Assembly (NCBI RefSeq): GCF_005405065.1
Contig: NZ_BJDI01000007.1
Location: 1 to 64,000 of the forward strand
Origin: Lactiplantibacillus nangangensis
Lineage (GTDB): Bacteria; Bacillota; Bacilli; Lactobacillales; Lactobacillaceae
Length of the DNA: 64,000 bases
Direction of reading: 5' to 3'
Shown here: in pieces, positions 1-64,000 of the stretch
How positions within the stretch are numbered: position 1 is the stretch's first letter
Layout of the letters: every line of letters begins with the position of its first letter
Program-made: the position numbers and the translations under genes
Notes under the pieces: model-generated
Database searches by the model: none
Told to the model about the DNA's origin: nothing
Seen by the model: the letters and a program-made list of their open reading frames with translations, nothing else

Positions 1-166
1 ATACCGCAGTGAAGCCGCTTAAGCAACACTCGCAAAATTATATTATTTCATCTGTCAACTTGACAGGGACTAGTACAAATTAGCGTAAGCAAGTGCCTTT
101 TTGGATTGGCTAACTAAAGGTTGCAAGTAACAATTACTCATAAGTCCAGCAATACCAGTGTTAACT

Positions 167-368
167 ATGCCTAAAATGATTTTATATGTTGCAGCGCTAC
201 GTCAGCCAGAATTGGTGTGCTATGAGGGACGGTGCCAGCCAAAGTGCGGTCTGGCGCCTCAATTCAAAGCCGACAAACCACGTCTTTGAATTGCCCGACA
301 AGATTTGTCGGCCAAGACCACCGGCTAATCTTGCCGACACAGCACATCAACTCTGGCTGACTCCGCTA
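167..368 (+). repeat. Structured intergenic module A (long form)
   Basis: No gene was seen from 1 to 773; this module and the repeat at 396-593 are its recognisable content, and nothing was recognised in 1-166. The module begins with ATGCCTAAAATGA (167-179) and ends with CTGACTCCGCTA (357-368). Both borders recur at 52952-53044, where the interior is much shorter. GTCAGCCAGA (201-210) pairs perfectly with TCTGGCTGAC (352-361). Inside are further hairpins: a GGTGCCAGCC/GGTCTGGCGCC arm, AATTCAAAG/CTTTGAATT, and CCGACAAGATTTGTCGG. The layout is a closing stem with several arms. No function is known to me. Confidence 0.6.
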
Positions 369-395
369 TCTATAAACAACTAGCTAATTAAAATA

Positions 396-593
396 GTTGA
401 CTAGCTGTAGGTTGTTGTGGATAGCATCGGGCGTGTATGTGGCGTTTGACCGGTGTTTTTCCGGTCTTACACCACGGACCGTCTGGGAGACTTGCGGTTT
501 TGTGCAAGGCTTCCAGACGAGGGGCAAGACGTTTTTGAGGCTTGTCCCGGTCCCTCGCCCGCATGTTATCCACAACAACCGGAAGCGACAATT
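396..593 (+). repeat. Four-member structured repeat, copy 1
   Basis: About 200 bases recur at 27826-28010 and 53076-53272 on the same strand and at 60869-61061 on the other. A closing stem pairs GGTTGTTGTGGATA (410-423) with TATCCACAACAACC (567-580). Inside are three hairpins: GACCGG/CCGGTC; a GTCTGG...TTGC/GCAA...CCAGAC arm; and GGGGCAAG with CTTGTCCC. The conserved 5' flank GTTGACTAGCTGTAGG (396-411) is shared with copies 3 and 4, and the 3' tail CCGGAAGCGACAATT with copy 3. Stem bases change in pairs between copies, so structure appears to be under selection. Open frames cross it on both strands but look like a by-product of the palindromes. Confidence 0.85.
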
Positions 594-773
594 GATACAG
601 CGGGACGAATCAGTAATTTTTTTGCTTTCAACCTTTATTGACTAACTAAAACTTTCATAATCAACTTTTAAAATTACTAACACAATTATTAAATGGTCAG
701 CCCGCGCAGCCAGTTCAAGAACAACCGACTCAATTGGCTGAAACTACTATATAGCTGGAGGCGACAATGATAG

Positions 774-2084
774 TTAGGTTAATTCCGATAACAAGCAATC
801 ATAGTAAATGTTCATCATCAATTGCCAATCACTCAACTTTAGCCATTCGTCACCTTTGTGAGCGATTCCTTTTTGGCCTGGAAACGAGGGGCCAAATGCC
901 ACAATGTTTGGCATTGCCCGCGCATAAGTCGCCCCAGTTGTGGTCACCGGCGTCCCGTCCAAACCAGTATCCGCCGTATAAATTTGGGAGAAACGGTGAA
1001 TGAACGGCTGATCTGGATCCGATAGCTTGGAAGGAAAACTACGATTGATTGTGACTGCCATTTTTGGTGCTAATTGCGACTGCAGTTGGGTCAAGAGTTG
1101 TGATTCGGTCACCGAAATCGGATAACGCATCGAAATCGACGCCGTTAATTGTCCCGCTTCAAGGCACACTTGATAAAAGGAAAGCTGTAACTTTCCAGAA
1201 GCCGCATCTTCAAAGTCTAGTCCTAACCGTTGACCATCCACCTGTTGCCCAATTTTACCGGCCAACCACTGAAAGAAGTCTCCAGTTTCACCGGCGAGCT
1301 GGCTCAGTTGCGCAACCACCTTAGGTAAGACGTTGTCAGCCATATCCGGCGCATTGCTGGGTGCCTTTTTGCCGACAAATTTGGTCACCGTCCCGTCAGC
1401 TAACCCGACAGTGGCTTGGTCTGGCAAATAGCTGCGATCAAATGGGCCGGTCAGCGATTTCAACTGCGCTAACGAGCCATCAGTAATTTTGGCCGTCAAC
1501 GTTAAATCAACCAAACCACGCTCGCCATAGACGATTGGAAATTTACAATCCGGCGTAATCCCCGCGGCTGGTGCGGGTTGCGCCGCCAAGTATCGTGGGA
1601 TGTCACGACTGCCCGACTCTTCATCCGTCCCAAACATGATTCGGACGCGGTGTTTGAGCGGCACCCCTTGTTCTTTGATCAAAAATAAAGCTAACAGCGT
1701 TGCGAGCAATGGCCCCTTGTTATCCAACGTGCCACGCCCGTACAGCATATCGTCCACGCGGGTTAACTTGAATGGTGGATAATGCCAATCGTTCTCAACG
1801 TCGACCACATCCAAATGGCCCAGCACGCCGAAAAATTCTGGGTCATCCACTGGTCCGGCTTCGGCCCAACCAACACAGTCGCCCGCACGTCCTGTTCGAA
1901 ATCCCAATTTAGCCGACAGCCGCAATAAATAATCTAATGCCCGTTTGGGACCAATTCCGAATGGCGCTTCAAATGTGGCATGCCCATTCACACTTGGAAT
2001 CTGGACTAACTGGTCAAAATACGTTAAAAAGGCTGTTTCATGCGCATTGAACAAACTTTGAAATTCAGGGTTAATTGGGGTCAT
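774..2084 (-). CDS. M20-family metallodipeptidase (PepV/Sapep-like)
   Basis: A 436-aa cytosolic zinc or manganese peptidase of family M20, expected to cleave dipeptides or similar short amide-linked substrates. The metal-site motifs are intact: GHLDVVD with His90 and Asp92, GRGTLDNKGP with the bridging Asp near 121, and FGTDEESGSRD with the catalytic Glu pair near 155-156. The length fits the family (about 430-470 aa). It is the last gene of a minus-strand operon, 12 bases after an EIIC gene, with glycosylasparaginase, GntR regulator and GrdB-like genes upstream. That context suggests a role in handling the amino-acid part of an imported glycoconjugate. Family assignment is firm; the substrate is inferred. 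Confidence 0.85.
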   Translation of the reverse strand: MTPINPEFQSLFNAHETAFLTYFDQLVQIPSVNGHATFEAPFGIGPKRALDYLLRLSAKLGFRTGRAGDCVGWAEAGPVDDPEFFGVLGHLDVVDVENDWHYPPFKLTRVDDMLYGRGTLDNKGPLLATLLALFLIKEQGVPLKHRVRIMFGTDEESGSRDIPRYLAAQPAPAAGITPDCKFPIVYGERGLVDLTLTAKITDGSLAQLKSLTGPFDRSYLPDQATVGLADGTVTKFVGKKAPSNAPDMADNVLPKVVAQLSQLAGETGDFFQWLAGKIGQQVDGQRLGLDFEDAASGKLQLSFYQVCLEAGQLTASISMRYPISVTESQLLTQLQSQLAPKMAVTINRSFPSKLSDPDQPFIHRFSQIYTADTGLDGTPVTTTGATYARAMPNIVAFGPSFPGQKGIAHKGDEWLKLSDWQLMMNIYYDCLLSELT

Positions 2085-2096
2085 TTTATCAACTTC

Positions 2097-3410
2097 CTAT
2101 ACGGTACTAAAATCAATGTCAACATCGGCCACCTCAGCAGCCTTTTCTTCACGTAAATACTGATTATCGAGCATTTTAATGAATGGATAATAGATCAGCA
2201 CACCAATCACAATTTCGACCAGCTGTAGCACCGACCCCATAATGCTCCCCGTGGATAGCCAACCCGAAATAATTGGTGGTGTCGTCCACGTCAGCATGAC
2301 GCCATTGGTGAGCGGCACCCAACCTAACGAGAAGACAATCCCGGACAACACCGTATTCACGACCGGCACCAAGATGAACGGAATCGCAATAATCGGATTT
2401 AAGACGACCGGTAGTCCAAAGATAATCGGTTCATTGATCCCGAAAATACCGGGGACGATGGCTAATTTACCCAATTCTCGGACTCGTTTGGAACGACAAA
2501 TCGTCAACATGATAATTAACAATGAGAGCGTACTCCCACCGCCGCCATAGGTCGTAAACATATCAATAAATTGTTGGTTATAAATATGCGGAATTTCTTT
2601 ACCCGCTTGCCAGGCCCGCAAGTTATCTTGCGACAAGACGAAGAAAATTGGCGACCAAACACTGTTGGTGATGGTTGGACCATTAATCCCGAAACACCAT
2701 AACAAGGAAGCTAAGAAGTTGTAAAGAGCGGCAGACGGTAACGAATTTCCAACGTGCTTCAACGGTGCTTGGAGCATCGAATAAATAAAGTTATAAGCCG
2801 TGTCAAAGTCCGTCAAACTGAACATGATCCGGACAAAGAAGAAGAATAGTACGACCAAGGCACTTGGAATTAACGCATCAAAAGACTGACTTACGGCCGG
2901 TGGCACCCCGTCCGGCATCTTAATCGTCCAGTTCTTTTTCACTGCAAATCTGAAAATCTCAACACTAATAACGGCAGTTAAGATACCTAAGAAGATCCCG
3001 TTTGGTCCAAGAAAGACCGTTTCAACCGCACTAACAGACTTTTTCCCGGCTTGTACTGATGTCGGCGTCAAAATTAAGAAAGAAATAATGGCAACAGCGG
3101 CGGAATTGACCGCATGGAGGCCACGATTATGGCCGTACGCATAGGAAATCCCAAAACATGATAATAAGCCAGTAAAACTGAAAACAGAATTGGACACCGC
3201 ACTGAACCAATCGGTCCACTGCTTGCCAAGAATCCCCGTCCAAAAATCAGCCCAACCGGGAATCGGAAAGTTACCAAACAATAGGAACATGGAAGTGACA
3301 ATGATCAACGGCGTGATGATCAAAAAGCCATCCCGCAATGATCTTAACACCACGTTGTTACCGATCTTAGTCGCAACCGGCATCAAAACTTGTTCGAATT
3401 TTTTTTGCAT
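2097..3410 (-). CDS. PTS permease EIIC, lactose/cellobiose family
   Basis: A 437-aa polytopic permease, the membrane channel subunit of a lactose/cellobiose-type phosphotransferase system. The family signature GINEPIIFGLPVVLNP is present in the second half, with many hydrophobic segments throughout. No EIIA or EIIB gene lies in this operon, so it must borrow phosphoryl-transfer subunits from elsewhere, for example the EIIB at 28344-28670. It is 12 bases upstream of the M20 peptidase gene. With a glycosylasparaginase in the same operon, a sugar-asparagine compound or an N-acetylhexosamine oligosaccharide is a reasonable cargo, but this is inferred from context only. Confidence 0.85.
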   Translation of the reverse strand: MQKKFEQVLMPVATKIGNNVVLRSLRDGFLIITPLIIVTSMFLLFGNFPIPGWADFWTGILGKQWTDWFSAVSNSVFSFTGLLSCFGISYAYGHNRGLHAVNSAAVAIISFLILTPTSVQAGKKSVSAVETVFLGPNGIFLGILTAVISVEIFRFAVKKNWTIKMPDGVPPAVSQSFDALIPSALVVLFFFFVRIMFSLTDFDTAYNFIYSMLQAPLKHVGNSLPSAALYNFLASLLWCFGINGPTITNSVWSPIFFVLSQDNLRAWQAGKEIPHIYNQQFIDMFTTYGGGGSTLSLLIIMLTICRSKRVRELGKLAIVPGIFGINEPIIFGLPVVLNPIIAIPFILVPVVNTVLSGIVFSLGWVPLTNGVMLTWTTPPIISGWLSTGSIMGSVLQLVEIVIGVLIYYPFIKMLDNQYLREEKAAEVADVDIDFSTV

Positions 3411-3491
3411 AATCCTGCACCTTCTTGCAATATTTGTTTGAAATAGGTGGGCGGGCGGCGTTAAAAAACGGCGCTAACAAGTAAATCTAAT

Positions 3492-4016
3492 TCAGTAACA
3501 ATACTGACTCACAAATTCACTACGATCCGCGTGGGCCACTTTCAACTGGCAAAGGGCCAAGGCATGGTCAATCGCATCCGATAACCCAGCGCCACCCTTT
3601 TTAGGCATTTTTATAATATCTAATTGCGTCTTGAATTCTGAAAGCAACTCAGTATTCTTTTCGGACGCAACCATTGCCACCACTGGCAACTTAGAACCCG
3701 TTTGTACAGCTAGACCAACTTCACAAGCCATCCGAGAAAAATCCGGATAGTCATAAGTTGGCCCGACTAGCAGCACATCTGGCTGCATCTTTTCGCACAT
3801 CCGGGTAATTTTTCCCTGAACTAAGTCGGTGTTGGCTTGGTAATAAGCCGTTCCACAATAAAACGTCGCCATGAGACTGCCGTCTTTTTTAGCCAAATCT
3901 TTGGCAAGGGTCTCGGCTGCCCCCATCGCGAGCTTCTTACCACCTAGCTCAGTATCAGCTTTTTCTTTGCCACCGAGCCCCGCTTGAATCTGATCTAACA
4001 AGACAATAACTTTCAT
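3492..4016 (-). CDS. GrdB-like protein, N-terminal part only
   Basis: A 174-aa protein resembling the N-terminal domain of GrdB-type subunits of glycine/sarcosine/betaine reductase. The shared features are an opening VIVLLDQIQAGLGG, a FYCGTAYY segment (Cys54), a PDVLLVGP segment at 80-86 followed by a conserved Cys98, and a PVVAMVASEK strand. True GrdB proteins are much longer, about 430 aa, with a selenocysteine in the C-terminal half; that half is absent here, so ordinary reductase activity is unlikely. It lies between the GntR gene and the EIIC gene, 15 bases after the former. Function unknown; it may act on an amino-acid or glycosylamine product. Confidence 0.6.
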   Translation of the reverse strand: MKVIVLLDQIQAGLGGKEKADTELGGKKLAMGAAETLAKDLAKKDGSLMATFYCGTAYYQANTDLVQGKITRMCEKMQPDVLLVGPTYDYPDFSRMACEVGLAVQTGSKLPVVAMVASEKNTELLSEFKTQLDIIKMPKKGGAGLSDAIDHALALCQLKVAHADRSEFVSQYCY

Positions 4017-4031
4017 GAAACTCCCCTCTTT

Positions 4032-4748
4032 CTAGTGATGCCGATAAAGAATGTTATGGAATGTATACTTATCTGAACGATAATTGGAATCATCGTACAA
4101 AATTGGAAAGCCATCAACCGAAAATGCAATCGTATGGGCTAAAAATGCCGCCGAACCAGGAGCAACTGTTAATAATTTCGCTGTCGGTTCATCTAACTGA
4201 ATTGCTTCCAACTCTTGACTCGCATAGGCTATCGCCAGGTGAGTTTCAATCAGATCATATAGTGACCCTTGTGCCTTGGTTGCCGTTAATTCCGGTAATA
4301 ACTTTCGGGGAATATAAATTTGTTCATGCGTCATGGGCTCACGATCAACCAGGCGCAATCGCTCGATTTGCCACACTGGTTCGGCCGTTTCTAGGCGCAA
4401 ACCAGCTTTAATGGCCTTTGGGTAGGTCGTTAAAACGTGTAACTTTAAGACTTGCGTCGTTGGTTCTAAATGCAGGCTTTTCGCAACTTCGGTAAATCCT
4501 GCCAAGCCAGTCGCCCCACTCGATATTTTGGCCGTCGTCGCTAAAGCGTATGTCCCACGATTACGATCCTTGACGACAACTTGTCGTTTTTCTAAAACGT
4601 CAACGGCCTTCCGAATCGTTAAGCGGCTCGTTTGATAGCGTGCCGCCAAATCATTTTCAGAAGGTAGCTTTTGATGGACACCATAGACCCCCGCGTCAAT
4701 GTCGCCCTGCAGCTGATCTGCAACTTCAAGATATAGATATGTTTTCAT
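4032..4748 (-). CDS. GntR/HutC-type transcriptional regulator
   Basis: A 238-aa repressor with an N-terminal winged helix (about residues 1-70, with the family motif LPSENDLAARYQTSRLTIRKA) and a C-terminal UTRA ligand-binding domain (about 90-238, including PMTHEQIYIPRKLLPEL). It is the second gene of the operon, 28 bases after the glycosylasparaginase gene, so it is probably autoregulated. The 16-bp palindrome at 5779-5794 between the -35 and -10 elements is the likely operator; its GTATATAC core fits GntR-family sites. The effector is probably a sugar phosphate or amino sugar phosphate, as for other HutC members; the ligand is not readable from sequence. Confidence 0.88.
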   Translation of the reverse strand: MKTYLYLEVADQLQGDIDAGVYGVHQKLPSENDLAARYQTSRLTIRKAVDVLEKRQVVVKDRNRGTYALATTAKISSGATGLAGFTEVAKSLHLEPTTQVLKLHVLTTYPKAIKAGLRLETAEPVWQIERLRLVDREPMTHEQIYIPRKLLPELTATKAQGSLYDLIETHLAIAYASQELEAIQLDEPTAKLLTVAPGSAAFLAHTIAFSVDGFPILYDDSNYRSDKYTFHNILYRHH

Positions 4749-4776
4749 CCTAAACAGTCCTTGATTTAAGTGTTAA

Positions 4777-5733
4777 CTAGTCGATTGGTGCCTTGATACG
4801 TTTCTCATAGGCCGCCAACCAGGCCGGTGTAATTGGCTCAATTTTGGTCGTCCCAGCTTCTCCGGGAGTCGCCATCATAATTTTAGCGCCGTGTTCCCCG
4901 TCACCAGCAGCAAAGGTAAACTCAACATTGGTGGCTACACCCCAGTTGCCAGCCTTGTCGAGGGCAATCAGTGAAAATTCACCCGCCTTGCCATACCGCT
5001 TTTTTAATTTTTCAACAAACGGATAAACCGCCTGATCACAAGCTTGTTGCGGTGTGAGCCCCGTACCCATTAACCGTACAATCTCATAACAAAGGCAACC
5101 CTTCATAATGTCTTCACCGAGGCCGGTCGCAGCCGCCCCGCCAATCTCACTGTCACAGTAGAAGCCATCGCCAACTAGCGCAGAATCGCCCGTCCGTCCC
5201 GGTTTCTTCATAAATAAGCCGGAAGTTGACGTCCCCACTGACATCGACCCCTGTGCATCCAAACTGACCATGCCCACGGTATCATGACCATCGTAGGGAC
5301 TCAGATTCTTTGTTTGAATCTCGACTTTGCGCTTTTGCCAAATTTTTTTGGCCCGTTCAGTGAGCATCCCTTTGACTTCGAAGCCATTTAAGACGGCATA
5401 TTCCGTCGCCCCCGCCCCCACTAAGAAGCTGTTAAAATGGTGGTTACTCAAATGACGCGCCACCGAGATCGGATTTTTAATATCCTTGATCCCAGCTACA
5501 GCGCCCACCGCAAAGGAATCCCCATCCATAAACGCTGAATCCATTTCCACTAACCCTTCGGCATTCGGTAAGCCGCCGTATCCGACCGACTTAAAGAACG
5601 GGTAATCCTCGACCATTTTAATGGCCGTCTCAATGGCATCACCACTATGCCCGCCAGCCTTTAGTTGGTTCAAGCCTTCCGTTAACCCTTCATACGCCAT
5701 CCGCCAAGTGCCAATCATCGCTACCGTCATCAT
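4777..5733 (-). CDS. Glycosylasparaginase (N4-GlcNAc-asparaginase family)
   Basis: A 318-aa Ntn-hydrolase that would cleave the amide between N-acetylglucosamine and asparagine, or a related isoaspartyl bond. The autocleavage and nucleophile motif GHDTVGMV is at 149-156 (Thr152), followed by the binding loops GRTGDSALVGDG (179-190) and GGAAATGLGED (199-209), all characteristic of the aspartylglucosaminidase branch. It has no signal peptide, so it works on imported substrate. First gene of its operon, with GGAGG five bases before the ATG and a promoter, palindrome and cre directly upstream. From memory, Lactobacillus casei uses a related enzyme to process fucosyl-GlcNAc-Asn, which supports an N-glycan remnant pathway here. 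Confidence 0.88.
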   Translation of the reverse strand: MMTVAMIGTWRMAYEGLTEGLNQLKAGGHSGDAIETAIKMVEDYPFFKSVGYGGLPNAEGLVEMDSAFMDGDSFAVGAVAGIKDIKNPISVARHLSNHHFNSFLVGAGATEYAVLNGFEVKGMLTERAKKIWQKRKVEIQTKNLSPYDGHDTVGMVSLDAQGSMSVGTSTSGLFMKKPGRTGDSALVGDGFYCDSEIGGAAATGLGEDIMKGCLCYEIVRLMGTGLTPQQACDQAVYPFVEKLKKRYGKAGEFSLIALDKAGNWGVATNVEFTFAAGDGEHGAKIMMATPGEAGTTKIEPITPAWLAAYEKRIKAPID

Positions 5734-5749
5734 TACTTCCTCCCATCAT

Positions 5750-5796
5750 TGTAATCGTTTCCATTTTAGTATAGTCAGGATTGTATATACAATCAA
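5750..5796 (-). promoter_or_regulatory. Promoter, GntR operator and cre of glycosylasparaginase operon
   Basis: On the minus strand TTGATT (5791-5796) and TATACT (5768-5773) are 17 bases apart. The spacer and part of the -35 are covered by the perfect palindrome GATTGTATATACAATC (5779-5794), a good GntR-type operator. Just downstream, TGGAAACGATTACA (5750-5763) matches the cre consensus for CcpA repression. Confidence 0.85.
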
Positions 5797-5842
5797 TTCC
5801 AATATAGAATATTACTATGAGTTATATTTTGGCTGAATGTAC

Positions 5843-5880
5843 AAAAAATGGCTCGTCATTATCCGTTTCGATAATGACAA
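5843..5880 (-). terminator. Terminator after mqsRA-like pair
   Basis: GTCATTATC pairs with GATAATGAC, followed on the minus strand by a T-run. It lies just past the antitoxin stop codon. Confidence 0.75.
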
Positions 5881-5890
5881 GTCATTAGTT

Positions 5891-6334
5891 TTAATGCTTA
5901 ACATGTAGATATTGACTAACCTTTTCATTGATTTCCATCGCATGCGACTCATCGTCTTGCACTGTAAATGCCATCAAAAACTGTGGCTGTGCAATCAAAG
6001 CTTTCAACAATTTATTATTCGCTTTCGATGGAAAGGCACCAGTTTCATATAAAGCAACCGTATTTGGACTCCATCCCAATAATTCTGCTAGCTCACGTTG
6101 ACTTAGCCTAATTTTGGCACGATAAGCCTTAATTTCTCGAGGCGTAACAAGTTTAAATTGATCGCGATATTGCTGATTCGCCAGCTCAATTGCAACATCA
6201 TCTAGTTCATTATCCGCTATAATCTGGTGAGTTTTACAATCAAAGCGGGCCGGTGCTGTCACCGTGTATTCATGGTCATGAATCATAAACGTGTTCGTAT
6301 AATTTTTGACATAAGTTGATTCCATTTGGTTCAC
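5891..6334 (-). CDS. Antitoxin, MqsA/HigA-like HTH protein
   Basis: A 147-aa protein with a helix-turn-helix domain at about residues 65-120 (IRLSQRELAELLGWSPNTV), preceded by an N-terminal region with several beta-strand-like stretches. E. coli MqsA has a zinc-binding N-terminal domain with two CxxC pairs; only a single Cys is visible here, so the N-terminus is a divergent, non-zinc form. Its start overlaps the upstream toxin-like gene by four bases (ATGA type), indicating coupled translation. Expected role: bind and silence the toxin and repress its own promoter. The DNA-binding call is firm; the antitoxin call rests on its partner. Confidence 0.75.
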   Translation of the reverse strand: MNQMESTYVKNYTNTFMIHDHEYTVTAPARFDCKTHQIIADNELDDVAIELANQQYRDQFKLVTPREIKAYRAKIRLSQRELAELLGWSPNTVALYETGAFPSKANNKLLKALIAQPQFLMAFTVQDDESHAMEINEKVSQYLHVKH

Positions 6335-6627
6335 CTCGCATATTTGGAAATATGAAAACTAATAAATTTAACCTGATCATTCGATAAAAACTTGAACTTA
6401 ATGTAATAAGTCTCCCCAAACTGAGTTTCAAATATCCAGAGATACTCGCCATGACAGCCCCAATCTTCGACATATCTTACAAAATCATCAATTGTCATTT
6501 GAGCAATAACAATTTTAGCGAGCGCCGTCGTCACAGTTCTTGCATGAGCAGCTCGTCGATTAACAAAACTGAATTGATTACGTTCGACTAATGTTTTTAA
6601 GCTCTTAAGTGCCTCAAGCGTCGTCAC
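6331..6627 (-). CDS. MqsR-like mRNA interferase toxin
   Basis: A 98-aa protein, the same length as E. coli MqsR. By eye it follows MqsR order: an N-terminal KxLVxxxQ helix, an ALAKIVIAQMTIDDF segment aligning with the MqsR IIGLSESDF stretch, then a beta-rich end with GETYYIKFKF and FISFHI matching GQVYLKITV and IVSFKE. MqsR is a RelE-fold ribonuclease cutting mRNA at GCU. Gene order is toxin first, as in mqsRA and unlike most type II pairs. It overlaps the antitoxin gene by four bases, with a terminator just after the pair. Identity is low, so the family call is a structural guess supported by arrangement. Confidence 0.65.
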   Translation of the reverse strand: MTTLEALKSLKTLVERNQFSFVNRRAAHARTVTTALAKIVIAQMTIDDFVRYVEDWGCHGEYLWIFETQFGETYYIKFKFLSNDQVKFISFHISKYAR

Positions 6628-6710
6628 AAGTCATTCCTCAACTTCATTTAATAAGTGAATCTTAACACTATAGCAGCCGAAACGCTACTAATCAGTAGCA
6701 TCCTTTGTTC

Positions 6711-6745
6711 AAAAAAGACTCTGGAAACTTGTCATTCCCAGAGTC
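6711..6745 (-). terminator. Terminator after 6749-7114 gene
   Basis: GACTCTGG/CCAGAGTC stem followed by a T-run on the minus strand, immediately after the membrane protein stop codon. Confidence 0.85.
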
Positions 6746-6748
6746 ACT

Positions 6749-7114
6749 TTAAGCGGCGGTCTTTTGAACCTGATACCCGTTGACGAGTAATTGATTACGG
6801 AACCATGTGTTGAACATCGCCCCATACCAGAAGGCGCCAAGTAAATTAATGACTGCTTGAACCAGCGTATTAAACAACACACCAGCCAACATATTAACCG
6901 TCATCAGGGCTAAAAATGGCACCAACGCCTTCACAATAAAAAATGGCGTTCGATAGCGATAAGTAAACAAGGCAAAGAACCAAGTGAATAAGAAAGCTAG
7001 TAAGTTAAATGAACCTGGAATTACTTTTGTATCTTCTTGACCATCAACTGTTTTAACCAACACTTGATCCTGTTTTACCCGTCCGCGAAAATTAAACCAA
7101 TCTGCAAAAGTCAT
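6749..7114 (-). CDS. Small membrane protein (DUF2628-like)
   Basis: A 121-aa protein with a soluble N-terminal 30 residues and two to three hydrophobic segments (about 35-50, 62-82 and 85-100). The pattern of a short charged head, a bulky aromatic stretch (NLLAFLFTWFFALFTYRYR) and a C-terminal membrane part resembles DUF2628 proteins, whose function is unknown. It is a single-gene unit with its own terminator at 6711-6745 and a ribosome binding site GGAGG upstream. No catalytic motif is visible. Confidence 0.6.
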   Translation of the reverse strand: MTFADWFNFRGRVKQDQVLVKTVDGQEDTKVIPGSFNLLAFLFTWFFALFTYRYRTPFFIVKALVPFLALMTVNMLAGVLFNTLVQAVINLLGAFWYGAMFNTWFRNQLLVNGYQVQKTAA

Positions 7115-7221
7115 CCTAATCCTCCAATTTCAACTTAATTTAAGTCGCACCCTATAAAAGGCTTATGCTCAATCATAACAGTAAAATTAGCAGAATTGAA
7201 CTCTGAGGCCGGCACCCTAGC

Positions 7222-7250
7222 AAAAAGACTCGCCACTTTTGACGAGTCTA
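7222..7250 (-). terminator. Terminator after 7256-8218 gene
   Basis: AGACTCGTC and GGCGAGTCT form a short stem followed by a T-run on the minus strand, six bases past the oxidoreductase stop codon. Confidence 0.8.
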
Positions 7251-7255
7251 CCCGA

Positions 7256-8218
7256 TTAAACCACGACAACTAATTTGCCAAAATTATGTTTGCCCTCAAT
7301 CTCACGATGAGCTTCGGCCACCTCAGCGAGCTTAAAGACCTTAGCCGGTGCCAAATCGACCTGTTTATTTCGAATCAAATCCAACAAATCCTGTAAGACA
7401 CCATCATCGACATCCCCTGAATAGAAGGACGTTAAGTAACAATTATTTGGAATGGCCGCAATTGGTTCAAAATCTTCTAAGTTCCACTGACCACCAAGTT
7501 CTCCAGTCGAACTGACAATGCCACCAGGATTTAAATGTTGTAACGAATCCTTCACTGTTTTAGGGCCAATCAAATCTAGCACTTTGTCGAAGCGTGACGC
7601 AGCAGGCAATGGGTCCTCGCCACCCAACAAGACTTGATCAACACCAGCCCCAGTTAATAAGTCCGTTTTGGCAGCGTTGCGGGTGGTACTCGTGACCTGA
7701 ATGCTCGAATCCAATGCATGGGCTAATTTAGCAGCTGTCACACCGACCCCGCTCGTGCCGCCTCGAATCAACAAATGATCCTGAGACTGCAACCGCAACC
7801 CTAACAAAGCACCATATGCCGTGTAGCCGGTTTCTGGAATGGCTGCTAATTCTGCCCATGACAAATCCGTCGTAACCGGATAAATCTGGTCATTGGGTAA
7901 CAGCACGTATTCCGCATAGCTACCATCAAAAGCCCGACCCATGTCGCCCATAAAAGACATGACCGTTTGTCCCACTGCTAAACTTGGTTGATTGGTTGAT
8001 TCTGCAACCTCCCCGACCACTTCAATCCCTAAAATTCGTGGAAAACTGACACTTGGTGAAAGACCTTGGCGCGTAAACACTTCAGAATGGTTAATCCCAA
8101 ACCCACGGACCTTGATCAAACTCCAACCCGGTTTAACGGTTGGTTTTTCAACTTTACAATACGTCAATACTTCTGGCCCACCTGGTTGGGTGACGACTAC
8201 CGCGTGCATTTTGCTCAT
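7256..8218 (-). CDS. Zinc-free MDR-family NAD(P)H quinone oxidoreductase
   Basis: A 320-aa member of the medium-chain dehydrogenase/reductase superfamily. It has an N-terminal GroES-like domain (GINHSEVFTRQG, PRILGIEVVGEV), then a Rossmann domain with a glycine motif in the segment LIRGGTSGVGVTAAKLA (about 150-166). The zinc-ligand cysteines of alcohol dehydrogenases are absent, placing it with quinone oxidoreductases that reduce quinones or reactive carbonyls. It is a stand-alone gene with a terminator just downstream. The substrate cannot be told from sequence. Confidence 0.85.
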   Translation of the reverse strand: MSKMHAVVVTQPGGPEVLTYCKVEKPTVKPGWSLIKVRGFGINHSEVFTRQGLSPSVSFPRILGIEVVGEVAESTNQPSLAVGQTVMSFMGDMGRAFDGSYAEYVLLPNDQIYPVTTDLSWAELAAIPETGYTAYGALLGLRLQSQDHLLIRGGTSGVGVTAAKLAHALDSSIQVTSTTRNAAKTDLLTGAGVDQVLLGGEDPLPAASRFDKVLDLIGPKTVKDSLQHLNPGGIVSSTGELGGQWNLEDFEPIAAIPNNCYLTSFYSGDVDDGVLQDLLDLIRNKQVDLAPAKVFKLAEVAEAHREIEGKHNFGKLVVVV

Positions 8219-8294
8219 AAGTGACTCCCCTTTTTTGGTCGTTTCATTAGACTAATTGTAAGCCAACCATTAAGTTTTTAATGGTTTTTAGCCT

Positions 8295-8341
8295 TAAAAA
8301 AACGTCAATTGACGATTACTGCTAGTAATCATTAATTGACG
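8295..8341 (-). terminator. Terminator after MATE exporter gene
   Basis: A long stem (CGTCAATTA...GATTACT with AGTAATC...TCAATTGACG) followed by seven T on the minus strand, 20 bases past the exporter stop codon. Confidence 0.9.
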
Positions 8342-8360
8342 CCTGATTTAATAAGCCTAT

Positions 8361-9689
8361 TTATGCCTTGAGTAACGGCTTAAATTTCCAATAATAAAAC
8401 CCGCAACCAATCAAAACCGTGATGATATCTGCCATCGGTTGCGCCCAAACGACACCCAAGTAGCCAAATAAGTGATCCGCAATGACAATGACCAAGAGAA
8501 AAACAAGCCCTTGCCGCGAGATCGACATGATAAAGGCCCCGAGTGCCTGACCAGTCGATTGAAAGAGTGTCGTAAAGACGAGGATAACTCCAATCAATGG
8601 GGTCGTGCTTAACAAGCTACGAAGTAACAGAATACCCGCTTTAACAATGACTGCTTGTGGCATAAACCAGCTGACAATGGTTGGTGCAAAAATCATTAAG
8701 ATGGCTGCTAACACGAAGGCCAAACCTGCTTCGACAAAGATATCAAAATGGATAATCTGTTTGAGACGCTTAAACTCGCGAGCACCAAAGTTATATCCAA
8801 TCATAGGTTGCACACCGAACGCAAACCCAACGATCAGTAACATCACGATCATGTAAATTTTACTAGCAATCCCGAACGCTGCCACTTGGCTAGCACCATA
8901 ATGGGCCAAATAGTTATTCAATAAAGCTGTCCCGAAACTTTGCATCAAATTGGTAATCGAAGCTGGAATCCCAATCAAGAGAATCGATTTAATCAATGTT
9001 CCTGTTAAGTGGGTTTGACGCCAGTCGACACTGTTGACCTGACATTTTTTCAGAACAAAATAAATCAAGACGGCATCCGTTAACGCATAGCCAATCACCG
9101 TTGCCAAGGCCGCCCCGGCCGCACCCAGTCCTAATGGGAAAATGAAGATAGGGTCGAGCACAATTGTTAAAGCTGTCCCAGAAATCGTGGCGATCATCGA
9201 CTGCGTGGCCAAACCTTCTGTACGGATCATGTTGCTTGGAATCAACGAAAAGATAATGAAACACGCGCCAAACGCCATGATACGATAAAACTGGGCTGCA
9301 TACTGATACGTCTCACTTGTCGCGCCGAATAGGGTCAAAATTTGCCGTTCAAAAACTAACAATAAGACGGTGACAACTAGTACCGTTGCAATCCCAATAT
9401 AGGCGCTAAAGCCGCTGACACGGCGACTCGTCTCGATATCCTGTTTACCAAGTAAGCGCGACATTAGGGCGCTCCCACCGAGGCCAAAGATGTCACCGAC
9501 CGCCAGCATAAATGAAAATAATGGCGTGCAGAGTGCGACTCCCGCAACTAACGCGGTATTCTGGGTTTGTGACACAAAAAAGGTGTCAGCCAGATTGTAG
9601 ATCATACTAGCTAACATCCCGAAAACGACTGGCAATGCCAGTTGAAAATAAGCCTGTGGAATCGGCTTTTTGACAAATAATTCTTCCAT
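8361..9689 (-). CDS. MATE-family multidrug exporter
   Basis: A 442-aa, twelve-segment membrane exporter of the MATE family, pumping drugs or metabolites out in exchange for sodium or protons. Family features include the opening PQAYFQLALPVVFGMLASM, the SMIYNLADTFFVSQ segment and the internal repeat around ITNLMQSFGTALLN. The frame is open from 9731, but the ATG at 9689 is chosen because GGAGGG lies a few bases before it and the protein then begins MEELFVKKPIPQ, as family members usually do. About 250 bases (9690-9942) separate it from the next gene; I see no clear element there beyond presumed promoter sequence. Confidence 0.9.
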   Translation of the reverse strand: MEELFVKKPIPQAYFQLALPVVFGMLASMIYNLADTFFVSQTQNTALVAGVALCTPLFSFMLAVGDIFGLGGSALMSRLLGKQDIETSRRVSGFSAYIGIATVLVVTVLLLVFERQILTLFGATSETYQYAAQFYRIMAFGACFIIFSLIPSNMIRTEGLATQSMIATISGTALTIVLDPIFIFPLGLGAAGAALATVIGYALTDAVLIYFVLKKCQVNSVDWRQTHLTGTLIKSILLIGIPASITNLMQSFGTALLNNYLAHYGASQVAAFGIASKIYMIVMLLIVGFAFGVQPMIGYNFGAREFKRLKQIIHFDIFVEAGLAFVLAAILMIFAPTIVSWFMPQAVIVKAGILLLRSLLSTTPLIGVILVFTTLFQSTGQALGAFIMSISRQGLVFLLVIVIADHLFGYLGVVWAQPMADIITVLIGCGFYYWKFKPLLKA

Positions 9690-9942
9690 GAAGTACCCTC
9701 CAATAGTTAATCTGGATTGGCGTGATGGCATAACCTAGGTTCAATGACAAACCACTAGTGCGGTCGGCTGATATCAAACTTGGCTAGATCCATGGAAGCT
9801 AGGGTTTTCAACTGGATTGCTTTTGTTCTAATAACACTGTCTAGATTTGCGCAACGATCCTAATCATCAGCGTTGCGGTTCTGATAAAGCTGATACATTT
9901 AGTTTAACAAAATTTTTTATTGAATACACGGGGCGATTTTGG

Positions 9943-11433
9943 CTAACGTTTATTTTTCGCAGATAATCGATTCGTGCTAGCAACTAAATACCCAAGATAA
10001 GAGACTTCAAGTGCATACCCGCAGCTTTCCCAACTCCCTAAGGCCCCTTCATCATCCAAATGATTAAGATACAGTTCAAAGAACCTAAAAAAGGTTGGCT
10101 TCAAGTCTAAGTATCCATTCTCCTCGAAAAAGTGTTGTAAACATTCAGCTAAACTTGCCAGTGTCCATTGACGCAAACGACGATTGTACTTCTTCACCAT
10201 GATTGCATGAATCTGTAAAACAACTTTGTGATAGAGCTGCTTGTCAGCGACATCAAAAGGCAGTTTAATCATATTCTCCAATTCAGCTAGGTACCTTTGT
10301 GCCCGATTTAACTCCAGGGCTAACTGATGATCATCTAACACACGCTTCAAAGCTAGATTGGGTTTCCGTTCCGGCACAAAATCAAACGTTTTTGGTTTTA
10401 TCTGCCAGCCTTGCATTATTTGACGGGCTTTAGTGATATTCAGGGTCCCGTTCGGCTTCGAGAATATTGCATCTAATTCAGCCTTGGTGCCAATGGCCAG
10501 GCGACTACCCAGATAATTGACCACTAATTGCCGACTACCGACTCTTAAAAAAGCGGCATAAGTTTGTGCGTCCATCAGTTGCTGAGTTAAACAAAACTTC
10601 AAGAATTGATGGTAAACCTGCAAAGTGGCCAGGACAGTTGCCATAGTCCAAGCTGGTGCATAATACCAAAGCTCTTGAAAGAAGGGCACCAATCCGCTCT
10701 CTTCATTTTCACCATCAGCTACTAAGCTTAATAAACTGTCGGCAATATGTTTAAAAGGGTCAAAGAAGCCATAGGAAATTTGTAATCTTGCCGGACTATT
10801 TTGAGCAGCAACTTCAGTAATAAATTGGTTGAAATCGACAGCCGCGGGATTAAAATCTTTCTCGTATGGCACCACTTGAGTGAAAAAATCGGTCTGCTCG
10901 TCATCAACCAACTTCACTGGCGTATTTCTGAAAAAGTCACGATCAAATCTCAGCTCAGATGAAGCTGCTCGGCGTTGCTTCACAATTATCATGAGATCTG
11001 ATCGCCGACGTGTAACCTCCCGACAAAAGCGACCAGCTAGATCCAGTCGATCTAACACTAGGTGATTAGCCATCAGGTATCGACATAACCAATCAGCCAC
11101 ATCCACGTGCATCGCTAACTCCCGGTCAGTTCGGCTAGTGGCTGCTAATCCTACCAGAATACCATCTACTAAAGAATTGGCGGTTATCTGCCAAACCGTA
11201 CGATTAAATAAAACGCGTTGAATAAGAACCAAGTTCGTGGTTACTTTTCTTAACCAATTAGGATTGCCGCCAACACATCTGAGCGCATCCGTATCGGTCA
11301 TAAACCCTGCTAGCTTAGCCATTTCTTGGTTGACATCCTGACCAGTCACTTTTTCCGGTAGTGGTCGGTGAACCGTTTTCAAATCTTTTGTCGCCTGCAT
11401 CATAATATCAATATCTGCGTCATATCCTGCCAT
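9943..11433 (-). CDS. Unrecognised 496-aa cytosolic protein
   Basis: I do not recognise a family. The protein is soluble, has no signal peptide or transmembrane stretch, and looks mainly alpha-helical, with many Leu, Phe, Trp and Arg residues and a basic stretch (REVTRRRSDLMIIVKQRR) near 140-157. No nucleotide-binding, nuclease or catalytic motif stands out. The frame is open from 11445, but ATG 11433 is chosen because GGAGGT lies six bases before it, which makes the upstream ATG overlap the Shine-Dalgarno sequence. It stands alone between the MATE gene and the tannase-like gene and has no visible operon partner. Confidence 0.6.
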   Translation of the reverse strand: MAGYDADIDIMMQATKDLKTVHRPLPEKVTGQDVNQEMAKLAGFMTDTDALRCVGGNPNWLRKVTTNLVLIQRVLFNRTVWQITANSLVDGILVGLAATSRTDRELAMHVDVADWLCRYLMANHLVLDRLDLAGRFCREVTRRRSDLMIIVKQRRAASSELRFDRDFFRNTPVKLVDDEQTDFFTQVVPYEKDFNPAAVDFNQFITEVAAQNSPARLQISYGFFDPFKHIADSLLSLVADGENEESGLVPFFQELWYYAPAWTMATVLATLQVYHQFLKFCLTQQLMDAQTYAAFLRVGSRQLVVNYLGSRLAIGTKAELDAIFSKPNGTLNITKARQIMQGWQIKPKTFDFVPERKPNLALKRVLDDHQLALELNRAQRYLAELENMIKLPFDVADKQLYHKVVLQIHAIMVKKYNRRLRQWTLASLAECLQHFFEENGYLDLKPTFFRFFELYLNHLDDEGALGSWESCGYALEVSYLGYLVASTNRLSAKNKR

Positions 11434-11564
11434 GGGAACCTCCATACTCGTTTTATTCCTATAATAGCATATGTTAACAGTCTTTCTTATCTGATGACTA
11501 ACACAAATAAACCGCTACTTTCCGATAATTCACCTTGCCGGACTTCACCACCAAATTCGATGAC

Positions 11565-12953
11565 TCATTTGTGGCAAATTTGATCAACCCAATCAAATAA
11601 CGCTGCTAAATCATAGTCCCCGCTGTGTGGTGTATCCCAAGGCAATTGAAAATCAACCTCAGCACCTGAATTTTGTAGCATAACTGCTAAGATCGTTGGA
11701 ATTGCAAATGACGTATCACGATCAGCGGCACCGTGCCGGATTCGCCAATGCTTTGCAACAATATTGTCTGACTGACCAATATAAGTAATCGGATTAACTG
11801 CAGCAATCAGCTCTGCTGGTGCCATCACGGAAGGCTTTTGTGAATGAGTTTGTCCAAATGCCGTAAAGTGTTTCGCACTAGTTTCATGGTCGCCAAACAA
11901 ATGCGTTTCTGGGCTCTCCAAATTTAAGTCATCAAAGGCTGGGACAGCTTTCATCCGTGTCAAGGATTTCAAGTAGGCCGACCAATCAACTCCGACAACT
12001 CGCCCAGCTTCAACTTTAATTCCTTGATATTTATGAACATCAACCCCTGCATCCACTGCCCGTTGCGCCGAAGCCATCAATAATTTGATAATCAAATTTT
12101 TAAAGGACCCATTACCAGTCGTATCTAAGTCCAACTGATGACCCGCAGTATCCGTTAAGTGTAAGGAATTTAAGTACGTGATAAACTGCTGCTTTAGTTC
12201 ATACGACCAGTGTTGTTCTGTTTCGCTGAGTGTTCCTTGCCATGGCGTAAAAACTGGGTGATCAAGCGGACCAGTGATTTTTTGCCGATACCAATCATTG
12301 ACGCCACTAAATTCCCATTCATAAGCAGCATCTGAATGTTCCAAATTATGAATTGGGCAATAACTCGAAACAGCAAAAACATCATCAGTCGCTGGTGCCG
12401 CCCCTAATACCGAAAGTGCACTGTCAAAATAAGGGGCATTCCCAGCTGTTCCAGCTAATGCGGCTGTCGCACCGCCAGCACTAGTGCCGTTGGGTATAAT
12501 CCGATCAGTATTTCCAAAAATTGTCTCCGCATTGAATTTGACAAAGCGAATCGCGGCTTTCATATCAACAATAAACGCTGGTGCCTTCCCAATAAAATTC
12601 CCGTTTGAGTCAGTTGTCGGCCAGCCACGTAGTCCCGCCGAAACCACAACATAACCATGTTTTAGAGCTGCAATGATCGTCTTCGAGTTTGTGGGCCATT
12701 CAGTCTTACCTGGATAATCGCTTGGACCAGGCATATAACCCCCAACAGTATTTGGCATCAAGATTGGTGCTGTTTCACGTGTATAGCCATTAATCGTTTG
12801 ATTTTCAAAATACCCTTCTGGCACAAAAACGTTCAACTTTTGAATGGCGTCGACTGGCCGTTGAACATAGGTAACATCGCGAATTTCACGATACCTCAAC
12901 GAATCCAAACCAGTTGCCTTAAACTGATCAATCGTTAATTTTAAACTAGTCAT
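11565..12953 (-). CDS. Tannase-family (subtype B) esterase, intracellular
   Basis: A 462-aa alpha/beta hydrolase. From memory it aligns along its whole length with L. plantarum tannase TanB: shared blocks include LMPNTVGGYMPGPSDYPG, APAFIVDMKAAIRFVK, GTSAGGATAALAG, LGAAPATDDVFAVSSYCPIH and HWRIRHGAADRDTSFAIP. The expected triad is Ser158 in GTSAGG, Asp411 and His443 in DTPHSGDYD. Tannases release gallate from gallate esters. Divergence suggests a paralogue with a different acyl or sugar preference. ATG 12953 is preferred over an upstream start because GAGGA lies before it; no signal peptide. An unusual terminator-like hairpin lies directly upstream (12972-13013). Confidence 0.9.
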   Translation of the reverse strand: MTSLKLTIDQFKATGLDSLRYREIRDVTYVQRPVDAIQKLNVFVPEGYFENQTINGYTRETAPILMPNTVGGYMPGPSDYPGKTEWPTNSKTIIAALKHGYVVVSAGLRGWPTTDSNGNFIGKAPAFIVDMKAAIRFVKFNAETIFGNTDRIIPNGTSAGGATAALAGTAGNAPYFDSALSVLGAAPATDDVFAVSSYCPIHNLEHSDAAYEWEFSGVNDWYRQKITGPLDHPVFTPWQGTLSETEQHWSYELKQQFITYLNSLHLTDTAGHQLDLDTTGNGSFKNLIIKLLMASAQRAVDAGVDVHKYQGIKVEAGRVVGVDWSAYLKSLTRMKAVPAFDDLNLESPETHLFGDHETSAKHFTAFGQTHSQKPSVMAPAELIAAVNPITYIGQSDNIVAKHWRIRHGAADRDTSFAIPTILAVMLQNSGAEVDFQLPWDTPHSGDYDLAALFDWVDQICHK

Positions 12954-12971
12954 TATTTTCCTCACAGTCTT

Positions 12972-13013
12972 AAAAAGAAAACCCATCAGCATCAAAATAT
13001 GCAGACGGGTTTA
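12972..13013 (-). terminator. Terminator or attenuator in front of tannase-like gene
   Basis: On the minus strand AAACCCGTCTGCAT pairs with ATGCTGATGGGTTT, followed by TTTTCTTTTT. It ends less than 20 bases before the tannase-like ATG, leaving no room for a promoter in between. It is either the end of the upstream operon with leaky readthrough, or an attenuator within a tannase leader. Confidence 0.75.
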
Positions 13014-13070
13014 TCCAATTATCTAATATTTAGTAGATCATTATTGCTATCTAAATCAGCGTCTCGCTAA

Positions 13071-14036
13071 TTAGTGACTCTGTCCAGATTGTACCATCTT
13101 TTCAAAGTCAGATAACGCATTGAGTGGTAAACGGACGTGCTTCTTTAACCAAGTTGCACATAACGTCGTCCACGCCGCAACGTCTGGGAAGACTTGCGTT
13201 TTGGCTTCACTTGTTGCGGGTGTCGCCAAACTTAACCCATGTGGCCCATTTTCAAAAATATGCAATTCAAACGGAATCTTTTCGGTTGCGAGTGCCCCAG
13301 CCATTTTAATCGCGTGCTGGCATGAAACTAATGGATCATTGGCCGTTCCCCAAATGAACATTGGTGGGGTCGTCGCACTCACTTGATGAGCTGGGCTAAC
13401 TGCTTCCAACTGTTCGGGGGTGGGGTCTTCAAGGCCTAAGAACGCGACGTTTGAAGCGCGCATAAAGCTGATATCCATTGGTGACTTGCTCTGAATATCT
13501 TGCTGCAAGAAGACATAATCAGTCAAGGCATACCCTAGAATGGCTGCACAAGGTTTTAATTGTTCAGCATCAACATTCAACGCCTTGGCCAACTCGGGAT
13601 TATCCCAATTAGTCGCATACAGTGCCGCGTTATGACCGCCAGCCGAGAAGCCGCAAACAACAACTTGATCTGGGTTAACATGCCATGCTTCAGCATGTTG
13701 TTTCACATAAATCATTGCTCGGCCTAAATCATGTAACTGGTGAGGATAAAGCCGGTCCTGCTTAACTGGTAAAGGTTTTGACAAATCTGGCATGTCTAAG
13801 CCACCATCACCATAAGTCGTATAATTCAAAACGAAGGCATGATAACCTTGTGCCGCAAAAGCCATCGCTACCGGCTCAGCTTCACGATCTGAACAACTAA
13901 AGTAACCCCCACCTGGGCAAATAATCACTGCTGGGCGTGACTGACCTTTTAACACTTCTGGTGAATCCGCTAACAAATACGTGGTTAAGGTGACCTGTGG
14001 GTTCTGATTATTTAACTGAATTGTTTCAATTTTCAT
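13071..14036 (-). CDS. Alpha/beta hydrolase, acetyl-esterase-like
   Basis: A 321-aa cytosolic esterase of the alpha/beta hydrolase fold. The oxyanion-hole motif CPGGGY is near residue 40, the nucleophile motif GFSAGGH near 148-154, an acid-bearing FIWGTANDPLV strand near 240, and the catalytic His in NGPHGLSLA near 275. Proteins of this type remove acetyl groups from xylan or from acylated sugars. It is 29 bases downstream of the MFS gene, so both are probably transcribed together and the esterase deacylates what the transporter imports. No signal peptide. The acyl group removed is inferred from the glycosidase-rich surroundings. Confidence 0.85.
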   Translation of the reverse strand: MKIETIQLNNQNPQVTLTTYLLADSPEVLKGQSRPAVIICPGGGYFSCSDREAEPVAMAFAAQGYHAFVLNYTTYGDGGLDMPDLSKPLPVKQDRLYPHQLHDLGRAMIYVKQHAEAWHVNPDQVVVCGFSAGGHNAALYATNWDNPELAKALNVDAEQLKPCAAILGYALTDYVFLQQDIQSKSPMDISFMRASNVAFLGLEDPTPEQLEAVSPAHQVSATTPPMFIWGTANDPLVSCQHAIKMAGALATEKIPFELHIFENGPHGLSLATPATSEAKTQVFPDVAAWTTLCATWLKKHVRLPLNALSDFEKMVQSGQSH

Positions 14037-14065
14037 ATGATTGACACTTTCCGATTTTTAGCTGA

Positions 14066-15304
14066 CTAAGCATGTGCTTGCGTATGGTTAGAAACCACAC
14101 ATTTTTCAGTTGTTGTCGCCTTTTGCTGATGTGCCTTATCGACCCGTGACCCAAAGCGGAAGACGAACAAGATCAACGCCATACCAACACTTAAAATCAT
14201 CCCGGTAATGAAGGAAACGGTCCCAGCACTAATATTCAAAGCAGCCAAAATCATCGGTGCTAAAACCCCGGCCATTGAGGACATCAGCGTATTCGCTGCA
14301 ATGACAACTGGAAATTGTTGTTGATTAGCTAAAACGGACAATTCGTATGGAATCGTGGCGTTAACCATGACGATCCCCATCCCTGAGAACATGTTCCCGA
14401 TCGTATGCATCACAATATTATTGAAGAAGATAATGAAGATGAATGATAACGCTAAGGCAATGAAGCCCCAAGCCATCGTATCTTTACGGGTCATCTTACG
14501 GATATATTTCAACCCAAACCCAGTTAAAATCCCACCGATAGTCCCAAGTGCTGTGACTAAAGCCGTATACGTGGTTCCTTGGCCTTTAGAAGCTAATAAG
14601 ATCGATTGGTTAGCCATAAACGTCATCATTATCAGTGACATGATAAAACTAATAATTAAGATTGCATAAACATAACCGCTCAAGCCTTTAACACTACTCA
14701 TAAAACTAGGCTTCTTTTCGCCTTTTTCAAGCTTTTTCACGGTCAATTTAGGTGTCTTAGGTACCATGATGTAAACAGCAATGAAAATAAAGACAGCAAT
14801 TCCGTAAATCCAGAACAAGTTACGCCAGTTGGTGCCACCTAAAACACCACCGATGGCAGTTGAGGCCATCATCCCAATGTTATTAAAACCCATGGACCAG
14901 CCCATCACTGTAGCACGTTCTTCGCCTTCAAAGTATTCTTGTAATAAGACTGGGACGACATTACTAATTAGTCCTAGCCCAAATCCAAAGACGACCATGC
15001 AAGCCAAAATGATATTCAAACTACTGTTGTAAAAGGCCGGTAACAAGCCACTGATTGCAACAAATGCGACCGCTAGTAACCCAATCCCTTTACGTGTTAA
15101 TTGATAAGTAATCCAAGTAAGTAGTAACGTTGCAATTAATTGACCTAATTGTGGAATCGAACTTAACATTTGAACCTTTGAGATCGGTTCAGTTGGAAAT
15201 GACTTACTAATCGCCGCAATAGCTGCCCCCACAACGGAGCCTGACATGAGCAATAAATTCATACTTAAAATTCCGATTGCTAAAGCTATTTTTTTCTTTG
15301 TCAT
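14066..15304 (-). CDS. MFS transporter
   Basis: A 412-aa, twelve-segment major facilitator permease. The first half shows the repeated pattern around YQLTRKGIGLLAV and a large cytoplasmic loop near 195-210 (KTPKLTVKKLEKGEKK). It lies between the GH2 gene and the esterase gene and is the only transporter in the plant-glycoside locus, so it is the best candidate to import the substrate whole. A cre and a 10-bp perfect inverted repeat lie upstream at 15350-15406, which suggests independent control from GH2. The cargo is unknown; the family is too broad to infer it from sequence. Confidence 0.88.
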   Translation of the reverse strand: MTKKKIALAIGILSMNLLLMSGSVVGAAIAAISKSFPTEPISKVQMLSSIPQLGQLIATLLLTWITYQLTRKGIGLLAVAFVAISGLLPAFYNSSLNIILACMVVFGFGLGLISNVVPVLLQEYFEGEERATVMGWSMGFNNIGMMASTAIGGVLGGTNWRNLFWIYGIAVFIFIAVYIMVPKTPKLTVKKLEKGEKKPSFMSSVKGLSGYVYAILIISFIMSLIMMTFMANQSILLASKGQGTTYTALVTALGTIGGILTGFGLKYIRKMTRKDTMAWGFIALALSFIFIIFFNNIVMHTIGNMFSGMGIVMVNATIPYELSVLANQQQFPVVIAANTLMSSMAGVLAPMILAALNISAGTVSFITGMILSVGMALILFVFRFGSRVDKAHQQKATTTEKCVVSNHTQAHA

Positions 15305-15349
15305 CAGCGAAACTTCCTTTCAAAATTAGCCTAAATTTAAAATCGATAA

Positions 15350-15406
15350 TGATTGCGCTTTCATTCAACGATTAAAGTATATGGTGAAAATAGCGCTTTC
15401 ACCATA
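15350..15406 (-). promoter_or_regulatory. Cre site and perfect dyad between GH2 and MFS genes
   Basis: TGAAAGCGCAATCA on the minus strand (15350-15363) is a near-consensus cre. At 15380-15406 TATGGTGAAA and TTTCACCATA form a perfect 10-bp inverted repeat around a 7-base GCGC-containing centre, a candidate operator for a local AraC or LacI-type regulator. Confidence 0.7.
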
Positions 15407-15463
15407 GCCAAAAATCAGATGTGCTGTGTCCATTTCGCAGGTCGTTGAAATGCGTCTAGTTAA

Positions 15464-17869
15464 CTAGACGCCAACTGCGACTGCCAACTTGGCCGTTACT
15501 GTAACGGTTGGTGCCGTTTTATGCACGATTACTACTGCATAACCATTGAATAAGTGAATCTGCTGCCGACCTTGGTTATCTTGATCAGCAGGATTGCCAT
15601 TACCTAAACCAAGCACCTGTCCGCCAGTGACTGAAACTTGTAGTTGCCCATTAGCCATGGGTGCCAAGTGGTGCTTAACATCTAGTGCTTTTACGCGATA
15701 AATTTCAGTCGTTTTACCGTTGAACAAAGGCTCAACAACCGTTTCAGTAGCTACTTCACTAGTGACTCGCTGATCCGTTGCCACAACCTCATCATGATCC
15801 AACGCCACCACTTTTAAGGTGCCAGCTGCATAAGGAACTTGCCAATTAGCTTCACAATCAACGACCGTTTGGCGACCATAACTATGATCATTCACAAATA
15901 GTTCGACCGTTTCCGCATTACTGAAAGCGCGGACGGCAACGTCACCAGCGGCAGTCAAAGCTAAACCAGCCTGATTCCAGTGTGGCATGACGTGTACCAT
16001 CGGTTTAGTCGTCCAATGGGCTTGATAGTAGTAGTAATAGTCTTTTGGCAACCCACCAGTATCGGTAATCCCAAATTGTGAGCTGATTGCTGGCCAGCCA
16101 AATGGTGAAGGTTCCCCAAAGTAGTCCATCGCAGTCCAGAGAAAGACGCCGCCCATATAAGGATGAGCTTTCAAATAGGCCATGACAGTTTCAGGGCGAG
16201 CAGTCCCACCAACACCGGGGTCACCAGGCTGACGTTTCCCAGGTAAAACCATTGAATACATCGAACCAAAGTTGTTGGCCTGGCAATGATCAGCATCATC
16301 CTGATACGCACCACGAGTTGAAAAGTATGATGCATTTTCAGTACTCATCATTGGTAAATGCGGATGTTGCTGCTTGATAATTTCTGCACCGGCACCCATG
16401 ACACCAGCTTCAGGATAGTTGACGCCCAAGACATCTAAGTTTGCCAAATAGTCTTCATCGACCGTTCCGGCTGGACTCAATAACTCGGCAGAAATAATCA
16501 GGTGCTCGCGATCCAATCCTTTGATGGTTTGAACCAGTTTTTTGGCCATCCGACCACCTAGCGCAGTATTGCCAATAATTTCTTCATTGGCAATTGACCA
16601 GAAAGCAATCGCAGCGTGTAACCGACTCCGTTTAACCATTTTCTGTAAATCAGCTAATCGCCAAGGTGTCGTTTCCAAGAGTCGATTTTCATCAATTAAA
16701 ATGATGCCATAGCGATCACAAGCACTTAATAGTTCTTCTGAGGCAAATTGATGACTGCTACGCCAAGCATTCACCCCCATTTTCTTCATCACACTGACTT
16801 TATAATCCATTAAATCTTGATTCAGTGCCGTCCCAACACCGGCCATATCTTGGTGTTCACAGACGCCGTGTAATTCATAATGCTGACCATTTAAAATAAA
16901 CCCATTTTCATCGTACTTAAAAGTATGAATCCCAAATTGCCGTTGCAGTTGATCTTGATCAATCGCCACACCAATCGTCGTTAAATTAGGCGTTTCTGGT
17001 GTCCAACAACGGGGTTGGTCAACAGTCACTTCACCTTTAAAAGTTCGTTGACCTAAAGCCGAGACCGTTGTCGTTGCTAATTTGACAGTTTGATCGACGA
17101 TGGTCACTTGTGGTTGGACTGTCACTGCTTGTTCATGCGCGTTCACAATTGAAAATTCATAAGCAATTTTGGCTTCATTTGCCGTTAACTCGGTAGTATA
17201 AGCATAAATACTATCATTATCAATGTAAGTTAGCGGCAAGAATTCTAACCAGACCGGCTTATAAATGCCGGCACCTTCATACCACCAACCCTCAGGCCCA
17301 GTTGTGGTATCAACACGTACCAGAATGACATTGTCGCCCTCAGCGCCATAATGCGCCATTTCAGTAATATCAATATCCATCGCAGTATAACCACTATTGT
17401 TATGACCCAGATAAGCCCCATTCAACCAAACATCAGCCATCCGCATGATGCCATCAAAGTGTAAGATGACCCGATTCCGATCAATAACTTCGTCTGACAA
17501 CGTAAATGTGCGCCGATAATAACCGACTCCAGCCGGCTTTGACCCACTCATTAAGTTTTGCGGATCATTTTGATAAGGCCGTGACATCTGCCAATCATGT
17601 GGCAAGGTCACCTTTTCCCAACTCGCATCGAGTTGGCTTTCAAGGTCTGTTCCAGCCAAATTACGCAGTCCATTTTCAATGTTTCCTTGAGCAATCAATT
17701 TTAGAAAATTAACACCGCCAGCACTTGGCTGAACCCGCTCACCAGTTTCATTAGGCAATGGGGCGGTCAAGCCACCAAACGCCATCGATTTTTTGGCCGT
17801 TCGCTTTGGTTCAGTTAGCTCGCCAAAGTGGAATCGCCAATCATTATTTAAGTTTTTTTTCGTATGCAT
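15464..17869 (-). CDS. Glycoside hydrolase family 2 (beta-galactosidase-like)
   Basis: An 801-aa intracellular GH2 enzyme with sugar-binding and immunoglobulin-like domains in the first 300 residues and a TIM barrel after. The acid/base Glu lies in FWSIANEE and the nucleophile Glu is probably the one in MMSTENASYF. The N-terminal TLPHDWQMSRPY and the MGVNAWRSSHQF segment are typical of the family. Such enzymes remove beta-galactose, beta-glucuronic acid or related residues; specificity is not readable here. It is divergent from an AraC gene with a cre dyad and promoter between them (17921-17960). Confidence 0.88.
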   Translation of the reverse strand: MHTKKNLNNDWRFHFGELTEPKRTAKKSMAFGGLTAPLPNETGERVQPSAGGVNFLKLIAQGNIENGLRNLAGTDLESQLDASWEKVTLPHDWQMSRPYQNDPQNLMSGSKPAGVGYYRRTFTLSDEVIDRNRVILHFDGIMRMADVWLNGAYLGHNNSGYTAMDIDITEMAHYGAEGDNVILVRVDTTTGPEGWWYEGAGIYKPVWLEFLPLTYIDNDSIYAYTTELTANEAKIAYEFSIVNAHEQAVTVQPQVTIVDQTVKLATTTVSALGQRTFKGEVTVDQPRCWTPETPNLTTIGVAIDQDQLQRQFGIHTFKYDENGFILNGQHYELHGVCEHQDMAGVGTALNQDLMDYKVSVMKKMGVNAWRSSHQFASEELLSACDRYGIILIDENRLLETTPWRLADLQKMVKRSRLHAAIAFWSIANEEIIGNTALGGRMAKKLVQTIKGLDREHLIISAELLSPAGTVDEDYLANLDVLGVNYPEAGVMGAGAEIIKQQHPHLPMMSTENASYFSTRGAYQDDADHCQANNFGSMYSMVLPGKRQPGDPGVGGTARPETVMAYLKAHPYMGGVFLWTAMDYFGEPSPFGWPAISSQFGITDTGGLPKDYYYYYQAHWTTKPMVHVMPHWNQAGLALTAAGDVAVRAFSNAETVELFVNDHSYGRQTVVDCEANWQVPYAAGTLKVVALDHDEVVATDQRVTSEVATETVVEPLFNGKTTEIYRVKALDVKHHLAPMANGQLQVSVTGGQVLGLGNGNPADQDNQGRQQIHLFNGYAVVIVHKTAPTVTVTAKLAVAVGV

Positions 17870-17920
17870 GTCTGTTCAACTCCTCAACTTGACTACATTC
17901 TACCGACTATTGGGCTGTGC

Positions 17921-17960
17921 TATAATGACAATAACCAACTTACAGAAAGCGCTTACTGTA
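17921..17960 (+). promoter_or_regulatory. AraC promoter -10 and cre dyad
   Basis: TATAAT (17921-17926), preceded by TGC as an extended -10, would drive the AraC gene rightwards. Just downstream is the dyad TACAGAAAGCGCTTACTGTA (17941-17960), a cre-like site placed to affect both divergent genes. Confidence 0.7.
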
Positions 17961-17987
17961 ATTTTCCAACTTGAGAGGTGCATCCAG

Positions 17988-18977
17988 ATGTCTGATAAAC
18001 AATTCACGCGCTTAGATAGTCCCAGCAAAACGCCGTATCCTAAAATTGCCACTAAGGCCCCATTATCCTTGTTTTATAAGCGTCGAACGGGTGATAAAGT
18101 GCTCTATACCATGATTCAAAACGGCCAGCTTAAGACTTTCGAAGCTGAGGATTATCGACAATTACACCAGGACTATGACTTTGAACTAATGATTGTTTTA
18201 AAAGGTCAGTTATCATGTGAGCTTGAAAGTCACGACTTCCGCTTTAAGACTGGTGAAGGTTGCTTACTAAATCCCCAAATCACCCATACTGAGGCGTTAG
18301 CTGACGGTTGTATGGTCATGTTCATTAACTTATCACCGACCTTATTAACTGAACTACTTCCAGCTAGTGACTCGACTGGACCTATTTTTAGTTTTCTTAA
18401 ACATAATGTTCAGTTAGCCAACAATTGGCAACGGAGCTATTTAGAATTCACAAAAAGCCTACCTTATGATAATAATCAAATGTTTCACATCGTCCTTGAT
18501 GCCCTACAACAAGAAGTTGCTACGCAAAAAGTCGGTGCCGTTTATTTTCAACATGGTTTAGTCTTACGCTTACTCACCGCATTAGAAGACGCCAACCGAT
18601 TTACAACAACGACGACTGCCTTAGACCTTTCTAAAGAAGCTTACTTGGTCAACCGAGTCGTGCATTTAATCGAGGGACACTTTGGTGACATTTCCCGTAA
18701 GACGATTGAAGCTGAATTACATTACAACGCCGAGTATCTCAATCGCTTGTTGAAACAACAGACTGGCAAAACGATTACGGCCTATGCTAAAAGTGTGCGC
18801 ATCAAAAAAGCCGAACAGCTCTTGATCAATACCGATCTAAAGATTCAAGAAATTGCTGACCGGTTGGGCTTTTCGAGTGAAACTTACTTCTATCATTACT
18901 TTAAAAAACAGACCCAGTTGGCGCCCAATCAGTATCGTTTGAAATTTGAACGGCTCAATCCGACTGAAAGTTATTAA
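17988..18977 (+). CDS. AraC-family regulator with cupin sensor domain (first)
   Basis: A 329-aa regulator with an N-terminal cupin-like sensor (about 45-150) and a C-terminal AraC DNA-binding domain in the last 100 residues, ending in the second helix-turn-helix LKIQEIADRLGFSSETYFYHYFKK. The frame is open from 17793, but ATG 17988 is preferred: GAGAGGTG lies before it, and the upstream part would run through the promoter and cre. It is divergent from GH2 and most likely activates GH2 and perhaps the MFS-esterase genes in response to a sugar. Confidence 0.9.
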   Translation: MSDKQFTRLDSPSKTPYPKIATKAPLSLFYKRRTGDKVLYTMIQNGQLKTFEAEDYRQLHQDYDFELMIVLKGQLSCELESHDFRFKTGEGCLLNPQITHTEALADGCMVMFINLSPTLLTELLPASDSTGPIFSFLKHNVQLANNWQRSYLEFTKSLPYDNNQMFHIVLDALQQEVATQKVGAVYFQHGLVLRLLTALEDANRFTTTTTALDLSKEAYLVNRVVHLIEGHFGDISRKTIEAELHYNAEYLNRLLKQQTGKTITAYAKSVRIKKAEQLLINTDLKIQEIADRLGFSSETYFYHYFKKQTQLAPNQYRLKFERLNPTESY

Positions 18978-18983
18978 ATCGTC

Positions 18984-19035
18984 AAAAAAGTAACCCCCTT
19001 GAAACCAATTTGATTTCAAAGGGGTTACTTTTTTT
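18984..19035. terminator. Bidirectional terminator between the two AraC genes
   Basis: AAAGTAACCCC...TTGAAA pairs with TTTCAAAGGGGTTACTTT, with A-run and T-run on the flanks, between two convergent genes. Confidence 0.95.
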
Positions 19036-19037
19036 AG

Positions 19038-20054
19038 CTACCGTTGTTGCGGATGAATTTGATTCTTTTCACGATATTCAGTTGGTGAAACTTGCAAATG
19101 CTTTCGAAAGACTTTGTAAAAATAAGACGGATTTTCATACCCCACTTTAATAGCAATCTGATCGACTGGCGCCTTCGTGTAAGTCAAGTATTCAGCTGCG
19201 GTATTAATCCGCTGCAAATGAACCAGCTTAATGAAAGTCAGACCAGTTTGCTTTTTCAAATACGCCGACAAGTAATTGGGATTAAAGCCAAAATGTTTAG
19301 CCATCTCCGCCAGCGTAATCGTCGCATAGTTCTTCTCAATATATAACAGCAGTGATAACAAATTAGTCGTTGGTTCACCAGCCACCGTTTTGACCTTCAG
19401 ATCACTATGTGCAGCGACACGAATCAGACGTGTCAGCAATGTCAGAATCTCTAAGCGGATAATTTGATTGGATTGCGTGTCAGGCCGGTAATATTCGCGA
19501 ATAATATCGTAGACTGTATCCACAATTTTGGCATTATGCTGCGTTTTAAATAAGTTATAACTCGCATTATCTCGCTGTTCATTTGACATCAGTGAAAACA
19601 ACATCGTCGAAATCGCCGCATTATTATTTGTTGGTCGCATAAAATCAAAATCATTCAACGTAAAAGCTGATTGTTTTAGGGCTAAATTAACAACGATTGA
19701 TCCAGTCTTAATCGACTCGACGCGATGAGCTGTTTGATTTCCCATCACGAGCATATCGTCTTGACCGACCGCAATCTTTTCACGGCGGGTCACAACCGTA
19801 CAGTCCCCTAGCAACGGAATCATCACCTCAACGTAGTCATGCAGATGAAATGGAATGTATGAATTTACCGGCTGGACCGAGATTGCGATCGATTGCGGAT
19901 TGACGGCCAACGAATCATCTAACGTATTATAAAATTCATAGACTGGTTGTCCATCAATCTGCGAAGCGACGTGTAAGTTCATCAGCGGTGCCAACTTTTG
20001 CCAATCGCGTGGATGACTATTTTGTCGTAATAATTCTAATATTTCAGTATTCAT
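19038..20054 (-). CDS. AraC-family regulator with cupin sensor domain (second)
   Basis: A 338-aa regulator built like its neighbour: a cupin sensor (about 55-150, with SYIPFHLHDYVEVM) and a C-terminal AraC domain with AEMAKHFGFNPNYLSAYLKKQTG and VDQIAIKVGYENPSYFYKVFRKH. It is divergent from the GH3 gene with a 226-base region between them containing a consensus cre. It most likely controls the rightward glycosidase operon. Together the two AraC genes give each arm of the locus its own sensor. The effectors are unknown. Confidence 0.9.
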   Translation of the reverse strand: MNTEILELLRQNSHPRDWQKLAPLMNLHVASQIDGQPVYEFYNTLDDSLAVNPQSIAISVQPVNSYIPFHLHDYVEVMIPLLGDCTVVTRREKIAVGQDDMLVMGNQTAHRVESIKTGSIVVNLALKQSAFTLNDFDFMRPTNNNAAISTMLFSLMSNEQRDNASYNLFKTQHNAKIVDTVYDIIREYYRPDTQSNQIIRLEILTLLTRLIRVAAHSDLKVKTVAGEPTTNLLSLLLYIEKNYATITLAEMAKHFGFNPNYLSAYLKKQTGLTFIKLVHLQRINTAAEYLTYTKAPVDQIAIKVGYENPSYFYKVFRKHLQVSPTEYREKNQIHPQQR

Positions 20055-20245
20055 TATCTTGCCCTCCCTAACGATGAGTTGAAAATTGACAGGTCTGACT
20101 TTAGAATGTCGTTTTTTCTCATTGTAACCGTTATCAGTTTACCTTATTGTCAAACTAACGATAAGGGTTTTCAAACACTAACTGTGAAATGAACAGTCAG
20201 TTAGTTGGATTTGGCAATAGTTTCACTCAAACGTTCCAGCTAAAA

Positions 20246-20259
20246 TGTAAGCGTAAACA
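20246..20259 (+). promoter_or_regulatory. Cre site of the GH3-led operon
   Basis: TGTAAGCGTAAACA fits the CcpA cre consensus and lies right upstream of the GGAGG of the GH3 gene, where bound CcpA would block transcription of the whole rightward operon. Confidence 0.8.
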
Positions 20260-20280
20260 AAAATTGGAGGTTCCAAAATT

Positions 20281-21984
20281 ATGGTAGATTTATCTAAAAA
20301 ACCCTATTATCTTAACCAGTCTCAAATTGAGGCTGTTCAAAAACAAGTTAACCACATGTCCACCGCAGCCAAGATTGGCCAACTCTTTTTTGTCATTGGC
20401 CAAGACGAAACTAGTGTCGATATCCCAGCATTCGTTAAAAAGTATCAACCAGGTGGGATGATGTATCGTCCAGATGCCGCCACTAAAATCAAACGTGAAA
20501 TTGCAACCGTTCAAACCAACAGCGCAATTCCAATGTTCTTTGCCGCAAACCTCGAATCCGGTGGCAACGGCATTGTTAATGAAGGCACCTGGTTCGGTAA
20601 TCCCCTGCAGATGGCCGCAACTGATGACCCTAAAAGTGCTTACGAATTAGGTCACGTCGCTGGTAACGAAGCGCAACAAGTTGGTGGCAACATGTCCTTC
20701 TCACCAATCGTCGACATTGATAACAATTTCCGTAATCCCATCATGAATACCCGAACCTTTGGGAGTAATGAACAACGCGTCATTAAGATGGCTGCCGCTC
20801 AGACAAAAGGTCTCGAAGACAGTCAGATCATTCCTGTCATCAAACATTTCCCTGGCGACGGTGTTGATGATCGCGACCAACATCTACTCAGTTCTATTAA
20901 TTCATTGTCTGCTCAAGACTGGATGACATCCTATGGTCAAATCTATCATCACTTTATCGAAGCCGGCATTCCTAGTGTCATGATTGCACACATTATGCAA
21001 CCGGCTTGGGAACGTCAATTGCAACCGGGCATCGAAGATCAAGACTTACGGCCAGCTTCAAGTTCTAAATTGCTCATTGATGGCTTACTCCGTGGGGTCT
21101 TACACTTTAATGGTTTAACAATCACGGATGCCACGCCAATGATTGGTTATAATGCCACCATGGCGCGTAAGGATCTCCTGCCAGCAACCATCAACGCCGG
21201 CATTGATATGATTCTCTTTAATAAGAATATTGATGAAGATTACCACTTTATTGAAGCCGCAATTGCCGATGGGACGCTATCGATGGCTCGCGTTGATGAA
21301 GCTGTGACCCGTATTCTTGGCACAAAATTAGCCCAAGGTATCATGACAATCGATGGTCAAGCTGTTGCAACCACCACGGCACCTTTAACTTTACCAAATG
21401 CTCAACATCAAGCCATTGCAGCTGAGGTTGCTGAAAAATCGGTGACGCTCGTTAAAGATCGTGATCACTTACTGCCAATGACCCCAGCCAAGTATCCACG
21501 CATTCGGTTAGTCGTTTTAGGTGATAGCGATGACGGCGGCTTTAAAGAAGGTGGCCACGTTACGGCAGCCTTCAAAGCAGGCCTTGAAGCACAGGGCTTC
21601 CAAGTGACGCTCTTTGACCAAAAACATCTTGATTTTCATGAAACTTTTGAAGAAGGCGTGGCTGACGTCAAGGCTAAATTTGATCTTGCCCTCTATGTAG
21701 CTAACGTTGAAACAGCCAGCAACCAAACAACCACACGACTTAACTGGGTCCATTTAATGGCGGCCGATTCACCTTGGTTTATGCAAAGTATCCCAACCAT
21801 TTTCGTTTCGACAGCCAATCCCTATCATCTCTATGATATTCCAAGAGTTTCGACCTTTATCAATGCTTATACTGGCAATCAACCTAGTGTTGACGCGGTC
21901 TTACGAAAACTCAACGGTCAAGAAGCCTTCACTGGGACTAACCCAGTTGATCCATTCTGTGGCGATTTAACCGCAAAACTATAG
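20281..21984 (+). CDS. Glycoside hydrolase family 3
   Basis: A 567-aa intracellular GH3 enzyme. The barrel domain holds VIKHFPGDGVDDRDQH (about 184-199), the lysine-histidine segment of the family, and the nucleophile Asp in LTITDATPMIGY (about 280). The KHFPGDG pattern is shared with NagZ-type beta-N-acetylhexosaminidases, but members with this motif also include beta-glucosidases. A C-terminal second domain follows from about 380. First gene of the rightward operon, 17 bases before GH78. Substrate class is open: beta-hexosaminide, beta-glucoside or beta-xyloside. Confidence 0.85.
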   Translation: MVDLSKKPYYLNQSQIEAVQKQVNHMSTAAKIGQLFFVIGQDETSVDIPAFVKKYQPGGMMYRPDAATKIKREIATVQTNSAIPMFFAANLESGGNGIVNEGTWFGNPLQMAATDDPKSAYELGHVAGNEAQQVGGNMSFSPIVDIDNNFRNPIMNTRTFGSNEQRVIKMAAAQTKGLEDSQIIPVIKHFPGDGVDDRDQHLLSSINSLSAQDWMTSYGQIYHHFIEAGIPSVMIAHIMQPAWERQLQPGIEDQDLRPASSSKLLIDGLLRGVLHFNGLTITDATPMIGYNATMARKDLLPATINAGIDMILFNKNIDEDYHFIEAAIADGTLSMARVDEAVTRILGTKLAQGIMTIDGQAVATTTAPLTLPNAQHQAIAAEVAEKSVTLVKDRDHLLPMTPAKYPRIRLVVLGDSDDGGFKEGGHVTAAFKAGLEAQGFQVTLFDQKHLDFHETFEEGVADVKAKFDLALYVANVETASNQTTTRLNWVHLMAADSPWFMQSIPTIFVSTANPYHLYDIPRVSTFINAYTGNQPSVDAVLRKLNGQEAFTGTNPVDPFCGDLTAKL

Positions 21985-22001
21985 TTTAGGAGGATGCTCT
22001 G

Positions 22002-24827
22002 ATGCAACTCACACAAATTTTAATCAATCATATGGCGGAACCAATCGGCTTTCAATTTGATAACTTACGCGTTGAATTCAAAGTCGCTGCTGATCGCAGT
22101 CAAGCGACGACGAAACAACTTAAAATCTGGACAACTGATAAGACTAAGCCGGTCTATACGACCGCAGTCATGCCTTATCAAAATAACTTTTTCGACGTCG
22201 ACCTAGCCCTTGAACCACGGACCCGCTATCACGTCCAAATCAGCTTAACCGCTGGTGACCAAACCGCCATGAAAACGAGCTTTTTTGAAACCGGTAAAAT
22301 GACGGAAACTTACACAGCTCAGTGGATTGGCAATGCCAATGCGGCTTTACAAAATACCCTCTTCAAAAAGGCCATCACGACTGCACAACCAGTCACTAAG
22401 GCTCGCTTGTATGCCACTGGTTTGGGTCTTTATGAAACTTATATTGACGATCAAAAGGTCGGCGATGAGTATTTAGCTCCCGGCGTGACGGCTTACGATC
22501 GTTGGATTCAAGTCCAAACCTACGATGTCACCGCCCAACTTGCGACTCCTGGTGAACACCAGCTACTTATTTCGACCGGTGACGGCTGGTACAAGGGTAA
22601 TTTTGGCTTTGATGGTGGTCAAAACAACATCTATGGCGATCAACAAATGACCTTAGCAGAACTCCATCTTACTTATGCCGATGGGACAACAGCTGTCATC
22701 AACACGGATCACAGTTGGCAGACGACAAGTGGTCGAATCACTAAATCAGCCATTTATTATGGTGAAGATTTCGATGCCACCATCACGCCTAGCAACTGGG
22801 AACCAGTGACGCTTTTAACCAAATCGACGGCGCTACTACAAGACCGTTTAAGCCTACCCATCAAAATTCAAACGACTTTGCCAGCTAAAGAACTGATTCA
22901 GACACCAGCTAAAGAACAAGTCCTAGATTTCAAACAAAATCAAGCTGGCTGGTTTGAATTCTATAACCGCGAGCCTAAAGGTACAAAACTGACTTTCCAA
23001 ATGGGTGAAATTTTACAAAACGATAATTTCTACCGCGAGAACTTACGTGACGCTCGGGCAGCGTTTACCTATGTTTCTGATGGCAAGCAACGGTGGGTAC
23101 GGCCCCACTTTACTTACTACGGTTATCGTTATGTCAAAGTGACCGGTAACACACAACCTTTGAACTTGTCTGATTTTCGGGCAGCCGTCATGTATTCCGA
23201 CATGGCAATGACCGGGACAATTCAGACCGATAATGCCAAGGTCAACCGGTTATTCCAAAATATCCAATGGGGGCAAAAGAGCAATTTCTTCGATGTTCCA
23301 ACCGATTGTCCACAACGCGACGAACGTTTAGGTTGGACTGGAGATGCAGATATTTTCTCAAATACAGCCGCCTTTAATATGAATGTTTATCAATTTTTCA
23401 AAAAGTACGCTAAAGATATGGCTGTAGAACAAGCCCAACATGATGGCATGCTGACGATGTATGCTCCCGCCATGGGTGTCGATGATGGCGGGGCGGCTGT
23501 TTGGGGCGATGCTGCCACCACGATTCCTTGGAATATGTATCAAACTTATGGTGACCCAGCTATTTTGAAACAAAACTATCAAAGTATGCGGGCTTGGGTC
23601 GACTGGATTACAGCCAACACTAAGACCCCTAATCTCTGGACTGGAATGTTTCAATTTGGTGACTGGATCGCCTTAGATGGTGAAAATCCTGCTTTACCAA
23701 CTGGGAAGACAGACGAAGACTTTATCGCTTCCGTTTATTATGCCTACTCCAGCCAAATCGTCGCAGATACAGCTAAATTATTCAACGATACTGACGTTGC
23801 CAAGCATTACACTGACCAAGCCGAGGCGATCAAAGTCGCCATCCAACACGAATATATTACAGAAAATGGCCGGCTTGCTTTAGATACTCAAACGGCTTAC
23901 GCCCTAGCATTAGCTTTCAAGTTAGTCCCTACTAATCAGATTCAACGCGTTGTAGCTGACTTAGTTACCCGCTTGCATAAAGATAATGATCATCTCCAAA
24001 CAGGCTTTGTTGGGACACCGTTCATTTGCCAAGTTTTGTCCCAGTATGGTCAACATCAATTAGCCACAAAAATTTTCATGCAAGAAGACTTTCCGAGCTG
24101 GTTGTACGCCGTTAACATGGGCGCCACAACCGTTTGGGAACGTTGGAATTCTGTTCAACCAGATGGTTCAATGAACCCTGAAGGCATGAACTCACTCAAT
24201 CATTACAGTATCGGGGCCATTATGGCTTGGGCTTACCGTTACTTAGTTGGTTTTCGTGATCATACTCCCGGTTATCAAGAAGTCACCATTGCCCCTAATT
24301 TTGATTATCGCCTTAAAAAGGTTGACGGGACTTTTGAGACACCATACGGTCGCTTGAGCTTGGCTTACCAACTTGAAACCACTGACGAGCATCAGATTAC
24401 TGGCCAACTGACCGTGCCATTTGGCGTCACTGCTCACATTAACTTACCACGAGCAACCCAAGTCACCGTCAACGACGACACATTACCAGGATCATTCGAC
24501 TTAACTGCTGGGACTTATCAATTCAGCTACTTACCAACACATGATTATATTGGTCGTTACACCGCTGAGACCCCGGCAGCAGCTATTATGGCTGACAACG
24601 AATTGGTTGCTAAAATTGATTCGATTGATCCCGTTCTCACCTTCTTCAAACAAGATCCAGATGCCGTTCAAGGTGGACTTGGTAGCATGTCCTTAACAAA
24701 ACTAAACACATTATTACCATTCATCTCAATTCCGGCAGACCATTTAACTGCCATCAATCAATTACTGGCACAAACACCGCTATTGAGTGAACGCCAAACT
24801 AAATCGGAGGCTATAACTCATGATTAA
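22002..24827 (+). CDS. Alpha-L-rhamnosidase, GH78
   Basis: A 941-aa enzyme that removes alpha-L-rhamnose from plant glycosides or pectic oligosaccharides. It has N-terminal beta-sandwich domains (up to about 400) and an (alpha/alpha)6 barrel with the family signature DCPQRDERLGWTGDADIFS (about 433-451), then a closing beta domain. The C-terminal 90 residues after about 845 extend beyond the usual end. No signal peptide, so it acts on imported substrate. It follows GH3 by 17 bases and overlaps the next gene by eight, so the operon is translationally linked. L. plantarum is known to carry several intracellular rhamnosidases acting on flavonoid rutinosides. Confidence 0.92.
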   Translation: MQLTQILINHMAEPIGFQFDNLRVEFKVAADRSQATTKQLKIWTTDKTKPVYTTAVMPYQNNFFDVDLALEPRTRYHVQISLTAGDQTAMKTSFFETGKMTETYTAQWIGNANAALQNTLFKKAITTAQPVTKARLYATGLGLYETYIDDQKVGDEYLAPGVTAYDRWIQVQTYDVTAQLATPGEHQLLISTGDGWYKGNFGFDGGQNNIYGDQQMTLAELHLTYADGTTAVINTDHSWQTTSGRITKSAIYYGEDFDATITPSNWEPVTLLTKSTALLQDRLSLPIKIQTTLPAKELIQTPAKEQVLDFKQNQAGWFEFYNREPKGTKLTFQMGEILQNDNFYRENLRDARAAFTYVSDGKQRWVRPHFTYYGYRYVKVTGNTQPLNLSDFRAAVMYSDMAMTGTIQTDNAKVNRLFQNIQWGQKSNFFDVPTDCPQRDERLGWTGDADIFSNTAAFNMNVYQFFKKYAKDMAVEQAQHDGMLTMYAPAMGVDDGGAAVWGDAATTIPWNMYQTYGDPAILKQNYQSMRAWVDWITANTKTPNLWTGMFQFGDWIALDGENPALPTGKTDEDFIASVYYAYSSQIVADTAKLFNDTDVAKHYTDQAEAIKVAIQHEYITENGRLALDTQTAYALALAFKLVPTNQIQRVVADLVTRLHKDNDHLQTGFVGTPFICQVLSQYGQHQLATKIFMQEDFPSWLYAVNMGATTVWERWNSVQPDGSMNPEGMNSLNHYSIGAIMAWAYRYLVGFRDHTPGYQEVTIAPNFDYRLKKVDGTFETPYGRLSLAYQLETTDEHQITGQLTVPFGVTAHINLPRATQVTVNDDTLPGSFDLTAGTYQFSYLPTHDYIGRYTAETPAAAIMADNELVAKIDSIDPVLTFFKQDPDAVQGGLGSMSLTKLNTLLPFISIPADHLTAINQLLAQTPLLSERQTKSEAITHD

Positions 24828-26358
24828 AAATTATCAAAATCCAATTCGTCGTGGGATGTATCCTGATCCTAGCATCGTCCGAGTCGGTGACACCTACTAC
24901 TTGGCAAATAGTACCTTCGAATATTATCCAGGGATTGCGATGGCTAAAAGTACTGACTTACTCAACTGGACGTCACTCACTGGGGTCATTCAACATCCGA
25001 GTCAGGCTGATCTTAGTCAAGCTAAATCAAATGAAGGCATCTTCACAGTTAGTTTACGTTATCATGATGGTCACTTTTATGTCATCACCACCAACTTTGC
25101 TGAGTTTAAAACTTTTCTTATCCGTGGCACCCTTACCGCTGATGGTCAGAACATTACTTGGGATCAAACTCGAGTTGAAATCGACATTGCTGGGATCGAC
25201 CCCGATATTTACTTCGAAGCTGGACACAGCTATGTTCAATTTACCGGCTATTTAGATGATCAAGGTACCAAAGGCATCCAACAGGTTGAAATCAACCTCA
25301 CAACGGGTAAAGTTCTTCGCGGACCAGAATTACTCAGCTATGGGGCTGGCGGCCGCGATGTGGAAGGCCCTCATATCATCAAAAAGACCGACTGGTACTA
25401 TCTGCTACTCGCAGAAGGCGGCACCGGCGTTGGTCATATGATCACTATGTTACGTAGCCGTAATCTATGGGGACCTTTTACCACTGAGCCTGGCGTCAAT
25501 CCCCTCTTTACGAACCGTGACCGCGCCAATGAACCATTACAAAACATCGGTCACGCTGACTTATTCCAAGATCCTCAACATAATTGGTGGCTCACCTGCT
25601 TAGGCACTCAGCCAGCTAATGTTGATTTCAAACAGATTACTAATATCGGCCGCGAAACCTTACTTTACCCCGTTACTTGGAATCAAGCTTGGCCGGTGAT
25701 CTATCAAGGCGTGCCGACGAAAACAGTTGATTTAAGTCAATTTCCAAGGCATGCCGCGACCCTGACCAAACCGCAAGTCCTAACTGATTGGACAGACGAC
25801 TTTGATAAAACAACTTTAAGCCCAGACTGGCTCACCCTGCGTGGCCCATTAGCTGACTTACAGCTCAACGCCGGTCAATTAGCGTTGCCTGGCAAGGATC
25901 GCCGCTTTAATGATCTTGGTACGCCTGCGTTTATCGGAATTCGCCAAGCTGAAGCCACAGAAACATTTACATTGACTGTAGATCCATCAACAACGTTAGG
26001 CACCGGACAACTGGGACTGGCTAGTTTAATCAATGCGGACCATTATGCCGCAATCTTGATCAACGCCACAGACGATCATCATTACCAAGTCTTTCGTCAG
26101 CAACAAATTGCGGATGTTCAAGTCCATGACTTGCTAGGCACTTTAACCGAATTACCAACCACATTCACATTGACTAATGAACCAGCCGACAAAATTTTCA
26201 CGGTTAAAACCGCCACTCAAAGTTTGAGCTTTAAAACCAGTGCGCTGCATCTTTCAAATGAAGGCATTGCCGCACTCAATACTGGGGATATTCAAGGGGC
26301 TTACGTCCTTGGCAACGCCAAATTAGTCCTAACAAAGGCAACACGATCCGCACAATAA
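24820..26358 (+). CDS. Glycoside hydrolase family 43 (beta-xylosidase-like)
   Basis: A 512-aa enzyme with a five-bladed GH43 propeller (about 1-310) and a C-terminal beta-sandwich (about 320-510). The catalytic set is visible: the base Asp in YPDPSIVRVGDTYY near 15, the transition-state Asp in GIDPDIYFEAG near 127, and the acid Glu in RDVEGPHIIK near 181. Layout and the opening NPIRRGMYPDPSIVRVG resemble GH43 beta-xylosidases of the subfamily-11 type; arabinofuranosidase is the main alternative. The start overlaps the GH78 stop by eight bases with GGAGG upstream. Confidence 0.88.
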   Translation: MIKNYQNPIRRGMYPDPSIVRVGDTYYLANSTFEYYPGIAMAKSTDLLNWTSLTGVIQHPSQADLSQAKSNEGIFTVSLRYHDGHFYVITTNFAEFKTFLIRGTLTADGQNITWDQTRVEIDIAGIDPDIYFEAGHSYVQFTGYLDDQGTKGIQQVEINLTTGKVLRGPELLSYGAGGRDVEGPHIIKKTDWYYLLLAEGGTGVGHMITMLRSRNLWGPFTTEPGVNPLFTNRDRANEPLQNIGHADLFQDPQHNWWLTCLGTQPANVDFKQITNIGRETLLYPVTWNQAWPVIYQGVPTKTVDLSQFPRHAATLTKPQVLTDWTDDFDKTTLSPDWLTLRGPLADLQLNAGQLALPGKDRRFNDLGTPAFIGIRQAEATETFTLTVDPSTTLGTGQLGLASLINADHYAAILINATDDHHYQVFRQQQIADVQVHDLLGTLTELPTTFTLTNEPADKIFTVKTATQSLSFKTSALHLSNEGIAALNTGDIQGAYVLGNAKLVLTKATRSAQ

Positions 26359-26378
26359 TTTTTCAATAGGGGGAAATT

Positions 26379-27686
26379 ATGATGGCTACTTTTACGACCA
26401 AAGACAACCAAATTTTCAAAGATGATCAACCTTGGTTTTACTTTGCCGACACTTGTTGGAGTGCCTTTACGAATATCAATTTATCCGACTGGTGCGCCTA
26501 TCTTGATAAACGGCAACAACAAGGTTTTAATGCCGTACAAATCGACATTTTACGCCAGTGGGACGCCAGCAGTTCTGCACAGTCTTTCGAACCCTTTGCC
26601 GTCAGTTCCAGAACCGCTGATCGTTACAACTATAACTATGACCAACTCAATCTAGACTATTTTAAACATGCCGGTGAGCTCTTAGACGAGGTCATTAAAC
26701 GGCACATGACACCAGTACTTGTGCTGCTATGGGGAAATTATGTTGCGGAGACTTGGATGCATCAAGCCGACTTCGTTACGGTTCCTAACAATACAATGAC
26801 ACTGGCTCAAATCAAAAACTATGTCCAATACGCGACGACTTATTTTAAAGCTTATGATCCCATTTACTTCGTTAGTGGTGACGTTGATTTTCCAACTGAT
26901 CCACAACAAGTCAACTCAATTGTGACGGCCTATGATCAAGTCTTGAAGACTGCTAAATCAGTTGATTCAAAAAGTTTATACGGCTTTCACATCAATGGTG
27001 AAAATGATCATCTACCAAAAGTATTCTTAGATCAAGTTGACTTTTTCACCTATCAATCCGGTCACGGTGCTCCCGGGCAGGCAACTGCTTATCAAATTCC
27101 GCGTGCGATGCGGGCAAAAGGGTTCACTGGTCCGATGTTCAACGCAGAACCTTGTTATGAAGCTATGCCTGAAATGGGCGCAGCGACCCCGAGCCGTTTC
27201 AACGCAAAAGCCGTTCGTCAGGCTAGCTGGTCTTCCGTCTTAGCCGGTGCTAACGCTGGTATCACTTACGGTGCTCATGGTATTTGGAGTTGGCATGTTA
27301 CTGGTGCTAACCATATCTATGGTAATGGCACGATGATGCCGCTAGATTGGCATCAGGCTTTAACGCTTCCCGGGGCACAAGATGTGAGCTTAATGGTTCA
27401 ACTCGTGTCAAAAGTCTTCGCCAAACCATTGCAACCATTGGCAACCGTTTTCCCTGAGAATCCAGCAATCATTGCTGCCGAAACCCAATTGAACGGTGAA
27501 TCACTCACAGTGCTTTACGTACCGGCCAACGTTTGTCTCGACCTCACGCCATTGAAATTAGCGGTAATTCATTCAGTAAGGGTCCTCGATCTCAGTACAC
27601 GTACCATTTACCAACCAACGATGACTGGGAATCAATTAAATATTATGGCTAGTCAGGCCGATAGTTTGGTCCTGATTAAAGCCTAA
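26379..27686 (+). CDS. DUF4038 glycosidase, GH140 (apiosidase)-like
   Basis: A 435-aa TIM-barrel enzyme of the DUF4038 type. The opening PWFYFADTCWSAFTNINLSDWCAYLDKR and QQGFNAVQ follow the family pattern. GH140 members characterised in gut Bacteroides are apiosidases acting on rhamnogalacturonan II. If this holds, it would remove apiose from plant apiosides; other beta-glycosidase activities remain possible. It is the last gene of the operon, 20 bases after GH43 with GGGGG before the ATG, and a terminator follows at 27692. No signal peptide. Confidence 0.75.
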   Translation: MMATFTTKDNQIFKDDQPWFYFADTCWSAFTNINLSDWCAYLDKRQQQGFNAVQIDILRQWDASSSAQSFEPFAVSSRTADRYNYNYDQLNLDYFKHAGELLDEVIKRHMTPVLVLLWGNYVAETWMHQADFVTVPNNTMTLAQIKNYVQYATTYFKAYDPIYFVSGDVDFPTDPQQVNSIVTAYDQVLKTAKSVDSKSLYGFHINGENDHLPKVFLDQVDFFTYQSGHGAPGQATAYQIPRAMRAKGFTGPMFNAEPCYEAMPEMGAATPSRFNAKAVRQASWSSVLAGANAGITYGAHGIWSWHVTGANHIYGNGTMMPLDWHQALTLPGAQDVSLMVQLVSKVFAKPLQPLATVFPENPAIIAAETQLNGESLTVLYVPANVCLDLTPLKLAVIHSVRVLDLSTRTIYQPTMTGNQLNIMASQADSLVLIKA

Positions 27687-27691
27687 TGATC

Positions 27692-27736
27692 AAAAAGTTG
27701 CGGCATTCTAAATCATTAGAATCCTGCAACTTTTTT
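27692..27736 (+). terminator. Terminator of rightward glycosidase operon
   Basis: AAAAAGTTGC...ATTCTA pairs with TAGAAT...GCAACTTTTTT, six bases after the last stop codon. Confidence 0.93.
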
Positions 27737-27825
27737 GATTGAGAAATAATTCTACAGTAACACCCATTCTCATCATATTAGCTAGATTAGACAAGTTCAA
27801 CGTCTGAGACCACTAATTACCCGGA

Positions 27826-28010
27826 GGTTGCCACTAATAGCATCGGTCGTGATGATGGTGTAAGACCGGCGTTTCTGAGCCGGTCTTACACCATGGACGG
27901 TCCGGGACAATTGCGGGCTTCGCAACTGTTCCGGGCGAGGGAGAAGACGTTTTTCAGGCTTCACCCGGTCCCACGACCGCATGCTATTAGTGGCAACCGG
28001 AGGCGGCACT
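27826..28010 (+). repeat. Four-member structured repeat, copy 2
   Basis: This is the principal content of the 414-base gap between two convergent operons. Its closing stem GGTTGCCACTAATAGCAT (27826-27843) pairs perfectly with ATGCTATTAGTGGCAACC (27981-27998), although the sequence differs from copy 1. The first hairpin is a perfect 14-bp stem, GGTGTAAGACCGGC/GCCGGTCTTACACC. The second is CCGGGACA...TTGCG/CGCAA...TGTTCCGG. It lacks the 5' flank seen in the other three copies. Confidence 0.85.
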
Positions 28011-28035
28011 TGAATAAATCCACTTACTCATACTA

Positions 28036-28065
28036 AAAGAGACATCCGCAATCGAATGTCTCTTT
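28036..28065 (-). terminator. Probable terminator of cellobiose-type PTS operon
   Basis: AAAGAGACAT and ATGTCTCTTT form a 10-bp stem downstream of the last minus-strand gene; the T-run on the minus side is only four bases. Confidence 0.7.
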
Positions 28066-28100
28066 CGTTAGACCATTTTCATCAAAAAGGTTAGACCAAT

Positions 28101-28331
28101 CTAGTTGGCAGCTAGTGCCGCTTGCAACTCCGCATCACAAGCTAATGCTAAGCTCATCTTAAACTTACCATCGATCGTGATGCCCTTTGGAAACCGGACT
28201 TCACCACCAAGATAGTAACCTTTGCTGGCCTTAGCACCATCCACTGCAACGTGAACTTTGCTGTCCTCATCGATTTGAACATCAAAGTGATGGCCATTTT
28301 CATCATATTCAGCAACTGGTTTTAACGCCAT
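28101..28331 (-). CDS. Small unrecognised protein at end of PTS operon
   Basis: A 76-aa soluble, acidic protein (VAEYDENGHHFDVQIDEDSKVHVAV...), rich in predicted beta-strands. I recognise no family. It begins 12 bases after the EIIB gene, so it is almost certainly cotranscribed and may serve the PTS, for example as an accessory or a divergent regulator of phosphoryl transfer. It has no His or Cys motif of a known PTS phospho-acceptor. Confidence 0.65.
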   Translation of the reverse strand: MALKPVAEYDENGHHFDVQIDEDSKVHVAVDGAKASKGYYLGGEVRFPKGITIDGKFKMSLALACDAELQAALAAN

Positions 28332-28343
28332 GTTAATCCCTTC

Positions 28344-28670
28344 TTACTTATCTTTGAGTAACTTTTCCGCAGCGTTTAAAACGCTCGCGCCATTCATCAT
28401 ACCGTAATCTTGCATGTTGATAATGTCCATTGGAATCCCAGCACTATCGGCTTGCTTCTGCATATCATTTTTCATGTAGGCAATCTGTGGGCCGAGCATC
28501 AAGACATCGGGCTTTTCCGCTGAGGTCAGTTGGTTCGGCACATCGGAAGCCGCCGTAGCAAAGATTTTGTAATCCACACCCGCTGCTTTTGCGGCGGCTT
28601 GCATTTTTGACACTAAGAGTGACGTTGACATTCCTGCTGAGCAGGCTAACATAATTGTTTTTTGAGCCAT
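28344..28670 (-). CDS. PTS EIIB, lactose/cellobiose family
   Basis: A 108-aa soluble phosphocarrier that passes phosphate from EIIA to sugar bound by EIIC. The phospho-acceptor Cys lies in the loop LACSAGMSTSLLVSKM (about residues 8-23), as in the family. It follows EIIC by 25 bases. No EIIA gene is present in the operon, so a EIIA from elsewhere must feed it; this EIIB could in turn serve the orphan EIIC at 2097-3410. Confidence 0.9.
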   Translation of the reverse strand: MAQKTIMLACSAGMSTSLLVSKMQAAAKAAGVDYKIFATAASDVPNQLTSAEKPDVLMLGPQIAYMKNDMQKQADSAGIPMDIINMQDYGMMNGASVLNAAEKLLKDK

Positions 28671-28695
28671 AATAGAACCCTTCCTTTAATTAAAA

Positions 28696-30153
28696 TTATT
28701 GTGCATCAACAGTTTCGCCGTCTGCAGCTTTAGCTGCTTCTTTGGCATTTTCTTGTTTCAGCAAGAGCGCATCGTACTTCTTAGCAAATGGGAAGTAGAT
28801 TCCAGTTGAAATGAGTAACGTGCAAGCTTGCCAAATGGCCATCTTCCAACCACCGATTAAGAACCCGGAAACAACCGCTGGCGTCGTCCATGGTGCAGCA
28901 ACCCCATTCAGTGGTGGCACAATCCCAAAGTAAATAACCAAGTATGTTGAAATCGCAATGACAACTGGTGTTAAGAAGAATGGAATCGCTAACAATGGGT
29001 TCATTACTAATGGCAACCCGAACAAGAATGGTTCGTTAATGTTGAAAATCGCTGGGACTAATTCAATCTTCCCAAGTGTTTTAACTTGAGCGGACTTCGC
29101 TGCGAACAAGGCGAAAATAACCAAGCCAATCGTAATCCCAGAACCCGTTAAGTTAATAAAGTTATTATAGAATTCATTAGTGACAATGTGAGCACCGTTA
29201 GCTAATGATAATTTACCTGCATGATACAAAGCCGCGTTGGCAGCCGTGTTTGGCATCAAGAAGACCCCGGCGATGGTCCCAACGATCAATCCACCATGGA
29301 CCCCGAAGAACCAGAAGAATGAAACGGCAAACCCAATGACGATTGCGCCACCAAGTGAGTCTGACAACCCTTGCATTGGTAATTCCAATAAGTTATAAAC
29401 GTATTGCAATAAATCAGTATTGAAATGACTAAAGATAGCGAAAATAAACATTGCGACCGTGATAATAATCCCGGCAGGAATCATGGCTGTAAATTGTTTA
29501 GCCACACTGGCAGGCACTTGTTCTGGTAGAGTGATCTTCCAGCCTTTGCGAATCATGGCAGAATATGACCAGCCAACCAATAAACCAACGATAATGGCAC
29601 CGACCATCCCTTGACCACCAAGCCAAGTAATGTTGAAAACGCCAGTAACTGGTGCAGTCATCACACCTTGTAACGCATGTGGCAACTTATCGATATTAGC
29701 CGTAACGGCTTTCCCAGTGAGTACCATCTTACCGGCACTGTTAGTCACGCCTGAACTCATTAACCCTTTGATTGGGTTATCGATGTTCATCATTTGGATC
29801 AAGAAGAACGTTGCAAGTGAGGTCAACCCAGCTGGTAACGCTTCGTAACCTTCATTGCGAACATAGACATACGCCATCCCGACAACCGCCCAAATTGATA
29901 GGACCCCGAAGGTTGCAGTATAGGCTTGGGTAAAGAAAGCGGACCACCCAGTTGCAGTCAGCCAAGCAGCGACTGATGGAATTGGGATATTTGAGAGGAT
30001 CAAGAACACTGACCCAATAATGATAAATGGTAGTGAATAAATCATCCCATCTTGTAAGGCTTTGATTGCTTTGGTGTTCACAAACTTCATAATTGGTGGC
30101 ATTAATTTGTTATTAACAAATTCCCCGAAGCCACTTTTCTTCGTATTTTCCAT
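28696..30153 (-). CDS. PTS EIIC, cellobiose family
   Basis: A 485-aa polytopic permease of the lactose/cellobiose family with the signature NINEPFLFGLPLVMNPLLAIP, imported sugar being phosphorylated on the way in. Its ATG overlaps the preceding GH1 stop codon by one base (TAATG), so the two are translated together. With GH1 it makes a beta-glucoside import-and-cleave unit. It is about 50 residues longer than the EIIC at 2097-3410, with a charged C-terminal tail (AKEAAKAADGETVDAQ). Confidence 0.92.
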   Translation of the reverse strand: MENTKKSGFGEFVNNKLMPPIMKFVNTKAIKALQDGMIYSLPFIIIGSVFLILSNIPIPSVAAWLTATGWSAFFTQAYTATFGVLSIWAVVGMAYVYVRNEGYEALPAGLTSLATFFLIQMMNIDNPIKGLMSSGVTNSAGKMVLTGKAVTANIDKLPHALQGVMTAPVTGVFNITWLGGQGMVGAIIVGLLVGWSYSAMIRKGWKITLPEQVPASVAKQFTAMIPAGIIITVAMFIFAIFSHFNTDLLQYVYNLLELPMQGLSDSLGGAIVIGFAVSFFWFFGVHGGLIVGTIAGVFLMPNTAANAALYHAGKLSLANGAHIVTNEFYNNFINLTGSGITIGLVIFALFAAKSAQVKTLGKIELVPAIFNINEPFLFGLPLVMNPLLAIPFFLTPVVIAISTYLVIYFGIVPPLNGVAAPWTTPAVVSGFLIGGWKMAIWQACTLLISTGIYFPFAKKYDALLLKQENAKEAAKAADGETVDAQ

Positions 30154-31535
30154 TACAATTCATCTCCATTTTTCTCCAAAACAGACTTGAGCCAGTAGTA
30201 TGATTTCTTTGGTACTCGCTGCAAATCCTTCAAATCATGATTACTCCGATTAACATAAATGACCCCGTAGCGCTTCTCGATGTCGGCATGTGAACTTGGA
30301 ATATCGATTAATCCCCAGCCAAGATAACCCAACACTTTAGCACCATCGATAAACATGGCATCCTTCATCGCTTTGATATGTTCAGCGTGATAGGCAATCC
30401 GTTGATCATCCGTGATCGGGTTTTTGCCATCCCAGACTTCGCGACAACCGATCCCGTTTTCGATTGGAAAGACTGGTACTTGATAACGATTGTATAAATC
30501 TGTAATAAAGGTCCGAAAACCCGTTGGATCAATCCCCCAACCCCAATCAGTCGTTGAAAGGAATCGGTTAGCTGCGCCGCCAAAATTCAAATAATCATTT
30601 GGAACGGTCCCAGCTGGAATCAAGTCGGCATTGATCGTTAACGTTTGATAATAGCTAAAAGCTAAAAAGTCCGTGTGCATTTGACTCAAAATGGCCTCGT
30701 CACCAGTCTGATGATCATAATCAATCTGGTGTTCAGCGACATAGGTCATAACTTGGTGATCGTAGTGACCTTCAACGAACGCTTCATTCAAGTTTTGATA
30801 CAAAAACTGATTGATCTGTTGTGCCGCCAAAACGTCGTTAGGTTTCGCCGTTGCTGGATAAACTGGCGTCGCAGCAACCATACCGCCAATTTGGACTGCT
30901 GGATAAGTCGCGTGCAAATAAGCACTGATCTGCGCATGGGCTAACATCGTATGATGAAAAATCGTATACATGTCAGCCGTTGTTTTATCCCCGGTTAAAT
31001 AACCTGAAATATTAAAAACTTCATCCGTAAAATATAAATTGTGTTCGTTGAACGTGATCCAATACTTGACCCGATCCGCAAAGTGATCGATGACCAGCTT
31101 ACTGAAGCGGACAAATGCGGCAACTGTGTGACGTGACATAAACCCATTTTCACTTTTAGCCAACGCCAGTGGCATATCGAAATGGTACAAGCAGATCATT
31201 GGTTGAATGCCACGTTTTAACATGGCATCCACAATGCGGTCATAAAATGCCAGTCCAGCTTGATTGACTTCCCCGTCCCCATCTGGAATGACTCGTGACC
31301 AAGAAACTTGAATCCGATACATATTCATGTGTAGTCGCTGCAACCAATCTAAATCTTCGTCGTAGCGATGATATTCATCGATAGCATCGTGCCAGTCGGA
31401 CGTGGTCGCCGTCGCTGGCCGCACGTCGTAAACCGATAACCCCTTGCCATCAATGTTCCAGGCGCCTTCAGTTTGCATGCTAGAAACTGAATTACCCCAG
31501 AAGAAATCTTTTGGCATTTTTCGTGATCCTTCCAT
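30153..31535 (-). CDS. 6-phospho-beta-glucosidase, GH1
   Basis: A 460-aa GH1 enzyme that hydrolyses beta-glucosides phosphorylated by the PTS. The acid/base Glu lies in WITFNEHN and the nucleophile in PIENGIG; the first barrel strand is MPKDFFWGNSVSS. The frame is open from 31553, but ATG 31535 is chosen because GGAGG lies five bases upstream. First gene of the PTS operon, divergent from a GntR gene; a cre and palindromes lie between them. Confidence 0.92.
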   Translation of the reverse strand: MEGSRKMPKDFFWGNSVSSMQTEGAWNIDGKGLSVYDVRPATATTSDWHDAIDEYHRYDEDLDWLQRLHMNMYRIQVSWSRVIPDGDGEVNQAGLAFYDRIVDAMLKRGIQPMICLYHFDMPLALAKSENGFMSRHTVAAFVRFSKLVIDHFADRVKYWITFNEHNLYFTDEVFNISGYLTGDKTTADMYTIFHHTMLAHAQISAYLHATYPAVQIGGMVAATPVYPATAKPNDVLAAQQINQFLYQNLNEAFVEGHYDHQVMTYVAEHQIDYDHQTGDEAILSQMHTDFLAFSYYQTLTINADLIPAGTVPNDYLNFGGAANRFLSTTDWGWGIDPTGFRTFITDLYNRYQVPVFPIENGIGCREVWDGKNPITDDQRIAYHAEHIKAMKDAMFIDGAKVLGYLGWGLIDIPSSHADIEKRYGVIYVNRSNHDLKDLQRVPKKSYYWLKSVLEKNGDEL

Positions 31536-31554
31536 TGCATCCTCCAATAACAAG

Positions 31555-31702
31555 TTTTTAGAAAACGTTTTCTCAACTAGTAAGTTTAAGCTTTTTGTTT
31601 ATAAAAACAAGCCCTTTTATTAAAAAACATATCTTTTATTTAAAAGATAGCTATTAGTGACTTGGCAATTGGCATCAAAGCGCGTATGTTATAATTTATA
31701 AC
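31555..31702. promoter_or_regulatory. Divergent control region with cre and two palindromes
   Basis: GAAAACGTTTTC (31561-31572) is a cre-like palindrome just upstream of the GH1 start. TATCTTTT/AAAAGATA (31630-31649) and the perfect GTTATAA-T-TTATAAC (31688-31702) are candidate GntR operators; the second overlaps the TATAAT of the GntR gene, with TTGGCA elements upstream, so autoregulation is likely. Confidence 0.7.
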
Positions 31703-31764
31703 GTGGTGGTCATGGTGATTACCTGTTAATACTAAAAACAACTCATGAATGTGAAGAAAAAACT

Positions 31765-32484
31765 ATGCAGAAAAAATATGAATATGTGGCGGATGTGATT
31801 AAACAGCGCATCTTCGACCAAACTTACCCACCGAAAATGCTCTTGCCGAAACAAAGTGAATTTGCCAAAGAATTCGATGTCAGCAAAATCACTGTCAAAA
31901 AAGCCCTCGACGGAATCGCCCGCGAAGGCTTAATTTACAAGAAATCTGGGCTCGGCACCTACGTTTTAGGAAACACCCTGATCAACAAACGCAGTGATGC
32001 GCCGGCAAACGCGTTCAATGGTCTCTATAATCAGCAAGGCGCTGACCACGTTACCAGCCGCGCTATCAAATTCTCAATTGATTTTCCAACCGCCGATATC
32101 CAAGCCAAGCTTGGAATTGAAGCTAATGAACCGGTCTACAACATCTTGCGGTTACGACAATTGGACGGTAAACCATTTATTTTGGAACATACTTACATGC
32201 CAATCAAGCTAGTCCCTGACCTTTCCAATGAAATTTTGGAAAAATCGATTTATGATTATATTCATCATGTTTTAAAACTTCAGTTTGGTGGCGCCTATCG
32301 AAAAATTCATGCCAACCTGCCTGATGCAAATGACATTAAATACCTCAATGCCGACAAAACCACGCCAATTTTGGAAGTCGAACAGATTGTTTGGCTCACC
32401 AACGGCAAAAACATTGAATATTCAACCAGTCGCAACCTCTATGATGCCCGGTCATACACTGTCGTCGATCTCAACGATATTTAG
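31765..32484 (+). CDS. GntR/HutC-type regulator of the PTS operon
   Basis: A 239-aa repressor with an N-terminal winged helix (LLPKQSEFAKEFDVSKITVKKALD, about 26-49) and a UTRA effector domain (about 90-235, with KPFILEHTYMPIKLVPDL). It is transcribed away from the GH1-PTS operon, which it most likely represses until a sugar phosphate binds. The ATG at 31765 is kept though no strong Shine-Dalgarno sequence is visible before it. Confidence 0.9.
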   Translation: MQKKYEYVADVIKQRIFDQTYPPKMLLPKQSEFAKEFDVSKITVKKALDGIAREGLIYKKSGLGTYVLGNTLINKRSDAPANAFNGLYNQQGADHVTSRAIKFSIDFPTADIQAKLGIEANEPVYNILRLRQLDGKPFILEHTYMPIKLVPDLSNEILEKSIYDYIHHVLKLQFGGAYRKIHANLPDANDIKYLNADKTTPILEVEQIVWLTNGKNIEYSTSRNLYDARSYTVVDLNDI

Positions 32485-32488
32485 CAGA

Positions 32489-32601
32489 GTGTGGGCAGAG
32501 GTGGTTAGTTTGTGAGCATTAACGTGGAAACAACGCTTATTCCCGGGTTTGGAATAAGTGTTGCTTCCGGGTTAAGCGGAGCAAACTGCCTCTGATCGCA
32601 C
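32489..32601. repeat. Long imperfect hairpin, about 110 bases
   Basis: After the GntR stop codon the sequence folds back almost fully: GGCAGAGG...TTTG...TTAA...GGAA...CAAC...CTTATTCC (32494-32542) pairs in order with GGAATAAG...GTTG...TTCC...TTAA...CAAA...CCTCTG around a 7-base loop. It has no T-run. It could be a small RNA, an end-of-transcript structure or a relic of an inverted-repeat element. A separate terminator follows at 32618. Confidence 0.75.
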
Positions 32602-32617
32602 GTTTCGACCATAAAAA

Positions 32618-32662
32618 AAAACTAACCGTTCAGAAATATTGAAATTTCTGAACGGTTAGTTT
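32618..32662. terminator. Bidirectional terminator
   Basis: AAACTAACCGTTCAGAAAT and its complement form a nearly perfect 19-20 bp stem with an A-run before it and T-rich sequence after, between the GntR gene and a convergent oxidoreductase gene. Confidence 0.93.
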
Positions 32663-32678
32663 AGTTTGGCCCTAGATT

Positions 32679-33614
32679 TTAACTGACTCGAATAATAATT
32701 TTACCGGCACTGTGGCTGGCTTCACTATCTCGATGCGCTTGTTGTAGCCCCGCCGTTGAAAATGGCAAGACTTGGTCGATCACAACTTTAACCTGGCCTT
32801 GAACGACCAAGTCCCCAAGAATCGCTAATTCCCGACCATTTGGTTGTAACCACCAAGTGCTGACGGCTTGGGATTGCGCCTTTTGCGCGGCTGTTAACTG
32901 GCCGTCAATCGTCACCAAACGACCAGCTGGTTTTAAGATGGCTAAACCATCATCGACCGCATTGATCGTATCAAAGACAGCATCATAATCGTGTAGCACG
33001 TCTTGAATCGCAGTCGTATGATAATCGATGACCTCATCCGCACCCAATTGCTTTAACAGTGCCGCATGATTTGGACTGGCCGTCGTTGCGACGGTCGCGC
33101 CGAAGTATTTTGCCAGCTGAATGGCAATTAGGCCGACACCACCTGCACCGGCTTGAATCAGGACGCGTTCGCCAGCCTGAATTTTTAATTGATCGTGAAT
33201 CACTTGATAAGCTGTCAAACCAGCTAAAGGCAAGGCTGCCGCTTGCTCAAAAGAGAGTTCTGCTGGTTTTAAAGCTAGTTTATCTTCCTTGACCGCTGCA
33301 TACTCGGCATAAGTTCCCCGCCGCCCGTCAGTGTAAATATCGGGACGCGCAAAAACAGCGTCGCCGACCTTGAACTTTTTGACATCTGAGCCAACCGCTG
33401 TGATCACACCAGCAACATCCCAACCTAAAACCACTGGAAATTGCCAATCATACATGCCTTTCAACAGGCCTTGCCGCGCTTTCCAATCGATTGGATTAAT
33501 ACTCGTTGCTCGGACTGCGACTAAAACTTCATCCGTCGCAATTTTAGGCCGGTCAATTTCAGTTAATTGCAGCTCTTCTGGTCCACCATATTGTTTAATC
33601 GTTACTGCTTGCAT
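32679..33614 (-). CDS. NADP-dependent quinone oxidoreductase (MDR family)
   Basis: A 311-aa zinc-free medium-chain dehydrogenase/reductase. The N-terminal domain carries TSINPIDWKARQG and VLGWDVAGVITAVG; the Rossmann motif AGAGGVGLIAIQLAKY is near 153-168. It likely reduces quinones or reactive carbonyls using NADPH. A single-gene unit ending at a strong terminator. Distinct from the related gene at 7256-8218. Confidence 0.88.
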   Translation of the reverse strand: MQAVTIKQYGGPEELQLTEIDRPKIATDEVLVAVRATSINPIDWKARQGLLKGMYDWQFPVVLGWDVAGVITAVGSDVKKFKVGDAVFARPDIYTDGRRGTYAEYAAVKEDKLALKPAELSFEQAAALPLAGLTAYQVIHDQLKIQAGERVLIQAGAGGVGLIAIQLAKYFGATVATTASPNHAALLKQLGADEVIDYHTTAIQDVLHDYDAVFDTINAVDDGLAILKPAGRLVTIDGQLTAAQKAQSQAVSTWWLQPNGRELAILGDLVVQGQVKVVIDQVLPFSTAGLQQAHRDSEASHSAGKIIIRVS

Positions 33615-33700
33615 CGTGCAAATTCCCCCTACGGAATTAAAGAATAGCCATATCCTAGCATATTGGCCTCACCAGCGGCAATTGATAAGCTCACTTAACC

Positions 33701-33734
33701 AACAAAACACGCCACCATCGTGACGTGTTTTGTT
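33701..33734 (-). terminator. Terminator of Mor/zinc-ribbon operon
   Basis: AACAAAACACG and CGTGTTTTGTT form an 11-bp stem just after the last gene of the operon. Confidence 0.88.
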
Positions 33735-33738
33735 TGAA

Positions 33739-34452
33739 CTATTCCTCATCTGTCTCATCATCATCAGCGTCAGTTGTTGCCGTCAAGCTACCTCCAATAG
33801 CTGGATGGTGGGCCTTAACCCGCTGATAAAAGCCTGCAATGTCTTCCCCGGCATTTTCAGATGCATGTGTATCCGCAACAATTTCTTTGTCCGGTACTTT
33901 CGCAACTTCTTTTGGCTCACAATCAAAATCGGTGATCAACGCCCCTCGCATTGAACGCGCCAGCGCCGCCACTGATTCACTTGAGGCAGACATCGAACTG
34001 GCCTTAGCCGTGATACTATCAGCAGTTGCTTCACTTTGAGCCGCTGCCAACGATGAACTGGCTGCCTTAGTACTGGCGACAGCTGATTCACGCTTTCTGC
34101 TAGCCTGTTCCGCTGCTTCACGCTGCTCATTTCTGGCAGTCGTTTGTGCTTGCTGATACTGGAACCAGCCATACCCACCACCTAAAATAATTAAGCTGGC
34201 AATAATGCCGACCAAGAGCTTCGGCCAAAGCGGTCGTTTCGACTTCGCTGGTATAACCATTTCAGATTGGACAGGTGGCTGTGGGCCAAAATGATACCCA
34301 CAATTTTCACAAAACCGATTCTCCACTGGCACTGGCTGACCGCACTGCGGACAAGCTTGCACGACTGGTTGATTTTGCAATGTTGTTCCACAGGTCTCAC
34401 AAAATTGAGCCGCCTGTAAATTGAACGTTCCACAATTCGGACACTGTCGCAT
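33739..34452 (-). CDS. Double zinc-ribbon membrane protein
   Basis: A 237-aa protein with two N-terminal zinc ribbons (CPNCGTFNLQAAQFCETCG, about 4-22, and CPQCGQPVPVENRFCENCG, about 34-52), one membrane segment (about 76-98) and an Ala/Ser-rich, coiled-coil-like outer part ending in an acidic tail (DADDDETDEE). The ribbons would be cytoplasmic and the tail outside. Function unknown; the layout resembles TcaA-like stress proteins in Firmicutes, but no TcaA domain is recognisable. Last gene of a four-gene operon. Confidence 0.75.
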   Translation of the reverse strand: MRQCPNCGTFNLQAAQFCETCGTTLQNQPVVQACPQCGQPVPVENRFCENCGYHFGPQPPVQSEMVIPAKSKRPLWPKLLVGIIASLIILGGGYGWFQYQQAQTTARNEQREAAEQASRKRESAVASTKAASSSLAAAQSEATADSITAKASSMSASSESVAALARSMRGALITDFDCEPKEVAKVPDKEIVADTHASENAGEDIAGFYQRVKAHHPAIGGSLTATTDADDDETDEE

Positions 34453-34491
34453 TGATAACCCTCCCTACTCACAATTGACTATCATCGGTCC

Positions 34492-35274
34492 CTATTGTTG
34501 GCTTTGACTTGAATCAGCGGATTGATTGGTCATGGTTGCCGCTGAATTTGGCATCTGATTAACGTTAGGCTGATAGTTTTGCATCGGCTGCTGCGGTTGA
34601 AATGGTGTACGTGGCATGCCACTCGTTGATTGTGGCTTATCGATAACCAGAAGATACAGCACATAAAAATCCGCAATCGGAACTACGAGCAAAAGTATCA
34701 ACCAAGGGCTCTTCCCAAGATACATGAACCGGCGACTAATGGCCGACAGCTCAATAACTATGATCAAAATACCCCAAACGAGCATCAAGAGGCTCGCAAG
34801 TCCTGAACTCAACATTGCCACGATATAATACGGAATCAATGCAACCATGTTAACAACCGTGAGGCCTAAAATTAGCCACCAAACAATTGATTTGCGACTT
34901 TCAGGCGTTTTGAAATCGTTCCAGTGCGCAATGCAATACTTACAGCTCTCGATAAAGTTCAGTGGTTGTTGCTGATTAGGATTTCCTTGAAACTGTTGCT
35001 GAAAGTTTTGAAAATGTTGTGCCATATTATTAACAACGTTTGACTGGCTAGCCGTTTGCTGCTGACCTTGGCCGGTTGGGCTTTGCTGAGTTGACTGGTT
35101 TGATTGTGCTTGCTGTTGATCAGCTTGTTGGCCAGTACTAGCCCGTTGTGACGTGACAGATTGTGACGCACTGGCTGAGTTATTGGCCATTACGACCACC
35201 TGTTGTGTCCCGCAAAATGGACAGAATTGCGCATTACTCTTAATTTGTTGACCACAGTTTGAACAATACTTCAT
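34492..35274 (-). CDS. Zinc-ribbon membrane protein with DUF805-like end
   Basis: A 260-aa protein: a zinc ribbon (CSNCGQQIKSNAQFCPFCG, about 4-22), a Gln/Ser-rich linker (about 30-105), then three membrane segments (about 128-215) containing ISRRFMYLGKSPWLILLLVVPI, which resembles the DUF805 pattern, and a Pro/Gln-rich C-terminus. Its start overlaps the upstream Mor gene by four bases, so translation is coupled. Function unknown. Confidence 0.75.
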   Translation of the reverse strand: MKYCSNCGQQIKSNAQFCPFCGTQQVVVMANNSASASQSVTSQRASTGQQADQQQAQSNQSTQQSPTGQGQQQTASQSNVVNNMAQHFQNFQQQFQGNPNQQQPLNFIESCKYCIAHWNDFKTPESRKSIVWWLILGLTVVNMVALIPYYIVAMLSSGLASLLMLVWGILIIVIELSAISRRFMYLGKSPWLILLLVVPIADFYVLYLLVIDKPQSTSGMPRTPFQPQQPMQNYQPNVNQMPNSAATMTNQSADSSQSQQ

Positions 35275-35543
35275 GCTTGTTTCCCCCTAGATTGACGATC
35301 ATTCTGAATAATTTGGCGAATCCAACGCTGCGAATAGTCATATTTTTGCGTTAATTGGGCTAAATTATGACCATCGTATTCTTCAATAATTTGTTGACTG
35401 ACCTTTTTACGATCGTATAGTCGCATTGGAAATGAGATCTGACGACCACGATAAAGCTCAAAAATTTTGATCATTTGTTCAGTTCCAACAATTTCATTCA
35501 ATTGCGCATATGATTCTTGTAATAATTCAATCTCAATTTCCAC
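35271..35543 (-). CDS. Mor-type transcription activator domain protein
   Basis: A 90-aa protein resembling the Mor (middle operon regulator of phage Mu) family: an N-terminal dimerisation part with LNEIVGTEQMIKIFELYRGRQISFP and a C-terminal helix-turn-helix (LAQLTQKYDYSQRWIRQIIQ). Small Mor proteins occur in phage but also as host genes in lactobacilli. Overlaps the zinc-ribbon gene by four bases. Confidence 0.82.
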   Translation of the reverse strand: MEIEIELLQESYAQLNEIVGTEQMIKIFELYRGRQISFPMRLYDRKKVSQQIIEEYDGHNLAQLTQKYDYSQRWIRQIIQNDRQSRGKQA

Positions 35544-35648
35544 TCAACATTCCTCCCCGTAAACAAACTTTGCATTCACAGCTTAGCAAAATTCACCGAC
35601 CGTTTAAAATGCAGCTGTCATTACAGTTGTAAGGTATTCTAGTGACAG

Positions 35649-35903
35649 TTATTCCTTATATTTAGCCAAAATCCGACGAATACTTTTTTCCGAATAATCG
35701 TGCTGGTGTGCCAATGTCGTGATGCTGACCCCTTGTTGCCGGCCGGTCAAAATCTGCCGTGCTTCGGCATCTTTAGCCAGTAACCGTTTCGGAAAAGTGA
35801 GCTGGGTACCACCGAATTGATCATGCAATTTCAACGCCGCTGCTTTACCCACCACACGACTGAGCTCTTGATACAACGGGTGCCAATCTTGAACTTCTGT
35901 CAT
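35649..35903 (-). CDS. Mor-type protein, paralogue
   Basis: An 84-aa protein with the same layout as its neighbour: AALKLHDQFGGTQLTFPKRLL, then ITTLAHQHDYSEKSIRRILAKYKE. It lies 105 bases upstream of the other Mor gene. Two diverged Mor copies ahead of two zinc-ribbon membrane genes suggest a regulator pair for this operon, but no target site can be named. Confidence 0.82.
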   Translation of the reverse strand: MTEVQDWHPLYQELSRVVGKAAALKLHDQFGGTQLTFPKRLLAKDAEARQILTGRQQGVSITTLAHQHDYSEKSIRRILAKYKE

Positions 35904-36004
35904 CGTTCAACCTCCTGCTTCATTTGATACCCCTAGCTTACACAGCCAGGTAGAACAAAATTGTCTAGTTACTATTCGTTTGGTTTTTTTTAACTTTTTT
36001 ACAA

Positions 36005-36047
36005 AAAAATTGACGCCATCAGTGTCATTACTGATAACGTCAATTTT
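36005..36047. terminator. Terminator after GNAT gene
   Basis: AAATTGACG...ATCAGT pairs with ACTGAT...CGTCAATTTT, overlapping the GNAT stop codon. Confidence 0.88.
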
Positions 36048-36504
36048 AAATATTTTTTTGCATCAAATAATTAGTCAGTTTAATCCCAGCTCGCTCAACT
36101 TGTTGTGCTCGAATCACGTGATAGCCTTGTCGCTCAAAGAACGGCCGCGCTGTAATCGATGCAGCTGTTTCATAGCGCTTTACGAGGACTGCTCGTTCCA
36201 AAGCTGTCACTAAGGCGTGCGCAATACCTTGATGCTGCATGTCGGCATGAATGTATAGCCGGTCTAAGTAACCCGTGGCTGACATATCGGCAAACCCCAC
36301 CAGTTGATCAGCTTGAACAGCAACTAGGGTCGTATGGGCAGCAAATGACGCTCGCCAACATTTCCGAGTGGCCATATCGTCTGATCCAATCCAAGCAGTC
36401 AATTGCGCTGGCGTGTAATCATGCGCATTGACCGTTTGAATCGTTTGTCGAAATAATTGGCGGATGGCCGCGAAATCTGCGGGCCGATAATTGCGAATAA
36501 TCAC
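36046..36504 (-). CDS. GNAT-family N-acetyltransferase
   Basis: A 152-aa acetyltransferase of the GNAT fold. The acetyl-CoA-binding motif is QHQGIAHALVTALE (about 92-105), preceded by YLDRLYIHADM and followed by ARPFFERQGYHVI. It would transfer an acetyl group to an amine of a small molecule or protein; the substrate is not readable. Transcribed alone, with a terminator at its end. Confidence 0.88.
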   Translation of the reverse strand: MIIRNYRPADFAAIRQLFRQTIQTVNAHDYTPAQLTAWIGSDDMATRKCWRASFAAHTTLVAVQADQLVGFADMSATGYLDRLYIHADMQHQGIAHALVTALERAVLVKRYETAASITARPFFERQGYHVIRAQQVERAGIKLTNYLMQKNI

Positions 36505-36572
36505 TACTGCTCACCTGCTTTCATCAGCTCATTGTAGCAAAAAAGCCGACACTTTCGCCGACCTTTCATCCG

Positions 36573-37037
36573 TTAAGCTTTAATTTTCAAAGTCGCTAAC
36601 TGATTTCCTTGAGAAATTAACCCAGTCTGGCTAATTTCGAAGTCAGCCGCCTGTTTGCCAATCAAACCACAAGTAACCAGTGCGGATTGGTTCGCAGCAT
36701 GAATCGCATCGATCGATACGTTGGCGAGCATAACATCCGCCGAAACCGCATCGCCCACTGCAACTTGCCAGTTAACGACTTGGTCATCCAAGTTAGCCGT
36801 TAAATCACCGATTTGAACAAGATACTCACAGCCAAAATCAGCGGCAATCGTGACCGTTTGCGCCGTCACTTTTGTAATTTGACCATCAATTGGCGCGTGG
36901 ATTTCGCCTTCCATCGGTTCGATCGCAAAACCAGCTGTAATCGCCGTTTCACCGGCTTTTCTCAGATCCACATACATCCCATTAACTGGTGCAGCTAAAG
37001 TAACCGTTTGTTTACGTTGGAATAATTTCATCATCAT
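36573..37037 (-). CDS. EIIA(Glc)-like protein without active-site histidines
   Basis: A 154-aa protein with the EIIA-glucose fold signatures (APVNGMYVDLRKAGE..., GEIHAPIDGQITKV), but both histidines of the active site are gone. Where active members read GHAIG this has a TAQTV stretch (about 58-62), and where they read IHIGIDTV this has VQIGDLT (Gln75). The intact EIIA domains encoded at 41387-43264 and 58588-60570 in this window show what is missing. It cannot carry phosphate in the usual way; it may bind a partner as a decoy or regulator. ATG 37037 is chosen over 37064 because GGAGG lies five bases before it. Confidence 0.8.
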   Translation of the reverse strand: MMMKLFQRKQTVTLAAPVNGMYVDLRKAGETAITAGFAIEPMEGEIHAPIDGQITKVTAQTVTIAADFGCEYLVQIGDLTANLDDQVVNWQVAVGDAVSADVMLANVSIDAIHAANQSALVTCGLIGKQAADFEISQTGLISQGNQLATLKIKA

Positions 37038-37095
37038 AAAGACCTCCATTAAGTCAGGGTTCAATCACCGGTGGCCACCAGTTTCATCAATTTGT

Positions 37096-37113
37096 TAAGC
37101 GCTTTCTTAATTC
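37096..37113 (-). promoter_or_regulatory. Cre-like site upstream of EIIA-like gene
   Basis: TTAAGAAAGCGCTTAACA on the minus strand has the cre core (AAGCGCTT). The gene is therefore probably under CcpA control. Confidence 0.6.
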
Positions 37114-37170
37114 GTCTTTACTGTACCTTATCGAACGGGTTTCAAGTCAAGCGTAATTGTTAAAAAAATC

Positions 37171-37205
37171 AAAAAAATAGTCGACCGCTTAAAAGGGCCG
37201 ACTAA
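37171..37205 (-). terminator. Terminator after RelB-like gene
   Basis: TTAGTCGGCCCTT...AAGCGGTCGACTA stem followed by TTTTTTT on the minus strand. Confidence 0.85.
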
Positions 37206-37267
37206 CTTTGAAACTTTCGTATATTTAATAACTACTGCATAATTTGCAATCAATTTCGTACGATAAC

Positions 37268-37519
37268 TTATTCACTATCGTCATCTATGAGACCCATACT
37301 TTTGTTAAATGCCGCAATCTCTTTGGGGTCATCATTCCAAATATCTGGAAATTTTTCCTGACTCGTTGGCACAAATGGGACGTGCTTTGTTTTAATCATT
37401 TCAGCCAAAAACATTTCAACCGCCGTGCTTAACTCAATTCCTGCACTAGCAGCAACCTCTGTCGCTTGTACTTTAACTGCTTCATCAACCTGAATCGTTA
37501 ACGTCGTCTCTTCAGCCAA
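37268..37519 (-). CDS. Orphan RelB/DinJ-like antitoxin
   Basis: About 83 aa with a ribbon-helix-helix N-terminus (TLTIQVDEAVKVQATEVAASAGIELSTAVEMFL), typical of RelB/DinJ antitoxins. A TTG start at 37519 is proposed: it lies six bases after AGAGGTG and gives the family's usual opening; the ATG two codons upstream is too close to that sequence, and the frame open from 37567 lacks a site. No RelE/YafQ toxin gene is adjacent: the neighbours are a cre-controlled EIIA-like gene and a permease. It is either a solitary regulator or the remnant of a pair. Confidence 0.75.
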   Translation of the reverse strand: MAEETTLTIQVDEAVKVQATEVAASAGIELSTAVEMFLAEMIKTKHVPFVPTSQEKFPDIWNDDPKEIAAFNKSMGLIDDDSE

Positions 37520-37587
37520 TATCATCACCTCTAGTGACACTGTACCACCTGATTGCGATATGGCCACTATATTAACAATCGCAATAT

Positions 37588-39078
37588 TTAATCAATGCGA
37601 TTTTTACGCGTCCGCACTTCATACCAAATCCAGCCGAGTAACCCGAAGACGACTGGCCCCACTAACATCCAAATCGTACTTTGGATTTTACCGTGTTCCA
37701 GAATTGGTTGAATCAACGTAAAGACATTTGCCCCAAGGACGACCATGAAAACGACCCAACTAATAATCGTAGTCCAAGTCTGTGATTTGTAGACCTCAAA
37801 CGGCTTGTGAATTGCCTTATTCTGCTTAAATTTAGGGAACGCATACAGCAAGAACAGATATGGTAAAGTCATCGAAACGTTCGCCATCAGCGTCAAAATA
37901 TTATAAAATGCTGAAGCGTTCGGCGTGACAAATGAGGCCAACAAGATAATGACAATGACGACAGCACATTGGATCATCATGGCATAACTGGGCATGCCAT
38001 TCTTGTTCAAAACCGTAAACTTCTTTGGCCATAGCGATTTAGGCGTCCCCAGAATCAACGTTTTCAATGGGGAATATGTCAAGGTGAAGAAAGCACCGGA
38101 ATAGGCCAAGAACATGCCTAGCCCAGTATACCGGGCGAACCACAACCCAATCGTGGTACTCGTCGCAGTTGTTAATCCGAGTGACTGACCAAGCACATAA
38201 CCTAGGTTCTTCATCATGACATAACTAATATTTCCCATATTCGTCGATGGATCAGATAAAACGGCATCCCAATTCGTACTAAAGCCCCAGCAGAGAATCC
38301 CCAAGGCATAGCCTAACGTAATAATCACCGCTGAAATCATAATGCCACGTGGGAAAGTCTTTTCGGGATTCTTAGTCTTATCGACCATCCCACCTAAGAC
38401 TTCCAGCCCACCATAAGCGAAAATGGCAAAGACCGCAAAACTCATCAAGCCAACTGGTGCTTGATAATCTGGATTTGGTGAATGTAGCGCATGGACAAAT
38501 GGTTGTGCCAACTGGCCGTGATTTAAGGCTAAAACAACGCCTGAAACCACCAGTAAAATCGCATTGAGGCTAGTAACCGCCAAGCCACCTAAACTCGTGA
38601 CTCGGACGATCCCCTTGACCCCCTTGATCGAAACGACTGTGACCAAAATCATCCATAAACAGGATAGAATCCCAATCACTTGCGTCGCATTTAGACCAAA
38701 CATCGCAAACTTTTGCGTCTGATCACTCCCAAAGAAAGTGGTCGTAAACGGAATCCAAACTTTCGCTGATGTTGAAACCAACCAGATAATGTAGGACGCA
38801 AACCACATGAACGTGCCGACGAAGGCGAACTTCGCATTCACACTCACTTGTAGCCACTGATACATCCCACTACCATCATCCGATTTGACCGCAGCCCCGT
38901 ATTCTGCCATCATCAAAGCAAACGGAATGAAAAACAATACCGCTGCTAATAAATAAAATAGGATTGACGCGTAACCCATCAGGTAAAAAGCGACCGTACT
39001 ATTGGCAAAGCCAAACACCGTCGTAAATATCATCATGACTAACGCGGTTAACGTAATCTTATTATCTTTTTCCGTCAT
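37588..39078 (-). CDS. yjeM: Amino acid permease, YjeM-like (APC family)
   Basis: A 496-aa, twelve-segment APC-family transporter. The opening TALVMMIFTTVFGFANSTVAFYLMG and the segment YGAAVKSDDGSGMYQWL fit the glutamate/GABA antiporter-like YjeM group. It would move an amino acid in exchange for another or with protons. Single gene; 69 bases before the RelB-like gene in the same direction. The upstream 228 bases (39079-39306) hold only a small CCCTAA/TTAGGG dyad near 39250-39275 serving the next gene. Confidence 0.82.
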   Translation of the reverse strand: MTEKDNKITLTALVMMIFTTVFGFANSTVAFYLMGYASILFYLLAAVLFFIPFALMMAEYGAAVKSDDGSGMYQWLQVSVNAKFAFVGTFMWFASYIIWLVSTSAKVWIPFTTTFFGSDQTQKFAMFGLNATQVIGILSCLWMILVTVVSIKGVKGIVRVTSLGGLAVTSLNAILLVVSGVVLALNHGQLAQPFVHALHSPNPDYQAPVGLMSFAVFAIFAYGGLEVLGGMVDKTKNPEKTFPRGIMISAVIITLGYALGILCWGFSTNWDAVLSDPSTNMGNISYVMMKNLGYVLGQSLGLTTATSTTIGLWFARYTGLGMFLAYSGAFFTLTYSPLKTLILGTPKSLWPKKFTVLNKNGMPSYAMMIQCAVVIVIILLASFVTPNASAFYNILTLMANVSMTLPYLFLLYAFPKFKQNKAIHKPFEVYKSQTWTTIISWVVFMVVLGANVFTLIQPILEHGKIQSTIWMLVGPVVFGLLGWIWYEVRTRKNRID

Positions 39079-39306
39079 TATTTCGCCCCATCGTTTCTGA
39101 ATTGTTGTAAATTCCCTAACACTTAGTAAATTTACAGTTAACTTTAAGTTTATCGAAAAGACAAAATAAGGACGTTGAAATTTGATAACAAGCCGCTAAT
39201 TTCTCACTGTGATTATTTCGCCTAAATTTAATTAATTAATCCTAGTGAGCCCTAACTGACAGCGAGAATTAGGGTTAACCCACTATCTGAAAGAAGTTAA
39301 GCCTTT

Positions 39307-39852
39307 ATGAAACGCCTCTTAAAACTCAGCCTACCCTTAGTTTTGCTAGTCATCTTAGGTGGCAGTTGGTGGTTAATTAGCCACCGAACAGCACCTGCCC
39401 AAACACCACAACCGATGGCCAAGCCTAAAGAACCGCATTATCGGCCACTAACTCTGAGTGAACTAAACCACGACCCCAAGTTGACTGCCTGTAGTCTCAT
39501 TTACTACGCCGTCAAACACAGCAAGATTCAACGTTGGCAAGAAGTGGCTGATTTTAAACTCGGCTGGCAACTTGACCAATACCCCACCGAAAATGGGATC
39601 AAATCATTGGTTTGGCCGGATAAGCAGATCAAAGCTAATGCCAAACAACTCCAGCCAAACTGGTTTGCTTTATCTAAGACAGGCGCCGTGACTTACCACA
39701 GTTTTATCGTCCACTCCTTTCGCGACGACATGACACTCACCACCACGTTGCCTAAGATTATCCAGCAACTCAACCAAGATCATGCCGCCACTAAGGTTCG
39801 TCAGTTGCGGTCTAACCTAGTGATCATTGCGCACCAAAAAACTGCCAACTAG
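39307..39852 (+). CDS. Membrane-anchored extracellular protein, unrecognised
   Basis: A 181-aa protein with an uncleaved-looking N-terminal anchor (RLLKLSLPLVLLVILGGSWWLI), then a Pro/Lys linker and an outer domain of about 130 residues containing LSELNHDPKLTACSLIYYAV and a FALSKTGAVTYHSFIVHSF stretch. I recognise no family; similar small anchored proteins occur in lactobacilli. It has its own terminator right after the stop codon. Confidence 0.7.
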   Translation: MKRLLKLSLPLVLLVILGGSWWLISHRTAPAQTPQPMAKPKEPHYRPLTLSELNHDPKLTACSLIYYAVKHSKIQRWQEVADFKLGWQLDQYPTENGIKSLVWPDKQIKANAKQLQPNWFALSKTGAVTYHSFIVHSFRDDMTLTTTLPKIIQQLNQDHAATKVRQLRSNLVIIAHQKTAN

Positions 39853-39872
39853 TTTTTAGCTGGCAGTTTTTT
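39836..39872 (+). terminator. Terminator after 39307-39852 gene
   Basis: AAAAAACTGCCA...CTAG with TAGCTGGCAGTTTTTT; the stem overlaps the last codons. Confidence 0.93.
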
Positions 39873-39926
39873 GATGTTGTTAACAAGTGGCCCACAGTTA
39901 TGGCGGCAGATACCCGCGGGTAGGTT

Positions 39927-43264
<3,338 letters not shown>

Positions 43265-43278
43265 TCCTTAAAAAACTA

Positions 43279-43360
43279 AAAACCCAAGTCACCCACTAGA
43301 CGCCTGGACAGACGACTAGTGACTCACTTGGGTTTTGCCTAATCTAATAGTTACAATCCC
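43279..43360 (-). promoter_or_regulatory. RAT antiterminator overlapping terminator before bglP
   Basis: GGGATTGTAACTATTAGATTAGGCAAAACCC (shown in parts: GGATTGTAACTATTAG and GGCAAAACCC) at 43330-43360 on the minus strand matches the RAT consensus bound by BglG/LicT proteins. Its 3' end overlaps a strong terminator stem, AACCCAAGTGAGTCACTAG with CTAGTGGGTGACTTGGGTT, followed by a T-run (43279-43338). Confidence 0.93.
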
Positions 43361-43364
43361 GATA

Positions 43365-44210
43365 TTATTCTGCTTCGTTCAACATCCGTTGAATGTGAAT
43401 CGTTAAATAAATTTGTTCATTCATCGACACCGGTTGTGCCGTCGTTTTCTGAATGAACGTCACAATTTTAGCCACACAAGCAAAGGCGCGTGAATATTTT
43501 TGTGACACGTGTTCAAATAAGAATTCGTCTTCTGCTCCGGCCGACTTATCCGCTTGCTTCAACGTCAACCGCTCGGCAAAGAACCGTAAATGGACTAAGA
43601 ACCGTTGCAACCTCAGGCTATCTTCGCTCATCGTCAACGATAATTGATATTTCACAATATTCAAAACATCATTGATCAACTTGGTCATTGCCAGCGTTTG
43701 GTCGCCCGTTGAATGTGCCATGCTATTTTCGACGAATTTCATCGCGATAAACCCAGCTTCATCTTCAGGTAACTGCACCGCGAACCGGTTCGCAATTAGC
43801 GTTAAAGCTTGCCGACCAACCTCGTATTCCTGGTGATAGATCCGTTTGATTTCCCACAAGATCTCATTTTTGATGTCCATCTGACGTTGATGCCGATAGA
43901 CCGCAAAATGAATATGATCAGTCAAGGAAATCAACAAGTAGCCGTTAAATTTCGTTTTGAGCTGCTGCTCCGCTAAATCAATAATTTCAGACGTTAGTTC
44001 GAAGTATTCAGGCTCAATATCGCTCATCAACGACTGGAAGTTCGCCAGCCAATTGTCGGCAGTCGGTGTATAGGTTTTAGTCACTAGGCTTTCATCAACC
44101 GGATCCCCAGTTTTCTTTTGAAAACCGAGACCCTTGCCGATTAAAACCACTTCGTGATCCTGCTGTTCAGCAAGCAGCACATTGTTGTTAAAAACTTTCT
44201 TGATTCGCAT
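43365..44210 (-). CDS. licT: BglG/LicT-family transcription antiterminator
   Basis: A 281-aa antiterminator with an RNA-binding CAT domain (about 1-60, starting MRIKKVFNNNVLLA) and two PRD domains with regulatory His residues (around 70-165 and 175-280, for example in LISLTDHIHFAVYRH and YLTIHIQRM). Bound to RAT RNA it opens terminators so that the permease and GH1 are expressed when beta-glucosides are present. Its own leader also carries a RAT and terminator (44230-44341), so it is feed-forward controlled. Confidence 0.93.
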   Translation of the reverse strand: MRIKKVFNNNVLLAEQQDHEVVLIGKGLGFQKKTGDPVDESLVTKTYTPTADNWLANFQSLMSDIEPEYFELTSEIIDLAEQQLKTKFNGYLLISLTDHIHFAVYRHQRQMDIKNEILWEIKRIYHQEYEVGRQALTLIANRFAVQLPEDEAGFIAMKFVENSMAHSTGDQTLAMTKLINDVLNIVKYQLSLTMSEDSLRLQRFLVHLRFFAERLTLKQADKSAGAEDEFLFEHVSQKYSRAFACVAKIVTFIQKTTAQPVSMNEQIYLTIHIQRMLNEAE

Positions 44211-44229
44211 GCCTCACGCCCCTCGACTC

Positions 44230-44341
44230 TTGGCCCAAAATTAAAAACCCAACAATTTTGTGACCAGTGATAGTTACTAGTATATCACCGGTATTCAAAA
44301 TCATCAGGTTTTGCCCACTAACGTGTTAGCGGTAACAATCC
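44230..44341 (-). promoter_or_regulatory. RAT antiterminator and terminator in licT leader
   Basis: The RAT element GGATTGTTACCGCTAAC...GTTAGTGGGCAAAACC (44307-44341, minus strand) overlaps the start of a terminator stem (AACCTGATGATTTTG...CAAAATTGTTGGGTTTTT, with an inner CCGGTGATA/TATCACTGG). Confidence 0.9.
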
Positions 44342-44357
44342 TTATTTACAGTTATTT

Positions 44358-44386
44358 AGTATAACGGCGCGCGAAAACGATTGCAA
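44358..44386 (-). promoter_or_regulatory. Promoter of licT-bglP-GH1 operon
   Basis: TTGCAA (44381-44386) and TATACT (44358-44363) with 17-base spacing on the minus strand. Transcription should start just ahead of the RAT. A partial cre (TGAAAGCGCAAA, about 44394-44406) lies upstream. Confidence 0.85.
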
Positions 44387-44561
44387 GGATTTTATTTGCG
44401 CTTTCAAGTCTCACTCTAAAGTCACAAGCAACAAACATCGTCAGCACGCGGACTAGGCCAATTTAGAAGTTGGAAAATTAATTATTGTATGACAAATTGG
44501 CACAGTTAAAATCGTTGGTTTATGAAAAAGAAACTTTTCTTCCATGAATGACTAGTCACAT

Positions 44562-44595
44562 AAAAAGCCGCGACCCCATAACTCAGATCGCGGCT
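44562..44595 (-). terminator. Terminator after AbrB-DUF998 gene
   Basis: AGCCGCGA/TCGCGGCT stem with T-run on the minus strand, just past the stop codon. 44211-44600 otherwise holds the licT leader and promoter. Confidence 0.92.
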
Positions 44596-44600
44596 AGTAC

Positions 44601-45761
44601 TTATTTTTTAGTAATCGTACTTTCAATTCCAGTATCGATCAAGGCTTCAATGCGATCTAATAGCATCAATAACCAGCCAAACGCCATCAAGAAACCAATC
44701 ACTTCGAAAGCTGTTAGCGAGAAATAGCCAATCCCTTGAAAGAGAATTTCAGCGACAACTAACGCCCCACCGACACCATAAGATAAATATAGAAAGTCCT
44801 TGGAGACATTTGGCAGTAGCCAGCGAATCCCGACAATTAGCGCAATAATCAAATAAACTAACGTAATCGCAAATTGGTCATGCACATCATGCGACCAAGC
44901 ATTGTTAGGAAAAACGCCTACTAGGCCCAGATCAACCGCGGTCACCGTCAACAAAACTCGCAAAACAAACAACCGTCGTGATCGTGGAAATGAGCTATGC
45001 AGACTAACAAATAAGTAATCGACTAATGCAATCATCAATAGTGCCGCAAAAATCAAAGTGGCATTAAAGCCCCAGCCACTGGACGCATTTTTCGTGCCTA
45101 AAAAGCTTAAATTGTGTTGCCACCAATAGCGTTGGTTATTCACCGCCATCGAAATCGCGACCCCACTAATAATCACCAGTGTGAGCACCGTTGAAAGTAG
45201 ACTGGCATCCACAATCAATGATAAATACACCATCGCAAAGTTCGTGACCAGTCCAAAGACAAATAAAATTATACTAGCGGTAAAGAAGTCAAAGGTCGCC
45301 CCGTTGAAAATCACGCCCAATAACCACATCGCCCCAATCAAGACCAATGCCAAAATTAAGGCAAAGGACAACACAATCACCGGAAAGTTTCGCCAATAAA
45401 TATTTTTAATAAAATGGTTATGCGGGTTATTACGGTCATGAATAAAGAAGCCCGCAAATAAGATGATTCCCATGACGACCCCAATTAAAATAATTGCCGT
45501 TGCCAATGAATTGTCGCCACTCAATTGAACGTATTTAATATGCTGTGTTAAACAATAAACGTAATAACCAACACTGGCGAGAATGGCCATCATCACTGGC
45601 CAAACCCAGACGCGTTTTTGAAAAATGCTCAAGCGCGAGTCTTCAAACTGAACGACCAGCCGACCGCGTTTGACCACAAGCTTGGCCGAGTCCTGGTCTT
45701 TTAGTTGAAAATGTTCCCCAATTTCTGCCGGGATGGTAAGTTGATAATCCTGCTTTTTCAT
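44601..45761 (-). CDS. AbrB-like N-terminus fused to DUF998 membrane protein
   Basis: A 386-aa protein. The first 45 residues (YQLTIPAEIGEHFQLKDQDSAKLVVKRGRLVVQF) look like a SpoVT/AbrB swapped-hairpin domain. The rest is a membrane domain of about 10 segments; the last six carry DUF998 features (QHNLSFLGTKNASSG, LVGVFPNNAWSHDVHDQF). The AbrB-like part would be cytoplasmic. Function unknown; such a fusion could tie DNA or protein binding to a membrane state. GGAGG lies before the ATG. Confidence 0.75.
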   Translation of the reverse strand: MKKQDYQLTIPAEIGEHFQLKDQDSAKLVVKRGRLVVQFEDSRLSIFQKRVWVWPVMMAILASVGYYVYCLTQHIKYVQLSGDNSLATAIILIGVVMGIILFAGFFIHDRNNPHNHFIKNIYWRNFPVIVLSFALILALVLIGAMWLLGVIFNGATFDFFTASIILFVFGLVTNFAMVYLSLIVDASLLSTVLTLVIISGVAISMAVNNQRYWWQHNLSFLGTKNASSGWGFNATLIFAALLMIALVDYLFVSLHSSFPRSRRLFVLRVLLTVTAVDLGLVGVFPNNAWSHDVHDQFAITLVYLIIALIVGIRWLLPNVSKDFLYLSYGVGGALVVAEILFQGIGYFSLTAFEVIGFLMAFGWLLMLLDRIEALIDTGIESTITKK

Positions 45762-45842
45762 TAAATCCTCCGCGTGTTCTGTTCATTTCATAAAGCTAAT
45801 TATAGCAAATTATGACGTTAACATTAGCTTAGTTGACACGAT

Positions 45843-45878
45843 AAAAAAGAAACAGCACGATCGGCTGTTTCTTTTTTA
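45843..45878 (-). terminator. Terminator after BspA-WxL surface protein gene
   Basis: AAAGAAACAGC...GCTGTTTCTTT stem followed by T-run on the minus strand, overlapping the stop codon. Confidence 0.9.
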
Positions 45879-47567
45879 ATTATTAGCGACGGTTTTAGCT
45901 AACGTCCAAGTCAAGGTTGCTTGATAATTATCCTGACGAGCAGTGCCCGCTGGGACTTTAAGTTGTAATCCCGTTTCGGCATTAGTCCAACTATCAGAAA
46001 GATTGATGGGTTCATGACTAGTGGTCTGCTGAGTCTCAATAATTGCCGGTGTCCCCGGTTGCAAGGTGACTAACTGACCGTTACTCGATTGGTAACTCAA
46101 GGTTGCTGCCAAACTTGCACCTTTACCGTTACCAACAAAACCAGTCGCGGCTAATTTCGCCGATAGCTGCCAATAAGATTGCAGCTTGCCATTATTTTGA
46201 ATCGTTAAGTCGCCAGTACGACTGGTCACCGGATAAGTCGCTGTTCCGGCAGTGATCATATGTTGACCGAAGTCGATACTAGTTGGAACCGATTTGAAAA
46301 ATAGGTCACCGGTGTACACATAAGTCACCGTCGTTGTACCAGTCGTATAGGTGCCAGTCGCATTAGTTGGCTTATTTTGCAAAGTGTAACCACTAACAGT
46401 TGGGGCCGTGGTCGTATAGGTTGTCCCAATCGTGCCAGCCATCAACTGTGAATCTGCAAGTTGATGCCCATCTTCATCCACAAAATTGACCATCACTAAT
46501 GGCGTCGTATCCCAATAATAATCGCCAGCCATGGTTGACCCGGCGTACTTCGCCATTAAGTCGGCAGAAGTGTATGTCTCCGTGGTCCCCGCTCTAACCC
46601 ATTTAGTCGCAGGTGCCGTTGGTTCTGGTAACGATGTGCCACTAATTTTAGTTTGTTTGCCAAGTTTTAAATGACTCAACGTACGCGTGTAAGTAAACAT
46701 GCTAGCGGTTTTGGCGTCAGCTAACATCTGCCAGCCTGACAAATCTAGTGAAGTTAACGCTGTCCCAGAAAACATATTACTGAACATTTCCACATGACTG
46801 ACATTCCAATTTGAGACATCCAACGTTTTTAACTTACTACAAGTCATAAATAGGCCACCCATCTGAGTGACTTGGCTAAGATTCCACCGGCTAACATCAA
46901 GGCTTTCAAGCGAATAACAGCTGTAAAACATACTGTTCATTAGTTTCAAATGACTAAAATCTGCTTGAGCCAAATCTAACGTGGTCAATCTCCCATCCAT
47001 ATAAAACATTGCAGTCGTATCGACAACGTTAGAAAAATCCATTTTATCAAGATTTTCTATACTAGTTAAATTAGTTAAACTATAAAAAAGATATCTGTAA
47101 CTAGCCCCAGGATCAGCTACGATTGGACCTTCAATCACAATTTTTTTAATCGACGTAGCAATTGCGTCCCATGGCGAAACCATGTCGTAAGCTGCCAATG
47201 ACGTTCCAAAATTACCACCACTTAAATCCAATTCACTACCATTAAGTTTCCAAGTAACGGTGCCCAATACACCACTAGTCGCAGTTGCAGCTTTAGTTAA
47301 AGCTTGACGGTTCGGTCTAACTGAGCTAGCAGCGCTTTTAGTGGACGCGGTTGTCTCGGAACTCTTACTAGTTGTTACGGCAGAATTCGCTAAACTCATG
47401 CCGCTCGTACTACTTGCAGACAACTTAGCCGCGTCACTTTGAAGCTTGGTCTGTTCCGCCGTACTGATTTCAGTCGCAGCGGCTACTTTTAGTTGCGCTG
47501 GACCAACTAATACCCCAGCCAGCACTGTGACAACACTTAACTCAATTATCTTAGCTATTCGCCCCAT
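45876..47567 (-). CDS. Cell-surface protein: BspA-type repeats, MucBP, WxL
   Basis: A 563-aa secreted protein: signal peptide (about 1-32), a Ser/Thr-rich region, BspA-like DUF285 leucine-rich repeats (about 130-320, repeating patterns such as LTTLDLAQADFSHL and LKTLDVSNWNVSHV), a MucBP-like module (about 355-420) and a C-terminal WxL domain (about 425-560) with YWQL and LTWTLA. WxL domains attach to the peptidoglycan. It probably binds host or plant surface polymers or proteins. Unlike usual WxL genes it stands alone, without DUF916 partners nearby; those begin at 61751. Confidence 0.9.
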   Translation of the reverse strand: MGRIAKIIELSVVTVLAGVLVGPAQLKVAAATEISTAEQTKLQSDAAKLSASSTSGMSLANSAVTTSKSSETTASTKSAASSVRPNRQALTKAATATSGVLGTVTWKLNGSELDLSGGNFGTSLAAYDMVSPWDAIATSIKKIVIEGPIVADPGASYRYLFYSLTNLTSIENLDKMDFSNVVDTTAMFYMDGRLTTLDLAQADFSHLKLMNSMFYSCYSLESLDVSRWNLSQVTQMGGLFMTCSKLKTLDVSNWNVSHVEMFSNMFSGTALTSLDLSGWQMLADAKTASMFTYTRTLSHLKLGKQTKISGTSLPEPTAPATKWVRAGTTETYTSADLMAKYAGSTMAGDYYWDTTPLVMVNFVDEDGHQLADSQLMAGTIGTTYTTTAPTVSGYTLQNKPTNATGTYTTGTTTVTYVYTGDLFFKSVPTSIDFGQHMITAGTATYPVTSRTGDLTIQNNGKLQSYWQLSAKLAATGFVGNGKGASLAATLSYQSSNGQLVTLQPGTPAIIETQQTTSHEPINLSDSWTNAETGLQLKVPAGTARQDNYQATLTWTLAKTVANN

Positions 47568-47702
47568 GATAGTCGCCCCCCTACTGGCTAATTTGTAAAA
47601 CTAACTAATCAATTAATATGTATTAATCAAAATTATTATTGACCCCATCAACTATTTTAACACGTTATGTTAGCATTGATAAACGCTTATGCATTTTCCG
47701 AC

Positions 47703-47735
47703 AAAAAAGGCCAACCCAGTAGTCGAGTTGACCTA
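47703..47735 (-). terminator. Terminator after aldo-keto reductase pair
   Basis: GGTCAAC/GTTGGCC stem and T-run on the minus strand, downstream of the second reductase gene. Confidence 0.8.
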
Positions 47736-47751
47736 AATTTAATCGATTCAC

Positions 47752-48612
47752 TTAATCATTGGCATGGACATCAAACGCGTCTAACAGCATTTCTTTCACA
47801 CCGTCAGCGTCTGGATCATGTTGACCTTTACCCGTATCTAATTGTTCGATGGCACTCATTTCAGCTGGCTCAAGTTTGAAATCAAAAATATCCAAATTAC
47901 TCTTAATCCGGGCCACATGAACGGACTTAGGAAAGACGATCACACCACTTTGATTTTCAAAGCGCAAAATAATCTGACCAACATCTTTGCCATACTTTTT
48001 AGCCAGTGCCGTAATCACTGGGTCGTTTAACAAGGCTTGATTGCCTTGACCTAAAGGTGCCCAGGCTTCTAGCTTCACATCATCCGCAGCTAATAACTCC
48101 CGCAATGGTTTTTGTTGAAAATACGGGTTAAATTCTACCTGGTTAACTGCTGGCTTGCTAGCAAACTCTGGCACAAACTTTTGCCAAATCTTCGGCGTCA
48201 TATTCGACACCCCGATGGACTTGAGCTTACCGGCTTGCTTGGCCGCTTCCATTGCGCGCCAAGCACCTGGAACATCGCCATAAGGTTGATGGATCAAATA
48301 GAGATCCAGATAGTCTAAGCCTAATTTTGTTAAGGAACTATCAATCGCTTTAGTGGCAGCGTCAAAGCCAAAATCTTGTAACCATAATTTACTCGTCACC
48401 CAAACTTGGTCGCGTGGAATCCCACTGGCCTTAATCGCTTGGCCGACTTCCGCTTCATTAAAGTAAGCTACGGCAGTATCAATATGCCGATAGCCAAGTT
48501 TCAAGGCTTCGCTAACGGCAGCATAAGTTGACCCATCGTTCGGGATTTGGAACGTGCCAAATCCGATTGCTGGAATCTCATTGCCATCATTTAACCTAAT
48601 TGTTGGTGTCAT
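47752..48612 (-). CDS. Aldo-keto reductase (second of pair)
   Basis: A 286-aa NADPH-dependent aldo-keto reductase that reduces aldehydes or ketones of sugars or other carbonyls. Family motifs: GFGTFQIPN, the active-site Asp and Tyr in HIDTAVAYFNE, Lys in WVTSKLW, and His in YLIHQPYG. It starts five bases after the other reductase gene, with which it shares the same motif layout, so the pair arose by duplication. Confidence 0.93.
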   Translation of the reverse strand: MTPTIRLNDGNEIPAIGFGTFQIPNDGSTYAAVSEALKLGYRHIDTAVAYFNEAEVGQAIKASGIPRDQVWVTSKLWLQDFGFDAATKAIDSSLTKLGLDYLDLYLIHQPYGDVPGAWRAMEAAKQAGKLKSIGVSNMTPKIWQKFVPEFASKPAVNQVEFNPYFQQKPLRELLAADDVKLEAWAPLGQGNQALLNDPVITALAKKYGKDVGQIILRFENQSGVIVFPKSVHVARIKSNLDIFDFKLEPAEMSAIEQLDTGKGQHDPDADGVKEMLLDAFDVHAND

Positions 48613-48617
48613 CTTGG

Positions 48618-49487
48618 TTACTCCCTTAACTTTTTAAGACTTGAGCCAAAAATTTGTTCAATCGTCACGGGATCACGATGATCAAAGAATTGACTTTCGT
48701 GACGATCCAGGTTACCCATCAGCGTCATTTCAGCGTCACTCAGTTCAAAATCAAAGACAGCCATATTTTCGGCCATTCGCGCTGGATGGACCGACTTAGG
48801 AATCACAGTAATGCCGCGTTGCAATAACCAACGCAAAATCACTTGACCAACACTTTTATCGTGAGCTTGAGCAATTTTAGTAATCGTTGGGTCAGTGAAA
48901 ATGCCATGTTTGCCTTCTGCGAATGGCGCCCACGCTTCAACTCGAACGTCTTCACGCTGATTAAACGCCACTTCAGTTGATTGTTGATACCAAGGATTGA
49001 CTTCGATTTGATTAATGACTGGTTTGACAGTCATCGTTAATTCCAAATTTTTTAATTGGTCCGCATAAAAATTGGAAACCCCAATCGCACGAATCTTGCC
49101 AGCATGATAAGCCTCTTCCAAAGCTCGCCAAGCGCCCATAACATCCCCGTATGGTTGGTGTAACAAATACAAGTCTAAATAATCTAAGCCTAGTCGTTCG
49201 AGCGAGGCATCGATGCCTTTTTTAGCACGGTCGTAGGTGAAATCAGAGACCCATAGTTTAGATGTAATGAATAAGTCTTCACGCTTGAGGCCGCTTTTCT
49301 TAATCGCACGACCCACGGCCGCTTCGTTTTGATAAGCGGTGGCAGTATCGATCAGGCGATAGCCAGCAGCTAAGGCTTCAGTCACAGCCGTCTCACAGGT
49401 TGCTAAGTCTGGGACTTGGAAAACACCGAAACCCAGTTGTGGCATTTCAATACCGTTAGTTAATTTTACAGTTGGAATAGTTGTCAT
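48618..49487 (-). CDS. Aldo-keto reductase (first of pair)
   Basis: A 289-aa aldo-keto reductase with the same motifs: GFGVFQVPD, DTATAYQNE, FITSKLW and YLLHQPYG. Divergent from a LysR gene (start 49603), which probably regulates the pair. Substrate unknown. Confidence 0.93.
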   Translation of the reverse strand: MTTIPTVKLTNGIEMPQLGFGVFQVPDLATCETAVTEALAAGYRLIDTATAYQNEAAVGRAIKKSGLKREDLFITSKLWVSDFTYDRAKKGIDASLERLGLDYLDLYLLHQPYGDVMGAWRALEEAYHAGKIRAIGVSNFYADQLKNLELTMTVKPVINQIEVNPWYQQSTEVAFNQREDVRVEAWAPFAEGKHGIFTDPTITKIAQAHDKSVGQVILRWLLQRGITVIPKSVHPARMAENMAVFDFELSDAEMTLMGNLDRHESQFFDHRDPVTIEQIFGSSLKKLRE

Positions 49488-49602
49488 TTAGTCATCCGGC
49501 TTCCTTTAAATTGTTGTCACTAGCATAGTCGCAATCATGATGTTTGAAAATTGCTTATTAAGCATGCTAGTATACAAGTAACGTATACTGAGGTGAAATC
49601 AA

Positions 49603-50475
49603 ATGCTAGATAACTATTTATTACAAGAACTTGTGACCTTTGCTGATACTGGGACCTTGGCAAAAACTGCCGAGTCACTCAACGTCACTCAGCCAACCGT
49701 GACGCGTGGCTTACAAAAATTGGAAGCCGACTTCGGCGTGGCACTCTTCAATCGCCAACCCAACCGACTCACGTTAACGACAACTGGCCAACTCGCCGCC
49801 AAAAAAGCGGCCAAATTGCTTCAGCACAATCATGATTTAGTAACAGCGGTCCGTAATTTTGACAAAACCCAGCATGTTCTCAAACTGGGCACAACGATCC
49901 CGGGGCCGTTAGTCTTATTGGCCAAACAGCCTAAATCCGACCAGCTTCATATTGAACCACAGCTTTTAGCCACTGATGACATCGTCGCTGCCCTTGAAAC
50001 TCACCGGGATACTATCATTTTTTCTGATCAAAACTTGAACAGCGACGTCATCAGCTCTCAATTAATTGGTACAGAACGCCTGTCCGTCCATCTCAATAAA
50101 TTTATGTATCAGGCCAACCAAGCCAGCATTACTTTTGCCGAACTCAAGGACCTTAGTTTCATCGTCATGGGTGACATTGGCCCTTGGCGCCAAATTATTC
50201 AGCAAGCGATTCCGACGGCCCACTTTTTCTATCAGGAACAACGTGATGCTTTTTCTGAAATTACCCATTATTCTGATTTTCCTTTTTTCAGCACGAACAT
50301 TGAGCCGCTAGATTCAGCTTACCAGCAGCCATTGGTTCATGACGACAGCCGTGTCACGCTGCCAATTACCGACGCAAGTGCTCAAATGGCTATTTATGCC
50401 ACCTATTTGACCAAAGAAAGTCCCCAAGTCCGCCCACTGATCAAACAAATGATTGACACGTTTCCAGCTGTCTAA
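49603..50475 (+). CDS. LysR-family regulator
   Basis: A 290-aa regulator with an N-terminal winged helix (ELVTFADTGTLAKTAESLNVTQPTVTRGLQKLEADFGVALFNR, here described by its position, about 9-51) and a C-terminal effector domain. It is divergent from the aldo-keto reductase pair with about 115 bases between, the classic arrangement for a LysR activator of its neighbour. Inducer unknown. Confidence 0.92.
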   Translation: MLDNYLLQELVTFADTGTLAKTAESLNVTQPTVTRGLQKLEADFGVALFNRQPNRLTLTTTGQLAAKKAAKLLQHNHDLVTAVRNFDKTQHVLKLGTTIPGPLVLLAKQPKSDQLHIEPQLLATDDIVAALETHRDTIIFSDQNLNSDVISSQLIGTERLSVHLNKFMYQANQASITFAELKDLSFIVMGDIGPWRQIIQQAIPTAHFFYQEQRDAFSEITHYSDFPFFSTNIEPLDSAYQQPLVHDDSRVTLPITDASAQMAIYATYLTKESPQVRPLIKQMIDTFPAV

Positions 50476-50522
50476 CCAATTAGGACTATAATACTAATCA
50501 GCACCCGTTGGGAGGGATTTTT

Positions 50523-51035
50523 ATGTTCATCATCTTAGCAATTTTAGGGATTTCCGCCTTAATTTTAGTTGTCATAACCTTTACTTACACCATCATGGCA
50601 CATCGTTTTACTATGGGGAAAACAATTGGTCTGACCGCGCAAGCTCAGCGACTTATTCAGCTCGACCAATTTAATCAAAGTCACCCAGCTGCCAAACGGC
50701 AATTCGAACGTTACCAACACTGGTTCCTGATGCTCAAAATCACCTTTTCCATCGCCATCATCGTACCAAGTTTTTGGCTACTATTGCTACCAAACTTTGG
50801 CACAACCACTGGAATGTTGATTTTGCTGGCAGTTTTAGCGTTTGCCATGGCAATTGTCAGTTACTTCAGTCTTACTAGCCAGTACCAAGTGCGTCAAACT
50901 TATCGCCAGCACAAATTACTTTTACAAGCTAAATCGCATCTTATTCAATGGTTTGTCGCTTTTGAAATTGCAATTATTGTGTTCACTTACGTATCACTAG
51001 TCTTCGATGCTTATTGTGCTATTTATTACTTTTAA
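50523..51035 (+). CDS. Unrecognised four-segment membrane protein
   Basis: A 170-aa protein with about four hydrophobic segments (near 1-24, 70-90, 93-115 and 145-168) and a basic loop between the first two (QSHPAAKRQFERYQHW). No family recognised. ATG 50523 is chosen over 50508 because GGGAGGG lies a few bases before it. Ends at a strong shared terminator. Confidence 0.65.
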   Translation: MFIILAILGISALILVVITFTYTIMAHRFTMGKTIGLTAQAQRLIQLDQFNQSHPAAKRQFERYQHWFLMLKITFSIAIIVPSFWLLLLPNFGTTTGMLILLAVLAFAMAIVSYFSLTSQYQVRQTYRQHKLLLQAKSHLIQWFVAFEIAIIVFTYVSLVFDAYCAIYYF

Positions 51036-51050
51036 AACAATTAAGGTAGC

Positions 51051-51097
51051 AAAAAAGCGGGACCAGCAAGCCACTTTCGACTTGCTGGTCCCGTTTT
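51051..51097. terminator. Bidirectional terminator
   Basis: AAAACGGGACCAGCAAG-type 14-bp stem (GCGGGACCAGCAAG with CTTGCTGGTCCCG) flanked by A-run and T-run, between convergent genes. Confidence 0.95.
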
Positions 51098-51107
51098 CTA
51101 TCACAAT

Positions 51108-52565
51108 CTAAACTAACGCTAAGACTAAGAAGTTAATCACGAACAATGCCGAAACGCCCCAAATCAGTGGGTGAACAGTCCGAGCTTTGCCATTAACGGT
51201 TCTGATGATGCAATAGAAGATGAACCCGGCCGCAATCCCATAGGTGATGTTAAAGGCGAAGGCCATAATAAAGGCGGTCATGAAAGCTGGAATGGCTTCA
51301 TTTAAATCAGACCATGGAATCTGACTGAATGAGCTCATCATCATGATCCCAACTAGAATCAAGGATGGCGCAATCGCTGCAGTCGGAATAATCGATAACA
51401 GTGGTGACGCTAATGAACTCAATAAGAACAAGATGGCCACAACCACACTCGTTAAACCAGTCCGGCCACCAGCACCAATCCCAGCAGAACTTTCAACGTA
51501 AGTCGTGATGTTAGAAGTCCCGAAGATTGACCCAACGCCAGTCGCAACCGAGTCAGCAAACAGTGCTTTATCCAATTTTGACTTAAACCCAGGCGCTTTT
51601 TCAAGTGCTAATTCCTTCTCGCCAGAGAAAATCCCCGTTTGACGACCAGTCCCAATGAAGGTTCCAAGTGAATCAAAGGTATCCGACAAACTGAACGATA
51701 AGATGGTCATCAATACTAAAATCAATCGATTTTGTGAGGAAAATAGCGATCCCATCCCTTTGGACGAAAAGGCCGCTAAGAAAGTCGTGCCTAATTGATG
51801 GAAAGAGGCGCCGATGGAATAGTCGCTAGCAACGTGTAAATTAGTGACCCCCATCGGAATCCCAATCACCGTAGTCGCTAAGATCCCAATTAATAGCGCA
51901 CCAGGCACTTTTTTGACCTTTAAAATGACGGTTAAAATTAACCCAATTAAGGCTAAAACAAGCGCTGGTGAATTGAACATTTGCAGCGCCGGCGTCACAC
52001 TCCCATTAGAAACAACGGTACTAACCCCGTGTTGGAATGTCGTTTGGGCCGCATTGTAAACTTTGCTATTGATCGACGTAATGCTCGATGCATCCGTCGT
52101 AAAATTGAGAAAGTTCGCGTTTTTCAAACCGGCATAAGCAATGAACGCGCCAATCCCACCACTAATCGCCAATTGTAAATTAATTGGAATGGCTGAGATC
52201 AACATTTTCCGAATTTTCGTGGCGGTGATGACAATGTTGATAATCCCGCAGAAGAAAACCAGTGCTAATCCTTCTTGCCACGAGAAGCCTAAACTCATGA
52301 CAACGGTATAAGTGAAGAAAGCGTTCAAGCCCATCCCTGGCGCTAACGCATATGGCACATTTGCAAACAGCCCCATCACTAAAGTCCCAGCGACGGACGC
52401 AATAATTGTGGCTAAAAAGACCGCTTGCTGTGGCATTCCCGTTTGACCTAAAATCTGCGGATTCACAAATAAAATATACGACATGGCGAAGAAGGTCGTG
52501 ACCCCTGCACCAATTTCAGTCCCAACAGTTGTGCCTGATTCCTTGAGCTTGAAAAACTTATCCAA
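51108..52565 (-). CDS. Purine permease, NCS2 AzgA-like (hypoxanthine/guanine)
   Basis: A 485-aa permease of the AzgA branch of NCS2, taking up hypoxanthine, guanine or adenine. Motifs include TFFAMSYILFVNPQIL, ALAPGMGLNAFFTYTVV and SSAGIGAGGRTGL. The frame is open to 52604, but the codons for residues 9-11 there (GAG GAG GAA) are the Shine-Dalgarno sequence itself; the true start is most likely TTG 52565, eight bases downstream, giving LDKFFKLKESG at the N-terminus. PurBox-like motifs lie upstream (52582-52769). Confidence 0.9.
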   Translation of the reverse strand: MDKFFKLKESGTTVGTEIGAGVTTFFAMSYILFVNPQILGQTGMPQQAVFLATIIASVAGTLVMGLFANVPYALAPGMGLNAFFTYTVVMSLGFSWQEGLALVFFCGIINIVITATKIRKMLISAIPINLQLAISGGIGAFIAYAGLKNANFLNFTTDASSITSINSKVYNAAQTTFQHGVSTVVSNGSVTPALQMFNSPALVLALIGLILTVILKVKKVPGALLIGILATTVIGIPMGVTNLHVASDYSIGASFHQLGTTFLAAFSSKGMGSLFSSQNRLILVLMTILSFSLSDTFDSLGTFIGTGRQTGIFSGEKELALEKAPGFKSKLDKALFADSVATGVGSIFGTSNITTYVESSAGIGAGGRTGLTSVVVAILFLLSSLASPLLSIIPTAAIAPSLILVGIMMMSSFSQIPWSDLNEAIPAFMTAFIMAFAFNITYGIAAGFIFYCIIRTVNGKARTVHPLIWGVSALFVINFLVLALV

Positions 52566-52581
52566 AATCAATTCCTCCTCA

Positions 52582-52769
52582 AAATACGAACAATATAATT
52601 TCAAAACAAATAAATGTTAACTATTTCATGAATACTATAGCAGACCTCCACGATAAATAATAGGGATTTTTATGAAATTTGTGAACTTTGTTTTGCTTCC
52701 ACTCTTAATTATTCGTGTTTAAAGGAATTTGAAGCAGTAATTAATAATTACAAACTAATTTGTTCGTAA
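52582..52769. promoter_or_regulatory. PurBox-like motifs upstream of purine permease
   Basis: AAATACGAACAAT (52582-52594, plus strand) matches the PurBox (AWWWCCGAACWWT) at 12 of 13 positions. A weaker inverted copy, TTACGAACAAATT, lies at 52757-52769 on the minus strand. They suggest PurR control; the large spacing between them is unlike classical paired boxes. Confidence 0.5.
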
Positions 52770-52843
52770 CTATCAGTGTTTAGGCTCAGCGCTTAATTTT
52801 TCACACAAATACCGACGCACAGCAATTGAGATTGCCTGAAAGC

Positions 52844-52878
52844 AAAAAAATCTTGCGGTTAACACGCCGCAAGATTTT
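52844..52878. terminator. Terminator-like hairpin
   Basis: AAATCTTGCGG and CCGCAAGATTT form an 11-bp stem around an 8-base loop, with A-run on the left; it would act on minus-strand transcripts. It sits in the 745-base gene-free stretch 52605-53350, which otherwise holds PurBox motifs and structured repeats. Confidence 0.7.
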
Positions 52879-52951
52879 GTACTACTTTAAATTTCATTCA
52901 ACGGTTGAAAGTGTCAAAAAAGCCATGAACCCATTAAAACTGGCGTTTGTG

Positions 52952-53044
52952 ATGCCTAAAATGAGTTCATATGGCACAACACTCCATCAGTCAGCATCGG
53001 TGAGCTATGGAGGTCTTGCACCTCAATTCTGACTGACTCCGCTA
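52952..53044 (+). repeat. Structured intergenic module A (short form)
   Basis: Shares borders ATGCCTAAAATGA and CTGACTCCGCTA with 167-368 but is about half as long. The closing stem here is CAGTCAG (52988-52994) with CTGACTG (53029-53035), different bases but again paired. It too stands right upstream of a copy of the four-member repeat. Confidence 0.6.
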
Positions 53045-53075
53045 AATCTAAATAACTGACCAATCACTCAAAACA

Positions 53076-53272
53076 GTTGACTAGCTGTAGGTTGTTGCTG
53101 ATAGCATCGGGCGTGTGGGTGGCGTTTGACCGGCGTTTTTACGGTCTTACACCACGGACTGGCCGGGAGATTTGCGATTTTGGCAAAGCTTCCAGCCGAG
53201 GGGGAAGACGTCTCTCAGGCTTGCCCCGGTCCCTCGCCCGCATGTTATCAGCAACAACCGGAAGCGACAATT
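53076..53272 (+). repeat. Four-member structured repeat, copy 3
   Basis: Closing stem GGTTGTTGCTGATA (53090-53103) pairs with TATCAGCAACAACC (53246-53259). Relative to copy 1 the TGG/CCA step has become CTG/CAG, a paired change. Inner hairpins GACCGG-like, GGCCGGGAGATTTGC/GCAAAGC..CC..GCC and GGGG/CCCC arms are kept. 5' flank GTTGACTAGCTGTAGG and 3' tail GGAAGCGACAATT match copy 1. Confidence 0.85.
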
Positions 53273-53350
53273 ATTAACTATTTTTCATAGTCTTGGGATG
53301 GACCAGTAAATTTCAACTTTCAACCTTTAGTTTACCCAACCAATAACACC

Positions 53351-53443
53351 CTAGTCTTTATGCCCAACTGACCGCATTTTAGCCAATAAGCCACTGGCGT
53401 ATGCCGCAATAATGTCCCCAATCAAGCTAATAATTTCTCCCAT
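53351..53443 (-). CDS. 30-aa amphipathic peptide, phenol-soluble-modulin-like
   Basis: A short frame encoding 30 aa, beginning MGEIISLIGDIIAAYASG and ending AKMRSVGHKD. GGAGGGG lies seven bases before the ATG, and an extended -10 promoter (TGGTATACT, about 53486-53494) lies upstream, so it looks expressed by itself. The IISxIGDxx core is shared with staphylococcal delta-haemolysin (MAQDIISTIGDLVKW), and the remainder would make an amphipathic helix. It may be a membrane-active peptide, a toxin or a signal. Similarity over so short a length is suggestive only. Confidence 0.6.
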   Translation of the reverse strand: MGEIISLIGDIIAAYASGLLAKMRSVGHKD

Positions 53444-53485
53444 TACAGTCCCCTCCAAATCATCACCACAAGTTAATTTAACCTG

Positions 53486-53536
53486 AGTATACCACCATCA
53501 CAATCAAAAAAGGTCACCTAATTAAAGGTTAGCCTT
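53486..53536 (-). terminator. Terminator of copper operon, followed by peptide promoter
   Basis: AAGGCTAACCT and AGGTGACCTT make a stem with T-run (minus strand, 53505-53536) right after the ATPase gene. TATACT at 53486-53491 then starts the transcript of the 30-aa peptide. Confidence 0.75.
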
Positions 53537-53548
53537 CTTCACAAAAAA

Positions 53549-55474
53549 CTATGCTGTTTGAACTTTTGAACTGATCTTGGCACGATTCAATAAAACCGAA
53601 CTCGTCACAACTGACAATGAACTAAACGCCATCGCTAACCCCGCCAATTCTGGACTTAGGGTCAACCCAATCGCGAAGAAAATGCCGGCAGCAACTGGGA
53701 TTCCCAAGATATTGTAGATGAATGCCCAGAATAAATTGAGTTTAATCCGATTAAATGTTTTCCGACTCAAAGCCAATGCCTTATCCACATCCCGCAAATC
53801 ATTCTTAACAAGCACAATCCCACCAGCATCGATGGCAATATCAGTACCTGACCCCATCGCAATGCCAACGTCCGCGGTCGTTAAGGCCGGTGCATCATTG
53901 ATACCATCACCGACAAAAGCTACTTTACCGGTTTGTTGAAAGGCTTGGACGTGGTCCGCTTTATCGCCTGGCAAGACATCCGCAATCACTTCATCGATGC
54001 CGACTTCTGCCGCCACCGCTTCAGCGACACGTTGGTTATCACCGGTCAACATCACCGTCTTCAACCCACGTGCTTTCAACTCAGCAATGGCCGTTTTCGA
54101 TGTAGCTTTAGGCACATCTTGAATCGCAATCATGCCAATGATTCGATCCGCCAATCCAACGTAAACCACTGTTTTAGCTTCATTTTGTAATTGACTTGCG
54201 CGAGCAGTCAACGCTTGATCTAACTTGAAATCCGTCAATAGCTTATCGTTACCAACAAACCCAGTTTGACCGTTGATCACAGCGGCAACGCCTTTGCCTT
54301 CAATCGCTCGGAACTGTTCAACCGCCGTCGCCTTGATTTGGGCCGTTTTCGCGCGAGCGAGGATGGCAGCCGCTAATGGGTGTTCTGATGCGTCTTCCAA
54401 ACTGGCAGCAACCTGCAAAACTTGTGCCTCGTCACCGACAACGTCTGTCACTTGTGGCTTGCCAACGGTGATCGTCCCCGTCTTATCAAAAATGACCGTT
54501 TTGACATCGTTGACCGCTTCTAAAACTTCACCATTTTTAATCAAGATACCCATCTTGGCGCCCCGACCAGTACCGACCATTAACGCAGTCGGCGTTGCGA
54601 GGCCAAGCGCACAAGGACAAGCAATCACGACAACCGACACCGCAAAAATCAGCGCCCGCGCCACACTTGCATCCAAGAAGACGTACCAAGTTAAGAACGT
54701 CAAAATGGCTAAAATCAGGACGACCGGCACAAAGATATCCGACACTTTATCCGTCAATTTTTGAATTGGTGCATGACTATTCTGCGCTTTTTTGACGAGG
54801 TCAACGATTTGAGACAGCATTGTCTGTTCGCCAACTTTGTCTGCTTTGAGCAAGAACGTCCCCGTGCTATTCATCGTGGCGCCAATCACATGATCATCGA
54901 TTGTTTTCTCGACCGGCATACTTTCACCGGTCACCATCGATTCATCCACACTCGAACTACCCTCAACGATGACGCCGTCCACCGGTACTTTTTCGCCCGG
55001 CTTAACGCGCACGATATCGTTTAAAACAACCTCAGCTAACGGTAATTTGACGTAGTCACCATTGCGCAAGACTTCCGCATCCTTCGCTTGCAAGTTCGCT
55101 AACTTTTCCACCGCGTCAGACGCATTGTTGCGCATCCGCTCTTCGAAGACCTGCCCTAATAACACAAACGTTGTGACAAACGCCGCACTTTCGAAGAAAA
55201 CGGCCTGATTAGTGAACATCGCGTAAATACTGTATAAGTATGCGGTCATCGTCCCAATTGCGACGAGCGTATCCATATTGGAATGGTGTTTCTTAAACGA
55301 CGCCCACGCACTTTGCGCAAAAGGCCCCGCTGAAACTAGCATGATGACCGTGGTTAAAGCTAGCTGTGTCCAATTGCCACCTGGCAGCATCCAACCAAAC
55401 GGCATCAAGATCATATTAGCTAACATTGGTAATGATAAAATTAACGAAATCCAGAACCGTTTTGTCACGCTCAT
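53549..55474 (-). CDS. copA: Copper-exporting P1B-type ATPase without HMA domain
   Basis: A 641-aa heavy-metal pump. It has the transmembrane metal site [10 protein letters not shown], phosphorylation motif [13 protein letters not shown] loop, [10 protein letters not shown] hinge, and YNILGIP and [12 protein letters not shown] in the last membrane segments, the P1B-1 (Cu+/Ag+) pattern. The N-terminal heavy-metal-associated domain found in most CopA proteins is missing. ATG 55474 is preferred over 55516 since it overlaps the stop of the cupredoxin gene by one base (TAATG). The two cupredoxin proteins of the operon may deliver copper in place of the lost domain. Confidence 0.92.
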
Positions 55475-55743
55475 TAGGAGATCACCACTTTTCCTCGAAA
55501 CATGTCCATCCCACAACTAAACACAAATTCGCCTGCTTGGTCCGTGGGAACCGCAACCGTCTGAGGATCATTGAGTGGTAAATCCGTCTCAAAAGCCAAC
55601 GTTTTAGATTGAACCACGTCTAAACACCCTTGCGCATTCGTCCGGGTAAAAGTTAATTCCGCTGGCACACCTTGTTTTAAATTGACCACTTGCGGTTGAT
55701 AACCCCTGGCAACGGTAATGTTTACGTTTTGTTTTTCAGTCAT
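55474..55743 (-). CDS. Small cupredoxin-like protein, no signal peptide
   Basis: An 89-aa single beta-sandwich cupredoxin-type protein with candidate metal ligands in NAQGCLDVV and [10 protein letters not shown] (Cys and Met pairs, about 37-40 and 77-81). It has no signal or membrane segment, so it would act in the cytosol, perhaps passing copper to the ATPase with which it is translationally coupled. Confidence 0.8.
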
Positions 55744-55755
55744 CGTTAATTCCTC

Positions 55756-56127
55756 CTATTTAATGATCAATTTGCCATGGAACATATCCATCCCGCAAGC
55801 CCACTCATATTCGCCTGGCTTGCTGGTGTCAATTTCAATGGCTTTCGCTTGATTCTTCGGTAACTCTTGGTTGATGCCAAAATCACTGAATACAACGCGG
55901 TCCAAACAAGTTGAAGCGTCTTTTCGCGTGAAATTCAACACAGCTGGTACCCCTTGCTTTAAGACAACATTTTCTGGTGAGTAACCGCCACTCACCTCAA
56001 TATCGACCGACTGGCGGTCATTGGTCACGGCTGCGGCGGTACTGGTCACCTGATGCTTGCCAAAGAACCACCATAAAATAAAGCCGATAATAGCTAGGCC
56101 AACGCCTAAAACGATTAATTTTGTCAT
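55756..56127 (-). CDS. Membrane-anchored cupredoxin-like protein
   Basis: A 123-aa protein with one N-terminal membrane segment (about 4-22) and an outer or inner cupredoxin domain (about 35-123) resembling the next gene: DASTCLDRVVF and WACGMDMFHGKL hold matching Cys/Met/His ligands. The frame is open to 56184; ATG 56127 is chosen because AGGAAG lies seven bases before it. First gene of the copper operon. Confidence 0.82.
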   Translation of the reverse strand: MTKLIVLGVGLAIIGFILWWFFGKHQVTSTAAAVTNDRQSVDIEVSGGYSPENVVLKQGVPAVLNFTRKDASTCLDRVVFSDFGINQELPKNQAKAIEIDTSKPGEYEWACGMDMFHGKLIIK

Positions 56128-56166
56128 CAGACAACTTCCTCTCTCAAAAGCTGATTGTTTACCGAT

Positions 56167-56219
56167 TACATTTGTAAACCACAAAAATTATCTTACCCTC
56201 ATTGTTTACAGTTGTCAAC
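56167..56219 (-). promoter_or_regulatory. Promoter and two CopY boxes of the copper operon
   Basis: TTGACA (56214-56219) and TAAGAT are 17 bases apart on the minus strand. A perfect cop box TACATTTGTA lies at 56167-56176 downstream of the -10, and a one-mismatch box TACAGTTGTC (56207-56216) overlaps the -35. This is how CopY-repressed promoters look; the copY gene is not in the window. Confidence 0.9.
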
Positions 56220-56353
56220 GATAAAATTCAGCTGGATGCCATACCCAATTTGTATCACTAACTATTCGAAATAAGCACTGGTTATTCTCACCCGTTATTT
56301 CTATAATTGAGTGGGTTAAATAATTCTGAATACTAAGGGAGTTTTTAATAATT

Positions 56354-57394
56354 ATGAAAAGTGCGGTATTTATGCAACCAGGTAAAGTCACCATTGAAGA
56401 CATCGCTAAACCAACCGTTCAAGCTGATGACGATGTGATCATTCACGTGGTCCGAACTTGTGTCTGTGGGTCAGATCTCTGGGCATATCGCGGCCTTGAA
56501 GACAAAGCTGCCCATTCCGAAAACTCCGGCCATGAAGCCATCGGGATCGTCGAAAGTGTTGGCTCAGCCATCACGACCGTGCAACCAGGTGACTTTGTCA
56601 TCGCCCCATTCACTCATGGTTGTGGTCACTGCGCCGCCTGCTTAGCTGGCTTTGACGGTGATTGCCAAAATCATCAAGATAACTTTAGCAATGGCGTTCA
56701 AGCCGAATATATCCGTTTCCAACATGGTGACTGGGCTCTCGTTAAGGTTCCCGGTCAACCTGCCGATTACAGCGATGCCATGCTGAACTCTTTGCTCAGT
56801 TTGGCAGACGTTATGGCAACTGGTTATCATGCCGCTCGGGTTGCTAATGTGAAAACTGGCGATACGGTCGTCGTTGTCGGTGACGGTGCCGTTGGGCTTT
56901 GTGGGGTCATTGCTGCTAAACTCCGTGGTGCTAAACGCATTATCGCGATGAGTCGCCATGCAGACCGGCAAGCATTGGCCCGTGACTTTGGCGCGACCGA
57001 TATTATCGCTGAACGTGGTGATGAGGCCATCGAAAAAGTCATGGCTTTAACGAACCAAGCTGGCGCCGATGCAGTTTTAGAATGTGTCGGGACTGAATTG
57101 TCCAACGAAACCGCAATGAAAGCCGCTCGTCCTGGGGCAATCGTTGGCCGGGTCGGTTTACCTCATGAACCAAAGATGGATATGACCGCTTCTTTCTACA
57201 ACAACACGATTATCGCTGGTGGCCCAGCTTCCGTCACGACTTACGACAAACAATTACTCCTAAAGGCTGTTTTAGATGGTGATATTCAACCTGGGAAAGT
57301 CTTTACTAAACGCTTCACACTTGATGAAATTGATGACGCTTATCAAGCAATGACCAAGCGCGAAGCCATTAAAGCCCTCATCACGATCGACTAA
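56354..57394 (+). CDS. Zinc-dependent alcohol dehydrogenase (MDR)
   Basis: A 346-aa zinc-containing dehydrogenase. The catalytic Cys and His are visible in CVCGSDLWAYRG and GHEAIG, the structural-zinc cysteines in GCGHCAACLAGFDGDC (the fourth Cys at the end), and the NAD(P) motif in VVGDGAVGLCGV. Expected to oxidise or reduce an alcohol/aldehyde; substrate unknown. Divergent from the copper operon but with separate promoters. Confidence 0.9.
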   Translation: MKSAVFMQPGKVTIEDIAKPTVQADDDVIIHVVRTCVCGSDLWAYRGLEDKAAHSENSGHEAIGIVESVGSAITTVQPGDFVIAPFTHGCGHCAACLAGFDGDCQNHQDNFSNGVQAEYIRFQHGDWALVKVPGQPADYSDAMLNSLLSLADVMATGYHAARVANVKTGDTVVVVGDGAVGLCGVIAAKLRGAKRIIAMSRHADRQALARDFGATDIIAERGDEAIEKVMALTNQAGADAVLECVGTELSNETAMKAARPGAIVGRVGLPHEPKMDMTASFYNNTIIAGGPASVTTYDKQLLLKAVLDGDIQPGKVFTKRFTLDEIDDAYQAMTKREAIKALITID

Positions 57395-57402
57395 AACGAC
57401 TT

Positions 57403-57437
57403 AAAACCGCTACCCAATTTTTGAGTAACGGTTTTTA
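57403..57437 (+). terminator. Terminator after alcohol dehydrogenase gene
   Basis: AAAACCGCTAC...GTAACGGTTTTTAT stem with T-run, nine bases past the stop codon. Confidence 0.85.
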
Positions 57438-57508
57438 TTGGTGGCGTTTTCACATCTTAGTTGTGTATATGTTATACTTTAAAAAAGTATACATAAGGAG
57501 TGTAATTC

Positions 57509-57814
57509 ATGGCTAAACAAATTTTAAATGATGATAGTAAATACTATCGGCGGCATTCCACTGCCGACATTGTTTTCGTCGTTGTCTTTCTACTTTCAAT
57601 TTTCATCATGAAAGTCTTATTCGCCCCAATTCTGGTCATCTTAATTTACGTGCTCTACACCGAATTCAATGGCCAAGTCCTTGTGTCACCGGTCGATAAT
57701 AAGATTGAAAAGGTCTGGATCACGAAGGCAACTTGGAAAGCTTACAAAAAGCGCCATCACATTTCGACTTGGAGCGAGTATAACGCTGCAATGATCGACA
57801 ACAAAAAATTTTAA
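57509..57814 (+). CDS. Small unrecognised membrane protein
   Basis: A 101-aa protein with a hydrophobic stretch (about 20-50) that can make one or two segments and a basic C-terminus (KAYKKRHHISTWSEYN). No known family. AAGGAG lies upstream of the ATG, and -10-like TATACTTT and TATACAT sites lie just before. Confidence 0.6.
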   Translation: MAKQILNDDSKYYRRHSTADIVFVVVFLLSIFIMKVLFAPILVILIYVLYTEFNGQVLVSPVDNKIEKVWITKATWKAYKKRHHISTWSEYNAAMIDNKKF

Positions 57815-57817
57815 TTT

Positions 57818-57851
57818 AAAAACCGCCACCCAAATCGGATGACGGTTTTTT
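57818..57851. terminator. Bidirectional terminator
   Basis: AAAAACCG...CGGTTTTTT stem between convergent genes. Confidence 0.85.
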
Positions 57852-57861
57852 GAGCTCATTT

Positions 57862-58434
57862 TTACTTTTCGACCGCAAAACCACCGGTCCAGCCAATGGT
57901 TTCTTTGGCCGCTAGAGTCATCTGCAAGAAACCAAAGCTTTCTAATTCACGGGCCCGCTTCAAAGCACCGGCGTCAACAAAGGCAACACCACTATCCTTC
58001 AAGGCTGCCGCTAAAGCTTCTTTGGCATCATTGGAATCACTGGCGGCCATAACAGTGGTCTGTTGGCCACCAACTTTACGACTCTTTAACGTTGCAGCAA
58101 AAGTCGTATTGAAGACCTTGACCACTGTCGAGTCCATCAATAGCCGCTGGATTTCTTCAGCAGCAGAACTGTCTGAAGGGACCACTAAGTCATCCCAAGT
58201 GTCGAAGTTTAAAGGATTCGTAATATCGACAACAATTTTTCCAATTAAAGCAGCTAAGTTGGTTTTAGCGATACTGATTGCGGCTGGATACGGCACAGCC
58301 AAGACGACGATGTCACCTAAGTCTTTCACTGGATCACCATTGCCCAAGTATGTGACGTCATTGCCACCTTGCTTGAATACATCACCAATTGCTTGACCCA
58401 TGTTTCCCTTACCAAAAATCGTAATTGCTGCCAT
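57862..58434 (-). CDS. NAD(P)-binding reductase, F420-dependent-reductase-like
   Basis: A 190-aa Rossmann-fold protein with GKGNMGQAIG at the N-terminus and the VLAVPYPAAISIAK and VVDITNPLNFDTWD segments of the NADPH:F420 reductase-like family. Lactobacilli do not make F420, so it is probably an NADPH-dependent reductase of another small molecule. Single gene. Confidence 0.85.
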   Translation of the reverse strand: MAAITIFGKGNMGQAIGDVFKQGGNDVTYLGNGDPVKDLGDIVVLAVPYPAAISIAKTNLAALIGKIVVDITNPLNFDTWDDLVVPSDSSAAEEIQRLLMDSTVVKVFNTTFAATLKSRKVGGQQTTVMAASDSNDAKEALAAALKDSGVAFVDAGALKRARELESFGFLQMTLAAKETIGWTGGFAVEK

Positions 58435-58538
58435 AAAACCAACCTCCTAATTAGTTAAGTGTATTTGTTTACGCTTTCAAATTACGATAATTATCATCAT
58501 CTGTCAATTTATTAGTTTATGGCGACTGATTTATTTAT

Positions 58539-58580
58539 AAAAAAAGCCCAATCAACCGACTAACTGATTGACTGGGCTTA
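58539..58580 (-). terminator. Terminator after NagE-type PTS gene
   Basis: AGCCCAATCA...TGATTGACTGGGCT stem with T-run on the minus strand, overlapping the region just after the stop codon. Confidence 0.93.
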
Positions 58581-58587
58581 ATGGCAC

Positions 58588-60570
58588 TTATTTAGTTGTT
58601 GCCGTTAAAATCTTAGAGCTTGTCTCAACTTCATTGGACATAATCTTGAACTTCAATAGTCCAACTGTTGCCATATTCGTAATGATGACGATCATCGGCG
58701 TTTGCTTGCCGGCAGCTTTGATGGCATCCAAATCAACCTTGGCGACCACATCGCCATGTTTGACCGTTTGACCATCAGTCACTTGCACGTCAAATGGCGC
58801 ACCCTTCAATTCAACCGTATCAATCCCCATATGCAGTAAGACTTCTAGCCCAGATTCTGTCTTGAAACCAATGGCATGTTTGGTTGGGAACACCGTTGTA
58901 ACCGTCCCGTCAACTGGCGCGGTAATGGTCCCAGTAGTTGGTTCAACGGCAAAGCCATCACCCAACATCTTCTGCGCAAAGGTATCATCTGGCACTTGCT
59001 CAATATCCAGATAAGTCCCGTCCGCCACGCTGTAGAAATCAGCGGTCAAGCCAGACTTAGCGTCACTAACTGGGGCCGTTTCCGCGGGAGCGGCAGTAGT
59101 GGTCGTTGTTGAAATTGGCGCATTCGTCGCTTTCAATTGTGACAACGCATCCGCCACGAATTGAACTTCGGTCCCAACGATGATTTGCAAATTATGCTTA
59201 TCTATCTTATTAATTCCTGGAACGCCTGTCCGCTTGATTGCGGCCTCATCAATCTTATCCGTATCTTCAAGTTGCAACCGCAAACGGGTCGTACAATTGT
59301 CGACAACTTGCAAGTTTTCAGAACCGCCTAAAGCGGCATAAATCTTTTTAGCTTGAATCGTGTATTTATCATCCGTACTATCTTCAGGAACATCAATCGC
59401 ATCGGCTTCATCCGCAGCCGTCAATGGTTCGCGGCCAGGTGTCATCAAATTGAATTTCTTAATGGCAAAGTCGAAACCAAAGTAGTAAATGGCGGCCATG
59501 ACTAATCCTTGGAGAACCAACATCAATGGGTGGTTCGCAATTGGGTTCTTTAAGCTCAAAACAAAGTCGACTAACCCAGCACTGAAGGCGAAGCCCGCCG
59601 TCCAATGCATAAAGGCAGCAAAAGCTAATGATAGCCCAGTGAAGATTGCGTGTAACACATATAATGGCCATGCCACAAACATGAAGGAGAATTCCAATGG
59701 TTCGGTGACCCCGGTAAAGAATGACGCAAAGGCCCCGGCCATCATTAATGACGCCGTTTCAACTTTGCGTTCTGGCAAAGCATTACGGTAAATGGCATAG
59801 GCCCCAGCTGGTAATCCGAACATCATAACTGGGAAGAACCCAGCTTGATACATCCCGGTAACCCCTTTGACCCCTTTAGAAGCCAAGAACTTACCAATAT
59901 CATTAATCCCAGCAACATCAAACCAGAAAACAGAGTTCAAGGCTTGGTGTAACCCAGTTGGAATCAGTAACCGGTTGAAGAAACCGTAGAGTCCAGCCCC
60001 AACCGCGCCTAAGCCTAAAATGAACTTACTGAAAGCGACCAAAACGTTATAAACTGGTGGCCAAACGAGTAATAACAGCACACTGACAACTAACATTACG
60101 AGCGCTGCTAAGATTGGGACTAATCGCTTCCCACTAAAGAAGGATAACGCCATTGGTAACTTGGTTTCATGGAACCGATTGTAGAGTGCCGCAGCAATCA
60201 GCCCGGATAAGATCCCGATAAAGACATTACCAATTTGTGCGAACGATGGATCAACGGCCGTTACTTTGAGATTCAACAAAGTGGCCACGGATTCTGGCTT
60301 CAAAACGTTGGTTGGCATTTCAAAGGCAACCAGTCCAGCCATTGCGGCCGCACCGTCCTTATCCTTGGACATCCCTAATGCTAACCCGACCGCGAACAGT
60401 AGTGGTAATTGGCCTAAAACCGCATTCCCACCAGCTTGTAAGAAATGGGCAACGACATCTGAGCTATAAGAAGCCCACCAGTTCCCAATCCCAACTAGCA
60501 ACGCAGCGGCTGGTAGAACCGCCACAGGTAGTTGCAATGAACGACCCATGCGTTGTAAATATGCTTTCAT
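58588..60570 (-). CDS. nagE: PTS permease EIICBA, N-acetylglucosamine/glucose type
   Basis: A 660-aa complete permease in order EIIC (about 1-360), EIIB (about 395-475, phospho-Cys in VDNCTTRLRL) and EIIA (about 510-640, with KHAIGF and LLHMGIDTVEL). The order C-B-A and the opening MKAYLQRMGRSLQLPVAVLPAAALLVG are those of NagE-type N-acetylglucosamine permeases, though glucose is a known alternate cargo. It could supply GlcNAc to the same downstream pathway as the glycosylasparaginase operon. Upstream a cre lies inside the promoter. Confidence 0.9.
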   Translation of the reverse strand: MKAYLQRMGRSLQLPVAVLPAAALLVGIGNWWASYSSDVVAHFLQAGGNAVLGQLPLLFAVGLALGMSKDKDGAAAMAGLVAFEMPTNVLKPESVATLLNLKVTAVDPSFAQIGNVFIGILSGLIAAALYNRFHETKLPMALSFFSGKRLVPILAALVMLVVSVLLLLVWPPVYNVLVAFSKFILGLGAVGAGLYGFFNRLLIPTGLHQALNSVFWFDVAGINDIGKFLASKGVKGVTGMYQAGFFPVMMFGLPAGAYAIYRNALPERKVETASLMMAGAFASFFTGVTEPLEFSFMFVAWPLYVLHAIFTGLSLAFAAFMHWTAGFAFSAGLVDFVLSLKNPIANHPLMLVLQGLVMAAIYYFGFDFAIKKFNLMTPGREPLTAADEADAIDVPEDSTDDKYTIQAKKIYAALGGSENLQVVDNCTTRLRLQLEDTDKIDEAAIKRTGVPGINKIDKHNLQIIVGTEVQFVADALSQLKATNAPISTTTTTAAPAETAPVSDAKSGLTADFYSVADGTYLDIEQVPDDTFAQKMLGDGFAVEPTTGTITAPVDGTVTTVFPTKHAIGFKTESGLEVLLHMGIDTVELKGAPFDVQVTDGQTVKHGDVVAKVDLDAIKAAGKQTPMIVIITNMATVGLLKFKIMSNEVETSSKILTATTK

Positions 60571-60623
60571 GTGCTTTCCCCCTAGAAAAAATGAATAACT
60601 GCTGTAATCTTATTTCGAAGCTA

Positions 60624-60652
60624 AGCTTACAGTAAAGAAAGCGCTTTTTCAA
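60624..60652 (-). promoter_or_regulatory. nagE promoter with cre in the spacer
   Basis: TTGAAA (60647-60652) and TAAGCT (60624-60629), 17 bases apart, with the cre-like TGAAAAAGCGCTTTCTTT (60634-60651) covering the spacer and -35 on the minus strand. A second, ATGTAA/TTACAT dyad lies farther upstream at 60758-60786. Confidence 0.7.
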
Positions 60653-60868
60653 TCACTTTTCATTGGTCTAGATGGGTTTTAAAACAATCGTTATATCAGA
60701 TTGACTGGTGGTCTGGGATTAATCGAACCGGTTTTAATGATTGGTGTGTAAGGAAAAATGTAAGCGGTGTAATAATTGGTTTACATTCTGGATTGATGGC
60801 GAAAAATAAATAAAAAAATATTGGTTTTCAGATTTAAACCGCGATCAGGTAATGAAAGATAGACGTCA

Positions 60869-61061
60869 ATTGCCGCTTCCGGTTGTTGTCGATAACATGT
60901 GGCCGAGGGACCAGGGCAAGCCAAAAACGTCTTGCCCTCGCCCGGAGGCTTTGCCTAAACCGCAAATCTCCCGGCCGGTCCGTGGTGTAAGACCGGAAAA
61001 TCGCCGGTCAAACGCCACCCACACGGCCGATGCTATCAACAACAACCTACAGCTAGTCAAC
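60869..61061 (-). repeat. Four-member structured repeat, copy 4
   Basis: The same element on the minus strand. Its closing stem is GGTTGTTGTTGATAGCAT, with GTTATCGACAACAACC on the other side, where one A-T pair has become a G-T wobble. Inner hairpins: GACCGG/CCGGTC, CCGGGAG...TTTGC/GCAAA...CTCCGG, and GGGCAAG/CTTGCCC. 5' flank matches copies 1 and 3. The open frames across it on both strands look like a by-product of the fold. Confidence 0.85.
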
Positions 61062-61750
61062 TGTTTTTAATGATTGGTCAGTAGTTTAGACTGACGGAAC
61101 GATGAACCGCAAGTGACCGTTCTGGACATGCCCAACCCAGTATTCCTGTATTCACGCCGGGACTGACACTTTTAGCCTTTAGATAGATAGCCACAATCTT
61201 AAAAGGGTTGCTGACCTGTATCCTTAAAACCAAGTTTCAAAAAAGATTCGAATAAATTTACTTATCTGGGGCAACTAAACACACACTAACTCCGGCTCAG
61301 TAATAATTAGCGATGGTCTAATAAATCTCAAACAATCAATTTTATATCGATTAAATCGTAGCCATTTTTAGTTCAGCGACCGAGCAACACAATATTAATT
61401 TACCGAGCTCCCATCACTCGCTGTAACAATCAGTGCACACCAAATCATTCCGCCTAATAATCGAGCAATTATTGATTAATTTTTAGACGTTTTATCATAA
61501 CTTCAATCGTAAAAATATCCTTAGAACCATTCTATTGTATTCATATAGCTTTTATTAAATATCAACTGCTTAAATCCTCACAATTAGCCTAAAAATACTT
61601 AACTTTCGCACATGAAATCAACTCAATTTTTCGTCTTAAACGATAACATTTTCGTGTACACACATGGTAAACTATGGTTATCGTACTACGATTGATTGTT
61701 AAGCCTAGACTATTAAATTACAGAACTAAGACAACTATAAGGAGAAGAAC
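61062..61750. other. Gene-free stretch before WxL operon
   Basis: About 690 AT-rich bases with no gene I can support. The end carries AAGGAGAA before the WxL gene, and TATGGTTATCG-like promoter sequence near 61670, but no clear operator. Earlier parts (61070-61200) look like decayed sequence next to repeat copy 4. Confidence 0.5.
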
Positions 61751-62353
61751 ATGACAAAATCACAACAACTCAGTGGCCTGTTGAGTTTTCTATTACTCAT
61801 TGGCACGCCACTAACGACACTTGCAGCAGATACTTCAGATAAACCAATTGACCCCCAAAAATCAACGACTGGATTCGAAATTATTGGTAGTAATCTACAA
61901 TTTAGCAGTTTTTCTGACTTTAAGTTTGAATCTGATAAAGCGGAAAACATCATTAATCATGAAGTTACGCTTCACTCAATTGACAAAGAACATACACTAG
62001 CAATTCAAGATTATCGCGGCACACATGAGGGGTGGACACTGTCTGCTACCATGAGTAATGTGACTGAAAAAGACAGTGGGCGAACTATCAAGCAACCTAC
62101 CCTCACACTCAATCCCACACTATCAACTGCTGATAGTCAAAAACTGGCGCCTAACAAAAATATACGCTTAACACCCACTACTACACAACCGGTCCTAAAC
62201 GTCGCAGAAAATTCTGGAGAAGGCAATACTCAGCTTAGCTTCACTAACACCACCATCACTATTCCAAAACAATACGACATTTCTGCAGGCACATATACAG
62301 CTGATCTAAAGTGGACCTTAGCGCCAATAACAAAGGTGGATACAGCCCAATGA
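61751..62353 (+). CDS. Secreted WxL-domain protein
   Basis: A 200-aa protein with a signal peptide (about 1-26, cleavage after LAA) and a compact WxL domain, showing GWTLSATM and a closing DLKWTLAPI. WxL proteins bind the wall and form complexes with DUF916 proteins. First gene of an operon overlapping the next by four bases (ATGA). Confidence 0.9.
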   Translation: MTKSQQLSGLLSFLLLIGTPLTTLAADTSDKPIDPQKSTTGFEIIGSNLQFSSFSDFKFESDKAENIINHEVTLHSIDKEHTLAIQDYRGTHEGWTLSATMSNVTEKDSGRTIKQPTLTLNPTLSTADSQKLAPNKNIRLTPTTTQPVLNVAENSGEGNTQLSFTNTTITIPKQYDISAGTYTADLKWTLAPITKVDTAQ

Positions 62354-63375
62354 TAAGGCACCAGTATTATTGCCGGTACCTTTTAACGCTCGTTTTATGC
62401 TTAGTCGGACTTAACTTTTGGGGGTTACCTAGTCAAGCGACAAGCAAAAATTTTAGCACACAGCCGCAATTGCCGAAAAATCAGCTTATCCCCGGCGCCA
62501 GCTACTATAATTTAAAAGTTATTCCAGGAAGTGAACAGTCACTAACACTTTCGATTACGAATCCCAGTGATCAGACCAAGACGGTCAAAGTCACCCCAGT
62601 CAACGCGACGACTGCTGATTCCGGCACAATCGCTTACGTGCCTTCAAATCGTCAAGACGAGTCTGCCGAAACAACTTTCACTAAAATGACCTCGGTGGCA
62701 GTGACTGTCCAACTAGCACCACGGCAGCAAAAAACGGTAACCTTAAAGACTAAAATTCCAGCAAACGGGTTTCAGGGTGAGATTCGCGGTGGCTTATTTG
62801 TTGCGGACCTAACTCCCAGTCAGTCAAACCAGCAATCGAATTCTACCCAGTTTCATTTGAACAATCGCTTTGCCGAAGTGACTCCCGTGATACTTCGTTG
62901 CAACATCGATCAAAAACTGCGGACTAATTTGAAATTAGCACAGGTCACAGTCAATCCTCAACCGACTGTACCGACGCTGACTGCTAAATTGCGTAATTTG
63001 ACTCCGGCGGCTTTTGGCCAATTAAAAATCCAAGCCAAAGTGGCCGAAAAAGCAACCGGTAAAATCGTTGCAACACAGACGACTGACCAACTAGCAATGG
63101 CTCCCAACAGCTGGTTTAATCACCCAATCACGCTGGGCAAGCAGACTTTAGCTGCGGGTCATTACATCTTGAAACTTGACCTGACTAGTGGCAAACGTGA
63201 CTGGCACTTTGAAGCCCCATTTCAACTTTCAAAACAACAAGTTAAACAACACAACATTAGCCTAAAAAAAGCGACCCCTGCTCGACCATGGGGACGCTGG
63301 CTATTGATTAGTGGCACAACCGTTAGTTTATTAATCGGCGCTTATTGGTTAGGACGGCGACAAGCACACTCATGA
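62350..63375 (+). CDS. DUF916/DUF3324 membrane-anchored WxL partner
   Basis: A 341-aa protein with an N-terminal signal-type segment (about 10-30), a DUF916 domain (about 45-160, SYYNLKVIPGSEQSLTLSITNPSDQ), a DUF3324 domain (about 175-300) and a C-terminal anchor segment (about 315-333) followed by a short basic tail. Such proteins hold WxL proteins at the wall. ATG 62350 is chosen since it overlaps the previous stop (ATGA); the frame is open from 62311. Confidence 0.92.
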   Translation: MIRHQYYCRYLLTLVLCLVGLNFWGLPSQATSKNFSTQPQLPKNQLIPGASYYNLKVIPGSEQSLTLSITNPSDQTKTVKVTPVNATTADSGTIAYVPSNRQDESAETTFTKMTSVAVTVQLAPRQQKTVTLKTKIPANGFQGEIRGGLFVADLTPSQSNQQSNSTQFHLNNRFAEVTPVILRCNIDQKLRTNLKLAQVTVNPQPTVPTLTAKLRNLTPAAFGQLKIQAKVAEKATGKIVATQTTDQLAMAPNSWFNHPITLGKQTLAAGHYILKLDLTSGKRDWHFEAPFQLSKQQVKQHNISLKKATPARPWGRWLLISGTTVSLLIGAYWLGRRQAHS

Positions 63376-64000
63376 AACCCATGCTAAATAGAGCCCCGTT
63401 TAAGCACTGGTGGCTAAAATTCACAAAAATTTTTATCAGTCTACTACTATTTGGACTAATCTGGCCGATCATGACGATTCATGCACAGCCAATTCCGGTC
63501 ACTCATTCTGAAAGTCAGTCACAACCAGCACAACCCGTTAGCAGTTCAGCAGTTGTCTGGTTTTGGTGGCTTGTCTGGCGTGACGGTTTCAATCAACAGC
63601 CTGCGGACATGCATGGTCTCGCCGATAAAAAGGTCACATTATCAGTTTCAGTCGCAAATAGTAATCGGGATATTCAACCACATTATACTTGGTGGCAGTC
63701 TGTTGACGGTGGGCATCAATTTTCTCGCATCAACACCCCGCATACTAAGAGCTATTCTTTTAAACCTAAGTATCAAGCAAATCGGCCAACAATCAAGTTT
63801 CAAGTGCAATGTGATATTGGCAACCGTACTTATTGGTCACGGGTGGCAACCGTCACCGTCACGCAGAAGAAAGTTCCAGCTAAAGGGATCCACATCAAAG
63901 CTGAGGAACCGCTGCTGGCGAATGGTGGCACTACTAAAATGACCGCCACACTGACCCCCAAGAACGCCACTGATCGAGTCAGGTGGGAAAGCGATAACCC
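63372..64000 (+). CDS. Surface protein with Big_2-like domain, cut by window end
   Basis: Starts at ATG 63372, overlapping the previous stop by four bases. It has a signal-anchor segment (about residues 19-38), then a W-rich beta domain and from about 177 a sequence like a bacterial Ig-like domain (GIHIKAEEPLLANGGTTKMTATLTPKNATDRV, by position). The 209 codons seen are open; the rest is outside. Third gene of the WxL operon, probably another part of the same surface complex. The out-of-frame reading at 63481-63942 is a shadow. Confidence 0.82.
   Translation, partial: MKPMLNRAPFKHWWLKFTKIFISLLLFGLIWPIMTIHAQPIPVTHSESQSQPAQPVSSSAVVWFWWLVWRDGFNQQPADMHGLADKKVTLSVSVANSNRDIQPHYTWWQSVDGGHQFSRINTPHTKSYSFKPKYQANRPTIKFQVQCDIGNRTYWSRVATVTVTQKKVPAKGIHIKAEEPLLANGGTTKMTATLTPKNATDRVRWESDN

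Follow-up and report, generated by a model that had tools for sequence, protein, structure and literature searches.

A structured repeat core of Lactobacillaceae, in part the cargo of MITEs probably moved by ISPepr1-type transposases

What kind of sequence changes the letters of its stems from copy to copy and keeps the pairing? The question is raised by a 64,000-nucleotide stretch of the Lactiplantibacillus nangangensis genome (the window), in which a first-pass annotation had noticed four copies of a structured repeat and had proposed either a structured RNA or a structure-dependent, REP/RAYT-like mobile repeat. It appears rather probable that the copies belong to non-autonomous mobile repeats of Lactobacillaceae whose core is partly the cargo of a MITE moved by IS4-family, ISPepr1-type transposases.

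Copies in the window and their fold

Alignment confirmed the positions of the four copies, and each of them combines a long closing stem and three hairpins. Their intergenic placement held as well, as no ORF of at least 100 aa overlaps any of the four; an 82-aa TTG ORF (397-645) overlaps copy 1. The four copies are real, but they are not a four-copy set, because positions 204-356 carry a fifth core, which is degenerate, and the genome yields 101 matches. Likewise, the coordinates given for the copies stood, but around copies 1 and 3 the element in each case reaches beyond them, to terminal repeats. The features are as follows.

106..113, no strand: left target-site repeat of the copy 1 element, TTGGCTAA, imperfect and read by eye
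114..127, plus strand: left terminal inverted repeat of the copy 1 element, CTAAAGGTTGCAAG, 1 mismatch
204..356, minus strand: degenerate core, inverted partner to copy 1 (covariance model 53.5 bits, E 1.8e-12)
396..593, plus strand: copy 1, structured core (model match 417-575)
625..638, minus strand: right terminal inverted repeat of the copy 1 element, CTTTCAACCTTTAT, 1 mismatch
638..645, no strand: right target-site repeat of the copy 1 element, TTGACTAA, read by eye, with 1 mismatch to the left repeat and starting on the final base of the called terminal repeat
27826..28010, plus strand: copy 2, structured core (model match 27833-27993), flanked by no recognisable terminal repeats
52898..52911, plus strand: left terminal repeat of the copy 3 element, weak, 3 mismatches
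53076..53272, plus strand: copy 3, structured core (model match 53097-53254)
53317..53330, minus strand: right terminal repeat of the copy 3 element, exact
60869..61061, minus strand: copy 4, structured core (model match 60886-61040)

The conserved unit is a core of 160-200 nt made of the long closing stem and the three hairpins. Hairpin 1 is typically GTGGCGTT/TTACACCAC, and hairpins 2 and 3 are closed by GGAC/GGTCC. The region 396-600 has a folding energy of -111.8 kcal/mol (z -9.3), and none of 200 shuffles was equally stable. The stem exchanges that first drew attention are genuine letters: TGGATA/TATCCA in copy 1, CACTAATA/TATTAGTG in copy 2, CTGATA/TATCAG in copy 3, and a wobble in copy 4.

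The claim that structure is kept under compensatory change received strong support when covariation was gauged by pair counts against shuffles and slid partners. In alignment A3, made of 112 distinct sequences, two-sided changes occur at every one of the 54 base pairs, none of 500 shuffles did as well, and 91.4% of cells are paired versus 37-42% with slid partners, counts that are flattered because A3 was aligned by a model already holding this structure. In the plain MAFFT alignment A2, 87.6% of cells are paired and 37 of the 54 pairs have a two-sided change. Mismatches within pairs are also informative. Among 77 thinned rows, 154 were GT and 79 were AC (32 versus 10 pairs), a ratio of about 2:1, where column make-up predicts about 1.1:1. 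Because G-T exceeds A-C in this way, we infer that the folded form of the core is a single strand, as RNA or ssDNA.

Distribution of the core

A covariance-model search of Lactobacillaceae, as the first-pass annotation had recommended, found matches in 88 of 397 genomes and 10 of 40 genera, own genome included. The source genome has 101 matches at E <= 1e-3, with 140 of 571 candidates scored. Within the genus, 15 of 21 genomes carry matches (again with the own genome) and six have none at that threshold. Copy number can be high: 101 matches in G000, 133 in G004, 131 in G016, 46 in G020, and at least 150 in G351. Sites vary between relatives. A site occupied in G020 is empty in daoliensis, and one occupied in daoliensis is empty in pingfangensis. 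Copies at an equivalent place in other species are damaged; in genome G011, for example, the intergenic region equivalent to that of copy 2 contains a copy whose hairpin 2 is damaged.

The fold matched no described RNA family, as had been suspected: Rfam 15 at the gathering score gave no match in the window, and with copy 2 at E <= 10 the best sub-threshold match reached 25.9 bits versus 50, nothing credible. No match was found among plasmids and phages (blastn, copy 1 as query) or among viral contigs (one exact pattern), and protein-based anchoring of the window neighbourhood in genome contigs found nothing. None of the matches listed in a literature search, in which subscription journals are little covered, describes the element. 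The repeats form a large and apparently undescribed family of non-coding mobile DNA in lactobacilli, often with at least 100 copies per genome.

Ends, duplications and an IS4-family relative

How does the core move? In some genomes it lies within a MITE of about 320-560 bp that has 14-bp ends, CTAAAGGTTGAAAG, and 7-9 bp target-site duplications. It is part of the family only that is short, has terminal inverted repeats and lacks a long ORF in this manner. A stop-free stretch of 80 codons is absent from 8 of 11 MITE loci (L321-L328, L330, L331, L334), and in the other three such stretches run to 83-93. Among 371 distinct copies, a count that leaves out loci fetched by their ends, terminal repeats with at most 2 mismatches were found on the left in 78, on the right in 76, and on both sides in 43, whereas a reversed-end control gave 0, 1, and 0. 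Copies with both ends come mainly from G020 (18/21), daoliensis (15/54), and G000 (8/47). There were none among 78 copies of fabifermentans, 19 of g16, 25 of other Companilactobacillus, and 11 of G306. G359 has 220 exact ends versus 0 in the reversed control.

The duplications, read by eye, are clear (7-9 bp, at most 1 mismatch) in 8 of 11 both-ended G020 copies (L059, L061, L063-L066, L069, L070) and unclear in L060, L062, and L068. Two from G359, also by eye, are TTAGTTCA and ATAACTAA. Around bare cores of L. fabifermentans, direct repeats were not convincing (best offset 3/55 versus 0.5 in permuted pairs).

The MITE ends are shared with an autonomous type of element. They bound an IS4-family (ISPepr1-type) insertion sequence in G020, locus L380, which is 1567 bp long and has an open frame of 466 codons, CT ends, the duplication ATAGGAG, and a YREK motif (YARRWQIEGYFKIAK). 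Both ends, with at most 2 mismatches, occur at five of seven IS4-family loci examined (L380-L383 and L385; genomes G020, G359, G011, and G017), and G020 is where a long open frame stands beside them. ISPepr1 elements are described as 1500-1600 bp long, with ends that mostly begin 5'-CT and with duplications of 7-8 bp; together with a YREK motif, these features serve as subgroup criteria (PMC2266710). By its ends, length, duplication, and YREK motif, L380, the presumed mover, would fall within this subgroup. Nine ORFs within end-bounded stretches were considered as transposases. Six are ordinary genes (an MFS gene, two GntR genes, a helicase, a kinase, and a hydrolase), two had no or a weak match, and one is a transposase fragment (L320). 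In G000, the IS4 model matched nothing at E <= 1e-20. Because both ends occur mainly in a few genomes and never in others, the IS4 route does not explain the whole family. Taken together, terminal repeats, target duplications, ends common with IS4-family insertion sequences, and empty sites bear out the view of a mobile repeat, and the family is best read as mobile, MITE-like repeats whose core is under selection.

The repeat is comparable with several known systems. Like ISPepr1-subgroup MITEs, it is short, non-coding, and high in copy number, and shares its ends and 7-9 bp duplications with an insertion sequence. It differs in carrying a multi-branched covarying core, which mostly occurs without CTAAAGGTTGAAAG ends; the core model had no match in 13 IS-bearing loci searched (L320, L335-L339, and seven others). 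The bcr repeats of the Bacillus cereus group, as described in PMC3446304, are dispersed and intergenic, with bcr1-3 MITE-like and bcr10 and bcr18 conserved in secondary structure; Bcr1 is also listed with conserved structure in PMC2267715. They resemble the present repeats by description only, and they have other hosts, whereas the fold here is traced over 10 genera. BOX of Streptococcus pneumoniae is described as a modular structured repeat for which ISSpn2 was proposed as mover via similar ends (PMC3049150). The likeness, a structured repeat with IS-like ends, is again one of description only, and BOX has other modules and another host.

What keeps the fold

One explanation is a host non-coding RNA or cis-regulator under selection at each site. 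The strong covariation across 10 genera and the excess of G-T over A-C would fit such an RNA. Still, this reading is unlikely, since unrelated genes flank the different copies in the window, six of the 21 genomes of the genus lack a match at E <= 1e-3, and copies at equivalent places are damaged. There is also no excess of upstream promoters among 368 copies (score of at least 9: 28.5% forward, 25.5% reverse, 31.8% shuffled), and downstream T-runs occur at only 7.9% of copies, yet more than the 2.4% of shuffles. With no promoter excess and a weak T-run excess, an independent sRNA gene was rejected. In tandem gene pairs, with genes called by ORF length only, isolated copies are antisense in 69 cases versus sense in 19, which also argues against a host RNA. 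An ordinary MITE with an unselected fold, in which the pairing arises incidentally from inverted repeats or gene conversion, would account for the terminal repeats and duplications, and good folding is reported as common among MITEs (PMC10969869). It is a quite unlikely account, because the pairs are internal and multi-branched, distinct from the terminal repeats; each pair in A3 shows two-sided change in some rows; and the G-T to A-C ratio departs from that predicted by column make-up.

A third explanation, close to the mobile-repeat proposal of the first-pass annotation, is a REP/REPIN-type repeat that is moved by a RAYT (Y1) transposase and spreads via folded ssDNA. REPINs are inverted doublets of a palindromic unit, and the present cores, which appear to fold on one strand, are found as inverted pairs too. 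Copies in G351 oppose replication (left half 45 minus versus 29 plus, right half 46 plus versus 15 minus; p 2.8e-5), as counted among the 135 matches listed and with the origin assumed near the contig start. But no Y1_Tnp at E <= 1e-5 was found in G000, G004, G016, G020, or G351, which carry from 46 to at least 150 copies. The domain is not missing from the family, being present in 7 and absent in 7 of 14 genomes searched at this threshold. The visible ends come with 7-9 bp duplications, as for a DDE transposase. A REP is a palindrome of 20-40 bp according to PMC3733652, whereas the core has 160-200 nt and three hairpins. With its size and five carriers devoid of a Y1 transposase, the REP/RAYT-like label did not survive, and this reading is highly improbable.

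The favoured reading, of a mobile MITE-like element under selection for its core, may work as follows. The core, single or as an inverted pair, would in part of the family be the cargo of the MITE. IS4-family, ISPepr1-type transposases would act on this MITE in trans, and its insertion would leave the 7-9 bp duplications, nearly always in intergenic DNA. The fold would be maintained because it helps the copies that retain it to spread or to survive. Our best guess is that the fold serves as a single-stranded signal for propagation or tolerance of the element rather than as a host gene at each site.

A many-copy, 54-pair covarying fold that has no match in Rfam 15 shows how much is missed when food and gut bacteria are annotated. 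It also raises a general question that can be tested: what would make a DNA parasite retain an RNA-like fold? The covariance model, the terminal repeats, and a relative's IS4-type transposase with an open frame offer direct handles on it. More tentatively, the core may represent a new class of structured nucleic acid, single-stranded as RNA or ssDNA, that leads a selfish life of its own in Lactobacillaceae and perhaps also outside the family, spread bare in some lineages and hitched to IS4-type transposon ends in others.

Copies in the window and their fold

The four copies of a structured repeat claimed in the first-pass annotation were found in the window, and the stem swaps quoted for them are genuine sequence differences. 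A match to the covariance model R1, which was built from 29 copies of several species, adds a degenerate partner of copy 1.

204-356, degenerate core, inverted relative to copy 1
396-593, copy 1
27826-28010, copy 2
53076-53272, copy 3
60869-61061, minus strand, copy 4

Copies 1-4, aligned with their flanks, have a mean column identity of 75%, and the fold of window 396-600 gives a z of -9.3 against 200 shuffles. An apiosidase-like enzyme (26379-27686) adjoins copy 2, and a WxL-domain surface protein (61751-62353) adjoins copy 4.

The core consists of a closing stem and three hairpins. In a plain MAFFT alignment of 29 rows (A2), 87.6% of the cells were paired and 37 of 54 pairs showed two-sided change, values each equalled by none of 500 shuffles; shifting partners by 1-3 columns lowered pairing to 33-43%. 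In a model-fitted alignment of 112 distinct rows (A3), which favours the structure, 91.4% were paired and all 54 pairs showed two-sided change, the pair-change counts being of sequences and not of events. The commonest pairs of the lower stem of hairpin 1 were retained in 81-108 of these 112 rows. Because the selection patterns for A2 rows required GTGG.GTT, TTACACCA, GGAC, GAG, and GGTCC, constancy at these motifs is partly by construction. GAC in the loop of the third hairpin was invariant in A2 though absent from the selection patterns.

Stem mismatches point to folding of one strand, as written here, in the form of RNA or single-stranded DNA, because G-T mismatches exceed A-C mismatches. 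The counts were 230 versus 118 in A3 (575 versus 525 expected from column make-up) and 132 versus 72 in another core alignment, A4 (315 versus 283 expected). A thinned set of 77 rows less than 80% alike gave 154 versus 79, with G-T ahead at 32 pairs and A-C at 10 (sign test p 0.0009), and fitting of the alignment to the model may contribute to the excess. The closing stem (for example in loci L099 and L093 and in window 396-593) contains recurring internal loops with GGA on each side, at varying heights: CCGGAGG close to the ends in some species, and TAATGGAATCG/CGATGGAATTA further inside in fabifermentans. These loops may form tandem G-A pairs.

Distribution and variants of the core

With blastn, 40 matches were obtained in the own genome (the best 40 of 95 candidates), and core matches occurred in 13 of 60 genomes, own included, every one of the same genus. 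The covariance model search suggested as a check extended the repeat to 88 of 397 Lactobacillaceae genomes and 10 of 40 genera (R1, E<=1e-5). R1 was positive in 15 of 21 genomes of the genus, the richest reaching at least 140 matches, and found 101 in the own genome among the best 140 of 571 candidates. Among the matches listed, carriers include Lactiplantibacillus pingfangensis, fabifermentans, daoliensis, herbarum, xiangfangensis, and mudanjiangensis, as well as Companilactobacillus kedongensis, Companilactobacillus nantensis, and an uncultured Lactobacillus MAG. Order-wide, 18 of 395 sampled genomes were positive, two of them from another family, at E 3e-7 and 2e-8. Plasmids and phages gave zero matches to copy 1, and viral contigs zero matches to one exact core pattern.

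The core fold looks modular. A short form in four genomes (G010, G013, G091, G151; L401-L405) has the closing stem and hairpins 1-2 without hairpin 3, and the relatives outside Lactobacillaceae (L398 and L399 in G661, L400 in G435) are without hairpin 1. The closing stem of L398 passes through CCGACCG/CGGTCGG with a T-run adjoining, and may serve as a terminator.

Terminal repeats and the presumed mover

Near-identical copies in genome G020 revealed that the core sits within a longer element whose ends are CTAAAGGTTGAAAG...CTTTCAACCTTTAG. Duplications of 7-9 bp adjoin the ends; by eye they were clear in 8 of 11 two-ended G020 copies, and they were also seen beyond these, including in G359, where complete single-core elements of ~320 bp are present. 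Exact ends numbered 220 in G359, 28 in G020, 12 each in G009 and G306, 7 in the own genome (G000), and 4 in G351, with 0 in all six for the reversed-end control. Among 371 distinct copies (<=2 mismatches, loci fetched by their ends left out), 78 had a left end, 76 a right end, and 43 both; the reversed control gave 0, 1, and 0.

Copies with both ends, as a fraction of distinct copies
G020: 18/21
daoliensis: 15/54
G000: 8/47
G359: 1/10
pingfangensis: 1/21
G004: 0/13
xiangfangensis: 0/13
herbarum: 0/11
fabifermentans: 0/78
G306: 0/11
G351: 0/11
other Companilactobacillus: 0/25
g16: 0/19
g38: 0/5
g42: 0/3
others: 0/29

A site occupied in G020 (L063) lacks the element in daoliensis (L174), and one occupied in daoliensis (L082, 458 bp) has just 78 bp, without ends, in pingfangensis (L091); these comparisons are not base-precise because the species have diverged. 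Damaged copies occur in pingfangensis at the same place as copy 2 and in G001 (L042) at a place common to daoliensis L086, which argues against strong selection at each single site.

In G359, a broken DDE_5 transposase lies inside one stretch bounded by CTAAAGGTTGAAAG/CTTTCAACCTTTAG-type ends. In a tblastn search with a 104-aa transposase piece, 60 plasmid records carried relatives, including records from Lactobacillaceae and Enterococcus; the two tested (L. crispatus, L. fermentum) scored as IS4 family with NF049925 and have related ends with 3 mismatches. An IS4-family search (E<=1e-20) was positive in 4 of 16 genomes (G020, G359, G011, G017). The G020 IS spans 1567 bp, has CTAAAGGTTGAAAC and CTTTCAACCTTTAG as its ends and ATAGGAG as its duplication, and contains a 466-codon open frame and a YREK motif. 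Size, ends, duplication, and YREK agree with the values that PMC2266710 tabulates for the ISPepr1 subgroup. R1 gave no core match in 13 IS-bearing loci. The own genome had no match to the transposase family (E<=1e-20), and its copies therefore seem to be remnants of earlier activity. An L. plantarum plasmid (L335, NZ_CP035114.1 65919-71164) carries an IS4-type remnant with one exact CTAAAGGTTGAAAG end and no gene annotated for it in the table.

Orientation and gene context

Divergent core pairs (minus then plus) are frequent, with 31 pairs listed and 44-273 nt between matches. With ORFs defined by length alone, 2 of 380 distinct copies overlapped ORFs >150 aa. Of 301 copies flanked on each side by an ORF, 210 had the gene 3' of the core on the opposite strand and 91 had it on the core's own strand. 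Between tandem genes the core was antisense in 108 cases versus sense in 56, and 69 versus 19 for isolated copies (156 in all; p 8e-8). The two halves of the G351 chromosome held 29+/45- and 46+/15- (p 2.8e-5; 135 matches listed of at least 150), a bias that presupposes an origin near the contig start. Most genes run co-directionally with replication, and the half bias and the antisense bias may therefore be one bias counted twice.

It is safe to state that this is a MITE-like mobile repeat carrying a covarying structured core. Its interest rests on the conservation of that core and on the spread of copies without visible terminal repeats.
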